From Eucommia ulmoides (taxonomy: Eukaryota > Streptophyta > Magnoliopsida > Garryales > Eucommiaceae): a DNA stretch of 64,000 nucleotides. The position numbers and the translations under genes are program-made. Location of the stretch: contig CM028336.1 in assembly GCA_016647705.1 (NCBI GenBank), forward strand, positions 10,548,880 through 10,612,879, in the 5' to 3' direction. The notes beneath the pieces were generated by a model. The model was not told where the DNA came from. It did not search any database and was given only the letters and a program-made list of their open reading frames with translations. Shown here piece after piece: positions 1 to 64,000 of this stretch; the stretch's first letter is position 1, and every line of letters starts with the position of its first letter.

Positions 1-2227
1 TGACAATATAAAAAATATTAATTATGATATTCACTTATCACCCAACTAGTTTTAGTTGGGTTAGCAAGAGGAGATACCAATTTTGTTTTTAACTATAGTT
101 CAACTTTCTTGGAGAACGCTGTATGAATTAAATCTTGAATTTAACCATAAATGCACTAGACTGATATGAGAGAGTATGTCCTTAAAATCGTTCTGGTGAG
201 ATGATTAATCAAGGTATGCTTAAGTAGACCCTGACAAACCTTATTGTAAAACTAATATATATATATATAGTTAACATTAATTATGATACTAATCGTCATC
301 TCTTACCATATTCCAACACTCGATTAACAACACTCTGCCACCAACTGTTGGACTTCAAAGTCTAGTCTTCATTGTTGAATCTTCGCTCTTCAACTGTTGA
401 TCACCAAGTCTATGTTGGACCTTTGTCGCCGGTCGTCGAACTACCATCAACCACTGTATCAAACACAAATTTAATATCTAGTTAATTTTAATTTGATAGA
501 TTTATCTAGTTAATGTTAAGGACTAAAAATTATTCAAATAAATAATAATTAAAAGGGAAAATTAGGTTAAAATAATAAAATTAACTAGTTTCAAGAATAA
601 TCTACCAATTTTCCTTAAATTTCAATCATTTCACACCTTATTTAGATCGTATTGATTAGTTTCAATTTTATCATAAAATCTAGACAAATCCATTTTTTTC
701 CAAATATACTAATTTGTTAATATAATAATAAGTAGAACATAAAAAGATAGATAGTAGTATTTTTTATGCATAAAATATGAGACTACGTTAACTTTGTAAT
801 ACATAATGTGCGAGAGTTAGTTATTGTTGTTCCATGTAATAAAATGTGGTAGTTAAATGTAACTAACATACAAAAATGTGTTATTCGAATGCAAGTACAC
901 TAAATATTTCACTATCACAATCTCTTACTATAAATTTAAACATTAAATCGAATAATTCGAAACGTAACCGAATATATATTAGAATACAAGTCAAAAGAAT
1001 TACTCTTTTGCATTGCAGTCACATTCTGCTAACCATAATTTTTAGTGCAAAATTGAAAATTAAATGAAATAATCTAAAATATCTCTAACAACTTGGAATG
1101 TAACTAAGTACTAAAAAAATATCATTAGTTAAACAAAATTGCTTGTAATACTCATCCAAAGTATCATTAAATCTTTCCTTCATTGTAAAAAAACACGTAA
1201 AATTATTTGTCAGTTCCTTCCTGAACCAATTTGATGAGACTTGGAAGTCACGTGTACTTGTTAGAATGAATCTTGGTCTGTCTAGTGAGAGCTACTAATT
1301 TCAAGATATGTAAAATAGTCTTGAGACATTGCTTAAATATTTAATAAAATTAATATGGATTTCTTCGATGTAGAATAAGCCAATCTAATATTATTTGATT
1401 TTTTTTTCATTATTAAGATTTAAAAAAAAAACAAAAAATCATTTACAATCTTGCATTTGGAGTTAGGTCTAAGTATGGATTCTTTATTAAAAAAAATACT
1501 CATTTTTCTATAACACTTTTCGAATATATGTTTTACTATATAATTTTCACAATTCTTAACGGGTACCCCCTCTCTCTTTACATTTTTTAAAAATGTTGAA
1601 TCAGTCACATTAGCCCACTTCAAAAGTTATTTTTCATACATATCTAATAAATATTTTACTTTTTTTAACGAAACCAATTTGTGTTTATAATAAACGCTAC
1701 CACCAACTATAATGTTTAAAAAAAAGAGATGAAAGTGTTTAAAATAAAAAGTTAAGAGATGCATTAATAATTTTAAAGAGTAAAATAATAATTTTATTTA
1801 TTTTTTAATAGAACTGTAGAGTTAACAAAAAAATGTGTACATTTAGAAGCACCCATCATCTATTTATTGAGAATTTAACTATTTTATCCTCTAATAGGTC
1901 ACATGACTTACATGACATGCACGTGCCACTTTTCCATCCAACGATCCAATATTTGACAAATGTTAGAGATTGTACTTGATTGAAACAAAATTAACACTAT
2001 ATGGACTTAATTGAGTAACTTAGTACCTCAAGGACCAAATTGAACAAAGGGCAAAACTTTAAGGCCGGTAGTGCAATTTGACCATCGGGATAATTGCGAA
2101 ATCGTTGGTCGATTGTCTGCTAAGCGCCCACTGGTTTCTCAAGTCTCAATTTGTATTTTAATATTCGCCGCTTTTCATCTCTCTATCTCTCAAACTCAGC
2201 TCTGGTTTTCATCTTTGATCATCGAAA
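1..2227. other. Upstream AT-rich intergenic DNA
   Basis: No gene is supported here. The sequence is AT-rich, has a short TA run near 255-270, and its open frames are short and resemble no family I know. The last 130 bases before the pyruvate kinase ATG are rich in CT/TC runs (about 2150-2215), which is usual for a plant 5' leader and initiator region. I see no convincing TATA box at a fixed spacing, so the promoter is inferred only from position. Confidence 0.5.
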
Positions 2228-5200
2228 ATGCACTCGCATCACTTGCTTCTCGAAGAGCCCATACGGATGGCTTCAATTCTTGAGCCATCCAAACCGGTGA
2301 GTTAATTGAGCTAATCAGCTTCATTTTGTAGTTAATTGAGATATGATTGTATGTTTTTCAAGGATCGATGTTTCAATTTGTAGTTAATTGAGCTAATCAA
2401 CTTCGAGTACTGGATTTGTGTATAATTTGTACTATTTTGCTAATACTGGAACTCTAGCGAAGTGTTTGATCTTATGCTAATACTGAATTGAACGACGTTT
2501 TGTTTTTGTTTAGAGTTTCTTTCCTGCAATGACGAAAATAGTTGGGACGCTTGGCCCGAAATCGAGGTCGGTGGAGATTATTTCTGGCTGCCTCATGGCC
2601 GGAATGTCCGGTATGTTCTTTTTTCCGATCTGATATAATTTTAGATTCTTTGGGTATTATGCCTGTTTTGTGTGTAAAGACATGTAAGTTGGATAACTAT
2701 GTTCTTTATGATGCTGGCCGCTGAGAGCCTGAGATTGTCCTGTTAAAGGTTTAAAAACATAAGGCACTGAGTTAGAGCCTTTACTTAGATTATGGACTGG
2801 AAGGAGATCGGGAAATAACGAAATAGAGGAAGAATATCAACTCGGTGATTGAGTGGGAGATAGAAGTATCATATTATAACCTGACTTATTTGCTGCCTTC
2901 AGCTTCTTCATTGGTAAAATTAAGTAAAAGCCTAAAACTAGCACCCCACCCCACCCCACTCCCGTAGAGCTGCAAAAGTGGGTTTGTTAGTCCCATTGCT
3001 GAATATTTTATGCATTTGATTTTATGATGATTCTATTCTTTTTCTCGACCAGTGGCACGATTTGATTTCTCATGGGGAGATACTGAGTTTCACCAAGAGA
3101 CTTTGGAAAATTTAAAGATGGCCATAAAGAGTACAAAGAAGCTATGTGCGGTGAGCTTTTTATTATTGGTCCCAGCATTACCCGACTGCATCTTACGTTG
3201 TCTATGTATGTTTGTTTTGAAGTTGAACAATTATGTGTTATTTGTTATCTTTATCCGGTGAGTTTAGGATTTATGATCTCGTGCCCTTCCCATCTTCCAG
3301 GTCATGTTAGATACGGTGGGACCAGAGCTGCAAGTTGTCAACAAAACTGAGCATCCCATTTCTCTCCAAGCAGATTCCTTTGTAGTTCTAACTCCAGACC
3401 AAGAACAAGAAGCAACTTCAAATCTGTTGCCTATTAATTTTAGAGGGCTATCAAAGGTACGGACTTGCCAAGATAACCAAAATCTGTTACCTCTTTCTAT
3501 GTCATCTTTCTGATTCCTCTTCTGTATTATTTTTTCACACTTCTATCTAAAGCATACTGAAACTTCATGGTTCATATGATACTGCAAGTCTATACCTTTA
3601 TTTCAACATAAGGGTTTGAGTTTTTTAATTTATATGCATGAAAAAGGGAAATGAAAAAACATGACTCATATTGATTGTATGACTGTCGGGATTCTTGTGC
3701 TAAAGGGATTAAGTGGATATAAACTCGATTTTCATTACTTGCATGGACTGGAACCTTTCAAATTCGAAGATGCAATAAAATCTTAGAAAATTGTGCTTTT
3801 ACCATGGCACCAACCAATACTTGCTTTGCCTAAGCATATTGTACTTGGTGGTAATTGCTTAACTCTAGCTTAGCAAGGGGCTATATGTTTCCCTTAACCT
3901 ATTTTTATGGTTAGGGCCTCAGCCCTCAGGAGCTGTATGTTTTCACTTGCCCTATCATTATGGTTTGTTATTATGTCCAACCATAAAGAAAAATTGAAGA
4001 GTTGTAGCAACTTATGTTATTCTATTATGTAGTTGAATCTTTTTTTCTTACAAATTCATTCCATAGTCATTATTTGAAGATAAGGCTTTTGTAATTGCAG
4101 GCAGTGAAGGCAGGAGACACTATTTTCATTGGCCAATACTTGTTTACAGGAAGCGAAACAACTTCAGTCTGGCTTGAGGTAAGGGAACATTGGAAGGATG
4201 ACATTCACCAAGTTAGCGGCACTTAGGCATGTCAAATCAACTGCATCCTGCTTTTCTCCTTCTTAAGCAAAGCAAAACTATTTGGTGGGTGGGCCTGGTC
4301 CCTGCTTATTAATGACTTGAGTAAGATTACTGAGCAAATATTTTTTACCCAAACCTTCTTCCTAAAGTTTCAGAACGAGTTAGGAAATTTGCTAATGCAT
4401 TTTTAAGGCAATTGTGAGAAAATTCTTGAAGGTGGTTTTTAGTAAACTTGTTGATTTCAGAAGAATGTGTTATGATATTATAAAAACCTTATTGTTTGGT
4501 TGTGTCTTACCATTTTAAAAGGAGTAGTACTATAATAGGCATCAAGTATTGAGTGGGCATGTTACGTGTAATTCTTATTCAGACAGAAAGAAAACAAAGC
4601 GAAAGGAAAAATTGTTTTCTTAGCCATCTATAATTGCCAAAATTGATTGAATTCATGCGTCTTATTATGCAGGTGTCAGAGGTGAAAGGGGAAGATGTGG
4701 TTTGTCTCATAAAGAACTCTGCAACCTTAGCTGGATCTTTGTACACTTTGCATGTTTCCCAAATTCGAATTGATCTGCCAACTCTCACAGATAAAGATAA
4801 GGAGGTTAGCTTTTTGTTTTAACATAAAATCATTTTGATTTGAAGAACCTGAATCTACAGGTGATTAGAGTCCATGTATTTTATCAGCATTTGTAGAATA
4901 ATGTTTGACTTCATTTACACATCGTGTATTACCTGAAGAAGCTCTAGTCATCTGCAAGCTATCTTTGGTATATATTTTCTATTTTGATTACCCAATACAA
5001 CATGTAACTGATCGTGTTGCGATTGTATCCTCTGGTAGTCAATCTTTCATAAACTTTGGTGCTATGCTAATGAATCACTTCCTTTTGCATGTCACGGTTA
5101 ATTATTCCTTCTTCAGTTTCTATTCTTTAATGATGCAATGCTCAACTAAGGTCTTCTTTTTTTCTTAGGAGCTACTATAGTACTATGTCATGCTTGTTGC

Positions 5201-8200
5201 ACACAACTGAGGCACAGTAAAAAGCATGATGTTTGTTTGTCACCATGATGATCATGTCTGGGCTAGAATTTTCCTTCTAAGAGCCATTGTTGATTCGATT
5301 TCTCATCAAGTCTCTTACATGATATTTCATAATAAATTTTCAGGTTATAAGCACTTGGGGGGCCAAGAACAATATTGATTTTCTTTCATTGTCATACACT
5401 AGACATGCAGAAGATGTTCGGCATGTAAGGGGACTGTTCCTGCTGAGTATTTTTAATCTTGTTTTCTTGCTGAGTATTTTTGCTCTTGTTTTTCTTGTTA
5501 TGTTAAGAAATTTGTTTAATCAACCATGGCTTTTCTTCTCATACGATTACTATTGATTCTTGTTTAATGCTATATGTTATCAACCCTTTGCGCTGGGTTT
5601 TCCAAATCAGTAATATTTTTTTGGCTACCATTTAGGCTCGTGACTATCTTTCCAAGCTGGGTGGCCTCAACCAGACTCAGATATTTGCGAAGATTGAAAA
5701 TGTAGAGGTGAGTATCCACACCTAGACTTTTTAAAGTGCATCAGGCTTAACATTTATTGAGATAGGAATGTAATTGCCGTTCATTTTTCTCCCCTCATGT
5801 CTCAGGGCTTGACTCATTTTGATGAGATCCTACAAGCGGCAGATGGCATAATCCTCTCTCGGGGGAATCTGGGGATAGATCTCCCTCCAGAGAAGGTCAG
5901 TTTGATACTCTTGATATTGCATCTCCTCTATCCCCCTTCCCAAGTCAAATGTTCTATCTATTAGTTTTGTATGACAGTTTTGATGTTCATGTTATTTGAT
6001 ATTTTTGTGGGCAAGTGCATTTCCAAAACATAAAATAGATGAAAAAATTAATGTAGAAAGCATGTTGTAAGAGAAGTTTTGAAAATATTGAGATAAAGTG
6101 ATGTAAGTAGATATCATCTCATATCAATTAGTGTTATATGCACGTTCTAGTTGTTGCTTTCCGCACTACGACTTTGTGAATGCTAATCTTTATATATAGG
6201 AACTGCAGTCCTCGTACATATGATTTATGTGCAAAGTAAGAGGTGACAATTCAAAATCCAAGAGTTGAATAAGTTAGTAATGTGATCAATTTATCATCAC
6301 GTATTCCTCTGATACTTTCCTTCTCTCTCTCTCACACACACTTTCCCGCCTTCTCTCTCTCTCTCACACACACACACATTTATGTTGGTGTTGATGTGTT
6401 TGTGCAGTTACTTTAATTCAATGATTCTTCCTTAGCTTAAGTACATTTGTTCAGTACCTTTTTCAATGATGACAGGTCTTTTTATTTCAAAAAGAGGCTG
6501 TTTACAAATGCAATATGGCTGGGAAGCCTGCAGTGATTACCCGTGTTGTGGACAGCATGACTGATAACTTGAGACCCACCCGTGCCGAGGCAACTGATGT
6601 TGCAAATGCTGTATTGGATGGTAACTTTTAGTTTCTTGATATAGGATTCATTGATTGGAGGAGGTGCATAATTATTTCCTTTTATATTTATCTACAAAAG
6701 ATTTTTGTTTCAATATCAAAATTGCTTCAGCTATGTCAATTTTCTAGGTTTTTTGCAATATTGCTTCATTCCGTCGAGCCATCTTTCAATTGCATCATGT
6801 GGAATATCTTATGGTGATGTCTAAACCAGTTTGAGATCTAATTTTACTACCATTTTACAAATTTCAGGTAGTGATGCAATTCTTCTCGGTGCAGAGACTC
6901 TACGGGGATTATACCCTGTTGAGACTATATCCATTGTTGGTAAAATTTGTGCTGAGGTAGGATTCCCCCTTCACTCATAAACTATCTTCACCCTCCTAAT
7001 TATGTAACTTCTTTTTTTAATATATGGTTATGCACTTTCCATAATGTTTTGCCAATGGCTTTTACACGAATTTGTTCTTTTCTCACGTGCTGCCATTCTA
7101 TCCTTGTCATGTTGAATCAATTTTCCTTCGCAATATTTCCTTGTGGTTTTCAAACTATTGTAGCCTATTTCATGCTCATGCCTGTATTCATTGTGGTGCT
7201 TTGGAACAATATCATGTGGCTCCACTTACTCATCTATATATGATTTCTGCAGTCTGAGAAAGTTTACAATCAAGATATGTATTTTAAGAAGACTGTCAAA
7301 TATGTTGGAGAACCAATGACACACTTGGAAGCCATTGCTTCCTCTGCGGTATTATTCCTTCATAATTCTCCTTTGTTCTTTTCACTTTGTTTTCGGTGTA
7401 TATTTGTGTAATATTATGAGAGTGAGCCTGTACAATGGTAAGGTTGCTCTATTGTGACCTGGAAGTCTTGGGTTCAAATCTTGGAAACATCCTCTCTATA
7501 TTGTTACCTGAAGGTCTTGGGTTCAAATCTTGGAAACAACCTCTCTGTATATAGGGGTAAGGCTGCATACATCTGATTCTCTCCAAACGCCGCAATAGCG
7601 GGAGCCCTCGTGCACTGGGTTGCCCTTTTTATGTGTGTAATATTATGCCTGTAACAGAAGTGTTAATTAATTTATTTTAGCCAAGTGACATGCCTCTTAT
7701 AGAAGTGTTAATGACATTTCATAGAACAATTTCTTATTTCAAAATACATCTGCAAAATTTTAGGTACGTGCTGCTATCAAGGTGAAGGCATCCGTTATTA
7801 TTTGCTTCACTTCATCAGGAAGAGCTGCAAGGTTTCTCTCTCTCTTATCTTATCTACCTTTTCTCTGGTTATTTTGGTTGATGATGGAAATTAGATGTTT
7901 GAAAATACGTTATTGATGGGTTGCTTATCTTGAAATGTTTGATTTTCTAATTTCTTGAAATGGAAGTTGTCTTCGGGAGATTGGACTGTAATATAACAAC
8001 ATATGTTATCCTGATGTGACTTTTCATATCAAGGTTTTAAATATCCGCCGTTACGGTATGTTACGGCCAATACGTACCGGAAATCGACCCCCCCGTTTCG
8101 GTTACAGCGCTGATACTTGAGTCTAGGGCCGATCACACCGTATCAGACCTGTTACGGGCCGATACGGACCTGTTACGGCCGTTACAGCTGTTTTCCAGCT

Positions 8201-11200
8201 CTCAAATGTTAACCATGTCTGCTTTTTTCATTGTTTGAAACCAAAAGGTTACATAAGATACGAAAACAAAACAAAAAAAAAAACTTATTAATTCGTTGGA
8301 AATTGCCATCGCCACCATTGGAAGTCGCCATTGCCAAACGCCCAACGCCGAACGCCCGAAATCACCATCGCCAGAACAAACGATCACCATCACGGGAATT
8401 GCCGTTACCAAACAGCCAAAATTGCCGACATTGTTCGCTTGCTCTTTCTCTCCATCTATCTGATTTGGGGGCAAATCGTGGGCATAGGGTTGGGAATCAA
8501 ATTGCTGTTGCGGCATCACATAGGAGAGAGAACACTTTGTGTTTGACAAAAAGAAACGTGATATGTTGATGACTTGGTAGTGGAGTGCAAATAGTCAGGT
8601 AAGAGAACAAAATATCTGTGAGAAATACACAAACTACCCTATAAGAATTCTAAAATGTAATTTAAATCCAAATGTCAAAAATTAGCAATTTAAAAAAATT
8701 AGCATATTAACCCTAACTATTTTTAATAAAAATTTAAAATTAAGCATTTGTATATATGTATATATATTTTGCAAATTTTAAAAAAAATCACATATTTTGT
8801 TTAATTTTAGGCTTTAGCCCCTAGAAAAATAATTTGTTTCAGTAGTACGGCGATTTTTTGTCTTTTTTCGTATTTTTATTGTGTTGTATATGTAATTAAA
8901 TGTCATAATATATATTAGAATCTATTTATTAAGGGTTAAATGAGTAAAACAATTAATATTATTGAGTTTTTTAGTATGTTTTGGTGATTTTAAAAAATTC
9001 ACGACTATTACGGCTGATTCCCGTTATGGACAAGTCAATACTCCTGATACTGTTACAACGCGACCGTTACCGTTACGTAACCCGATACCGCAATTTAAAA
9101 CCTTGTTTCATATTGATACCTTTATGCAGATTGATTGCCAAGTATAGGCCTACAATGCCTGTGATATCAGTCGTCATTCCTCGGTTGAAGACAAATCAAA
9201 TCCGCTGGACATTCACCGGTGCTTTTGAGGTATATTATGAACAAATTAATATGTGTGACAGTATGTATTTTATCGTGTGTATAATGTACATATTTTTTTA
9301 TATTATATTTACGAATGATCATATGAGTAGTGTATATGTTAAGTGCATGTCTGCATTGAGTGTGTACTTTGTGCACTGTGGATTTGTATCTGGTGTTTGT
9401 ACTGCTTTTGTGATGTATATATATACAAATACACGGGCTTCTAGCTCGTGCGGTGGATTTTGACTCTTGTGCTCTTGCCAAAATGAACTGGAGACTTAGG
9501 GCGTGTTTGATAATTACTTAAAAATTAAGTGTTATAATGAACTGGAGACTTAGGGCGTGTTTGATAATTACTTAAAAATTAAGTGTTAAAAATTTAAGTA
9601 CTTAATTTTAAGTGTTGAAAATATCAGAAGACTTGATAAAATTGTGTTGAAAATTTAAGTGCTGATTTTTTTTTTTTTATTATTTGATAAGTACAAATTT
9701 TGTATGTTAAAAATTATTTAATTTACATAACTATCTTTGAATCAAGATAATATGGAGAAAAAAAATTTGAAACCAAAACAATAAAATTCATTTTCAGGAT
9801 AAAGACCTTTTTGGTCCCTGAGAAATGCATTGGGTGTCCAATTGGCTTCTAAGAAATGCAATTCGACAATTTGGCTCTTGACATTTCAAAATAGTGTCCA
9901 ATTAACCCTTCAAGCGAATTTTGTGAAGTCAATTTAACGGTCAACGTTAGTTTAAGGGTATTTTGGTTTTTTCATTCATTAGGATTAGGGGATAAAGATC
10001 TTTTTGGTCCCTGAGAAATGCCTTGGGTGTCCAATTGGCCCCTAAGAAGTGCAATTCGACAATTTGGCCCTTGACATTTCAAAATAGTGTCCAATTGGCC
10101 CTTGGGTTGGGTTCCGTTAGTAAAATTTGGGGATTTTAGATGGCAAAAGTCACGTGATAAGCACATGATGTCTGGCCAAGGGTAAATGCGTCATTTCATG
10201 TTTACTAATAAAATGGGACCAATTTACATATTTTGTTAAACTTAAGGGGGTAAAAATATTTTTTTTCTTTAATTTTTTTTAGGTTTCTTCCTCTCCGCCG
10301 CTGCTCTCCCTCACCGCCGCTATGAGCAATTCTCTGGCGATTCTGAAGAAATTGAATTCCTCGTCGTCTTCTTCGAAGTCCCCCGTCGGAGAGACGTTCC
10401 CGGAATACTGCACTGGTTATCCGAGGTGGATTAAGAAGAAGGACCGAGCGTTGCTTCAGGCGGCGGTGAATGCGACGAAATTCGATCTGGCGGTGGCGAA
10501 GGACGGGAGTGGGAACTTCACGACGGTCAGAGAGGCGATTTCGAAATCGATTTTCTGTTTCGATTTCAAAATAGAAATCGAAACCCTAAGGTTCGATTTC
10601 GGCGGTGTTAGTCGTTTTGGTGGTGGTGTTCGACGGTGTTCTTCGTGCCATGTTCTTCGGTTTCGATTTCGAAATCGAAATCGATTTCCTGTTTCGATTT
10701 CGATTTCAATTTCGAAATTGAAATCTAGTTTCGAAATCGATTTCCTATTTCGATTTCGATGGTGTTCGTCGTTTTGGTAGCGATGTTCAGCGGTGTTCTT
10801 CATCGAAATTGAAATCGATTTCCTATTTCGATTTCGAAATAGAAATTGAAACCATAAGGTTCGATTTCGGCGGTGTTCGTCGTTTTGGTGGTGGTGTTCG
10901 ACGGTGTTCTTCGTGTCATGTTCTTCGGTTTCGATTTCGAAATCGAAATCGAAATCCAAACCTAGTTTCGAAATCGATTTTCTATTTTGATTTCAATGGT
11001 GTTAGTCGTTTTGGTGACGATATTCGGCGGTATTCTTCGATTTCCTGTTTCGATTTCGAAATCGTAATTGAAACCCCAAGGTTTGGCAGTGTTTTTCGTT
11101 TTCGATTTCGGTGTTCGTCGGTAGTGTTGTTCGTTTCGGTAGTGGTGTTCGTTTTAGAATTCGCTTGAAGGGCCAATTAGACACTATTTTGAAATGTCAA

Positions 11201-13960
11201 GGGCTAAATTGTCGAATTGCATTTCGTAGGGGCTAATTGGACACCCAAGGTATTTCTAAGAGACCAAAAAGGTCTTTCTCCTAATCCTAATGAATGAAAA
11301 AACCAAAATACCCTTAAACTAACGTTGACCGTTAGATTGACTTCACATAATTCGCTTGAAGGGCCAATTGGATACTATTTTGAAATGTCAAGGGCTAAAT
11401 TGTCGAATTGTATTCTTTAGGGGCCAATTGGACACCCAAGGCATTTCTCAGGGACCAAAAAAGTCTTTATCCCGTCATTTTTAAAAAAAAAATTATATTA
11501 AAATTAAAAGTAAAAATTTACCCAAAAATATATAATATTATGTTTTTTTTTTATGTAGTTTAATTACTTAAATTAAATTATAACAATAATTTAAATATAA
11601 AATAAAATTAAAATCTTAAAATAATTCAAAATTAATCTAATTTTCATTAAATCTAACTCTAATTAAACTCTCATAAGAGAGTAAAATGGTCAAAACATAA
11701 TTTTTTTTAAGTGGAAAATAATAAAGTGCCTTAAACAAAATGAAATAAGTGAAGGGATCTTAACTTAATTTTTCACTCACATTTTGACTTAATTTTTAAG
11801 TTAACTTAATTAATTAAATAATACTAATTGTATTTATCAAACAAACTTAATTAATTAATTAATTAAGTACTTAATATAATCAGTTTTAATTACTTATTTT
11901 ATTTTATTTTATCAAATGCCCTTATTTTCATTCTTGCGATCTGATAGGTGTTAATTCTGAGGATGATCATTATGCTTGTTATCGTTTCATTAAATATCCG
12001 ACACTCAAAACTCAAAAGAGTGAAATGGTATTAGAATAATGCTTTAAAAATTCACAATAAAATGGTTTCAGACAATTAGTGGAAGTTCATGATAACTTTA
12101 ATCTACTATATATTATTGCCTCGTCAATTTATTTGAACGCTGAACCCGATGGATCTGAACAACTAATAAAGACTGTTTTTATGCATCTAAGAAGCAACAT
12201 TTTAGCTTTTATATCTGCATCCCTAAGTGTGATTGTGTGGATTTAGTGCAAATGAATTTTTTGCTTCTTCCCACCCTCACCCCCTCCCTCTATGAAGGAT
12301 GCCTTTGGATTGATGGATTTAAAATGAATGAATTTATAATTGATTTTTTTTTTTTTTTTAATTTGAACAGCTGAATCCCACATCAATGTTGGGGTCCCCG
12401 ATATCTGTTCATAGTAATTTAGCAAAGTCCCCCAATATCCCTTCACTCAGATTCTTGTTTTTTGTGTTTGCATTATGAAAGTGAATTTGGAACATTTTGT
12501 TCTTTGTAATGATGTTATTTGCAGGCAAGGCAATCGCTTATTGTCAGAGGCCTTTTCCCCATGCTTGCGGATCCTCGACATCCTGTAAGATTTATTTTGC
12601 ATTAATCTGCCTCTTAAATTTCCCCGGTGATATTCTTTCCAATTAGTAGGTTTTTTTTTTTTTTTTTCTCAAAAATGAAAAAAAGGAAAATATTTCCCCC
12701 CCTAAGTTAGTGTTTGTAAGCACAGAATTGTAATTAGTAATTAATGTATGTAATTTAAAAAAAAAAAGAAGAAAAAATCATTCCAGTTTCAATTGTTAGG
12801 CTCCATTGCCATGCAACCAAACACCATCTGAATATAGTACGAAAACATGGTAAAGCTTCAGAATCCTTAAATTAAGCGTTCCTAATTTCTTGTCCCCTTA
12901 TTTTCTGTGAACTTCTCCTCTTCTTCTTTGTTTTACCTGTACACAAGGTTGAAGCTACATGCACATCCCAAAAAGGGAGCACAGCCCCCCTTCAATTGTT
13001 TATAAATCCTATTATCTCCCTATGTTTTAGAAACTACATTCATTAGTGCCTATGCTAGTTTGTAATTTTAATCTCAACCCCAACAACTCAGCCATCCGCT
13101 ATACCATCCCAAATTTTGGCAATTTCGATGCAATAAGCTTCAACAGCTTGGCCATCATCTGTGTCATTTTGGCATAGATGCTCTATGTGTGCTATATTTG
13201 GCACATGCAGTACCCTGTGCTATATTTGGATGAGAGTTTAATTAGGGTTGGGTTAACCTTGGGTTATTTTATGATTTTAATTTTATTTTAAATTTAAATT
13301 ATTGTTATAATTTAATTTCAGCTAAAAAAATAAAACTACATAAAAAAAAAAATATATATATTAAATATTTTTAAGTAAATGTTTACTTTTAATTTTAATA
13401 GAAAAATATGTTTAAAAACTAAAGTTAATTCTAAGTTAATTTTTATTTTTAATATTAATATAAAAATACTTCTAAAAAAATGGCACACCGATTTTGCCTC
13501 ATCTGTTGGAGCATGCACTCTAAATTAAAATTAGGTGTGCTATAGTATTATTCATGTGCCATATTTGATAAATGGCATACAAAATTTGGCCTAACTATTG
13601 GAGATGCCCTTAAAAATTGTACTTACCGGCTGTCTTTTTTTTTTCTCTCGTGAAGATTGTCTAAAATTGGTACTCATAGTCTCATTTGAAAAAAGAAAAT
13701 GTGGAAGCGAATATTACTTCTTTTTTTTTTTTTTTTTTTTTAGCCTTTGAAAAAGTACTTAAAAATATTAATACCGTTAATGTAATTAATATCTTCGTGT
13801 TTTGCAGTCTGAATCCACCAATGCGACCAATGAGACGGTTCTAAAGGTTGCACTCGATCACGGCAAAGCATCTGGCGTTATAAAATCACACGATCGCGTT
13901 GTCGTATGCCAAAAAGTTGGTGATGCATCCGTGGTGAAGATCATTGAGCTTGAGGATTAG
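2228..13960 (+). CDS. Pyruvate kinase, cytosolic type (16 coding exons)
   Basis: Catalyses phosphoenolpyruvate + ADP to pyruvate + ATP, the last step of glycolysis, in the cytosol (no transit peptide is visible). Coding exons: 2228-2296, 2514-2610, 3053-3150, 3301-3456, 4101-4178, 4673-4804, 5344-5424, 5636-5707, 5806-5895, 6476-6620, 6868-6956, 7253-7348, 7764-7831, 9130-9229, 12525-12584, 13808-13960. All introns are GT-AG and the frame stays open for 527 residues, the length I recall for the Arabidopsis At3g52990/At2g36580 pair. Landmarks: RFDFSWG at 58-64, LDTVGPE at 91-97, the signature FAKIEN at 254-259 with catalytic Lys256 and metal ligand Glu258, LSRGNLG at 278-284, [13 protein letters not shown] at 325-337, C-terminal IIELED. 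The usual metal-binding Asp of RGD is Asn282. A second ATG in frame (codon 14) is possible; the first matches the remembered homologues. Introns 12-14 carry transposons. Confidence 0.95.
6321..6380. repeat. CT/CA microsatellite in pyruvate kinase intron 9
   Basis: Alternating runs of CT and CA dinucleotides, with the block repeated twice, lie in the intron about 100 bases before exon 10. It is simple-sequence DNA with no other signal. Confidence 0.75.
7419..7633 (+). mobile_element. Au-like SINE in pyruvate kinase intron 12
   Basis: A tRNA-derived short interspersed element. The 5' part has a B-box-like GGTTCAAATCTTGG (7471), and the 3' part has the conserved GCGGGAGCCCTCGTGCACTG followed by a short T run, as I recall for the plant Au SINE family. 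It is flanked by 14-base direct repeats TGTGTAATATTATG at 7405-7418 and 7634-7647, the expected target-site duplication. The B-box part is present twice with a 49-base period (about 7451-7499 and 7500-7548), which is not usual for the family. It sits in sense orientation inside the intron and needs LINE machinery to move. Confidence 0.85.
8030..9105. mobile_element. Non-autonomous hAT-like element in pyruvate kinase intron 13
   Basis: The ends are inverted: CAAGGTTTTAAAT at the left and its complement at the right, followed by imperfect inverted subterminal stretches rich in TTACGG. Perfect 8-base duplications TTTCATAT flank it (8022-8029 and 9106-9113), the size made by hAT transposases. No transposase is visible; the two overlapping open frames near 8230-8570 resemble nothing I know. 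The right end lies 24 bases before exon 14, so the element supplies the sequence just upstream of that splice acceptor. Confidence 0.88.
9482..9589. repeat. 54-base tandem duplication in pyruvate kinase intron 14
   Basis: Two nearly identical copies of a 54-base unit (9482-9535 and 9536-9589), each holding AGGGCGTGTTTGATAATTAC. The same motif in inverted, weaker form occurs near 11905-11930, so the unit may be one end of an older MITE into which the Pack-MULE at 9797-11474 jumped. No target duplication was found for such an outer element. Confidence 0.7.
10322..10545 (+). pseudogene. Captured pectinesterase (PMEI-PME) gene fragment
   Basis: The frame from the ATG reads [11 protein letters not shown], then a serine-rich linker, then [20 protein letters not shown] and [20 protein letters not shown]. 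This is the join between the C-terminal end of the pectinesterase-inhibitor domain and the first strand of the pectin methylesterase catalytic domain, where VAxDGSGxFxTVxEAI is characteristic. About 73 codons remain; none of the catalytic Asp, Gln or Arg motifs is included, and the frame then runs into TTTCGA repeats. It cannot make an active enzyme. Its GC-richer codon use differs from the AT-rich DNA around it, which fits capture from a distant gene. Confidence 0.8.
10546..11125. repeat. TTTCGA/GAAATCGAAATC degenerate repeat block
   Basis: Dozens of copies of GATTTCGAAATCGAAATC and its complement alternate with copies of a longer unit containing GGCGGTGTTCGTCGTTTTGG (about 10600, 10745, 10873, 11000, 11100). 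The DNA can fold on itself because TTTCGAAA is palindromic. It explains the long but meaningless open frames, rich in Phe/Arg or Asn/Arg, on both strands. It lies wholly within the Pack-MULE. Confidence 0.85.
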
Positions 13961-14650
13961 AACCCTTTTCATTTTACTGGAGTATATAGATATAATGAGG
14001 CATTACTAATTGAGTTTTAAGTCACCAACTTTTGTGGTTGAGATGTGTAAGAGCATCAGGCAAAGGTAGGCCTTGAACCCTTTGCCTTTTCACTTTATGG
14101 GTGTAAGAAAGATGATTCTCTTGTTCCCTTCTTTCCTTGTGTGATTTTAAACCCAGGATTCCGTGTAATGTTGGTGTTCCAGATGAATGCTGCTTCTGTT
14201 ATTTATATTATACAAGTTTTTGTGCGTGAATTTTTTAGTTATAAAAAATGGTGCCAAAAGTTTGGGATTGATTTAGGTTATGTTTGGTTAAGTATTCTTG
14301 TGCGATTTTGCCAACTTTGCTAGGGCTGATTTGGAGAGGTTAGGCACGTGAGCGACATGTGACGGTGATGTAGAATCTTTATTGTGCACTTGCAGGCAGT
14401 GAGGTCGGTGGCGTTGGCTTCGTCTTGGAGAGATAATGAAGATGGTATGTGACGTGTTGTTGTAGGATAAACGGTTGTTGTAGAAGAGGTCTAAAACAGT
14501 GACGGCAACACAGTACTTTGGTGGCACGTTAAAGATTGGTTGGATTGCTCTCCGGTGGTGTTGGACTTGGTGATTTAAAACAAGTCGAAGGGTGGTGGTG
14601 GATTCGGTGTTGAGCTGTTGGAATGGTGATAAAACGTATCGGTGGTAACG
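13961..14650. other. Pyruvate kinase 3' region and unassigned DNA
   Basis: The first 150-250 bases after the stop are presumably the 3' untranslated region. I see no single clear AATAAA signal, which is common in plants. The later part (14290-14640) is richer in GGTGGTG and might be internal sequence belonging to the retroelement LTR at 14672-14941, but no protein similarity is visible. Confidence 0.4.
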
Positions 14651-14671
14651 AAAAATTTGTTCTTGATATCA

Positions 14672-14941
14672 TGTAGATTAATTGAGAGGTGGAATATTGA
14701 GAGAAAATATAAAATATTTGTATTGATGTGTGAAATGTACAATTTACTGGATATACAGATGTGTCTATATATAGACAGGGATTAAGGATTGGAGTTTATA
14801 ACCCAATGGGTCTAGAGTTTAACCTAGTAGGTCATGATCTATGTAATATATGAACTAGTGTGTTTGATTTGAGCACCCATGATCCATGTAATATATTAAT
14901 AAATATCATGAACTAGTGTGTTTTGATTTGAGCACCAACAA
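14672..14941 (-). mobile_element. Copia-type LTR with adjoining primer-binding site (fossil)
   Basis: Read on the - strand it starts TGTTGGTGCTCAAATC, has a TATA-like CTATATATAGAC, and ends CTACA directly before TGATATCAAGAACAAA, which resembles the methionine-tRNA primer-binding site used by copia elements. A segment ending in the start sequence is present twice inside it. No coding region of the same orientation follows, so it looks like a remnant LTR with a little internal sequence. Confidence 0.6.
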
Positions 14942-14956
14942 TGTTGTGGCGCTTGC

Positions 14957-15067
14957 AAATAAGGTGCATTATTTGATGAGGGACTCTTAGAGTAGTACTT
15001 TCTTACGCCCATGTGCTCGAAGGTGCATTATTTGATGAGGGACTCTTAGAATAGTGCTTACTCACGC
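14957..15067. repeat. Direct repeat pair of about 44 bases
   Basis: The sequence AAGGTGCATTATTTGATGAG and the following 20 or so bases occur twice with a spacing of about 61 bases, with only a base or two changed. It lies between the LTR remnant and the copia relic and belongs to no feature I recognise. Confidence 0.7.
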
Positions 15068-15299
15068 CTATTTGCGAGCGCGTTTTGACCTCCCCAGAAT
15101 AGTTTAGGACCCACGCTTCATCATCTCATTCATTTACACTAGTAGTTATTCTTCCCCCTACTCTTTCCTTTTGCCCCCAAAAAATAATAAGAAGAAAAAT
15201 CAAGTTTATTTGTATCATCTCTGCAATGTTAATATATTTCTTGCAATATATTTTCTTCCCTAGGAAATTGAAAAAGGCATTGCATATATGAACCTATGA

Positions 15300-17330
15300 G
15301 AGGCTAAGGAGACAGTTCCGGATTTGCAGTACCTTTTGCTTTCCATGCATGTTGAGCCCTCATTACGAAACATGTGCTTATTTGGTCACGTTGATACATG
15401 TAATTTGATAATACAATGGAGTACAAGTGTGCTTTCCTCAACTTGGTTTACAAAAATGACACATTTTCTCATCGCTCGTATCTTAGCATCTCCCAACAAA
15501 ATGGACAAAACGAATACAAACATAGACACATTCTTGACACAGTTCGTGCCCTCCTCATTTTTTCATCCTGTCATGAGTGATGTTGCTCTAACTGCAGTAT
15601 ATACTATTAATCGTGTCCCTTCTGCTATAATTAAGTATCAATCACCATTTGAGTCCTCCCACTTACTCTTCTATCAAATTATTTGGTTGTATTTGTTTTG
15701 TTCTTCTCAAATCACATGAACACCACAAGATAGAACGAAAGGCTACCTATGTTGTTTTCTCGGATATGACATTGAATATAAAGGATATCGGTGTTGGGAC
15801 CTCATCTTTAAAACCCTTTGTATTTCTCGTCATGTTGTCGTTTGGGAACATCAAATGTTTTCTTCATTGAGCTCATTTGATACATCATCTATTACTAACT
15901 ATAGATTATTTGATCTCACTCTTGAACTGCCAGTTGATCAAGACCTTCTGGCTTCACCAACTGCCCCTAAAGATTCCTTTATGTCTGATGATCCTGTCCT
16001 GACTCCTTCTGAGATCCAACTTCCCACGACATCATATCCCTCCCGTCGCTCTAGTAGGGTAACTCATCGTTCATCTTATCTCACTTATTTTCATTGTTGT
16101 GTGTGTGTGTGTGTGTTTTTTTAATCATTCTTAATCTGTATGAGCTTCAATTCTATAAGGAGACTAATACTGACCTTCTTTGGCAAAAAACAATAGATGA
16201 GAAACTTCATGCCCTAGCCAAAAGTCACACGTGAGATCTTGTTGACCTCCCCCTAGGAAAACTCCTATTGGATGCAAGTCGATTTTTTAAAATCAAAACA
16301 CTTTCTAATAGTTCCGTTGAATGCTATAAAGCCCGTTTCATCGCTAAAGGATTCACTCAGGAATATGACATTGACTACAAAAAGACATCTGCTCTAGTGG
16401 TTCGACTCACATATGTTTGTACTCTCCTTGTCATCGCTACCATTCATAAATGGACAATTTTTATGATGGATGTCAATAATGACTTTCTCAATGGCTACCT
16501 CTTTGAGGAAGTTTACACGCACAACCCTCATGGCCTAACTACTCCTCTACACAAAGTTGTCGTTTTCACCGAGCCTTATATGGTCTCAAATAAGCTTTGC
16601 ATGCTTAGTTTGTGGTTTGTGAAGTTCAACACCACTATCCACCAGTTCGAGTTCACATCCAGTACTCCTGATTCTATCTTATTTATTCGCTAAACTGACA
16701 ACGAAATTTACTGTATGTAAATGACATGGTCATTAGAGAAGATGATCAACAAAGAATAGCCAAACTAAAAAATTTCTCATTAGTCAATTCGAGACGAAAG
16801 ATCTTGGCGTGCTTATTTATTTTTTCTCTCTCGAAGTTTCATCTGATTCAAATGGATACTTTCTCTCTTATGTCAAATATGTCTTTGATCTCCTTTCCAA
16901 GACTAGCAACACTGACTCCGCCACTGCCAATACTCATCTAGAGTTGAATATCAGATTTACTCCACTAGATGACTTCTCTTTCCCAGACGTGACTCACTAT
17001 AGCCAACTAGATGAAACTTTGGTGTATCTTACAATTATTTGCCTAAACATTGCCTATGTTGATCATCAAATCAGCCTTTTTATGTCTACTCCTTGAATAA
17101 CTCGTTACTCGATTGTCTTTCGCATTCTTCAATATGTCAAAGGTACCTTATTTCAAGGACTTCATTTTTCCGCCCAATATGCTCCTATTTTACAGGCTTA
17201 TTATGTTGTCAACTAGGTCGGGGGTTCCACAGGCAAACTTTCTACCAATGGTTATTGTTTTTTCTTGGATGTCTCACTCATTTTCCGGTGTAGTAAGAAA
17301 CAAATTGTCGGTATAAATAGATGGCATGCT
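15300..17330 (+). mobile_element. Ty1/copia retrotransposon relic (integrase and reverse transcriptase parts)
   Basis: Pieces of a copia polyprotein lie in order on the + strand: the C-terminal part of the integrase (about 15400-15720), a spacer region, the N-terminal part of reverse transcriptase with ARFIAKGFTQEY and DVNNDFLNGYL (16268-16530), and later reverse transcriptase and RNase H regions to about 17300. The element is badly decayed, with many breaks and no LTR pair that I could find, so it is probably old. A GT microsatellite lies at about 16097-16116. Confidence 0.8.
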
Positions 17331-17339
17331 TATTATTGT

Positions 17340-18258
17340 CACTAGTAATAAAATCATAAAATCTACCAAACAAATGTTAACTAATAAGTTTGCGAAGGAT
17401 TTGGGAACACTGGTAAAGTTAGATCTTATCTCAATCTCATTACATTGAGAAGACCTTTGAAAATTTTAACAACAATGATTCTGGTATAGAAAGAACACCA
17501 CTAGATTTTAATGAACATCTTTTTAAGAACGCTGGTAAAAACATATCTTAGTTGGCGTATTCTCAGATAATAGACAATTTAATGTATATTATGAATTGTA
17601 CAAGAGCTAATGTTACTTACGCAATAAATAAATTAAGTAGGTTCATTAACAATCCTGATTGAGAATACTGAAAAGCTATAATAAGACTGTTGAAATATTT
17701 GAGATATACTTAAAATTATGATTTGTATTACATAAGATATCCAACAACACTCAAAGATTAGAGTGATGCAAAGTCGATATCTGATACAAAAGACATCAAA
17801 TCCACGAGTGTATATGTGTTTGTATTAGGAGGAATTGTCATGTCAAGAAAATCCTCTAAGCGAACATGTATTATTAGATCCACAATAGAATCTAAATGTA
17901 TATCTTTAAATAAAACAGGAAAAAAAGCAAAATGACTTTTACAATTCTTTGAAGATATTTAAATGTGGATTAAGCTTGTACTAGCTATTTGTATACATTG
18001 CGATTGGAAGGGCACATAGTATTATGTATAACCGTACGTCTCAACAAATACATCGAAGGTATTAATATTGTAAGGCAATTAGTTTCTAATGGAATTATCT
18101 CAATTGACTATATCAAGTCAAACGATAACATTGCAGATTTGTTAACCAAATGTCTTATACAAGATATAGTTAATTGCTTATCAAGGGGGAACAGGCTTAA
18201 AGCCTATTACGAAATAGTCACCATAATGGCAACAACGCCTAATAATTTCAAAAATTAA
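17340..18258 (+). mobile_element. Second Ty1/copia relic (3' end of polyprotein)
   Basis: A separate copia fragment, of a lineage different from the one before it, covers the end of reverse transcriptase and the RNase H region. Its last part (17989-18258) has the motif IVRQLVSNGIISIDYIKSND followed by NIADLLTKCL, which is characteristic of the copia C-terminus. It is decayed with many breaks. The DNA just downstream holds a run of six G, possibly the polypurine tract, but no LTR pair was identified. Confidence 0.75.
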
Positions 18259-20691
18259 AATTAATGAAGGAAAGTGTTAGCCTAATGATTTACCCAAGAG
18301 GGGGGATGAATTAGGTAGTTATAAAAATTAAAGTAAATAATTATCTTTCAACACTTAAATTTTTAAATAATTAATTTAATCTTAAATTAATTATTATCTT
18401 TATATAGCAGCGGATAAGTGTAATTAGCTCTAGGTGCACACACAAACAACAATAAATAAATAAAGTAACAATGTAGAACACCTCGATATATCCTGATTCA
18501 CCAAACTACTCTTGGTTAATCCAGTCCTTTGAGCCTATAGAGATTCGTACCCACTAAACCACTAAGATTCTTTTAAACAAGTAGGAACCAATGATTATTT
18601 TACAGGCTCATAATCAACTTTTACAATTTTCTTTTCACAGGTTAAAGAAAAACATCTATTTTTTTTAATAAGTTAAAGATTAACCTAATTCTTTTATACT
18701 CAGGTTAAGAATCAAACCTCACAAAAAACACTCTAAGTATCATTTTCACAGGTAAAGATAGAACCGTTATAAATCACACTCAATTAATTATAATCTGGAA
18801 GAATCACATCTAGCTTTTTTCAAGAGAAAAGAGTAACTTAACCTTTTTATACCTTAAGTAAAAATTAAACCTCAATCTCTTTACCGGAAAAGATTGAAAC
18901 TCAGCTACCTCTTATTAGATATTCTCAAAAATATTTAATCCGCACAAAACTCACTAATTACAAAAATCGATAAGTTTTTTCCCACTTGGAACTTCTATCA
19001 CCTCAAATAAATTTAAACTCAATTAATGTCCCGATAATTACTAATAATAGAATTTACGCGAGGAATATAACTATTTGAATATAATAGATATGAGTAGCAC
19101 AAAAATAAGCACATAATCAAATTAACACAAAAATCGTTTTAAAAGCATTTTTATACTCTTTAAAGTTTAAAAACGATTTCTCAAAGATCTAAAAACCAAA
19201 CAAGCAATGATAATTCAAATTCACAATTAAGAACAAAATCTTGGAAAGATCTCACCAGGATAACATCGAAGAATGTAAATTGAATCTCTAGACAACTCAA
19301 ATCGGTGACGCTAAAACAATTAGCGCTTTAAATCAAGAACGTAACACAATATCTCTCACGAATGAATCTCAACAGAATGATAACCCTTATAAAAGTTTAG
19401 GAACTGATGTTCTTGATGTGTCATGATCAATTTTCGCAGGTCTATTTAAACTAATTTGAAACAAACCTTCCACCGATTAGTTTTCACAAGATAAGTCTTT
19501 AAAAAGCACTTACAGACCCCATATATCATAACCATTCAATTATAATGTATTTCACTCAAATATAACATTTAAACTTATCAATTAAGTCCATAAATTATTT
19601 CTCAATTACTAATCACAAAGATAGGAAATATTTTATAAACCAATTTGAGAGAATCATTTAATATATGAATCAAATCAATATCTATTCAAAATATATAGAC
19701 CATATCTTTCATAATTTCAAATCCCTCAAATCTCTTCCTTGGAATCATAAAAAACGGCTAGTTTTTTTTATCAAAAGTTCAAGTTCCTCGAGATCTCAAC
19801 CGAAACGGTCGGTTGACCGATCACAGTGGTCGGTTGACTGATTGTAGTTACAAATGCAAAAACTTCAAACTCTATTTTGACCATGATGCAATATGATTTT
19901 GAAAAAATTCAAAACATGAAAGTTGTAACTCTCTTTCTTAACTTTTTAGATAATTTTGAATCACCTCAATCAGAATTCGTATGAGAAAGTTATGACCAAA
20001 ATACGAACAAGTGTACAAACCCAGTCGGTTGACTGAACTCTCACAGTCGGTTGACCGACATATTCAAAGAGTTTTCCCATCCAAAACATGCCACGATCAG
20101 TTGATTGACCCTTACATAGTCGGTTGACCAATTAATTAAGAGAATTTCACTTTTCCAGCCCAATGACAATCGGTTGACCGATTCGATACCCTTCGGTTGA
20201 CCAATCACTGCTGGAAGCTCTCATTTTCAACTAATTTCAACTCCAACCTTCATCGTTTTAAACCCTTTAACCGATTTCTTTTCTCGGTTAACTAAATTGA
20301 CACTTATTAATCAATTTTAAACACTAATCTTACTTAGATCAATTTGTTTTTTCAATTACACATTGGAGCAAATAATTAAACTTAATTAGGATTCTAATAT
20401 AAACACAAATAAATATAAATAATTTAATTTGTGTTTTTGTGTGATTCTAATCGGGATATATTAAGAGTAAAAATAGATTTGAGTTATTTTCACCTAGATT
20501 CTTCGGAATTTTCAATCTCTTAATGTCCGCTTCTGCATCCTTCACAATTTCTTCGTGATGTTATATTGATTGGAACTCTTTAAACTGAAACACTCAATAA
20601 ACTCATTAGTTCCACAAAAAACATTAACACTTAATTGTCTATTAAAATCCTAGGATCAACAGAAAAACTTCTCTTACCTCCCACATTGTGG

Positions 20692-20693
<2 letters not shown>
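18259..20693. repeat. Unclassified AT-rich repeat with TTGACC/T motif array
   Basis: No coding frame is convincing. The start (about 18290) has a GGGGGGATGAATTAGG segment that I associate with dispersed plant repeats but cannot place in a family. Between 19805 and 20205 the motif TCGGTTGACCGA occurs about eight times in variant forms, such as TCGGTTGACTGA and TCGGTTGACCAA. It could be the LTR of the copia relic before it or an independent element; no second copy lies in the window to decide. Confidence 0.45.

Positions 20694-20722
<29 letters not shown>
20694..20722. repeat. TA microsatellite
   Basis: About 14 TA dinucleotides followed by a short TAATATAATATAA stretch. It lies between the unclassified repeat and the Mutator-type MITE; the 360 bases after it hold nothing I recognise. 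Confidence 0.85.
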
Positions 20723-20727
<5 letters not shown>

Positions 20728-21083
20728 ATATAAAACATATGGATTAAATTTTAAACATTCAATTCAAAACATTTTCATCTCTCAAGTATACATTTGGAGA
20801 GATCCTAATCTTTCTATCATAAATTCATAGTTATTTTGTAGCACACGTCATTTTAATTTAAAATATAAATTAATTATTTGAGATAATTAGTTAAAATTCA
20901 AAATTTCTAATTTTAAATTAAATTATTAAAAATATATTAAACGACAGGTACTAGGAACAAATGGAAGAAGTTGTAAACACAAGGTTCAGTTTGGCTTGTG
21001 AAAACAATTTCAAAGCTTAAGAATGAAAAACGTGAATAATCCACAAGTGAAAAAATGCAGCAGAAGCCCTCTGATAACATTTT

Positions 21084-21387
21084 GAGGTTTTTGCACTTTG
21101 CACCCCTAAAATTTTAGAGAAATTCTACTTTAGCCCCTGTACTTTCAATTTGAACACATTAAACCCTAAAATATCTAAATCGTGTCAAGTCGATCCAAAT
21201 AAGTAACTCCTTCATTAAAAATCAGCCACGGAATCACCCACATAGGTAAATTCCACCATAAAAAATGACGGAATGACTGACTTAACACGATTTTGATACT
21301 TCAAGGTTTAATGTGTTCAAATTGAAAGGACATAGATAAAAGTGAGATATATCTAAAACTTCACCGGGTGCAGAGTGCAAAAAGCTC
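21084..21387. mobile_element. Mutator-type MITE, 304 bases, next to the methyltransferase 3' end
   Basis: The ends are inverted (GAGGTTTTTGCACTTTGCAC at the left; GAGCTTTTTGCACTCTGCAC read inward from the right) and the inverted repeat continues for about 100 bases on each side. Perfect 9-base duplications TAACATTTT flank it at 21075-21083 and 21388-21396, as made by Mutator transposases. No coding capacity. It starts 89 bases past the stop codon of the - strand methyltransferase gene, so the transcript's 3' end probably lies in or close to it. Confidence 0.88.
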
Positions 21388-21476
21388 TAACATTTTTATG
21401 ACATATACATGTAGGAATTTCCCCATAAATGGCTTTCCAACCAAATAATGTAATACAGCCATTAATGAAGAGCAGA

Positions 21477-24400
21477 TTAAAGAGCTTCTGAGAAGCGTAG
21501 ATCGGCAGGACCAGGACCCAATATCCCTTTCTGTTCACTTATCTTACCCAGTCCCTGAGATGACTCAGCCTGTGCCTGCACATTCTTTTCTTCATGTCTC
21601 ACCGAAACCCCCCCTTGCCACTCCATCTACAATAACAAAGAAGAAGGAGAAGCATCACATAATTGCCGGTAAACACTTCATGAATGACAGAACGTCGGGT
21701 CGAATTTTGGTAATGTAGAAAACCCAATGGGCCTAACTCACTCTTAAAAGACATTTTGTAAGAGGAGGATTGCTCTCGGCTTTATATATATAGCTCAAAA
21801 TCAGGTAACACAAGCGATGTGGGATTCAACAGGCCCCCTCACGCACAGGGTGGACTTTTGACAAACCACTACGAATGGATATCGGGAGAAGGCCCCAATA
21901 TCGATGTGGGATTCAACACGTCCCAACGCGCAGGGTGAAGTTTTTGATAAACCACTGTAAATAGATTTCGGGGGGCCTAACAACATCGATTTGGGATTCA
22001 ACACACCCAACATTAGACAGTAGTCCTGGTTCTGATACCATGTAGTAATCAATGAGTCTAATTCAGTCTCAAAAGACACATTGGAAGAGGAGGATTACCT
22101 CTAGACTCATATATAGTGTTTGGTTGCATGGAATTGAAATTGTTTACATGCGTTCATTTCGAATTGGAATTTCATGACTTCAATTCCATGCTCCCAAATG
22201 CTAACAAATTGCCAATCTATAGCACAATGTATCAAAAGGAGATGTTTAAAAGCAACCGGGGAAATAACTTCTGACGAGTGCTTGTAATTATGTGAAAAAG
22301 CAGGCGATAAAAAAGCATAAGCTTATGTTGATTATTTGGTAAATATAGCTATAAAAGCAATTATTATAAATAACCAAATTACATTAAAAAAAAAGAAAAG
22401 AGTTTTAGACTTTTAAAAGATTAGACACCGTTTGATAACGTTCTTTAAATTCTTTTTTCCCTTGTAAGCAAGAAATTACTAAAAATAAAAGTATTGTTTG
22501 TTTTATGTTTTTAAAAGAGAGTAAAGTATATTAAGAAACAAAAAATAATTATTTTTTATTTCTTCGATTTTTATATTGTAAGCAAATTTTTTCAATCCTT
22601 AAAAAAATATCTTTTGGATTAAGAGATTGATTATATCGATAACAATAAGATATCATGTATAATTCTCTATGTTATCAAACAGTGCCTTGTATTTTGAATA
22701 TTTTAAAAACATCCGACCAACGGTTTGGAGCAAATTTATGGTTGTATCATTTTGGGTCGAAACATCCATATATTTCATAATCACAGGTGAGAAGAGGACT
22801 ATTCCAATAAGCAACAACGGTGAACCCCCGTCATGCTACCACCCTTCCTAATTTTGTAAGCAATTACCTCGTCATGATTGTGGCTTCCATCCAATAACGG
22901 GGTCATGAGAGGAGGTGTAATATCTGGGTCGCGCTTTTGAAATATGAACGTGGTATAAAGACCTACAGAAGTGGAAAGCAAAAGAATAAGAAATTGTGAG
23001 AAATGATCAATTTCTAAATTTTTTAGGAAAATTCTCTCAAAAGTCTCCTCTCATAAAAATACCATTTTATGGAATTCTATAACTGTGATTTTTTTACACA
23101 TGAGATGGTCCTTAGAAAATTATTTTTTGAATCTTGAGACCTCTAAAAAAGTCTCCTAATTTTTTATGTAATACTTTTAAGGAAAAAAGAGAAATAAATG
23201 AAGTAAGTACCTAACACGTCGTATGTCCTAGGAAGAAGTCTTCCCCTTGGATCCACAAGGTTATGACCGGCATCTGGCAGCATGCCCGCAAATTGTGCTC
23301 TGTCAAAGACATGGCAACAAGGGAAAAGAAATGCAGCCTTTCTGTCAACACTAATTGGAAACCAAAAGAGAGATGCAAGTAGAATATCCTTAACTTTTCG
23401 TCTTGGGGTCATGTGTTGATCAAAAGTCATGATCGTTCATCTTAGGTAGGATTGACAAAACGAGTATTTATATCATAACACAACATAAAACCAACACGAA
23501 ATTATTAGGTATGAATTTAGTTTATTAGATAACTGGTTGTCATCGGGTCGGAGTCGTCGGACATGATAAGCATAATAAGAAACATGTCAAATTTCACGTT
23601 TACCTGATTACCCGATAAGCAACACGAACGATACGATAATAATTAATCGGATGTTTAGGTTACACGATAAGAAAGACATAATAGGTCACACGATAATTTC
23701 AGAAATTATTTTTAAAATAAAAATATACTAATAAATATTTCTAAATATTCCCTAAATTTGTCTAATATTACAGTTTAGTCCATATTATATATATTATTTT
23801 AAGATATGGATTATGGAATTGTTGGCAACTATTTTAAGACCTTTCATATTTGGTGTGAATGTTGTTTAGGAGGTACCATTTTATTGGTATTTTTTTTGTT
23901 CCTTTTTTTCTTTTCTTTCTTGTAGTTGTATAATTTTCTTATATTTTGTTCTTTTATAAATTGCGTTAATAGGTCTTTAATGTATAATTGGTTAAACAAG
24001 TCTTCATTGTGACATGATATCTTATTGTGTTGTGTCAATATTTCGTATTATCATGTCACACCATAAATTATCGTGTCGTTTCGTGTCAACCCGATAAATT
24101 TTATGTCATTGTGTAACATGATAAATTATCGTGTCTAGGGATGTCAATGGATACGCCATACCCATCCCACCTGAATCACCCACTAGACACACACCCACCT
24201 AATTTGGATGTCCTGTTCATAAGCGGTCGAATCGGTTGAAATTTTGGACAAATTCATTTTGTCGGAGCGGATACTGGGCTTTGATCCAATCCCAACCGAA
24301 GCACCCGATCTGACTGAATCAAATACCTTAAGCAGAGGATTTTTCTTCGTTCATCGCATCGTTTCATCATTTGTAGTAGTGGTTTAAGGGCTAAGGGGAT

Positions 24401-25053
24401 GATGATTTGCGCCATTGTGAAGAAGATGACGATGAAGATAATAGGCCCAACCCCCAAATTGCAATGGTTTCCATCTCGACCTAACTCCGATTCGTTTTTC
24501 CAAAACTCAAGTACTCCGTTTTTCTCAGCTGAAAGGTCAACCCCCATCTCTTTCTCTAACTTCGTCAACAAATCTATCTATTGCGATTATGGATTCCAGT
24601 TTGATTATGTCATTTCTCATTCATTTTTTCATATGAAGTTACCTGATTGTTGACACGATTGCCAATGATTTCCATAAATTCAATTCATTGTCATAGCTAG
24701 TCTTTTGCAGAAATAGTGTCTTCATTTTGTGTTGGGGGTTCGACCGGCCCGCAAAACAGCGGTTTGCTTCCACATTTTGGTTGAAAGCAGGTGACATTTT
24801 TTCAGACCCGATCTCATTCGGGTTGGCTCTCGGGTCAACCAAAAAATAAGGCCACCCGACATCTACAAACCCCTATGCATGTCGTATTGTGTCAACCCAA
24901 TAAGTTTCGTGTCGTGTTCGTTTTCAGGTTTTATAACACGATAACTTATAGTGTCGTGTTCGTGTCAGACTATGATACGATATGATAACACAATTTGTCA
25001 GCCCTAATCTTAGGTTACGTGCTGATCCAATGTTATGAAAAACAAACATTAAG

Positions 25054-25090
<37 letters not shown>

Positions 25091-28000
25091 GAATCCTATC
25101 ATATTGCAAAGATGTAAAAAAAACTAGATACTGAGATAACATGATCATACCAAATAGAAAGAATGAACAAATAAAGGAGCACAAAAAGAACCGAATTATG
25201 AGCAAAGTTGATATCCACCTTGTTGTCACAATACAACTTCATAGGAAGACTTATTGGTCTTTTAAGCTCTTTCAGAACCTGTTTTAGCCAAAAAATCTCG
25301 CACACTCCCTGCGCCATTGATCTGAATTCCACTTTAGCACTACTTCTAGCAACAACACTTTGCTTCTTGCTCCTCCAAGTGACTAAATTGTCCCATAGAA
25401 ACGTACAGTATCCCAATATTGACCTTCTATCAGTGAGCAAACCTGCCCAATCAGCATCTGTATACACCTCAATCCCTTTCCTCATTTTTCTTTAAGAAGA
25501 ATAATTTTCCTGGTGTGCTTTTTAGATAACAAAGAATTTAATACACAACTTCCAGATGTTCTTTGTACGGGGAATGCATAAATTGACTTACCATGCTCAC
25601 CGCGAAAGCAATGTCATGATATATATGTGACAAGTAAATAAGTCTTCCAACTAGTTTTTGGTATCTTCCCGTGTCTACTGGAATGCCATCTTTTACATCT
25701 CCAAGTTTAGCATTAGCTTCTATTGGAGTATCAGAAGGTGTGCAACCAATCATTTCAGTTTCTTTCAAGAGATCTAGAATAAACTTCCATTGTGACACTA
25801 CAATGCCCTTTTTTGACCTTGCCACTTCCATTCCTAGAAAATACTTTAGTTGACCCAAATCTTTTATCCTAAATTCTTTGGCTAAGCTCTACTTCAATCT
25901 ACTCATCTCTCATAAATCATCTCCAGTTAGAATTATATCATTCACATAGACAATTAAGACAGATACCTTATCTTTGGTAGATTTCTTTGTGAAGAGAGTA
26001 TGATCAGATTGTCCTTGTGTATATATCCTTGGCTCTTAACAAACTTTGAAAATCTCTCGAACCAATCTTGGGGAGACTGTTTAAGACCATATAGAGACTT
26101 CTTTAGTTTACATACCTTTGTTCCAAATTTCTCAGTAAATCCAGGTGGAGACTCCATATAGACTTCCTCCTGTAAGTCTCCATTCAAAAAAGTATTATTC
26201 TCATCCAGCTGATTCAGAGGCCAATCAAGATTAACAGCAACAGACAAAAGTACCTGAACTGTATTTAAAGTTTCAGAGTAGTGTACTCTATATGTCTGGG
26301 TGAAGCCTTTAGCTACAAGATGAATCTTGTATCTTTCCAAAGATCCATCTGAGTTGTACTTCACGGTAAATACCCATGCAGCCAACAACTGTCTTCCCAT
26401 ATGGCAGATCCACTTTCTCCCAAGTAGCATTCTTCTCCAGAGCTCTCATCTTCTCAAAAATTGTTTCTTTCCACTCAGGAACATTTAGAGCCTCTTGGAC
26501 ACTATTAGAAATGACCACTAGACACTTGTAAAATAAAGGCACAATATGAAGATGAAATATTTTTGTAAGATACAAAATTTAACAAAAGATGTTTAGTACA
26601 AAACCTAACACCTTTCCTAAGAGCAATAGGAAGATGAAGCTGACTAGAAGAATTTGACTCAGAATTACTTGGAGGAATCTTTGACGAGTCATCATGAATT
26701 TCATGATCTAACCTCTTATTAGATTCTTGGTAGCGCTATGGGATAGTGCATCTTTTTTGTGCTAGATACTCCTTTGAATATACAAGACCTTTATACTGTT
26801 TCGCACACATCTCTGTTGTTTCAGTATTTTGATTCTGAGATGGCATTTTCATCGGTAGATTCAATATTTTTAACATTTAATTCATTTGTTTTCTCAGACT
26901 TTGTATTTTCCATATCATTCGCTTTTGGTAACTGTTTGTGAGAAACATCATCATGAACAAACTCAAAAATTAAACCATCTAAAAAATCATCTTCACTAGT
27001 GCTCTCCCCCTGAAGATGAGAATCGTTGTAGTTGGATTGTCTTTCAAAAAATGTGACATCCATAGACACAAACATGTTTTTGGAAACAGGATCAAAACAT
27101 TTATAACCTTTCTGATTTGTAGGATAGCCTACAAAAATACATTTATGTGTTTTTGGATCAAGCTTAGAACGTCTAGGATTATAAACAAAGGCCACACTTC
27201 TAATTTTTTTTACGGGAATATCTGTTGTTAACCGAGTGGTGGGAAAACATTCAATAAAAAGCTTTATTGGTGTTTTAAAGTTTAAAATTCTCGCAGGCAG
27301 CCCATTAATCAAATAAGTGGCTGTTAAAACAGCTTCTTCCCAAAGATACTTAGGAACCTTAGTTTGAAAATTTATGGCTTTAGCAACTTCAAGGAGATGT
27401 CTGTTTTCTCTTTCAGCCAACCCTTTTTGTTGAGGTGTATTATTACAAGAACTTTGGTGAACAATTTCTTTTTCAGCAAAAACATTTCCTAACATAGTGT
27501 TAAAAAATTCATTTCTATTATCACTTTGAAATTTTTTAATCTGAGTATGAAATTGTGTTTGAACTATATTATAAAAAATTTTAAACACAATTTGGACATC
27601 AAATTTTTCTTTTAAAAAGAACACCCAAGTGACTCTAGTATGATCATCAATGAAAGTAACAAATCGGTGTTTTCTAGAAAAAATTGGCACTCTAGAAGGA
27701 CTCCAATCATCACTATGAATCATAGTAAATAGTTTTGATTTTTTATATGGTTGAGATGGAAAAACAACCCAATGATGTTTTGCTAATTCACAAGATTCAC
27801 ACCGAAAACAGAAGAATTTTTATTCATTAATAACTTGGGAAACAAATATTTTAAATATTGAAAATTTGGATTGTCCTAATTGATAATGCCATTACATAAT
27901 CTTACTGTCACTAGAAACAGAAATAGAATTGAAACAAGTCTGTTGATCTTGCCTTCCAAAGGTTGATCTGTTATTAAAGAAGTAGAGGTCACCATTTTAT

Positions 28001-31000
28001 TTAACACCCCTAATCATCTTCCCTGAGGTTAAATCTTGAAATTCACAACGAGAAGACCAAAAAATAACTTGACAATTATGATCAAGAGTTAATTTGCTGA
28101 CAGAGATGAGATTATATAACAAATGAGGAACGTGCAAAACATTTTTAAGAATTAGAGAAGGAAAAAATGTTAACTGTTCCTTTTCCAACAACAGTTGTAA
28201 ATGAGCCATCGGTAATTATAACTTTTTGATTCCCTGCACAAGGTGTATATGAAGAAAAAAATTACGAAGTGCCGGTCATATGATCCGTAGCACCTGAATC
28301 TAATATCCAAGAGTCATTAGACTTGGTACAAACGATGGCGACAATGAAAGAGTTAGAAATAAAGATGGGTTAGAATTTCCTAAGGATTGGGACTGAAACA
28401 TTTTATATAGGTGCTCTATCTGTTCCTTTGTAAACGGAAGTGACTCTGAGGAAGATTGTTACCTTGAATCTGTGCTGTTAGCTTGAAATGCGCCGACACC
28501 TTCCCCTGACTTGGTGTCACTGCTTGGTTTTTTCTTCCAATTTGCCGGTTTCTCATGCAGCTTCCAACAACTTTCCTGAGTATGCCACGGCCTTCTACAG
28601 TGGTCACATCAAGTTCTCTGCTTTCCTCCTCGCCTATCTCCTTTTGAATCTGCACCTTGGGCAACAAAAGCAGATCCCTCACCATCTATTTTTGGTTTAT
28701 CAATGTTCTTCAACATCACTTGCCTCCGTGCTTATTCTATACGTACTTTGGAAAAAACCTCCCTTATCGTCGGCAAGGGTTTCTTTACGTCCTCAAAACC
28801 TTATCGAGTTCTTCGTTCAAACCAATTAAGAACACAAATACCCGGCCTCTCTCAATCTTTTTTTTGTACCGAGCACTATCATTTGAATTTTCCCATTGTT
28901 CATCTTCAAATATATCCAATTCCTGCCAAACCGCCATCATATCATTGTAGTAGGTTGTTACCTCACGATTGACTTGCTACATCTTCTACATTCGAGTGTT
29001 TAATTTGAGCAATTATGAATGATTGTCCAAATCTGAATAAGTTTCCCGAACTGCTTCCTAGACATTGCGAGCCATCGGCAGGAACAAAAAAGGCTTTCCA
29101 ACAATTGGTTCCATGGAATTGATCAGCCAGGCAGTTACTATTGAGTTTTCCGAACACCACTGCCTGTATCTCGAATCATCGGTGGTTGGCAGTTTCACTT
29201 TGCCATTCAAGTGCCCGAGTTTCCCTTTACCGTCGATCACTAACCGCACGGACTGAGACCACTCAAGGTAATTCTTTTCATTCAATTTGTGAATGGTAAT
29301 TTGAAGAGAATTTTCAGAAAAGGGGGCAATTGAAAGCGGCGGCTGCAAAGCTCCCCCGACGACATCACCGAAAGCGGCGGCTGCGAATCCATCGACGACA
29401 TCGCCCCACTGCTGGCGTCTGACGAGGCTGAGCCGGAGCCGAAGCCAACCATGGCGACCTTGAAATTCATGATCAAACCCTAGGGCTTTAATGCCATATA
29501 GAAAGAAAGGAGGGAATAATTCTATTATTTATTGATTCAATTACAAGGGAGCAAACAACTTTAAATAGGAAAAGAATGACACACGACTACCAACCCTAGA
29601 ATCTCATACAATCAATGAATTTCTTAATTTATTCAAACTACTACTTTCTTAATTTATTTAAATCTCTAACCAATCAAACCCTAACAAAATATAACCCTAA
29701 TTTACCGAAAATATCTTAAGAAACCCTTTTGCGAAAAAACAAACTGCACACTTTTAATAGCATGCAGAAGGAAACTAACATCATGTTTCGCTGGATTTGG
29801 AAAATAATAAAAGAAGCAACCGTTCTCATTAATATATTTACTATAATTATAGATCACTGATTAGGGCTGGAAAAACGGGTATTTACACGATGACACGAAA
29901 CGAAATTATCAGGTTTGGGTTTTGCTTATCAGGTATTGGATCATTATCGTATCAGACCCGATAGTACGATAAGAAATAGTATAGGTTATCAGGTTGACCT
30001 GATAACCTGATAGGTTACACGATAATAAATTCGTGTATTCAGGTTACACGATAATCTGAGACCTAATAGGTTACCCGTTAATTTAATAAATTATTTTTAC
30101 ACCTCCAAATTATCCAATATTATAATTTTTATTTTTTTTGTAAATAAATTGTGTTAACAAGTTGTCAACTTAACAGGTCGTTAATGTGTAATGGAAATCT
30201 ATGAGATTATCTTATCGTGTCGTGATTACCTAATAGGTTTCGTGTTTTCGTGTGACACGAAAAATTATCGTGTCATGTCGTGTTGGCACGATAATTTTCG
30301 TGTCGTGTTCGTATTTGGGTAGTTTGACACGATATGTTTATCATGTTGTGTTCGTGTTTGCTCTTATCGTGTTATCGTGTAACGACCTATTATACGAATT
30401 GCAAGCCCTATCACTGATGAGTTCAACAATTAGTAACGTTTTCTTATGCTTCCCACAGAAACATGAATATTAGCTAGGCTCATCTGAACAATCTTAGAAT
30501 GACTCCATAAACATTGCTTCTACCTTCAACAACAACAACTAAGTCTTTGTTCCACTTATATAGGGTCGGCTACATGAATCCATTTACGCCATAGTGATCG
30601 ATCAAAGCCCATCCCCTCTATTAGGTTTAATGTCATCAAATCATTTCTAATAGTCTTGTCCAACGTCTTCTTAGGTCTACCTCTCCCTCTAATAGTCCCC
30701 TGCACTTGAACTAAATCACATTTTCTCACTCGTGCTTCTATAGATCTTCTATGCACATGCCTAAACCATCGTATATGGTTTTCTCTAATTTTCTCTTCGA
30801 TGAGTGCTATTCCTAAATTCTCTCTAATAGTTTCATTCTTAATTTTATCCATTCTCGTCTTCCCACTCATCCACTGCAGTATCCTCATTTCTGTCACCTC
30901 AATTTTTAGGACATGATTCGTTTTTATCGCCCAACATTCAAAACCATACAAAAACGCTGGTCTTATAGCAGTCTTGTAAAATTTTCCTTTAAGTTTCAAT

Positions 31001-34000
31001 GGAATCCTACGATCACAAATCACCGCAACTGCATTTCTCCACTTTAACCAACCTGCCTTGACTTTATGTGTAATATCCTCCTTGATTTCACCATTACTCT
31101 GAATCATTGAAACTAAATATCTAAAATGATCAACCTTCGGCACCTCCTCATCTCCAATTTCGACCGCCCCACCCTCTCTCCGGGCATTACTAAAATTGCA
31201 ATGCATGTATTCCGTTTTATTTCTACTAACCTTCAAATCTTTAAACTCTAAAGCTTCTCTCCATCTTTCTAAGTTAGTATTAAGACATATTCTACTTTCG
31301 TCAACTAATACGATGTTATCCGCAAACAACATACTCCATGGTACTTCATCTTGAATATATTTTGTGAGTTCATCCATCACTAGAACAAAAGAGGTAAGAA
31401 CTTAAAGATGATCTTTGATGTAAGCATATATTAATAGGAAATGCACAAGAATTGCCTCCTCCTGTTCGAACACTAATGACTACATCTTCATACATATCCT
31501 TAATTACCTCGATATACACATTGGATACCTGTTTCTTTTCTAGTACCCACCACAAAACTTCTCTAGGTACCCGATCATAAGTTTTTTTCAGGTCCACAAA
31601 TACCATATGTAAATCTCTCTTCTTTTCTCTATATTTTTCCATTACTCTCCTGAGTAAATAGATATCTTCAGTGGTTGATCGGTTGGGCATAACTCCAAAT
31701 TGGTTTTCTTCTATGCTCGTTTCACGTCTTATTCAATATTCTAATCCCTTTCTCTCAAAATTTCATAGTATGACTCATAAGTTTTATACCCCGATAGTTT
31801 ATGCAACTTTTAACATCTCATTTATTTTTATAAATGGGCACTAAGATACTTCTCCTTCAGTTGTCAAACATTCTCTTAATTCTCAAAATGTCATTGAAAA
31901 GTCTAGTCAACCACTCTATCCCAATATCTCCCAAACTTTTCCATACCTTTATAGGGATTTCATCTGACCCTACTACTTTTCAAATTCTTATCTTCCTTAG
32001 TGTTATTCTAACTTTCGAAACCCTAATTTGGCTTTTTGGACCTCCTCATTCCACCATCAACTTTCTTTATATCGTGGTCCTCCTCCTCTACAAAGTCCAA
32101 ACATTTCTTTTCCTATCCCTCTAATACGACTTGTCATATCCATCCACATTTTGTTCACATCCTCATGTCTCTTCCATAACTCATCATTGTTAATTTTATC
32201 CTTAAATAACTTCATTTTTTCACCTCTTAGATCTCTCCAACGTATCCTTACATGCCTACTTATCTTAGACTCTTGTTTCCACCCTTGAAACTTTAAATTA
32301 GTGGCCATTAGTCTATGTTGGGTAGCAATACTCTCTCCGGGTATAACTTTACAGTTCTTACATATTAAACGATCACTCGTTCTAGTAAGGACAAAATCTA
32401 TCTAACTATTTCTCTGACCACTCTTAAATGTGATAAGGTACTCATCCCTCTTCCTAAAACATGTATTTAGAAGAACTAAATCATACGTCATAGCAAAATC
32501 TAAAATCATTTCACCCATTGCATTTTTCTTCCCAAATCCATAACCACCATGTACTTTTTCGAAAGTCCCCATTTCCTTCCCGACATGTCCATTCAAGTCT
32601 CCCCCAATAAATATTTTTTCTTGGTTAGATATAACTTTGAACGACTCGGTCCATCTTCTCCCAAAATTCTCGTCTAACATTTTCTTGCAGTCCAACTTGG
32701 GGAGTGTACACACTAATAATGTTAATCACCTCCCCTCCAATTACCAGCTTTATATCCATCATCCTATTGCCGATTCTCCTAATATCAACAACGCTATCCT
32801 TCAAATCCCTATTTACCATAATACCCACCTCATTCCTATGTTTGTCATTTCCCGTATACCATAATTTATATCTCGTACTCTCAATTTCTCTAGACCTCTC
32901 TCCAACCCACTTAGTTTTCTGCAAACATAGAATATTAATCCTCCTCCTACTTATCACGTCCACCAATTCTCGAGTCTTAAACATCAGCGTTCCTATATTC
33001 CAAGTTGCCAACCTAAGCCTATTTTCATGGACTAACTTCTTTATCCACACTCGTCCACCATAATGCGGCAACCCTCTCTCATTTGACACCGTATCAGGGC
33101 AAAAACACGGCACGTCGCTTCCGGGTGACGCCCTAGCCCACCCTCTCCCGTTATTCACAACATCTGGGCGGTGGAAATGTAGCGAGTCGCTAGTAAGGAA
33201 CGCCCAACGCTTAATGTATTGGGATTCATGTCATAAAAATTCTGACAAAATTTTCTGTTAGTTGTCAGCTACCTAACGCAACCTTCCTCCTTTACCCGGG
33301 CTTGCAAACGCCCCAACGTTTAATGCATTTGGATTCATATCATAAAAGTTCTGACAAAATTTTTCGTTGTCTTCTACCTTAAATAAGTAATTTTCAAAGT
33401 ATTACTACTTCAAATATTAGTCACAAATTCATGCTAAAAAATCTCCCTCTCTCTCACAAAGCAACACACCCTCGAGCTCCTAGGAAGACTCTTCTAATAA
33501 TCCTTTAATATTGCAAAGATGAAAAAAAACCTAGATATTGACATAACACGACTACATGCCAAATAGAAAGAAATGGCACAAATTAAGAAACAGGAAAAGA
33601 TTCTTTAAGTTGCATATTGCTAATCCACTCACTTGTTATCATCATAAAACTCGGTCAAGTTTTGTATCTCCACGTACTCAAGACCAGCTTCTCTAGCCAA
33701 CCTGGCAAAAACATTACATTCGTTGGCGATTAAAAACATTAGCAGTTTCTAAAACTTGAAAGCCGTAAAGCTAGTATTCGGAAGACAATGCTATGACTCA
33801 TACAGCCATTTTAGAGGTCAAGATAAAATCTAGACACTTGTGGAATAGTAAATGAAATGTAGACCCGAAAAGAAATCCCCTGCGAGGGCCAGTCAACTTA
33901 AGAAGATGTTTACCTTAAAACATGATATTTGATGCCATGCCTAAGAATTGGCATGATTAATGGTATAAGGTGATTAATAGGGCTATTTCAAAATGATAAT

Positions 34001-37000
34001 AGCAGATATTAGTATCATGCCTTAGCCGTACCTTATCAAGCTTGGGAAATGAACCAAGCAATGGGCTTCAGCAGATGTCTCATTTGTGAATTTCAACTGG
34101 TATTTTTTCCCAAAGAAAGGAAACCTGAAAATGGAATGGACATTTAATTATCAAAAAATTGTTTTTGCGAAATAAGTGAAAAATTATCAAACAACAACAA
34201 CAAAAAAAAGGGATGCCAGAAAACTCAAATTCGATATATACTTCTCTTCCTCAACTTCAAAGGTAATCGTGTAGAGTTCTGATCTAATACAGTTTGGAAC
34301 AATGTTGAGCTTCATGCTACTGCTTCTGTTATGGTATGCTTCAACATTCTTTTGGTACTTTGCCCTGCTAGGCCCAAATGTTATAAGAGTTTCATACACT
34401 AAAAATAGAACACTGCTTGAGAAAGGTTGAGCCAAAAAGTAACAGTACATGCCAGCAACAAAATAATTTTTTTAACAATATAAGATAAGACTATCGTTAC
34501 ACATTAAACACATGCACAAAGATTTTGAAATAAAAACTAGTCTTTCCTATTCCAGAATAACCATGCATAAAGCTGAGTTCTTTGCACAAAAAATGCTATT
34601 TTACCATTTATTTGAAAAAGAAAAAGAGGTACCTTTTAACTTATTTACACAGTGGAGTAAAATGCTTTTGCAATTTGAGCTTTTAACGCCAATTGCAAAG
34701 TGTTTTATGGTGGACTAAATTAATTAAATTTATCAACATTACTTAGAAAACTAAAAAACAGAAAAGCACCTTTCGTGGAAACACTTTATAAAAATAGTAT
34801 ATTTTCCCTAAAAGCTCCTGTACCAAGACACGCCTCAATTTAACTGGACTCGGTATTTTTCGGGCGCAATCTGCAAAAAGCCTGCTGCCATGTATTTGTA
34901 ACTTATAGAAGTACTGTGTTAGAATCCCACATCGACTAAGTATGGGCTTGGTTGGTGGTTTATAAGCCCCTAGGCACCCTCCCCTTGTAAACCCGTTTTC
35001 AAGGGTGAGTTCTAGCTAGTGGGTTTATAATAATTGGTATCAGAGCCTAACCCTACGCCTACGTGGCCGCGCTTGTGTGGCAGGCTATCCAAGGCTGACA
35101 GGCTTCTAGGTAAGACCCGCAGAGGGCAAGGCCGATGAGGGCGGACGTTGGGGTAAAGAGGCCGACATGGACGTTGACTGTGAAAGCCTAGGGGAATGTT
35201 AGGATCCCACATCAACTAAATATGAGCTTGGTTGGTAGTTTATAAGTCCCTAGGCACCTTACCCTTGTAAGCCGATTTTCAAGAGTGAGTTCTACCTAAT
35301 GGATTTATAACAATAAAGTTTGGACGGCGGGTAATGATAGACCACCAATTAAGTACACCTATGCACGACGCAAGAAAGAAAATGACGCAAGAGATGAAAG
35401 TTACTAATTACCTTGGGAGAGTTTTGGGAAAGCTGTTGGGTGAGAATAGGAAAGCTTTATTAGCCATAATTACCTAGTTAATCATTATCTTGTATGGTAA
35501 TCTGGGTAATTATGGGGGAGGAGTTTTATATGGTAATATGTAGGCAACTAAAGGGGCAAAAGGGAGTGTGTATGCAATATCCAGAATCATTTTGTATTGA
35601 GCTTGGGCTCTAGGAGAGAACCAAGTCTCTCGAATACCTAGGTGTTTGATTGTTCGCTTGATTTCAATAAAATACACTTCCTTTCCCTCTCATCTTGTTT
35701 GTTTTTCATTACCACTAAACCTAGGGTTTATCATTTGGCATCAGAGCAGGTGCTGGACTTATGGTGACAAGGATGCATGCTAGGTTTGAAATAGTAGAAG
35801 AAACCGTGAACACGGTGCAGGAGGAGTTAGGAGCAATAAAGGAGATGATGAAAATACCTAACCTAGAGCAAGGGCTCGCGACATTGGCTGAAAAAATCGA
35901 CCAACTCCTGAAGATTTAGAACAAAGTGGCGCAAGAAAGTGGAGCCCAAAGCCATAATCGAATCGACGACGAGATCTGGGCGACCGAGGAGCGTGAACGA
36001 CGTCGCAAGGCGGCGGGACCACGTGTGACAACACCGACGAGGGCACCAGACCAAGCGAGCGATTCCCCTGGCGAGCTTTGGGCGACCGAAGAGTGCGAAC
36101 GACATCGCTAGACTGTGAGATAACGTGCGACGACGTCGGCGAGGGCGCTAGAACATGCGAGCGATGCCGCAAACGGCAGCCATAGCGAGGACTGGACACC
36201 GTCCGCGCAATGGGACCTTTGACCTAGAAGAATTGAGCTCTCCTCCTTTGATGGCGAGAACCCTGACAGCTGGATAATAAAGGCAGAGAGATATTTCGCC
36301 TTGCATTGCTTGACCAACACAGAAAAGCTAGAGACGACCATCATCAGCTTTGAAGGGGAAGCTCTGGTCTGGTTTGGATGGGAGAACAAGAGAAGGCCTT
36401 TCCTAAGTTGGGAAGAACTCAAATTGCAACTCCTACTGAAGTTCCGATCTCTTCCCAATGGCTCAAGGTATGAGGAGTTTGTGGCTCTTAGGCAAAGTGG
36501 AACAGTAAGGGACTATAGAAGAATGTTTGAGCAATTGGCCTCAATGTTAAAAGACCTCTCTCAACAAGTGTTGAAGTCCACATTCATAAATGGGTTAAGG
36601 AGTGACATTAGGGTTGAGTTGAAGGTATTGGGCCCAAATGGGATTGAAAGTGCTATGGACCTAACAATGAAAATTAAAGCAAAAAATTTAGAGCTCAAGA
36701 GTAGTCGGGCCTCAATTGGGCCGGTTTATTCACGTGGGCCTAGGGACTCTAATTACCCACCCGTCAAAATTCCGGCGGGACGAAACACTACGACAGTGGA
36801 AACAACAATTCCAACAAAGGCTCACGAAGGGGGAGGATTTCGAAGATTAACGGGGGCGGAATTGCAATATAAACGAGATCGCGACCTTTGTTATAAATGT
36901 GACGAAAATTTTTCACCAAGATATCGTTGCAAAAAGCGAGAACTACAAGTGGTTCTGTTCCAAGAATATGAAGCGGAGACACAAGCGGCGGAAGATGAGG

Positions 37001-40000
37001 TTCAAGAAGAAGAACAGGAGACCAAGCTGGTAGAAGTGGAGGAAGCTGAAAATCAAGTGGTAAGGTGTCATTAAATTCAGTGGTGGGACTTACCTCGCCC
37101 AAAACGCTCAAACTAGCGGGCGAGATTAGTAACCAGAAGGTGGTCATACTTATCAACAGTGGGGCATCACATAATTTTATCTCCAACGAGCTTGTATCAG
37201 TCCTGAAGCTCTCCATCACTAATACGGAACCTTACAGGGTAAATTTGGGACCAAGCTTAGCCACCAAAACTCAAGGGATATGCCGAGGAGTAGGCCTAAT
37301 TTTACAAGGGGTGGAGATAGTACAGGACTTTCTACCTCTGGATTTAGGGTGTACTGCCGTCATCCTGAGAATTCAATAGTTGAAGACTTTGGGGGTGACT
37401 CACATTAATTGAAAGACTCACTCTATGAAATTCAATGTGGGAAATACACCGGTAAGTTTACAAGGGGATCCCTCTCTGCACAAAACACGGGTATCATTCA
37501 AAGCCATGTTTCGCACCATTAGACATGAAGGATGTGGGTATGTAGTGGAGCTTGGCGCTGTAGGGTTTGTCAAAGAAGAGAAGGTCATTATTCCTCATGA
37601 GATCCAGGCAGTATTGGAAAATACCAAGGAAGTGTTTAAGATGCCCATGGAATTACCACCTTTCCGTGGAAAGGAACATGCCATAATCTTATAGGAAGGG
37701 ACCTCACCTATCAGCGTACGTCCTTACCATTATCTCCAATGCAAAAGGAGGAGATTGAGCGGTTAGTAGGGGAAATGTAGGCGGTCAAGATCATACAACC
37801 CAGTGTGAGCCCATTTTCAAGCCCGGTCTTACTAGTAAAAAAGAAAGACGAGAGCTAGAGATTCTGTGTGAACTATCATGCCTTGAATAGGGAGACAGTG
37901 GCTGACAAATTTCCCATTCCGGTAATCAATGAGTTGCTGGATGAGTTACATGGAGCGACAATGTTCTCCAAGTTTGACTTGAAGTCTGGGTACCATCAAA
38001 TCCGAGTACAGCCCGAGGAGGTCCTCAAGACAGCTTTTAGAACCCATGAAGGTCATTATGAGTTCTTGGTCATGTTGTTTGGGCTAACTAATGCACCCAC
38101 AACATTTCAAGTACTCATGAATCAGGTCTTTCATCCACACCTTCGTCATGTTGTGTAAGTATTTTTTGATGATATCATAGTGTACAGTCATAGTATGGCA
38201 GAACATGCACACCACTTGGCAGTGGTCTTGTAGCTTCTCACCAAGCACCGGCTATATGCAAACCACAAGAAGTGCTCATTTGCTCGTACTTGTTTGGAAT
38301 ATTTGGGACACCTTATATCAGGAGACGGTGTAGAGGTGGGTAATTCCAAAATACAAGCCATGCTCGAGTGGCCAGTACCGCAGTCAATTCGAGAGTTTCG
38401 AGACTTTCTGGGACTTACGGGGTATTACCGTAAATTTGTCAACGGGTATAGGTCGATTGCATGGCCTCTTACAGAGCAATTTAAGAAAGACCGCTTCAGG
38501 TGGAATACGGCGGCTATGGAGGCATTAGAGGCTCTAAAAAAAGCTACGACCAGGGTTCATGTTTTAGCCCTTCCAGACTTCACCAAGCCATTCGTCATTG
38601 AAACCGATGCATTTGGGTATGGGTTAGGTGCCGTTTTGATGCAAGAAGAACGACATGTGGCTTACCATAGCCAAGTGCTAGGGCAACGAACGAAGCTGTG
38701 TTCGAACTATGAAAAAAAATTAATGGCTATTGTCTTGGCCATTCAGAAATGGCGGCCATACCTGCTTATGAGGAAATTCCTAGTTCACACTGATCAACAA
38801 AGTTTGAAGCACTTATTAGAGCAGCGAATCGTGGCACATGACTATCAAAGATGGGTGGCCAAGCTACTGAGATATAACTTTGAAATTCAATATAAACCAA
38901 GTGCAAGCAACAAGGTGGCTAACGCATCATCGAGAGTGCTACCTTCTACGGAGTTAAACTAGCTCGTTGGCATACAATGGTTAGATTGGGAGACATTGCA
39001 GCGAGAAATTGATAGAGATGAATTTTTAACGAAAGTTAAGGGCAACCTGCAGCAGGGAAGAGTGCAAGCTACAAGATTTTCTTTAGAAAATGATCGGGTT
39101 TGCTACAAGGGGCGTCTGATGTTGCCCAAAAATTCCACCCTGCTACCTTCTATTCTAAAGGAGTATCACTCATCTCCTATGGGTGGCCATTCTGGGGAAG
39201 AACGCACTTCTAAGAAAATAGCCGCTGATTTCTTCTGGGTAGACATGCATGGGCCGCTTCCAAATGGGTGCAGCAGTGTGATGTGTGTCAAAGAAACAAA
39301 TCTATGTCCACGTCGCCGACAGGGTTGCTACAGCCCCTGGCTTTACCAAACCAGGTATAGGAGGATTTAACCATGGATTTTATAGAAGGGCTGCCCAAAT
39401 CAGAAGGTATGGATATGATACTAGTGTTGGTTGACAGGTTGACCAAATATGTCCACTTCTGGCCCTTGAAACACCCGTTTATAGCTCGGACAGTGGTGGA
39501 GCTATTCCTTCGAGAAATCATGCGCCTGCATGGGATACTTAACACTATCATCTCTGATCGCAACAAAGTTTTCTTGAGTCATTTTTAGAAAAGAATTATT
39601 TCGCCTACAAGAATCAGAGTTACGCCGTAGTACAACTTATCATCCTCAAACGGACAGGCAATCTGAAGTCGTGAATCGCTACTTAGAGACATATTTACAA
39701 TGTTACGTCTCGGAGAAACCGCAGGTTTGGTGTAAATGGTTAGCCTGGGCAAAAAATTGGTATAATACCACGTACCATAACACCATTAATTGTACCCCCT
39801 TCAAAGCACTCTATGAGCGAGATCCGCTACCCCTCATCCGTTACAAAACAGAGGGAACTTTGGCCTCTTCAGTAGAGCTATTCTCGGAAGATCGTGACGC
39901 CCAGTTAGACGAGCCCAAAATGCATCTCTTGCGTGCTCAGCAGAAGATGAAGTCCATGGCCAATGCGAAGCAACGAGATGAAGAGTTTGAGGTGGGGGAG

Positions 40001-43000
40001 AAAGTTTTCGTGAAGTTACAACCTTATCGACAGAAATCCTTGGCAACAAGGCGCAACGAAAAACTCGCTCCGCGTTTCTATGGGCCATTTGAAATCCTGG
40101 CTCATGTAGGCACAGTGGCGTACAAGTTGTCCTTATCTCCCAGCTCATTCATCCACCCCATCTTTCATGTATCCTAGCCTCGCCAAGCCCATGGGGAGAC
40201 CATTTCTTCTCCCCTCTTGCCACCACAATTGTCGCCTGACCTAAAATTGTTAGTAGAGCCTGCTGAAATTCTTGGAGTGCGCAATCTGAACACTGGTGGT
40301 ACTACTCTTGTCGAAGTTCTAATCCAATGGAAAGACTTACCACAATTGAAGCCATTTGGGAGAAGTTTGAAACCATTCAGCAACAATTTCCTTAGTTTCC
40401 CTTTGAAGACAAGGTGAAAGTTTGGGCGCGGGTAATGATAGACCATCAATTAGGTACATCTATGCACGACGCAAGAAAGGAAATGACGCAAGCAAGGAAA
40501 GTTACTAATTACCTTGGGAGAGTTTTGGGAAAGCTATTGGGCGAGAATAGGAAAGCTTTATCAGCCATAATTACCTAGTTAATAATTACCTTGTATGGTA
40601 ATCTGGGTAATTATGGGAAGGAGTTTTATATGGTAATATATAGGCAATAAAAGGGGCAAAAGGGAGTGTGTATGCGATATCCAGAATCATTTTGTATTGA
40701 ACTTTGGCTCTAGGAGAGAACCAAATCTCTCGAATTCCTAGGTGTTTGATTGCTCTCTTGATTTCAATAAAATACACTTGCTTTCCCTCTCATCTTGTTT
40801 GTTTTTCATTACTAGACACACATTATACACTTGGAAAAATTAAAAAGAAGAATTACGGTATGTTTGGTTGGATGGAATCGAGGGCGGAATGGAATCGCAT
40901 TCCGCCCTCGATTCCTATTCCGTTATTTGGTTCTCCAATGGAATCACTTTTGTGATTCCATTGGAATGAAATATGGTGGAATGGGATTCCATTTGAGATA
41001 GGGTGGAATGAGATTTTAGTCCAATAGAATCAACATCCTAAATTACATAACCACCCTTGTATTTAAGTCCTTAAAAATTAAGAACAAAAATTAAAAATTA
41101 AGAACAGAAACAAAAACTAGAGAACATAAATAGAAATTAGAGAATAGAAAATTGAGAATAGAAATAGAAATTGAGAACAAAAAATTAAGAACAGAAATAG
41201 AAAATTGAGAATATAAACATAAAATTAGAGAACATGAAATTGAGAACAGAAACTGAAAATTGAGAACAAAAAATAAAAATTAAAAACAAAAATAGAAAAT
41301 TGATAACAGAAAATTGAGAACATAAACTAAAAATTGAGAACAAAAATAGAAATTTAGAGAACAGAAATTTGAGAACGGAAACTGAAAATTGAGAACAAAA
41401 ATTGAAAATTGAGAACATAAACTGTAAATTGAGAACAAAAACAGAAAATTAAAGAACGGAAAATTGAGAACGAAAACTGAAAATTGCGAACAGAAACAGA
41501 AATTAGAGAATAGAAACTGAAAATTGAGAACAAAAATAGAAATTAGAGAACATAAACTTAAAATTGAATGGAATAGTGAAATATAATAAAATTTTGTAAT
41601 AAAGACATAATGAGAATTTTATTATATTTCATTCCATTCCTTTACTCATTTCATACCAACCAAATTTCATAAGGACATAACAGGGATTTTAATATATTTT
41701 ACTATTCCATTCCTTCCCTCATTCCATACTAACCAAACAAGAGAATGGAATAGCGATTCTATTGACAATTCCATTCCATTCCTTCTCTCATTCCATTACT
41801 TCTTCCATTCCATTCCACCCTCATTCCATTCCGTCCAACCAAACGAGCCGTTAGTTTTTTCAATTGTGAATCAGATTTTTAACACTGAACTTCGGAATTA
41901 GAGGCTTTTAAATTGCTATCTTGAAACTTAATTTTTCCGGACAAAAAAAAACTTAATAGTTAAACTTAACACCGAGTTACTAAATAAAACACATGAGAAT
42001 TTCTTAATAGAACCAATAATGAAATTCTACAATGGTTAAATTACAAACTTCAATGGTGATACTTTGTTATTACATGGTAAAAAAGTATAACTAAGTTTAT
42101 TTTTAGGTTTTATTACTATACAAGTTGCTTATGAGCCTTATAGAGCCGAATTTTGAGCAGATAGAAGCTAGAGCTTGGTTCATTTATCACACAAAATTTA
42201 GTCAAACTAGAGCTGCTCACGAACAATATGGTTCGTGTTACAGTCCTAACTCCTAAGCATGTAAAAGAATTTCTCTGGTACCACGCATATGATGAAAGCA
42301 TAGGGCGAAATTTATTTCAATCAATACCCCGACTGATTAAATGAATGTTAATCCCATGGATTGTATTCAGCATTCATCAGAAATCTAGCCAAAGAATGTT
42401 TCATTTTTTCCATCGTGGCAAACAATTCCTATCATAAAAACAAACACCCATTCACCAGGATGCAACCACTATATGCATAACTTAATCAAAACAATACATC
42501 CAAAAAAAGGGGACAAACTTTTTGTTGTCACATTTCTAAGGAAAAGAGAACAGAAAATCATGATGCCATACCATATAGTAGATGAGTCAGGAGTAATACC
42601 AAGAAAATAACCCCCAGGTCTAAGCAAAGATGACACATTACGTAAAAGTCTACTCGCTTTTTCCTCTGTTTCAAAACAAAGCTGCAAGAACACATTGAAC
42701 AATTATCGGTTTGTTTCATAAAATACATCACATAAAAAGACACTGCAGAGGTTTGAAACAAAGCTGCAAGCGCACATTGAAGTATTATTGGTTTGTTTCG
42801 AAAAAAAGACATCATGCAAAAGACAGTGCAAACAATACCTGCAAATGCTGCATGCAACAAACAATATCCGCTAAAGTGCCCTTGTCATCCAAATGCAATT
42901 CAATATCTTCCTGCGAAAATAAAAATTAATTCAAGCCTCTAGAAATTACATAAGAAAATGAACAGCAACTGTAAGCACACGTAGAGTCTGGGATTCATAT

Positions 43001-46000
43001 GAAAAACAAAAGAAAAAAAAAGGTGATCTATGTTTCCATATATTTGAAGATTTATTTTCATCTTAATTAGTAGCAGCCAAGGATTAACTTGCTCTGTGGA
43101 ATAAACGGAATTAAATAATAAAGTAGAAAAAGTTGAATTCCAATGGATGTTTACAAATTTTCTGCAGAAGTTTTAGATTAGAAAATATCAACCTGCAACT
43201 CCCATTAATGCAAATAATTATTATTGTTTACGCCTTACGGACAAAAATAAAATAAAAAGCAAATTGATGTGGCGGCATGATTTGGCACCATGGCCTCCTG
43301 CTAGTAGGCAAAAGGCATACATATTACACCAAGGCACACAGGATGTGAATCGTTTCTTTGATACTACGACGCTAAAAGATGAGGCAACATGTTTTGGTGC
43401 TACAGTTTTTCCTTAGAAGGGAAACGGCACACATGCTAATCCAACAGCATAGAACAATGATTGTATCAAATATAGATATCCACTTAGAATAGAAAAAAAA
43501 ATGATTTTCTAGAGATCATTCACTGCAACGGAGACCAAAATTAAATAGGATACATGCTTCATTCAAATTTAGATATTCCACCATTTCCACATTATCTAAA
43601 GCTTCGGTAGTAAGTTCCATAGCCCTCCACAAAGTCTTTGTATCAATATCAACCAAACAATTTCCATTCAAGTCACAAGACACAAATCAAAGCCCTTCCT
43701 AAGTAGGAAATTTGTTCTCTGATTGCAGAAGAAGTGAAAAAATTCTGATTTGAGTTCAATTATAAGCTTTTAGTTCGTAACTTCTTAGTTTTTAGGTAGA
43801 ATTACTAGAAGCTGAGCCCTAAGAACAGATGCCTACCTTCATGTAATGATTCCTAATTGTTTTATACAATCTAGGGATGGCAACGGTTCGGTTTGGGCCG
43901 GTTTCACTAGAAACCAAAACCAAACCATTTGGCATATACCAAACCCAAACCCAAAACCAAAACCGTAGGTTTTTAGAAAACGGTTTTGAAACTGAACCGT
44001 CTAATTTCATACAAAACCATAACCAAAACCGCAAAACTGTTAAGATTTTATTATTTTATATAAAACCAAAACTACCACGAAAACTCGAACCGTTGCTTTT
44101 TATATATAAACAAACACATAACTAAAATATTAGAATAAATTATGAAAACCCTAAAATTAGCCCAATTAACCCTATAACACACACACACACTGATGGGGAT
44201 CTAAGGCCACCACTTCGAACTTATGTACGGCGAAAGCGGAAAAATCATTAGTCATTTTTTCTGTAGTAGTTAATTATATTTGTAGCTAATAAAGTAGTTG
44301 TTAAGTAACCGTTATCCTTATTTTGTCAAGTAACAGTTAAAGTAACCGTTATTCTTATTTTGGCAAGTAGCCATTATTGTTTGCCTATATAATGAGACTT
44401 TATTGTAATAGAAAGACACTTTTGATTAATTGATTATTGAGTTATTCGAGCAAGAATATTTTTTTTTTATTATTATTAGTTTTTATTTTATTCTTTTCAA
44501 TTGGCCTCCTTCATCAATTTGGTATTCAGAGCTTAGTTTGATCATTCACGCTTCGCGTGCAAACCAAAACCCTAGCCACCATGGATCAGAAAACTCTAGC
44601 CACCATCAATTAGCCCAGCCACGTTCTGCTACAACATCCCAACAATCCAGATCCAGCAACCACTACTCCGGATCTAAGCTCATCGGACCTCTACGAGCCC
44701 TTACCGGCGCTGGCCAGCCTGCGCCAGACCTTGAAAGGCTTGTTCTAGCCCTTCAAGGGCCCTCGCCGGAGCTTCGCAGCAACCCAAGTTTGCTTCAGAT
44801 TCCATCCGTAGCGGCTGCCGATTGCTTTGTGCCTTAGGCACGATCTGTAAGTCCTACTATACTTATATATATACACACTATTGTTTTATTCCTAGTTTTT
44901 CCATTTGATATATTTAAAAAAAAAAAATTATATATAAAAACAGAAATAACTTAAAAAAAAAACAGAAATAACTTTAAAAAAAAAGGGAAATTATTTCTAT
45001 TTTACCCTATTGCATTATTTTCGTTTGTGACATTATACTACTTCCATTAAGAATATTTGGGGCATTAATATCATCACTTTATGATCCACTCCATGACTAT
45101 TCGAAACCTAGAAACTTCCCAAAATTCTATTTGACAAGAATTCCAAACCATGCAAGAGATTGTGGCTAATCTTCAAAATTCCATAAACTACATTCAAAAT
45201 TCTGTTAACCACCTTAGAGAGGAAGTGAACCAAAATCGAGATAATTTATATACTGACCCCCATAAGTGACAAATTGAATTCCATAGGGAGATCCGCATTG
45301 AGTTAGGTAGCTTGATCACTCAACAAGTCACTCAACTAGTTGAGCTAAATCATAGGGCTACCAAACACATGGAAAAACAACCAGTACGTAAACGTTGAGT
45401 TGAGTCTAATTTTTCTCATCATAATGAAAATTTACCATGCCCCCACTCACAGCCGACCGCTCCTAAGGTTCTAAATTAAAGTTCTTCACCTACCTTAGCT
45501 CCTTCCCACAGTCACCCCAAGCGAGGCACAAATGAAATAGAAGGTAGGCACAAGGACTCTGGTAGAAGATTTTCCCTAGAGAGTCACAAGCCCATAGCCC
45601 TTAAGTATCGATTTGATAAGCCTCCAGAATTTTTAGATGAAGTATACCCCCAATGAAGGAGTCGCATTTGGCTATCCTAGACCAATAAGAGCTCAAGGTA
45701 GACCCCATCAACCTCACTTTAACCATGATGATATTACTAGAAAGGTGAAGGTTGATGTTTCTTGTTATGATAGCACTCTAAACTCTAACACTTTCTTAGA
45801 TTGGCTAAATGATTTGGAGGATTATTTTGAATGGTATGAGATGTTAGATAACCATAGGGTAAGATTTGCCAAAATGAAACTTATTGGGTCTGCTAAAAGG
45901 TATTGGCAAGGTGTCCAAAGAAACATGGAACGAATAGGAGAGACACCTATTACCCATTAGGAGGACATGAAACGTCGGCTAAAAGAAAAGTATCTCCTGA

Positions 46001-49000
46001 CATGTTGTATGCAACAACTAATGAACCAATGGCTCAACCTTAAGCAATTGTCCTTTGGCGTATATGATTATGTAGTCCGATTTGAGGAATTAATGTTGAG
46101 GTGTGATATTGATGAGGCATCATGGGTTCGTGTCACCAAATTCATGAATGGGTTAAGGCCTGATATTCAAGGAGAAGTCTCTCTCCATTCACCAGAATCA
46201 TTAGAAAAGGCATATCATAAGGCTCTAGAAATAGAGAGGTTCTCTAGGTTTTCCGATCAAAGAAGAGTAACTTCTCAAATAGAAGGATCAAATCAGTCTA
46301 GATCTACACCTTTTGAGAAATCACGTAGGACCAATCAATCACAACTTGTCTTCGTAGCACTCAAGAGTAGTTACAACCCCAGTCACGTACAACCAGGGGC
46401 TTCCAAGACAAGCTCTAATCCTAGTCAAAGTATCTGTCAGATACCTAGTATAACTAAGACTAGAGATTTCTCCTCCATTGAATGTCACAATTGTCATGGT
46501 GTGGTCACTTTGCATTGCGTTGCCCCATCAAACCCTAGCAATAGGTGTTGAAGAGGTAAAACCCCCAGATAAGGAAGAAAATAACCAAGTAGTGGAACTT
46601 TTAGAACCATCGGAAGAGGGAGAAGAACTAGGGTACGAATCTAGGAATGCTTATCTTAATGTTATGAGGTGTATCATTACGACACCTATAGATTCTGATG
46701 GAAACATACTAGTATCTTTCACAATTATGTCAAGTGTGGGGATAGAGTTTGTAAGTTGGTTATCGATGGAGGAAGCTCAATGAATGTCATATCCAAGTCT
46801 GTTGTTACTAGGTTAAAGCTCAAAACTAACCCACATCCTCACCCCTATAGGGTTGCCTGGGTAGATAAGACTTCCTGACTTGTTTTTGAGACTTGTTTAG
46901 TACCAATCAAGATGGGTGACTACTACTCACAAATTTTATGTGATGTTTTACCCATGGATGTTGTTCATCCTTTCAACATGCTGGCAAAAACATCGTCTTA
47001 AAACCAGCCAAACCCAACCCAAAAGAAAGTCAAACAAAGGATGAGTCCTCTTCTCAAAAAACCTATAAGAATGAATTGCATATCTTATCCCGTCAAAAGT
47101 TTGAGCATGAGAGTAAGAACTCAGGTGTCTTATTGGCATTAGTAGGAAAAAGAGAAATCTGCCTTCCTACAGAGACAAGTACATCTCCCGGAAGAGATCA
47201 CCACCTTGTTGGGGGAGTTCAGCGACGTGACACCCGAAGAGCTACCTAAAGAATTACCACCTATGAGGGACATTCAGCATGCCATCGACCTAGTACCAGG
47301 ATCTCAATTGCCTAATCTCCCGCATTATAGGTTGAATCCCAAAGAACTGGCAGAAATAAATAGGCAGGTAGACGAACTCCTCGCAAAAGGTCGAATTCAA
47401 CCTAACCTTAGCCCTTGGGCAGTTCCTGCTTTGTTGACTCCCAAAAAGGATGGCTCTTGGAGAACATGTGTGGATAGTCGAGCCAATAATAGGATCACAA
47501 TTAAGTACCGATTTCCTATCCCTAGACTTGATGACTTACTAGACCAGATAGCAGGGTCCAAATGGTACACAAAAATCGACTTGCATAGTGGGTACCATCA
47601 AATTCGTATCCGACTTGGGGACGAATGGAAGACTATCTTTAAGACCCAAGATGGCTTGTATGAATGGTTAGTTATGCCATTTGGACTCTCGAATGCGCCT
47701 AGCACCTTTATGAGAGTTATGATTAAGATTTTACGACCTTTCATTGGGAAATTTCTAGTGGTATACTTTGATGACATCCGGATTTACAGTACATCTAGGA
47801 ATGAGCACCTAAGCCATATCCGCTTGGTTCTTGAGAGCCTTAGGAATGCCAAATTGTACGTTAATATCAAAAAATGTTACTTTATACAGCCTCAAGTGTT
47901 TTTCTTAGGATTCATCGTGTCTGCTCATGGTATCTCTACTGACCCTGAAAAGATCAAAGCTATTAGGGAATGGCCAGAACCTAAATCTATTACCAATGTT
48001 AGTAGTTTCCATGGACTAGCCACTTTCTATCGAGGCTTTATTAAAGGCTTTAGCACTATCATGGCCCTAATGACGGATTGTATGAAGAAGGGAGAATTTA
48101 AGTGGACTAAAGCGACTCTTCAAGCCTTCCATGTCATTAAGGACAAGATGACTGAAACACCTGTCTTAAGACACCCTGACTTTTCTAAAGTCTTTGAGGT
48201 TGCTTGTGATGCGTTTGGCATTGGAATCGGGGGCGTGTTGAGTCAAGAAGGCCACCCGATAGCTTATTTCAGCAAAAAACTTAATGACGCCAAACAAAGA
48301 TACTCTATTTATGATAAAGAGTTTTACGCTATTGTACAAGCTCTTCGACACTGGCGATACTATCTGTACCCCAAGAGTTTATTTTGGTATTCCGACCATC
48401 AAACACCTAGATATCTTCAATCCCAGAAAAAGCTTAGTATTAAACATGTGAGGTGGGTAGAGTTCCTACAGGAATATACGTTTGTCCTTAATCATAGATT
48501 TGGTGTTGAGAACAAGCCTACGGATGCCCCGAGTTTGTATGGTTTTACAGTCTATGAATGCCCATGTTGTCGATTTTAAAAGAATGAAAAATGAGTATTC
48601 TACTTGCCTTGATTTTGGTGTCATTTTTCATGATATCTCAGAGGGTTTGAGACTTAACCATATTGATTACGTCATTCGCGATAGTTACTTGTTTCGCGGT
48701 ACTACCTCGTGCATCCCTTGCTCATCTCTTTGTGACTTTTTAGTATGGGAATTACACGCTGGGGGCTCACAGGACACTTTGGTCGCGACAAAACCATTGC
48801 TTTGGTGGAGGATAGATTTTATTGGCCTAGCTTGAAGAAGGATGTCTCCAAAATTGCGTCATAGTGTCGAACTTGCCAACTAGCCAAGGCTAGGAAAAAT
48901 AATATAGGCATGTACACCCCTTTGCCTATTCCTCACATGCCATGGAAGGATTTAAGTGTGGACTTTTTCCTTGGACAACCTCGGACAATTCGAGGTCATG

Positions 49001-51626
49001 ATTCGGTGATGGTTGTCATGGATAGATTTTCTCAAATGGCCTATTTTATCCCTTGCAACAAGTCGACTGACGCGTCACATTTGGCCAAATTGTTTTATAG
49101 GGAAGTTGTACGATTACATGGATTACCTACTTCTATTGCATCAGATCGGGATGTCAAGTTTGTCAGTTATTTTTAGAACACACTTTGTAAGCTTTTTGGT
49201 ACCATTCTGAAATTTTCATCAGCTTTCCACCCCCCAACTGATGGGCAAATTGAGGTTAGTCTAGGTAATTTGCTTCATTGCCTAATGGGTGATAAGTTGG
49301 GTAATTGGGATTTATTGTTGCCTACTGCGAGGTTTGCTTATAATAATTCGGTCAATCGCTCCGCTGACAAAAGCTATTTTGAGATTGTGCATGGGTTCTC
49401 CCCCCACCAACCTGTCGACCTTATTCCCTTGCCCCTTGACTGTCGCCCTTCTGAGATTGCTGAAAGCCTGAATCTTTGCCCAACACATTCGTGATCTTCA
49501 TGCTAACATTAGGCGCAAGATTGCTATGAGTAATGAAAACTACAAGCTTGCTGCTGATTTGCACCATATAAATGTAGAATTTAAGGAGGGTGAGTATGTA
49601 ATGGTTTGAGTTTGCCCTGAATGATACCCAAAATACTCTTTTAAGAAACTACATGCTAGAGCTACGGGGCCACACCGTATTCTCCGTAGACTTGGACTTA
49701 ATGCTTATTTACGTGATTTACCATCTCATATGCATATTAGTCATGTTTTCAATGTGGAAGACTTGTTGCCTTATCGAGGCACATTCGAACCTTCTATTTT
49801 TTTCACAGGTACTCTTCCTGGGACAGATGTTAATTCGCCGGCACCAACACCGAAGCTACCCCGTCTGCCACCATATAGAGATGATCAAATTAAAGAGGTG
49901 TTAGAAGACGAGATCATTGGCTCATCACAAGGTAGATATCAAAGGTATCTTGTCGAATGGAAGGGTCGACCACTTTCAGATGCTATGTGGATTCTAGACG
50001 AGGAGTTCAAGCGACTTGCACCTGACCACTTGGAGCAGCACCATTCTTATAACTCTCCAGAGGCGAGTTCTTTTCAGCCGGGGAGAATTGATGGGGATCT
50101 AAGGCCACCGCTTCGAACTTATGTACGATGAAGAAGGAAAAATCATTAGTTCTTTTTTCTATAGTAGTTAATTATATTTATAGCCAATAAACTAGCCGTT
50201 ATTCTTATTTTGGCAAATAGCCGTTATTGTTTGCCTATATAATGAGGCTTTATTGTAATAAAATGAGATTTTTCATTAATTGATTATTGAGTTATTTGAG
50301 CAAGATTTTTTTTTTTATTATTATTATTAGTTTTTATATTATTCTTTTTAATTGGCCTCCTTCATCACTCACACACGTATATATACACACACTAGAGGCC
50401 AAAATGTAAATAAATAAAAAAGTGAGGGCAATAAGTAATAACATAATAAAAATATATCTAAAATGCATGTTATGCGGTTCGGTTACACGGTTCGTTTTCA
50501 AGGTTACTATTTCAAAACCAAAATTGTAACTAAAACCATTTAATCGGTTTCAAAACTGAACCATTCAGTTCGGTTCGGTTTGATTCGATTACCTGTCGGT
50601 TCGGGTTAAATTATCAGGTCTAATACAATCTTCACAAGGTCAAACTAGACATTATCAAAAAAACGAGGTGGAAATTTCCCTCATTTGCCCTATACGACTC
50701 TGCCCATGCTTATAGACAAGACTCAGCAATGCACACACTTGTAAACTTACACTGAACCAACCAAAATTTACCACAGACTGATCTAGTGGAAAACATATAA
50801 GCTTGTTGAGAGAGAGCGAGAGAGAGACAGAAAGAGAGACTAACAATGCAAGGATCGAGGTCAAAAAACTTAGAAGTATAGGTCTTGCGCATACTTTCCC
50901 AAGCTTCTCGAACTTCGCCCACTCCAGAAGTGGCAACGTCTACCACCAATCACTATTCAAGAATCAGACAACAATCCAAATTCGAAATTCAACAATAAGA
51001 CAAAAGGAACTTGAATACCAATGCCAATGTAGTGGCCGATTTGAGCTTCGTCCCACTTCGCTTCATCAGGTACTCTTCCACAGTACAAATCACACACCTT
51101 CATCGAAACACCACCAATAATTGAATTGCATTTACACACACAAATACATATGCATAGTGTCACAGGCCAAGCCTTTCGAGGCTGAAAAATGGACCATGCA
51201 GCGTTAACTAGAGGATCCCCTAGTAGCTAGGCAGAGGATCTTGAATAGCGGAAATGGTTTTAATAGCAACAACGTTATACAATAACAACAATAATTGTAT
51301 TAATATGGAAGGTATGACAGGTTTACAATGTTGTAGTGAATCTTGTTGCTATTAGAACCACTTTCTGCTGTTCAAGATCCTGTGATCTTCAGGTTAGCTG
51401 CTAGGCGATCCCTAGTTAGCACCGCACGTTTTCTAACCTCGAAAGGCTCAGCCCGTGACACATAGCATTAAACAACTACTGACATACATAGCGAGAGGGT
51501 TAGCATACGACTTACAGTTGCGTAAGGGGAAACGAAGACCTTGATTAGGGCAGCTTTGGCGAACTCGATGAGTCTATAATGAATTGACTCGGTCGCCGTC
51601 CGGTGACTCGGGATTGCACTCGTCAT
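21477..51626 (-). CDS. mRNA cap guanine-N7 methyltransferase (plant type 2), 11 coding exons over 30 kb
   Basis: Transfers a methyl group from S-adenosylmethionine to N7 of the 5' guanosine cap of mRNA; expected in the nucleus. Coding exons in order: 51626-51516, 51097-51019, 50939-50845, 42910-42839, 42681-42572, 34364-34242, 34124-34032, 33701-33633, 23299-23211, 22962-22868, 21626-21477. All junctions are GT-AG and join in frame to 361 residues, close to the 370 I recall for Arabidopsis At3g52210. Landmarks: [14 protein letters not shown] at 17-30; VCDLYCG at 38-44, a weakened form of the SAM-binding motif; IGHYIGID at 57-64; [19 protein letters not shown] at 138-156; [14 protein letters not shown] from 157; [53 protein letters not shown]-terminal [16 protein letters not shown]. 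The coding exons total 1.1 kb; introns 3, 5 and 8 (7.9, 8.2 and 10.3 kb) are swollen by nested transposons. The frame is open upstream to an ATG at 51749, so a 41-residue longer start is possible. Confidence 0.93.
21714..22123 (-). mobile_element. TRIM-like element in methyltransferase intron 10 (fossil)
   Basis: Read on the - strand, an LTR-like unit (21714-21831) runs from TGTTGAATCCCACATCG to TCTACA; a partial second copy lies at 22041-22123. Directly inside the second copy is TGGTATCAGAACC, the methionine-tRNA primer-binding site. The internal part is only about 200 bases and carries two more copies of the GATTCAACAC start. This is the layout of a terminal-repeat retrotransposon in miniature. 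The outer part of the right copy is missing, and a sequence beginning TGTTTGGTTGCATGG follows instead. Confidence 0.65.
22120..22867. other. Rest of methyltransferase intron 10: possible small MITE sequences
   Basis: A 90-base inverted pair, GCATGGAATTGAA at 22131 and its complement near 22190, resembles a tiny MITE. Farther on, GACACCGTTTGATAACG (22424) and its near-complement at 22672-22687 could bound a second one of about 265 bases. Neither shows a target duplication I could confirm. Confidence 0.35.
23447..25006. mobile_element. hAT-like element, 1.56 kb, in methyltransferase intron 8
   Basis: The ends are inverted (TAGGATTGACAAAACG at the left; TAGGGCTGACAAATTG read inward from the right) and perfect 8-base duplications ATCTTAGG flank it (23439-23446 and 25007-25014). 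The interior has many CGTGTCGTGTT and ACACGATAA units in both directions. No transposase was found. It is the same family as the 549-base copy at 29862-30410. It lies about 150 bases from exon 9 of the methyltransferase. Confidence 0.85.
24136..24875. mobile_element. Possible hAT-like element nested inside the 23447-25006 copy
   Basis: The ends TAGGGATGTCAATGG and TAGGGGTTTGTAGATG (read inward) resemble the hAT family at 43872 and 56689, and the composition inside differs from the ACACGATAA-rich host element. The flanking octamers ATCGTGTC and TGCATGTC agree at only 5 of 8 positions, so the call is tentative. Open frames on both strands at 24254-24653 match nothing I recognise. Confidence 0.45.
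25057..25087. repeat. TA microsatellite
   Basis: About 15 TA dinucleotides in methyltransferase intron 8, between the hAT element and the copia fossil. Confidence 0.85.
25092..25168. repeat. Second copy of methyltransferase intron 8 sequence
   Basis: This stretch (starting AATCCTATCATATTGCAAAG) closely resembles 33505-33590 (AATCCTTTAATATTGCAAAG), about 80% alike by eye with a few short gaps. The 33.5-kb copy lies 40-130 bases inside the intron from exon 8; this one borders the copia fossil. The two copies bracket the copia element, a hAT element and the LINE. Confidence 0.7.
25180..29840 (-). mobile_element. Ty1/copia retrotransposon fossil in methyltransferase intron 8
   Basis: On the - strand, from right to left: an LTR-like region (about 29490-29840) ending near a primer-binding-site-like TGGCATTAAAGCCC; the gag start (about 29470-29060); a gag zinc-finger region and protease region (28700-28000); integrase (27723-26820) with the [20 protein letters not shown] motif; reverse transcriptase (26430-25540) with [14 protein letters not shown] and [13 protein letters not shown]; and part of RNase H (25485-25200) with [10 protein letters not shown]. 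The order is that of copia. No 3' LTR is recognisable. It is broken, with roughly ten or more breaks; the age cannot be read from an LTR pair. Confidence 0.85.
29862..30410. mobile_element. hAT-like element, 549 bases, in methyltransferase intron 8
   Basis: The ends are TAGGGCTGGAAAAACG and, read inward from the right, TAGGGCTTGCAATTCG. Perfect 8-base duplications TCACTGAT flank it (29854-29861 and 30411-30418). The interior is built of ACACGATAA and CGTGTCGTGTT units like the larger copy at 23447-25006, of which it is a shorter relative. It has no coding capacity. Confidence 0.9.
30527..33370 (-). mobile_element. RTE-type LINE in methyltransferase intron 8
   Basis: A non-LTR retrotransposon of about 2.84 kb read on the - strand. 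The 5' half has an endonuclease domain (about 33158-32400: [37 protein letters not shown]); the 3' half has reverse transcriptase (31690-30556: [29 protein letters not shown]). It ends in a TTG repeat tail (CAACAACAAC on the + strand at 30527), as plant RTE elements do. Direct repeats CTTCTACCTT flank it (30517-30526 and 33371-33380). The reading frame is split into at least four pieces: frame changes separate the endonuclease parts near 32640-32710 and the reverse transcriptase near 31370-31380, and most sequence between 32057 and 31700 is not in one clean frame. It is inactive and shorter than a full element. Confidence 0.88.
33196..33372. repeat. 63-base tandem-type repeat at the LINE 5' end
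   Basis: Two copies of a unit of about 63 bases beginning CGCCCAACGCTTAATG (33202) and CGCCCCAACGTTTAATG (33312) lie 110 bases apart. Both fall inside the LINE as bounded by its target duplications, in its 5' untranslated part. Confidence 0.65.
34365..34916. other. Native part of methyltransferase intron 5
   Basis: Unremarkable AT-rich intron DNA between exon 6 and the first transposon. The one open frame (34512-34718) resembles nothing. Confidence 0.5.
34917..35312 (+). mobile_element. TRIM retrotransposon in methyltransferase intron 5
   Basis: Two 116-base direct terminal repeats (34917-35032 and 35197-35312) start TGTTAG-ATCCCACATC and end TTTATAATA or TTTATAACA. The primer-binding site TGGTATCAGAGCCTAACC follows the first at 35035, and a purine-rich AGCCTAGGGGAA precedes the second. 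The internal part is only about 164 bases and non-coding, as in terminal-repeat retrotransposons in miniature. The repeats differ at about 14% of positions by eye, which suggests an old insertion. No target duplication is visible because the right edge abuts the gypsy LTR. Confidence 0.85.
35314..40812 (+). mobile_element. Ty3/gypsy retrotransposon fossil in methyltransferase intron 5
   Basis: LTRs of about 400 bases lie at 35314-35712 and 40415-40812 and differ at about 6% of positions by eye, which suggests an insertion a few million years old. Between them, in gypsy order on the + strand: gag with a retrotransposon-gag domain (36230-36700) and a CCHC-like zinc region (about 36890), aspartic protease ([13 protein letters not shown], about 37160), reverse transcriptase (37868-38160: [13 protein letters not shown]), RNase H (38560-38960: [20 protein letters not shown]), integrase (39050-39600), and a chromodomain-like end (40240-40390). 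The element has most of its parts but is broken, with about ten breaks. Confidence 0.9.
40856..41850. mobile_element. PIF/Harbinger MITE, 995 bases, in methyltransferase intron 5
   Basis: The ends are inverted (CGGTATGTTTGGTTGGATGG at the left; CGGCTCGTTTGGTTGGACGG read inward from the right), flanked by TTA target duplications (40853-40855 and 41851-41853), which is the PIF/Harbinger rule. Subterminal GGAATGGAAT and ATTCCATTCC stretches are inverted and match those of the 3.55-kb element at 57753-61304, so that element family probably mobilised it. The middle is a tandem repeat (next entry). No coding capacity. Confidence 0.9.
41080..41575. repeat. Minisatellite of about 20-base units inside the MITE
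   Basis: About 25 degenerate copies of AAATTGAGAACAGAAACTG-like units, some 18-21 bases each. Strong A-rich strand bias. The open frame on the - strand (41185-41418, repeated [10 protein letters not shown]) is just this repeat translated. Confidence 0.85.
41851..42571. other. Native part of methyltransferase intron 5 near exon 5
   Basis: AT-rich intron DNA with no feature that I recognise; no open frame with family similarity. Confidence 0.5.
42669..42815. repeat. Tandem copy of the exon 5 splice-acceptor region
   Basis: The stretch 42669-42740, which spans the start of methyltransferase exon 5 and its acceptor (TTTCAAAACAAAGCTGCAAG on the + strand), is repeated in slightly changed form at about 42752-42815 (TTTGAAACAAAGCTGCAAGC), with the following GGTTTGTTTC also repeated. 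The duplicate therefore holds a second candidate acceptor about 80 bases upstream in the direction of transcription. Confidence 0.75.
43872..50622. mobile_element. hAT-like element (574 bases) split by a gypsy insertion, intron 3
   Basis: The outer ends are TAGGGATGGCAACGGTTCGG at the left and TAGACCTGATAATTTAAC read inward from the right. Perfect 8-base duplications ATACAATC flank them (43864-43871 and 50623-50630). The element's own sequence is 43872-44190 plus 50368-50622 and is rich in AACCAAAACC and GGTTCGGTT units; the rest is the nested gypsy element. It is related to the copy at 56689-57309. No transposase is present. Confidence 0.9.
44191..50367 (+). mobile_element. Ty3/gypsy retrotransposon fossil nested in the hAT element, intron 3
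   Basis: LTRs start TGATGGGGATCTAAGG and end CCTCCTTCATCA: 44191-44516 and 50089-50367. They differ in length and at about 8% of positions by eye, so this copy is probably older than the one in intron 5. A primer-binding-like TTGGTATTCAGAGCTT follows the first and a purine-rich GGGGAGAAT precedes the second. In between, in gypsy order: gag (45640-46550), protease region (46600-46980), a long reverse transcriptase-RNase H frame (47206-48579: [42 protein letters not shown]), integrase (48700-49500) and a chromodomain-like end (49730-50131). Most parts are present; it is broken, with several breaks. It entered an AC repeat, so the target duplication is unclear. Confidence 0.92.
50845..51626 (-). 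other. 5' exon cluster of the methyltransferase (exons 1-3)
   Basis: Pointer entry: exons 1 (51626-51516), 2 (51097-51019) and 3 (50939-50845) encode the N-terminus and the SAM-binding part of the methyltransferase described under 21477-51626. The next exon is 7.9 kb away. Automated gene finders may call this cluster as a separate short gene. Confidence 0.85.
51158..51460. mobile_element. Foldback element, 303 bases, in methyltransferase intron 1
   Basis: Arms of about 110 bases are inverted copies of each other: TGTCACAGGCCAAGCCTTTC at the left and TGTCACGGGCTGAGCCTTTC read inward from the right. Five-base repeats CATAG flank it (51153-51157 and 51461-51465). No coding capacity. Inverted arms suggest a MITE, but a 5-base duplication with TG...CA ends is more usual for retroelements, so I cannot name the family. 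Confidence 0.75.
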
Positions 51627-52194
51627 TTCTAAACACCTGAACCCTTCACAAATACCATAGCAGGTGCAGGGAGAACTTTTGCTCTTTATTTTTGGAACGA
51701 ATGGTTTCGGTTTCTTCGGTTCTCTCCCAATGAAAATTACACTAATCACCCCTTGGTCTTAAGATTACGGTCGCATTAATCCCTGATATTTTAATTTAGC
51801 CCTATATCTCAATTTAGCTATTCCAAAACATTGTGTTTGATTTTTTTCGGTGCCTAACTTGTGTTGAACTAAATACAACTATATATATATCTTATTGATA
51901 GGTCATTTCATCGTATTTTATTGTAATCATTAGATTAATCAAATACAGTGTTTGACATAATAAAAAATTTGGATCTCCATTTAACTAATTATTATAAAAG
52001 ATTGATAGTATACACATACAAATACAAATGAACATTGAATACAAATAGAGGGCATTCCAACCAAGAAAGAAATTGTTCATATGGATAAATTTGTCACATG
52101 AATTTTGGATTCGATGTTAATAAGCACATGTATTTTTTGAAGGAAAAAAATTCAATTTAAATCTAAATTATTAAATTCAAGTTCAACACCAATT

Positions 52195-52470
52195 ACGTAA
52201 GAGTGGCCAAATCACTATATACTTCAAAAGAGTTGTTCCACTTAGAACCATATGTTGTAAATTGGAACCTCCTATCATGATATTAGAGCCAAAATTACGA
52301 AAATTCGTCTATCTTTCCTCATAGTCAAATCATTTGTGCAAATCAGGGGTTGCACATTTTTTATCATTTTCTTGTAATCAAATAACTTGTGCAAACTAAG
52401 AATTGCACTCAAGTGCGAGTACTAAATTCCTGTCATACGTCAATTACACGAGAGTATCCAATCATCTCAT
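52195..52470 (+). mobile_element. Decayed TRIM-like copy (fossil)
   Basis: Segments such as GAGTTGTTCCACTTAGAACC, TTGGAACCTCCTATCATG and GATATTAGAGCC match in order the LTR end and primer-binding site of the TRIM array at 53708-54262. It is old and incomplete; no LTR pair remains. Confidence 0.5.
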
Positions 52471-53189
52471 TTTCTCTCAATATTTTGTCTTTTAATTATT
52501 CTAACGTAAACAAAAAAAATGAAAATATGTGAATAATTACTTTTCAATGCAATATGTTAACCTGACACTCAAATTCGTTGTTTTTGCATCTTTGTTTTTA
52601 CACTATCACATGCAACAAAAATTAATAGTATTGAAATATTTCACACACGTATTGTCACATTTATCTCAAGTTCATGGAGTCCAAAACTCAAGTTTTTGTG
52701 TGTAGAAGATGAGTCAAAAATGAGGTTAGGAACCCAAGAAGTATTAGTCTTGTTGGCGAAGAGAGATATCATATTTCCTTGTCAACGAAGTTTTGACTAT
52801 CTTGAGGAGCACTCTAAGAATTAATTTTTGAATTTAATCTTGAATGCACTAGCCGATGTAAGAGAATGCACACTTAAACTTATCCGGACAAAATTTACCA
52901 TGTAATTTTAAAAAAAAAATGGAGTTATGACTTTATGGGGGTGGTAGAAGGAATGGGTTTTAGTGGGGAGTGACAAGTGAGGAAGATGTTTCAGGGTAAA
53001 GTGCACATTTTTATAGTTCAGGGGCTTAAGTGAAAAAACTAAATAGTTAATGGGGGGACAAAAGAACTAGGTTACAAGGCGGGGAAAGAGAATTTAGTTA
53101 GCTTCGTACTCACTACTGACATCTTGAACTGAATTGATCATGTCCGAGCTTTCAAGGAGACTCTCCTAGTTCTTCTCAATTTCTTATCG

Positions 53190-53190
<1 letters not shown>

Positions 53191-53222
<32 letters not shown>
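53191..53222 (+). repeat. GA microsatellite in the DUF455 5' leader
   Basis: An uninterrupted run of about 14 GA dinucleotides ends 2 bases before the start codon. It is either in the 5' untranslated region or close to the transcription start. GA repeats near plant starts can bind BBR/BPC (GAGA-binding) factors; that role is an inference here. Confidence 0.8.
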
Positions 53223-53224
<2 letters not shown>

Positions 53225-53225
<1 letters not shown>

Positions 53226-56200
53226 TGAGCGAGACCTTGGTGGAAGCGGCACTACGGGTGCTGAACACGCCGGACCCATTCGAGAAGGCCCGACTGGGCG
53301 ACGAAGTGGCAACCAAATGGCTCCAAGGAACCATCGCGCAAGCATACGACCCTTCGGAAGACTTCGCCGTGCCGGACAGGCCCGCCAGGCTCACCAATGT
53401 GATCTCCCGAAAACTACTTTTTCTACCCATTGGTTTTTTTCTGTTTTTTTTTTCCCTTTTTTGGGTTCTTCCAAGTGTTCGATGAAATGTCTCAATGACT
53501 GCCATTTTTTTTGGGCAGGTGAAGCTAGTGCCACCAAGCCTGATGCCGAAGCTAGGGAAAGCCGGAAGCTTACAGAGCAGGCAAGCAATTGTTCACAGTC
53601 TTGTTCACACAGAAAGTTGGGCTATCGACTTGTCTTGGGTACTAATAATACTCTATTTACCGGACATATATCCAAGATGATTCTTTATCATTTTAACTCA
53701 ATATTACTGCTAGAATCCCACGTCGAATAGTCTATATATATATATATATGAAAGGGGTTGCTCCATTTAACATAATCTCCTGAAGTGGTATTAGAGTTTG
53801 AAGTTAAGCATGGGAAGCGTCATTTGTTTGTTCCCAATTATTTGAATGTTTGTCTTTTTTTTTTTTTTTTATGTTTGTTTAATTGCATCACGTGCAAAGT
53901 GTCAAAACGGGATTGCACATAAGGGTGGGTGTTAGAATCCCATATCGAATTTGTTAGACTTCCCAAAGTAGTCTATATGTGAAAGGAGTTACTCCACTTA
54001 ACCCCATATAGTTTTAAGTTGTAATCTACTAACATGGTACCTGAATTAGTTTTGGGAAGTCGTATTTGTTTGTACCTGATTGTTTGAATGTTTGTCTTGT
54101 CTCTTCAGTTATTTGATCGCATCACGTGAAAGCGGGGTTACACGTGAGGATAGGCGTTAGAATCCCACATCAAATTTGTAGGCTTCCCAAAGTAGTTTAT
54201 ATATGAAAGGAGTTACTCAACTTAATACCATATGGTTTTAAGTTGGACCTCCTAACAATGTCTTCCAAATGGGTACTATTAAAATCTTAGGGAAAGGGTT
54301 CTTATCTTTCATGATCTTAGCTTCAAACTCGATGGCCTCAAATTTTCAGCTCTGGGGCTTTGGCCATGTAGATCATACTTCCATCACTCAGCTCTAACTT
54401 CAGCCATAGCATGTATTTAATCAATGAAAAAATTTGATCTTTTCTACTCTCTCTCTCTCTCCCCCACCCCATGCCACCCACCCATGATCCACCCCCCTCC
54501 ATGTTAGCAGCCGCTACTAGGTCGATTGACTGTTTTGAAGGTTCTGTTTGGTTCTCTTTCAATTTGTGAATTGGGCCATTGTTGTAAATAGTCCGTTAAT
54601 TATTTGTTATTTTGGTGTCTGGTTGTAAAAATTAGGGAAACAAGCTTGAAAATTGGAGCATCTCACCTTTGATTAAAATTTTGAGTTAAGTTTTTTTTTT
54701 AACAATGATAAGATGTCTTCAATTTGAGAATATAGGGCCCGGTTGTTTATTATTTCTGCTCCCAAATTCTTGTTTCCGTTACCAAAATATTGAAATTTAA
54801 GAACATAAACATGTTTGGTTAACATATTTCTGTTCCCAAATATTTTCAAAATTTTGAGATTACCCTCAAAACTCTTGGAATTTTGAAGAAAAAAAAATTG
54901 TTTTCATTTTTTTTCCACATTATTCTCACTTAAAGTGATGAGATCGGTATTTTTGAAATTCTTAATGAGGTTCTTCCCCCCCCCCTCAAATGGAAGTGGT
55001 ATTGTTTTTTTTTTTTTATCAATTTAGGCTGAGAAAAACACAATGAAGTACTTTCCTATGATTATTTTATTTAGTTGTAATTGATCTTTGTATTTTTATT
55101 TTTCTATAATTTGCGAAAATTGATTGCTTAAAAAAATATGTAAAGTTTATTCTTTGCATTTAAAGTAAATTTTTTCTCAAAAAATATGAGAACTAATGTC
55201 TGCTTCTTTGGTTTCGTTCCATAAATTATGAAACAATTTATGAACAATCATTACGAAAAGTATTTATGTTCCTGAATTATTGAGAAAGAAAACATAATTT
55301 TCATCCCATTTTTTTGGGAGGAGAAACCGGAAAATAGAAATGTTGACCAAACGTCCCCTAAAACTGTGGTTTAACTCTCTAGACTTACTCGATTCACATG
55401 ATTCATAATGAATGCAATACACCACCCTCTTAAAAAAAATTGGAATGTCTGCGCCCTTTTGTTGTCAATTTCAGGACTCACATGAATTCTCTTTTTTTTA
55501 AGGATATCATTTCCCGTTTCGGTAAGCAAGAGTCGATGCCAAGAGAATTTTTCACTGATTTTGTAAAGGTGGCACAAGACGAAGGTCGACACTTCTCCCT
55601 TCTCGCTGAACGGCTGGAGGAATTGGGTTCTTCCTATGGAGCATTGCCGGCTCACGATGGCCTTTGGGATTCGGCTATGGCTACTTCTAAGGACCTGTTG
55701 GCACGCCTTGCAGTCGAGCATTGTGTCCATGAGGTATGCTTAGGTAGCGTTTGGTTTCATGGAATTGGAATTATAAATGAACGAATGTAAAAATTAGGGG
55801 TTTTTGTTGCACACTCCACGAATTTAAATTTTTTTCTCATGCAATCTGTACTGTACAATAATTTTTTCATAAGTCTAAAATTATTATACTGCATGAAAGT
55901 GACCGTAATGTTTTCACATAAAAAATTGCAAAAATTTTATAGTAGCATGAACTTTATAAACTTAAATCCAAGTTCATGAAACGTTCATAAACTTAAATTT
56001 TTTGCCCCACGAACACTAGTATTTATATAAATGAAACATGAAAGAACTGATAGAGAATTGGCGTAACAGGCTAGAGGGCTTGATGTATTGCCCACCACCA
56101 TCTCCCGCTTCCGCAACGGCGGTGATGACCGGACTGCCGTCCTGCTGGAGAATGTGATTTACCCGGAAGAAATCACCCATTGTGCTGCCGGAGTTAAGTG

Positions 56201-56429
56201 GTTCAAATATCTCTGCAGGAGGTCCGGAACCCTAATTTTCAGCGATGACGAAGAAAGTGAAACTACATTGGAGGAAAACAACGACGTGATTCAGAAATTC
56301 CATGCGACCGTAAGAGGGTACTTCCGGGGCCCGCTGAAACCGCCTTTCAACGAGGTGGCAAGATTGGCGGCGGGGTTCGGCCCTTTGTGGTATGAACCTC
56401 TGGCTGTCAAACATAACCCTAAAGAATGA
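53225..56429 (+). CDS. DUF455 ferritin-like protein (4 exons)
   Basis: Member of the DUF455 family (Pfam PF04305), a ferritin-like helical fold related to the diiron tRNA hydroxylase MiaE; its reaction in plants is not known to me. Exons: 53225-53398, 53519-53638, 55503-55733, 56070-56429; all junctions are GT-AG and in frame, giving 294 residues. Possible metal ligands lie in the expected places for a diiron bundle: Glu90 (HTESWAI), Glu125 and His128 (DEGRH), Glu175 (VHEARG), Glu209 and His212 (EEITH). Other conserved stretches are MPREFFTDFVKVAQDEGRHF (109-128) and YFRGPLKPPFN near the C-terminus. No signal or transit peptide is evident. Intron 2 (1.9 kb) holds a TRIM array. The start is the first ATG after the GA repeat and fits the family's MSETLVEAAL-like start. 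Confidence 0.93.
53708..54262 (+). mobile_element. TRIM array with three LTRs in DUF455 intron 2 (fossil)
   Basis: Three LTR-like units begin near 53708 (CTGCTAGAATCCCACGTCG), 53934 (GTTAGAATCCCATATCG) and 54157 (GTTAGAATCCCACATC). Each has a TATATGAAAGG-GTTACTC segment. Between them are two internal parts of about 130-150 bases that share GTTTGTT-CC-GATT, GAATGTTTGTCTT and GCATCACGTG; the first starts with a GTGGTATTAGAG primer-binding site. LTR-internal-LTR-internal-LTR is the product of unequal recombination between two TRIM copies. Non-coding. Confidence 0.8.
54730..55370. repeat. Possible hAT-type MITE in DUF455 intron 2
   Basis: The left end region TAGGGCCCGGTTGTTTATTA and the right end region read inward, TAGGGGACGTTTGGTCAACA, are similar and inverted; inside lie matched TTTCTG-TCCC stretches. 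No matching 8-base duplication was found, so this is tentative. Confidence 0.4.
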
Positions 56430-56688
56430 AGAGAATTGTTTGAGCTCCCACATTATTTTCTCTCTCTGTTTTTTTTTTTTTTCGAAGTGCTTTTTCCCCT
56501 CCCCATTTTCTCTTCTTTTTTCACACGATCATGTTACATTTAATTAATATTGATTCCTTTAACCAGTTATCAATTTTAAATTCCAACTCATTTTGTTGTT
56601 AATTTACCATGATATATTTACACAACTTATTATATATGTCTTAGTTTTATTATAATGTGTTAATTAGTTATGATATTATACTAGCTAT
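56430..56688. other. DUF455 3' region
   Basis: Short intergenic stretch with T-rich runs, presumably holding the 3' untranslated region of the DUF455 gene. No other feature. Confidence 0.45.
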
Positions 56689-56878
56689 TTGGGGAGGCAA
56701 TTGAACTCAAACCGGCAGGTAAGTGAACCAAATTGAACCGAATGGTTTGATTTTGAAACCGGCCAAAAGGTTTCAGTTATAGTTTTAGTTTCATAATTGA
56801 AAACAGAAGTGTTTTTGCTTTTGGTTTTGAGATAATAATTTTAAAATCGAATTGCGTAACCGTTTATTTTACATCTAC

Positions 56879-56916
<38 letters not shown>

Positions 56917-57309
56917 ATTTATTTATTTTTTTTTTTAATTTATTCTTTTACCTTTACTTTTTGGTTTTGGTTTTGTTTGTTTGTTTTTCTATTACATGTG
57001 ATCTTCATGTGTTGTGCTTTTGTTATGTTTGAGATGTTTATTTGAACAATTAATGATTTTATGGATTGGTTTTGATTTTGTCTGGAATCCATGTTCTATT
57101 TTTATTTACAATTTTACAAACTTTTGTTGCTAGAGAAAATTAATAAATATATAAACATATTTTAAAGGGATTATGGTTTTGATTTTGACTTTGTATAAAA
57201 TTAAATAGTTCGGTTAAAAACTGTTTACGGTTCGATCTCAGGGTTGTGATATATCTAGCGGTTTTTATTTTGATTTTGGTTTTGATTTCTAAACTGTTGC
57301 CATCCCTAC
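56689..57309. mobile_element. hAT-like element, 621 bases
   Basis: The ends are TTGGGGAGGCAATTG at the left and TAGGGATGGCAACAG read inward from the right. Flanking octamers CTAGCTAT (56681-56688) and CTAGCTAC (57310-57317) match at 7 of 8. Internal GGTTTTGATTTTG units resemble the complement of those in the hAT copy at 43872-50622. A TA repeat lies at 56880-56901. No coding capacity. Confidence 0.8.
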
Positions 57310-57752
57310 TAGCTACGAGATTTCATAATTTTCCTTGTTTATTTTTCTTAATATATTGACCAGAAGTCTATGAGAGATCATGTTTTAGTCCAAAAAAAAA
57401 AAAAAAAAAAAATTTAATAATTACATTTTATCTATTAAAATATTTATTAATTTTTGTTAATTGTTTCTTCAATACTAAAGAATTAGATTCCTTCGCCCTA
57501 ATCTTGGTGGACAAGGATAACATTTAGCAAATTAAATATAACTATGTAAAGATGTCCTTGTCAAATTTGGAATCAAGAACTAATTAGGAATTTTAAAATG
57601 TGATGTCGCTACTTTGTAGAATTCAACGAACAACTATTTGAACGCCGTTCAAGTTTTGAATTCTTTATTTTTTTTTTTTAGTTTACCGATTGTTTTTTTT
57701 TTTTTTTTTTTTTTTTTCCAGCTTTTCAAAGAATACGGTTGATTTTTTTTAA
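57310..57752. other. AT-rich spacer
   Basis: Intergenic DNA with homopolymer A (about 57392-57411) and T (57693-57718) runs. No gene or element that I recognise. Confidence 0.5.
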
Positions 57753-57989
57753 CGGCATGTTTGGTTGGACGGAATTAGAGACGGAATGGAATCGCATTCC
57801 GCCCTCAATTCTTATTTCATTGTTTGGTTCTCTAATGAAATCACTTTTGTAATTCCATTGGAATGAAATGAACTAGAATGCAATTCCATTTCAAATGGGC
57901 TGGAATCCAGTACAGCTCAATGGAATCAACATTCTAATTTACATAATAGCCATGTAATTAGGCCCTTGAATACTTAACAGCCTGATCAA

Positions 57990-58643
57990 CAAAACAAACT
58001 AGGCAGCCGATCGTCCATCTTCTCGCATAGCAACCCGGCAACCAAATCCATCGTTACACTCTCCCATCGCAGCTTCCAAATTCGATCGGCCTTAGATCAA
58101 AATCAATCAAAAACCCTGGCTTAATCGCTCCTCAGATTTCAGAGCTGCGATCTTGGATCGGCTTTTGGATCGACCATAGGTACGAGTGTTTATGCATATT
58201 AATGATCGACTTTTGGATTGTTTACTGTTCTTGATTTCGTTCATGTTTGCTCGTGATCGATTTAGTGATTATGCGTTTCGTTCGTATTTGGACGTGAGAT
58301 TCATCATTATGTTTTGATTTAATACTTCTTTTGTTCGTGTTTGGACGATTGGAAATTAGAGTTAATTAGTCTGCTTTTGTTCGATTGGCCTGAATAGATT
58401 CATGTAGTTGTCTTTCTTGTGCAATATAGTTCAATATAGTGCGATCGATTGGCCTGAATAGCAGAAGATTTTGTGAGTAATTAATTAAAGTGCTTCTCTA
58501 TTTCCTGGCAGTATAGTAGATGTATTTTCTCGCTCTCTTTCTTTTGTTTTTGGTTTTGTTGTTTCCTAGTCAAAGAAAACTTGGATCAGAGCAGCTGGTT
58601 GGTTCTCTTTCGTTGTTTTTGGCTTTCTTTTGTTTTTGTTTTT

Positions 58644-58683
<40 letters not shown>

Positions 58684-58960
58684 TTTTTGGTTTTCTTTTT
58701 CCTAGTTAGAGCCATTGGTTGATCCTTCCTTCACCTGTGGCAATGGAGAATGCACCATTGATCTTCACCACATCCTTTGTAGATCCCAAACAAATGATTT
58801 CCGACCCCTCATGGTGCCGTTCCTCAACCAAGCGGTGGAGCCATTCAACGGGCTCAAGATGTTGTTCAGCTCGCTGAGAAGGGTGGTTCCGACGGAGGCC
58901 CTCCGCTTGGACTGCTGGAGGACTTGATTTGTCGCTGGAGGAGATGGGGGTCTCACCACG
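57990..58960 (+). other. Possible captured host sequence inside the Harbinger element
   Basis: The stretch 58020-58180 looks like a plant 5' leader followed by a donor-like AG|GTACGA; 58510 has an acceptor-like CTGGCAG; 58690-58930 is GC-richer and open in more than one frame (for example a frame starting MENAPLIFTTSFVDPKQM near 58743). I do not recognise the protein. It is not part of the usual PIF gene pair. A T run of about 35 lies at 58647-58682. Confidence 0.35.
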
Positions 58961-59295
58961 AATTATATAGTTGCTTGACGTAATTTTGTGGGAGTTTATG
59001 GTGGCGTTTGGTTAGTGTTTCTCTTTTTCTATTTCTACTTCCAATCCTGTTTCCATTATGGAGTTTTACAAAAATGAAAACATGTTTGGTAGCGAAGTTC
59101 CAGCTACATATACCATAGAGATAAAGTTGGTCTTGGAGATACCTTGTTTACTTGGTTTAGTAATTCTCAAAGATGTTCTAAGAAAATTTAGACTATGATT
59201 ACCTTGTTTACCTGGTGAGAAAATGGAAATTCTCGAATTTTTATTTATAGCTTATGCCCCCGTTTTATTTGTTTTGTTAATTTTGATATGCAGTA

Positions 59296-59596
59296 ATGGT
59301 CAACAGAAATTTGGTAGCTATATACATGCATTGGTTACACACAATGCATATTACTCATTGGTTTCTACAAATGATGATGATTACTGTCATACAAATACGA
59401 CGACGAAAAATGACTTTATCAAGTCGAAGATATGTTCTTAATTTCCAAAATAATAGAAAGAATTTGATGGAACATGTCTATGAAAGCGATGGTAATTGTA
59501 TGAGTTTACTTAAAATGGATCGACGTGCTTTTACCATTTTATGTAATAGACTTGTAGAAGTATGTTTGAGATTGAGTAAACATTTATTAGTGGATG
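59296..59596 (+). pseudogene. N-terminal fragment of Harbinger-type nuclease (transposase)
   Basis: The frame reads HVYESDGNCMSLLKMDRRAF then TILCNRLVEVCLRLSKHLLV, the N-terminal helical part of plant HARBI1-like nucleases, in which a Met-Asp-Arg-x-x-Phe motif is typical. It stops matching at about 59593, where the sequence passes straight into the start of the Myb/SANT-like gene in another frame. The DDE catalytic domain that should follow (some 250 residues) is absent, so an internal deletion joined the two genes. Confidence 0.75.
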
Positions 59597-59597
59597 A

Positions 59598-60437
59598 ATG
59601 TCGTCTTTGCCACAAGCCCGAGGTCCTGGAAAAAATAAAAGGAAGTGGACTCTTGAAGAAGATGATAAGCTTGTCGAGTACTTGTTTGAGTTGCATAACA
59701 GTGGATCATTTCAAGTTGATAATGGTTTCAAATCCGGTGCATTTACTGAGATAGAAGCAAAACTTCAGTCTAAGTTGCCTGGTTGTGGTCTAAAGGCAAG
59801 ACCACATATTGAATCAAGGATAAAAACATTGAAAGCCAGGTTTGCTATTGTATACGACTTGTTGTCTGGGCAAAATACAAGTGATTTCGGTTGGGATCCT
59901 ATTAAAAAGTGTGTTACAGTAGAAAAGCCAGTTTGGGATGTGCGGTAAACTAATTTTAATATTGCTTTTCTTATTTTATTTAAAAAGTATGATGCCTATT
60001 ATGTGATAAATTTATCATAGAATTGTGTAAGTGAATTAAATGAATTTCTAAAATTGTAGGTTGACAAAGGTGCTGAAAATATTAGAGATACGCCCTTTCC
60101 ATTATATGAAGATTTAAGAATTATTTTTGGAAAAGATAGAGCTAGTGAAAGAGAAGTTGAGGCTCCGGCAGATATGGTGGAGGAGCTTAAAAGAGATGGA
60201 CCTCATCGATTTAGTAATTACGAAGGTTCAGAATCTTTTTGTTTCGATGAAGGTTCAACTGGTACTTTTAAATCGAAGAAGAGAAAGACTGGATTTTCTA
60301 ATGATGCACTTATAGATGGGATGAAAGAGGCGTCCCAAGTTGTCGCTGCACAAATTAAAGAGTCTACAAATCTCTTGAGCCAAACTATGAGATTTGATTT
60401 GATTGAGAAGCAAATGAAGATTAAAGAGGAGCTATAG
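59598..60437 (+). CDS. Myb/SANT-like protein of a PIF/Harbinger element
   Basis: The second protein of PIF elements, a DNA-binding partner of the nuclease that helps it enter the nucleus and bind the ends. From the ATG: basic GKNKRKWT, then a Myb/SANT-like DNA-binding domain (about residues 14-95: WTLEEDDKLVEYLFEL, ESRIKTLKARFAIVYDLLSG, SDFGWDPIKK), a linker with PFPLYEDLRIIFGKDRA, a basic KSKKRK stretch and a helical C-terminus. Likely exons are 59598-59939 and 60060-60437, using donor GTGCGG, which is weak, and acceptor TTGTAG. With the stronger-looking donor GTAAAC (59945) the frame would be lost. The C-terminus stops at 60437, although similar coding continues for about 40 codons past that stop, so the protein is probably shortened. 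Confidence 0.65.
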
Positions 60438-60975
60438 AAGCTTGTTGGGCTCACGGATGTTGATAAGTACAAAACCGGTTATATAATATGTGGTAGTCTT
60501 TTCACGACCAATATTTTCCTCTCCCTTGGTGACAATGAAAAGAAAAAATAGGTAAAGTTACTTTTAAATGGAAGCTTATGATATGTTTTTCTTGGTTGAT
60601 TGTTTGGTTAAACAAATGTTGATGTTTTCATATGGTTGAAATATTTTGGAGACACTATGGTGAACTTAAAATAGTTAGTTTTAGTATTTGTTTAATATTT
60701 TGGAGACAATATGGTGACAACGTTGGTGATTAGAATGAATTTGTTTAGTATTTGAACTTAAAATAGTTGACTTTTTCTTGATTTTTGGTTAATCTCTTTT
60801 ATATATTTTATAAGTTTTTATGTAAGTTAAAAATTAGCAATTGTATATTATTTATTTATGTGTTTGGCTTGAGTGATAATTTTTGGTTGATAATTTTTCT
60901 TTTAAAAAATAACAGTTGTGTATGTTAAAAAGTAATAGATGTTGAATATTTTTCATATATGATATTATTTTTTAA

Positions 60976-61033
<58 letters not shown>

Positions 61034-61307
61034 ATTGAAATTTAAAAGGGCATTATGAGAATTTTATTATATTTTATTCTATTTCTTTATTCATTTCATA
61101 CCAACCAAACAAAATAATGAAATAATAATTTTATAAGGACAAAATGAGAAGTTTACTATGTTTTCACTATTCCATTTCCTCCTTCATTTCATACCAATCA
61201 AATAAGAGAATGGAATAGTGATTTCATTCACAATTCCATTCTATTCCCTCTCTCATTCCATTACTTCTTCTATTCCATTCTATTCCGTCCAACCAAACAT
61301 GCCGTAA

Positions 61308-62035
61308 GTGATTAAGGATTCCTAAAAAACTCTCTCTCTTGATCTGGCCGTTACCGGCTAGAGTAATGGCCAAATCTTGAACTGACAGCCCTGTTCTGGC
61401 CATCGTCGGCTAAATGTTGGCCGTCACGGCTTAGATCTGGCCAACGCCGGCCAAATTTATTTTAGATCTGGCCGGCGACGGACAAATTTATTCTCGATCT
61501 GGCCAGTGACGGACAAATCTGGAGTTTACGACCAAGATTTGGTCGACGAGGCCAAATTTGACTGTATTTAAAAAAAAATCAATTTTTTTAAATACAATTA
61601 AGGTTATATATATATATATTTTATATTTTTTTGATTTTTCATGTATAGTTTGATATTTCCTATTGATTAATTGTTGTGGTTGTGGTGGTGGTGGTGATAG
61701 TTAATATTTGTTGTAGTAATAGTTAATATTTAGCCTTGGTGGTGGTGATAAAATATTTGTTGTGATAATAGTGATAATGAATATTGACTATAAGGGTGGT
61801 GACAATGAGTATTTGATGTCATGGTGGTGGTGGTTAACAAATATTTACTGTAGTGGAGACCATACAAATATCTACTGTGATGGTGGTGGTAATAGTAATA
61901 TTTACTGTGTTTGTAGTAGAATATTGAATATTTTTTGTGTTAATTAATATTTATTATTAAAAAAATTAATTGAGAGATATTTTTGACAAAAAAATAATAT
62001 ATTTTAAAATTGGGGTTTTCATGAAATAAAAAAGA
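61308..62035. repeat. Two repeat blocks: GATCTGGCC-type and GGTGGTG-type
   Basis: From 61335 to 61555 a degenerate unit of about 37 bases recurs (GATCTGGCCGGCGACGGACA and variants, six or so copies). From 61675 to 61930 GGTGGTGGTGATAGTTAATA-like units recur, mixed with AATATTTACTGTA. Neither has coding meaning. The first block begins right after the Harbinger element. Confidence 0.65.
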
Positions 62036-62600
62036 TGGGTGAGGATAAACTTGAGAAGTGGTGGGCTTTTAGGGCCCAAAAAATCACTCTTATTTCAAGA
62101 TAGAGCCTACAACGACAACACTTTGATGCACAACTGGAGGGTGAGACCAGACCCCTTACACAAGTCGGTAGTCCATACTCGGGGACTGACCATGGTCATC
62201 CACCAAAGGCAGGGCATCGATCGCGTCCAAAGGCCTGCGGCAGGCATTGATCACCTATACAGTCAACCACAGGTCAGGCGTAAAAAAGGTGGAAGGACCT
62301 TGAATGAACAAAGTTTGAGAGAACTCGAAAGGGCTCAGGAATGGGCCTTATTATAGAATACCCACCGATGAACGTCCGTCGGGGTCTAACCTAGGCATTG
62401 CACTCTGGAAGACCCAGCACCATGAAGATCTCTATACCTAACTCATGACACAACCACATCTACGTCGGCTCGGGTCATGGGCTGGGAGTAGGAGGGCTAG
62501 GGACACACAACTTATCTCAAAATATAGGATTTTTTACAAAAATTTACAACACAAAGAAAATATGATTAGCGATCAGAATGTGCTCGTTTTAGCTCAATTG
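62036..62600. other. Unassigned repetitive-looking DNA
   Basis: GC-richer than its surroundings, with a frame open from 62039 to 62356 whose translation resembles no family. It may be internal sequence or flank of the retroelement whose LTR follows. I cannot assign it. Confidence 0.3.
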
Positions 62601-64000
62601 TAATAGGCTTTCTACGGCCCTGATTTGACATTAGCATGAGTCATGATGAGTGTAAAAATGGTCACTCCAACGCAACCAATTGAGAATCGCCATGTACCTA
62701 TAATTCCCCAAAAATATCAAGTCATACCAAGGATTAAGTGTGAAGATTGCACCGAGCAAATAAACTTTTCCATCTATGCCAACCATCCCCAAGGCCTCAA
62801 TACTTTCTAGGAAGGGTAGACGAGCCGCCACTGGGATGGGGAATCCTTCTCCATCTCGACATTCTCCACAATGGCATTACCCATCCCAGAAATCAACTCC
62901 ACAAGCTCCCTAACAAAGCATCATTCAGTCTCCGGCTATCCGAGAAGGGCAGGGCAGAACGCCCCTCATAACCCCTCATTCCCGTCTCAGGCTATCCGGG
63001 AAGGGCAAGAATCGAATTCTCCATCTCGGGTACAACAAGAATGTGTCTTCCTTGGTTTATGGGCTGACTCATTTCCTCATCCATAAATATCCCTAAATAT
63101 CCCCAAATATGGCCAAAGTAAGAAGTTCATTGGCACCCTCTCATTGGCTACATACCAAGATAGTACATTGATATGATATTGATGAGACACTAATCCATGC
63201 TTAAACTCTTAAGTTAATCCATTCTATGCCTATATATAAAAGGGCATATTATTGTCCAAAGGTAGATGAATTTTACTCCCTCTTCTTGGTAGCTTCTCTA
63301 TAAATTTTCCCCCGTTCGCTAATTCTCACGCCGGAGAGGACATGCCGGGACTATCCCGACAAGTTCTTTGTGCATGTTTCTAGGTGCTCCCCATCTCGGA
63401 TCTGCGTCATTTTATGCCTTGATTCACTTTTCCATGAGTTACAAGGTGTTATGATCATCTTTTTCCCGGACTAGAAGGCTTTTGGGCCAATTCTAATTCA
63501 GGCCTGTCCCTTCTCGGCCAAGGACCTCTCCATGGATATGAAGCTCTAGGGATTTAAGACCTCTATTCTAAACCTCTCTGTCTCCACCAGCGCTGACCAA
63601 ACCATACCGTTGAGGTCACCTAAAATCCAACATCAACAGTTTAACGCAGTCTGTATGAAGCGCTACTAAAAGTCTTCATCCAATCATCTGCTCCCATCTC
63701 AATCAGAGGTTAGATGATTACAAGGTTTGGTCAGTCTTTGCAACCAAGAGACCCGAATAGCATGATGGATAGCAACCCGGCTAGAGAAGAGTCCCTAGGA
63801 CGGATGTAAGGATTATAGACCCCATCTCGGAAGAAGAAGGGAATGCACTCCCCATCAACCAGGTAGGTCTGTTGGCTCCGCCTGCAGGGCCCCCACGTTG
63901 GACCAATTACCGGTGCTGCAGATACGGTACGGCTTGATGACTTCAAACGTCAGTTATTTCAGTTTTAATCTTGTCTCGAAACCATTCTCTTTCGCTTGTC
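62600..64000 (+). mobile_element. Ty3/gypsy (Tat-like) LTR and start of internal region, cut by the window edge
   Basis: The stretch has a TATA-like CCTATATATAAAAGGGC (about 63228), then CATCAACAGTTTAACGCAGT (63630-63650), which resembles the AGTTTGGCGCCGTCTGTGGG junction of LTR end and primer-binding site in Tat-lineage gypsy elements. The text GCGCTACTAAAAGTCTTC follows, as I recall for that lineage. Paired GGCTATCCG-GAAGGGCA units lie near 62934 and 62991. The LTR's left border is uncertain and the partner LTR is outside the window. It is a fossil by default; no coding part is visible. Confidence 0.5.

Follow-up and report, generated by a model that had tools for sequence, protein, structure and literature searches.

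A gene in the genome of Eucommia ulmoides that spreads eleven short exons over 30 kb is probably of RNMT2 type, that is, a diverged plant paralogue of RNMT1 of the kind of Arabidopsis At3g52210, with introns that have grown through transposon insertion. We observed directly one open frame with intact splice sites, transposons within the introns, a paralogue elsewhere in the genome, and changes at cap-guanine contacts and in the AdoMet loop relative to human RNMT; the assignment is drawn from these features. The preliminary description of the locus had taken the gene for the presumably essential cap N7-methyltransferase of the plant, a view we do not retain because the cap-pocket residues are mostly replaced and C4 carries another PF03291 gene whose motifs are intact. 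The corollary that an essential gene has tolerated a heavy transposon load falls with it, as essentiality is unsupported and the C4 gene fits the essential role better.

Gene model

The window, the whole stretch of 64,000 nucleotides that was analysed, corresponds to C12:10548880-10612879 of a 947-Mb genome, and the gene runs from 51626 to 21477 on its minus strand (coordinates are those of the window unless stated otherwise). Eleven minus-strand exons join into one open frame of 361 amino acids plus stop: exon 1 (51516..51626, from the ATG), exon 2 (51019..51097, with an altered glycine-rich loop, DLYCGRVPD), exon 3 (50845..50939), exon 4 (42839..42910, holding the counterpart of the human RNMT stretch DICSCQFVCH, although its sequence differs), exon 5 (42572..42681), exon 6 (34242..34364), exon 7 (34032..34124), exon 8 (33633..33701), exon 9 (23211..23299), exon 10 (22868..22962) and exon 11 (21477..21626, to the stop codon). 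All ten introns start with GT and end with AG (20 of 20 splice dinucleotides intact) and the exon phases are compatible, which confirms the uninterrupted frame described earlier from eleven exons in perfect phase; the coordinates of the four junctions that had been singled out (50845/42910, 42839/42681, 42572/34364 and 33633/23299) were also found to be correct in the sequence. Coding sequence accounts for 1,086 of 30,150 bp (3.6%), in agreement with the earlier figure of about 96% intron, and the three longest stretches are intron 3 (7,934 bp), intron 5 (8,207 bp) and intron 8 (10,333 bp).

To gauge chance, we drew pieces matching the exons in length from the minus strand of the window, with AG before and GT after and neither end within an exon, the first piece starting with ATG and the last ending in a stop codon. 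Open chains were obtained in 0 of 200,000 draws, and the product of the per-exon rates was 1.6e-9. At positions 42674-42747 and 42756-42830, some 75 bp are duplicated in tandem (82%). The duplication repeats the last part of intron 4 together with the opening 8 bases of exon 5, and it creates a second acceptor-like site from which in-frame reading soon meets a stop.

Protein family and a second PF03291 gene

Relatives of the protein were sought in solved structures, in the plant's own genome and in viral contigs. Residues 21-290 match Pfam family PF03291 (cap guanine-N7 methyltransferase) with 126.4 bits (E 1.6e-36, cut-off 26.6), and exons 1 to 10 fill this single domain in order, covering profile positions 42-314 of 315. 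Among solved structures, nine matched at E 0.01 or better, every one of them a cap N7-methyltransferase. An NCBIfam search of the protein gave no match, Rfam at gathering thresholds gave none anywhere in the window, and the viral contigs returned 26 pattern matches and no relative.

The second PF03291 gene of the genome, on C4, scores 423.3 bits versus 126.4 for the window gene. Twelve of its exons were joined over 4,195 bp (L005 3080-7274) and encode 341 residues without a stop codon, with a longest intron of 682 bp in the joined stretch. One last exon is probably missing from this model, since Arabidopsis RNMT1 has thirteen exons according to PMC9839713, and the full span would thus be larger than the joined part. 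A degenerate copy of exon 8 of the C4 gene (L005 6122-6186), with its donor, is present in the following intron at about 6309-6375. Over 314 alignment columns, the window and C4 proteins share 29.3% identity. The genome search returned 12 matches, namely the eleven exons of the window gene itself and the C4 gene, and no second copy of the window gene was found among the best 11 candidates scored. The preliminary description had considered the case in which an intact copy lay at another locus and the window gene was silent; another PF03291 gene does exist, but it is a paralogue of only 29% identity and no true copy.

Residues of the cap pocket and the AdoMet site

We aligned the window and C4 proteins to a fragment of human RNMT that ends before Y467 and does not extend to the contacts in helix A (R173, N176, N177 and K180), with numbering from PMC7145595, with which the residue letters agree. 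In that study, F285, H288, Y289 and E370 contact the cap guanine and P319 is a hydrophobic guanine contact. At 21 positions compared, the human residue is kept at 6 in the window protein (203, 207, 211, 227, 261 and 319) and at 18 in the C4 gene, which departs with alanine at 205 and 365 and with a gap at 262. The AdoMet loop of motif I (human 203-210) reads DLGCGKGG in human RNMT, DLACGKGG in the C4 gene and DLYCGRVP in the window protein, such that G205, K208, G209 and G210 have become Y, R, V and P in the latter, whereas in the C4 gene only G205 of these four is changed, to A. At F285, H288, Y289 and E370 the window protein has Q, Q, L and H, and the C4 gene has the human residues. When the five guanine contacts (F285, H288, Y289, P319 and E370) are taken together with lid positions 360, 362, 365 and 366, the window protein retains one of nine (P319) and the C4 gene eight, all except 365. 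The aspartates D203, D227 and D261, which are part of the AdoMet site or touch it, are kept in the window protein, D261 in a column of a weakly aligned stretch. In the C-terminal stretch, a tyrosine of the window protein aligns with the C4 gene at what would be the site of human Y467.

As judged from this alignment, the cap pocket is mostly lost and the AdoMet site is partly retained. The name "cap methyltransferase" that accompanies the domain match would mislead for a protein that has lost so much of the cap pocket but has preserved its acidic AdoMet positions. On the same evidence the C4 gene appears to be a better candidate than the window gene for the essential cap-methylating enzyme.

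Transposons in the introns

Transposons amount to 23,738 of 30,150 bp, by boundaries that are partly approximate, and the gene would measure about 6.4 kb without them. With the same proviso on boundaries they fill 85% of intron 3, 84% of intron 5 and 91% of intron 8. The earlier account of introns composed mostly of transposon, with separate insertions in these three introns, is therefore upheld. Both gypsy elements are antisense to the gene, and the copia and LINE remnants are sense.

Intron 3 contains a Ty3/gypsy element (44191..50367, plus strand) with gag, RT, RNase H and SH3-like matches. Its LTRs are 90.9% identical over 275 ungapped columns and differ by a 48-base gap (77% identity with gaps counted); its flanks, CACAC and CTCAC, agree at 4 of 5 positions within a CA-rich stretch. 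The element is apparently nested within a probable hAT-type element (43872..50622), interrupted by the gypsy insertion, that has the 8-bp duplication ATACAATC at both ends. The inverted ends of the latter agree at only 7 of 13 positions, and it was read by eye after being missed by the scan for duplications and inverted ends; shared 8-mers occur at 71 of 614,992 position pairs in its flanks, so 8-base coincidences are not rare. Of the hAT and gypsy insertions reported earlier for this intron, the gypsy is well supported but the hAT is weak.

The three insertions previously assigned to intron 5 are all well supported. A TRIM (34917..35312) has two 118-bp terminal repeats that are 86% identical, with the primer-site-like sequence TGGTATCAGAGC just after the first. 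It is followed by a Ty3/gypsy element (35335..40812, plus strand) with LTRs of 93.7% identity over 396 columns. Gag and RNase H were matched in introns 3 and 5, and RT in the scanned intron 3 pieces; both elements have the Ty3/gypsy arrangement of an LTR pair with gag and then RT/RNase H. The third is a PIF/Harbinger-type element of 995 bp (40856..41850) with an internal tandem array, TTA on both sides and inverted ends agreeing at 19 of 23 positions, as is typical of that group. A 3,552-bp relative of PIF/Harbinger type lies outside the gene at 57753-61304, flanked by TAA on both sides and with inverted ends matching at 23 of 23 positions; its two ends match those of the intron 5 element, and an open frame inside it (59287-59754) gave no Pfam match. 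Elsewhere in the window, a 134-bp tandem array at 10541-10952 overlaps an open frame with a very weak pectinesterase match (E 0.12).

Intron 8 contains two hAT-type elements, each with the 8-bp duplication and short inverted ends of that superfamily: one at 29862..30410 (perfect duplication TCACTGAT, inverted ends 10/13) and one at 23447..25006 (perfect duplication ATCTTAGG, inverted ends 11/13). With a requirement for TAGG ends, a motif picked once the two elements were known, 2 were observed compared to 0 in 200 resampled introns; with this requirement lifted, 3 were observed, one of which we take as chance, compared to a mean of 0.15 in 100 resamples. No transposase was found in the pieces scanned against Pfam. 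About 740 bp of the larger element (about 24140-24880) are absent from the corresponding parts of its smaller relative at 29862-30410 and are perhaps a further nested insertion. A Ty1/copia remnant (25190..29600, minus strand, ends approximate) has gag, integrase and RT matches, with PF14244, PF25597 and PF07727 above the cut-off and PF00665 below it; no LTR pair was seen in a self-comparison. A LINE-like remnant (30489..33380, minus strand, ends approximate) matches PF03372 (endonuclease, E 0.005) and PF00078 (reverse transcriptase, E 0.0083), neither of which reaches the cut-off, and resembles 39 other genome stretches at 86-89% among the best 40 of 803 candidates; it terminates in a (TTG)n-like end, presumably as in RTE elements. 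Of the previously listed content of this intron (two hAT, copia and LINE), the hATs are well supported, the copia remnant is supported by its domain matches though not by an LTR pair, and the LINE type is weak, its two Pfam matches falling short of the cut-off. The intron also has two direct copies of a repeat of roughly 100 bp (25092-25189 and 33499-33600; 83.7% of 98 columns), one near exon 8 and the other at the point where the copia remnant stops; they may reflect an old duplication on either side of the inserted block.

Two further elements were absent from the preliminary description: a 303-bp inverted-repeat element in intron 1 (51158..51460) with target-site duplication CATAG, and a TRIM-like repeat in intron 10 (21713..22115, minus strand) with the primer-site-like sequence TGGTATCAGAACC. 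Additional hits of the scan for duplications and inverted ends in introns 3, 5 and 8 were taken as chance. Of all the element calls, the hAT of intron 3 and the LINE type of intron 8 are the least secure.

Insertion ages

K2P distances are 0.098 for the intron 3 LTRs, 0.066 for the intron 5 LTRs and 0.154 for the TRIM repeats. Substitution rates for dating are 1.3e-8 and 7e-9, at which these distances translate into 3.8-7.0, 2.6-4.7 and 5.9-11.0 million years, respectively. We rejected the intron 5 value as an insertion date, since both LTRs of that element carry 20 bp that most pairs of the family have before the right-hand LTR only. A genome search with the left LTR listed 45 matches, from the best 40 of 253 candidates. 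Among same-strand LTR pairs 3 to 11 kb apart elsewhere, compared by eye and read in the orientation of the element, the right-hand LTR matches from position 1 in 8 of 10, and in these 8 the left-hand LTR matches only from position 19 or later; the pairs on C7 and C11 do not fit this pattern. It is therefore likely that the intron 5 left LTR, which is likewise preceded by the 20 bp, came from a second copy or a rearranged one.

Discussion

The reading that best accommodates these results is that the window gene is an RNMT2-type paralogue. A gene of this type would be a distant RNMT1 paralogue lacking the AdoMet motif, and the window gene has 29.3% identity to the C4 gene and a changed motif. 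Its probable likeness to At3g52210 is judged from the description in PMC9839713. In that study, Arabidopsis RNMT1 (At3g20650) is essential and likely the sole enzyme, and At3g52210, its closest homologue at about 25% identity, lacks the AdoMet motif as well as further conserved residues and is judged unlikely to be active; in the literature we found no role for At3g52210 beyond this remark. We count the kept guanine contact P319 and the aligned C-terminal tyrosine against the RNMT2-type explanation.

An RNMT2-type gene at this locus would be transcribed into a pre-mRNA of at least 30 kb and spliced from eleven small exons, its introns having been enlarged through separate transposon insertions. 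The intronic transposons would be kept silent such that full-length transcription passes through them; PMC4417168 describes Arabidopsis genes in which intronic transposons are silenced and full-length transcription is allowed. The protein may still bind AdoMet through D203, D227 and D261 but would no longer hold the cap guanine as RNMT does, and essential cap methylation would be performed by the C4 gene. Because three acidic AdoMet positions are kept and eight of nine guanine and lid contacts are replaced, one may tentatively postulate that the protein is not a dead enzyme at all, and is instead an AdoMet-binding methyltransferase or AdoMet sensor with a cap pocket remade for another substrate, though we hold this to be rather doubtful. 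The RNMT2-type paralogue is a testable loose end, and its role is a question worth asking.

Several alternative scenarios can be weighed against the RNMT2-type assignment. The gene may be dying, with an intact frame but expression lost to introns that are too long or silenced; a single copy was found among the best 11 candidates scored, and the partial duplicate of the exon 5 acceptor in intron 4 could disturb splicing. We consider this unlikely, however, as the frame and all 20 splice dinucleotides are intact despite LTR-pair divergences of K2P 0.098 and 0.066 (the latter not a clean date), and other plant genes tolerate long introns. That the gene is a working and essential cap guanine-N7 methyltransferase merely stretched by transposons is quite unlikely: the PF03291 match over residues 21-290, the nine structure matches and the retention of D203, D227, D261 and P319 would be expected of such an enzyme, but four guanine contacts and the glycine-rich loop are replaced, a canonical paralogue is present in the same genome, and RNMT1 is described as likely the sole enzyme in Arabidopsis (PMC9839713). 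Two or three separate genes, or a chance chimera of the original model, would draw on nothing except three introns of 8-10 kb and are extremely improbable given that exons 1 to 10 form one Pfam domain in order and that random chains were open in 0 of 200,000 draws.

We also asked how unusual the architecture of this RNMT2-type gene is. According to PMC8626473, 876 of 2,184 conserved orthologues in Chloranthus exceed 20 kb, compared to 2 in rice and 0 in Arabidopsis; LTR elements are the major contributor to the long introns of Chloranthus, and intron length correlates with genome size. For grapevine, PMC3058033 puts the repetitive share of the content of 2,697 large introns at over 80%, and it attributes annotation errors in which single genes are split to unusually long introns; this lends support to the earlier caution that automated annotation may break the window gene. 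In the same genome as the window, a sample of MCM-domain matches (40 matches, 6 of them lone) gave 10 loci with at least two matched exons, and introns above 5 kb between adjoining domain parts were present at 2 of these, with lengths of 5,205 and 7,346 bp at C9:29.1 Mb and 5,144 bp at C17:11.56 Mb; at the remaining 8 loci no such intron is seen within the part that was matched. In the TCP1 family, exon matches on C6, C16 and C4 are separated by 5 to 15 kb, but these gaps were not counted, as unmatched exons may lie between them. Because long introns occur in Chloranthus, in grapevine and at 2 of 10 MCM loci, we place the architecture of the window gene towards the upper end of the range in plants without regarding it as an exception. 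Transposon-filled long introns are already known in plants, and the gene is a good test case for annotation, not a surprise.

Compared with known systems, the window gene resembles At3g52210, as described in PMC9839713, in having about a quarter identity to RNMT1, a changed AdoMet motif, and a place beside a canonical RNMT1. With the RNMT1 type, as represented by the C4 gene and human RNMT, it shares the Pfam domain, the stretch PGG(Y/I)F(L/I)G(I/T)xP, and D203, D227, D261 and P319, but it differs in the replacement of the glycine-rich loop and of F285, H288, Y289 and E370; its protein also continues for about 70 residues past the domain, which are absent from the joined part of the C4 gene, whose last exon was not located. 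In its long, repeat-made introns with prominent LTR elements in a conserved gene, it is like the genes described for grapevine (PMC3058033) and Chloranthus (PMC8626473), with no difference in kind seen.
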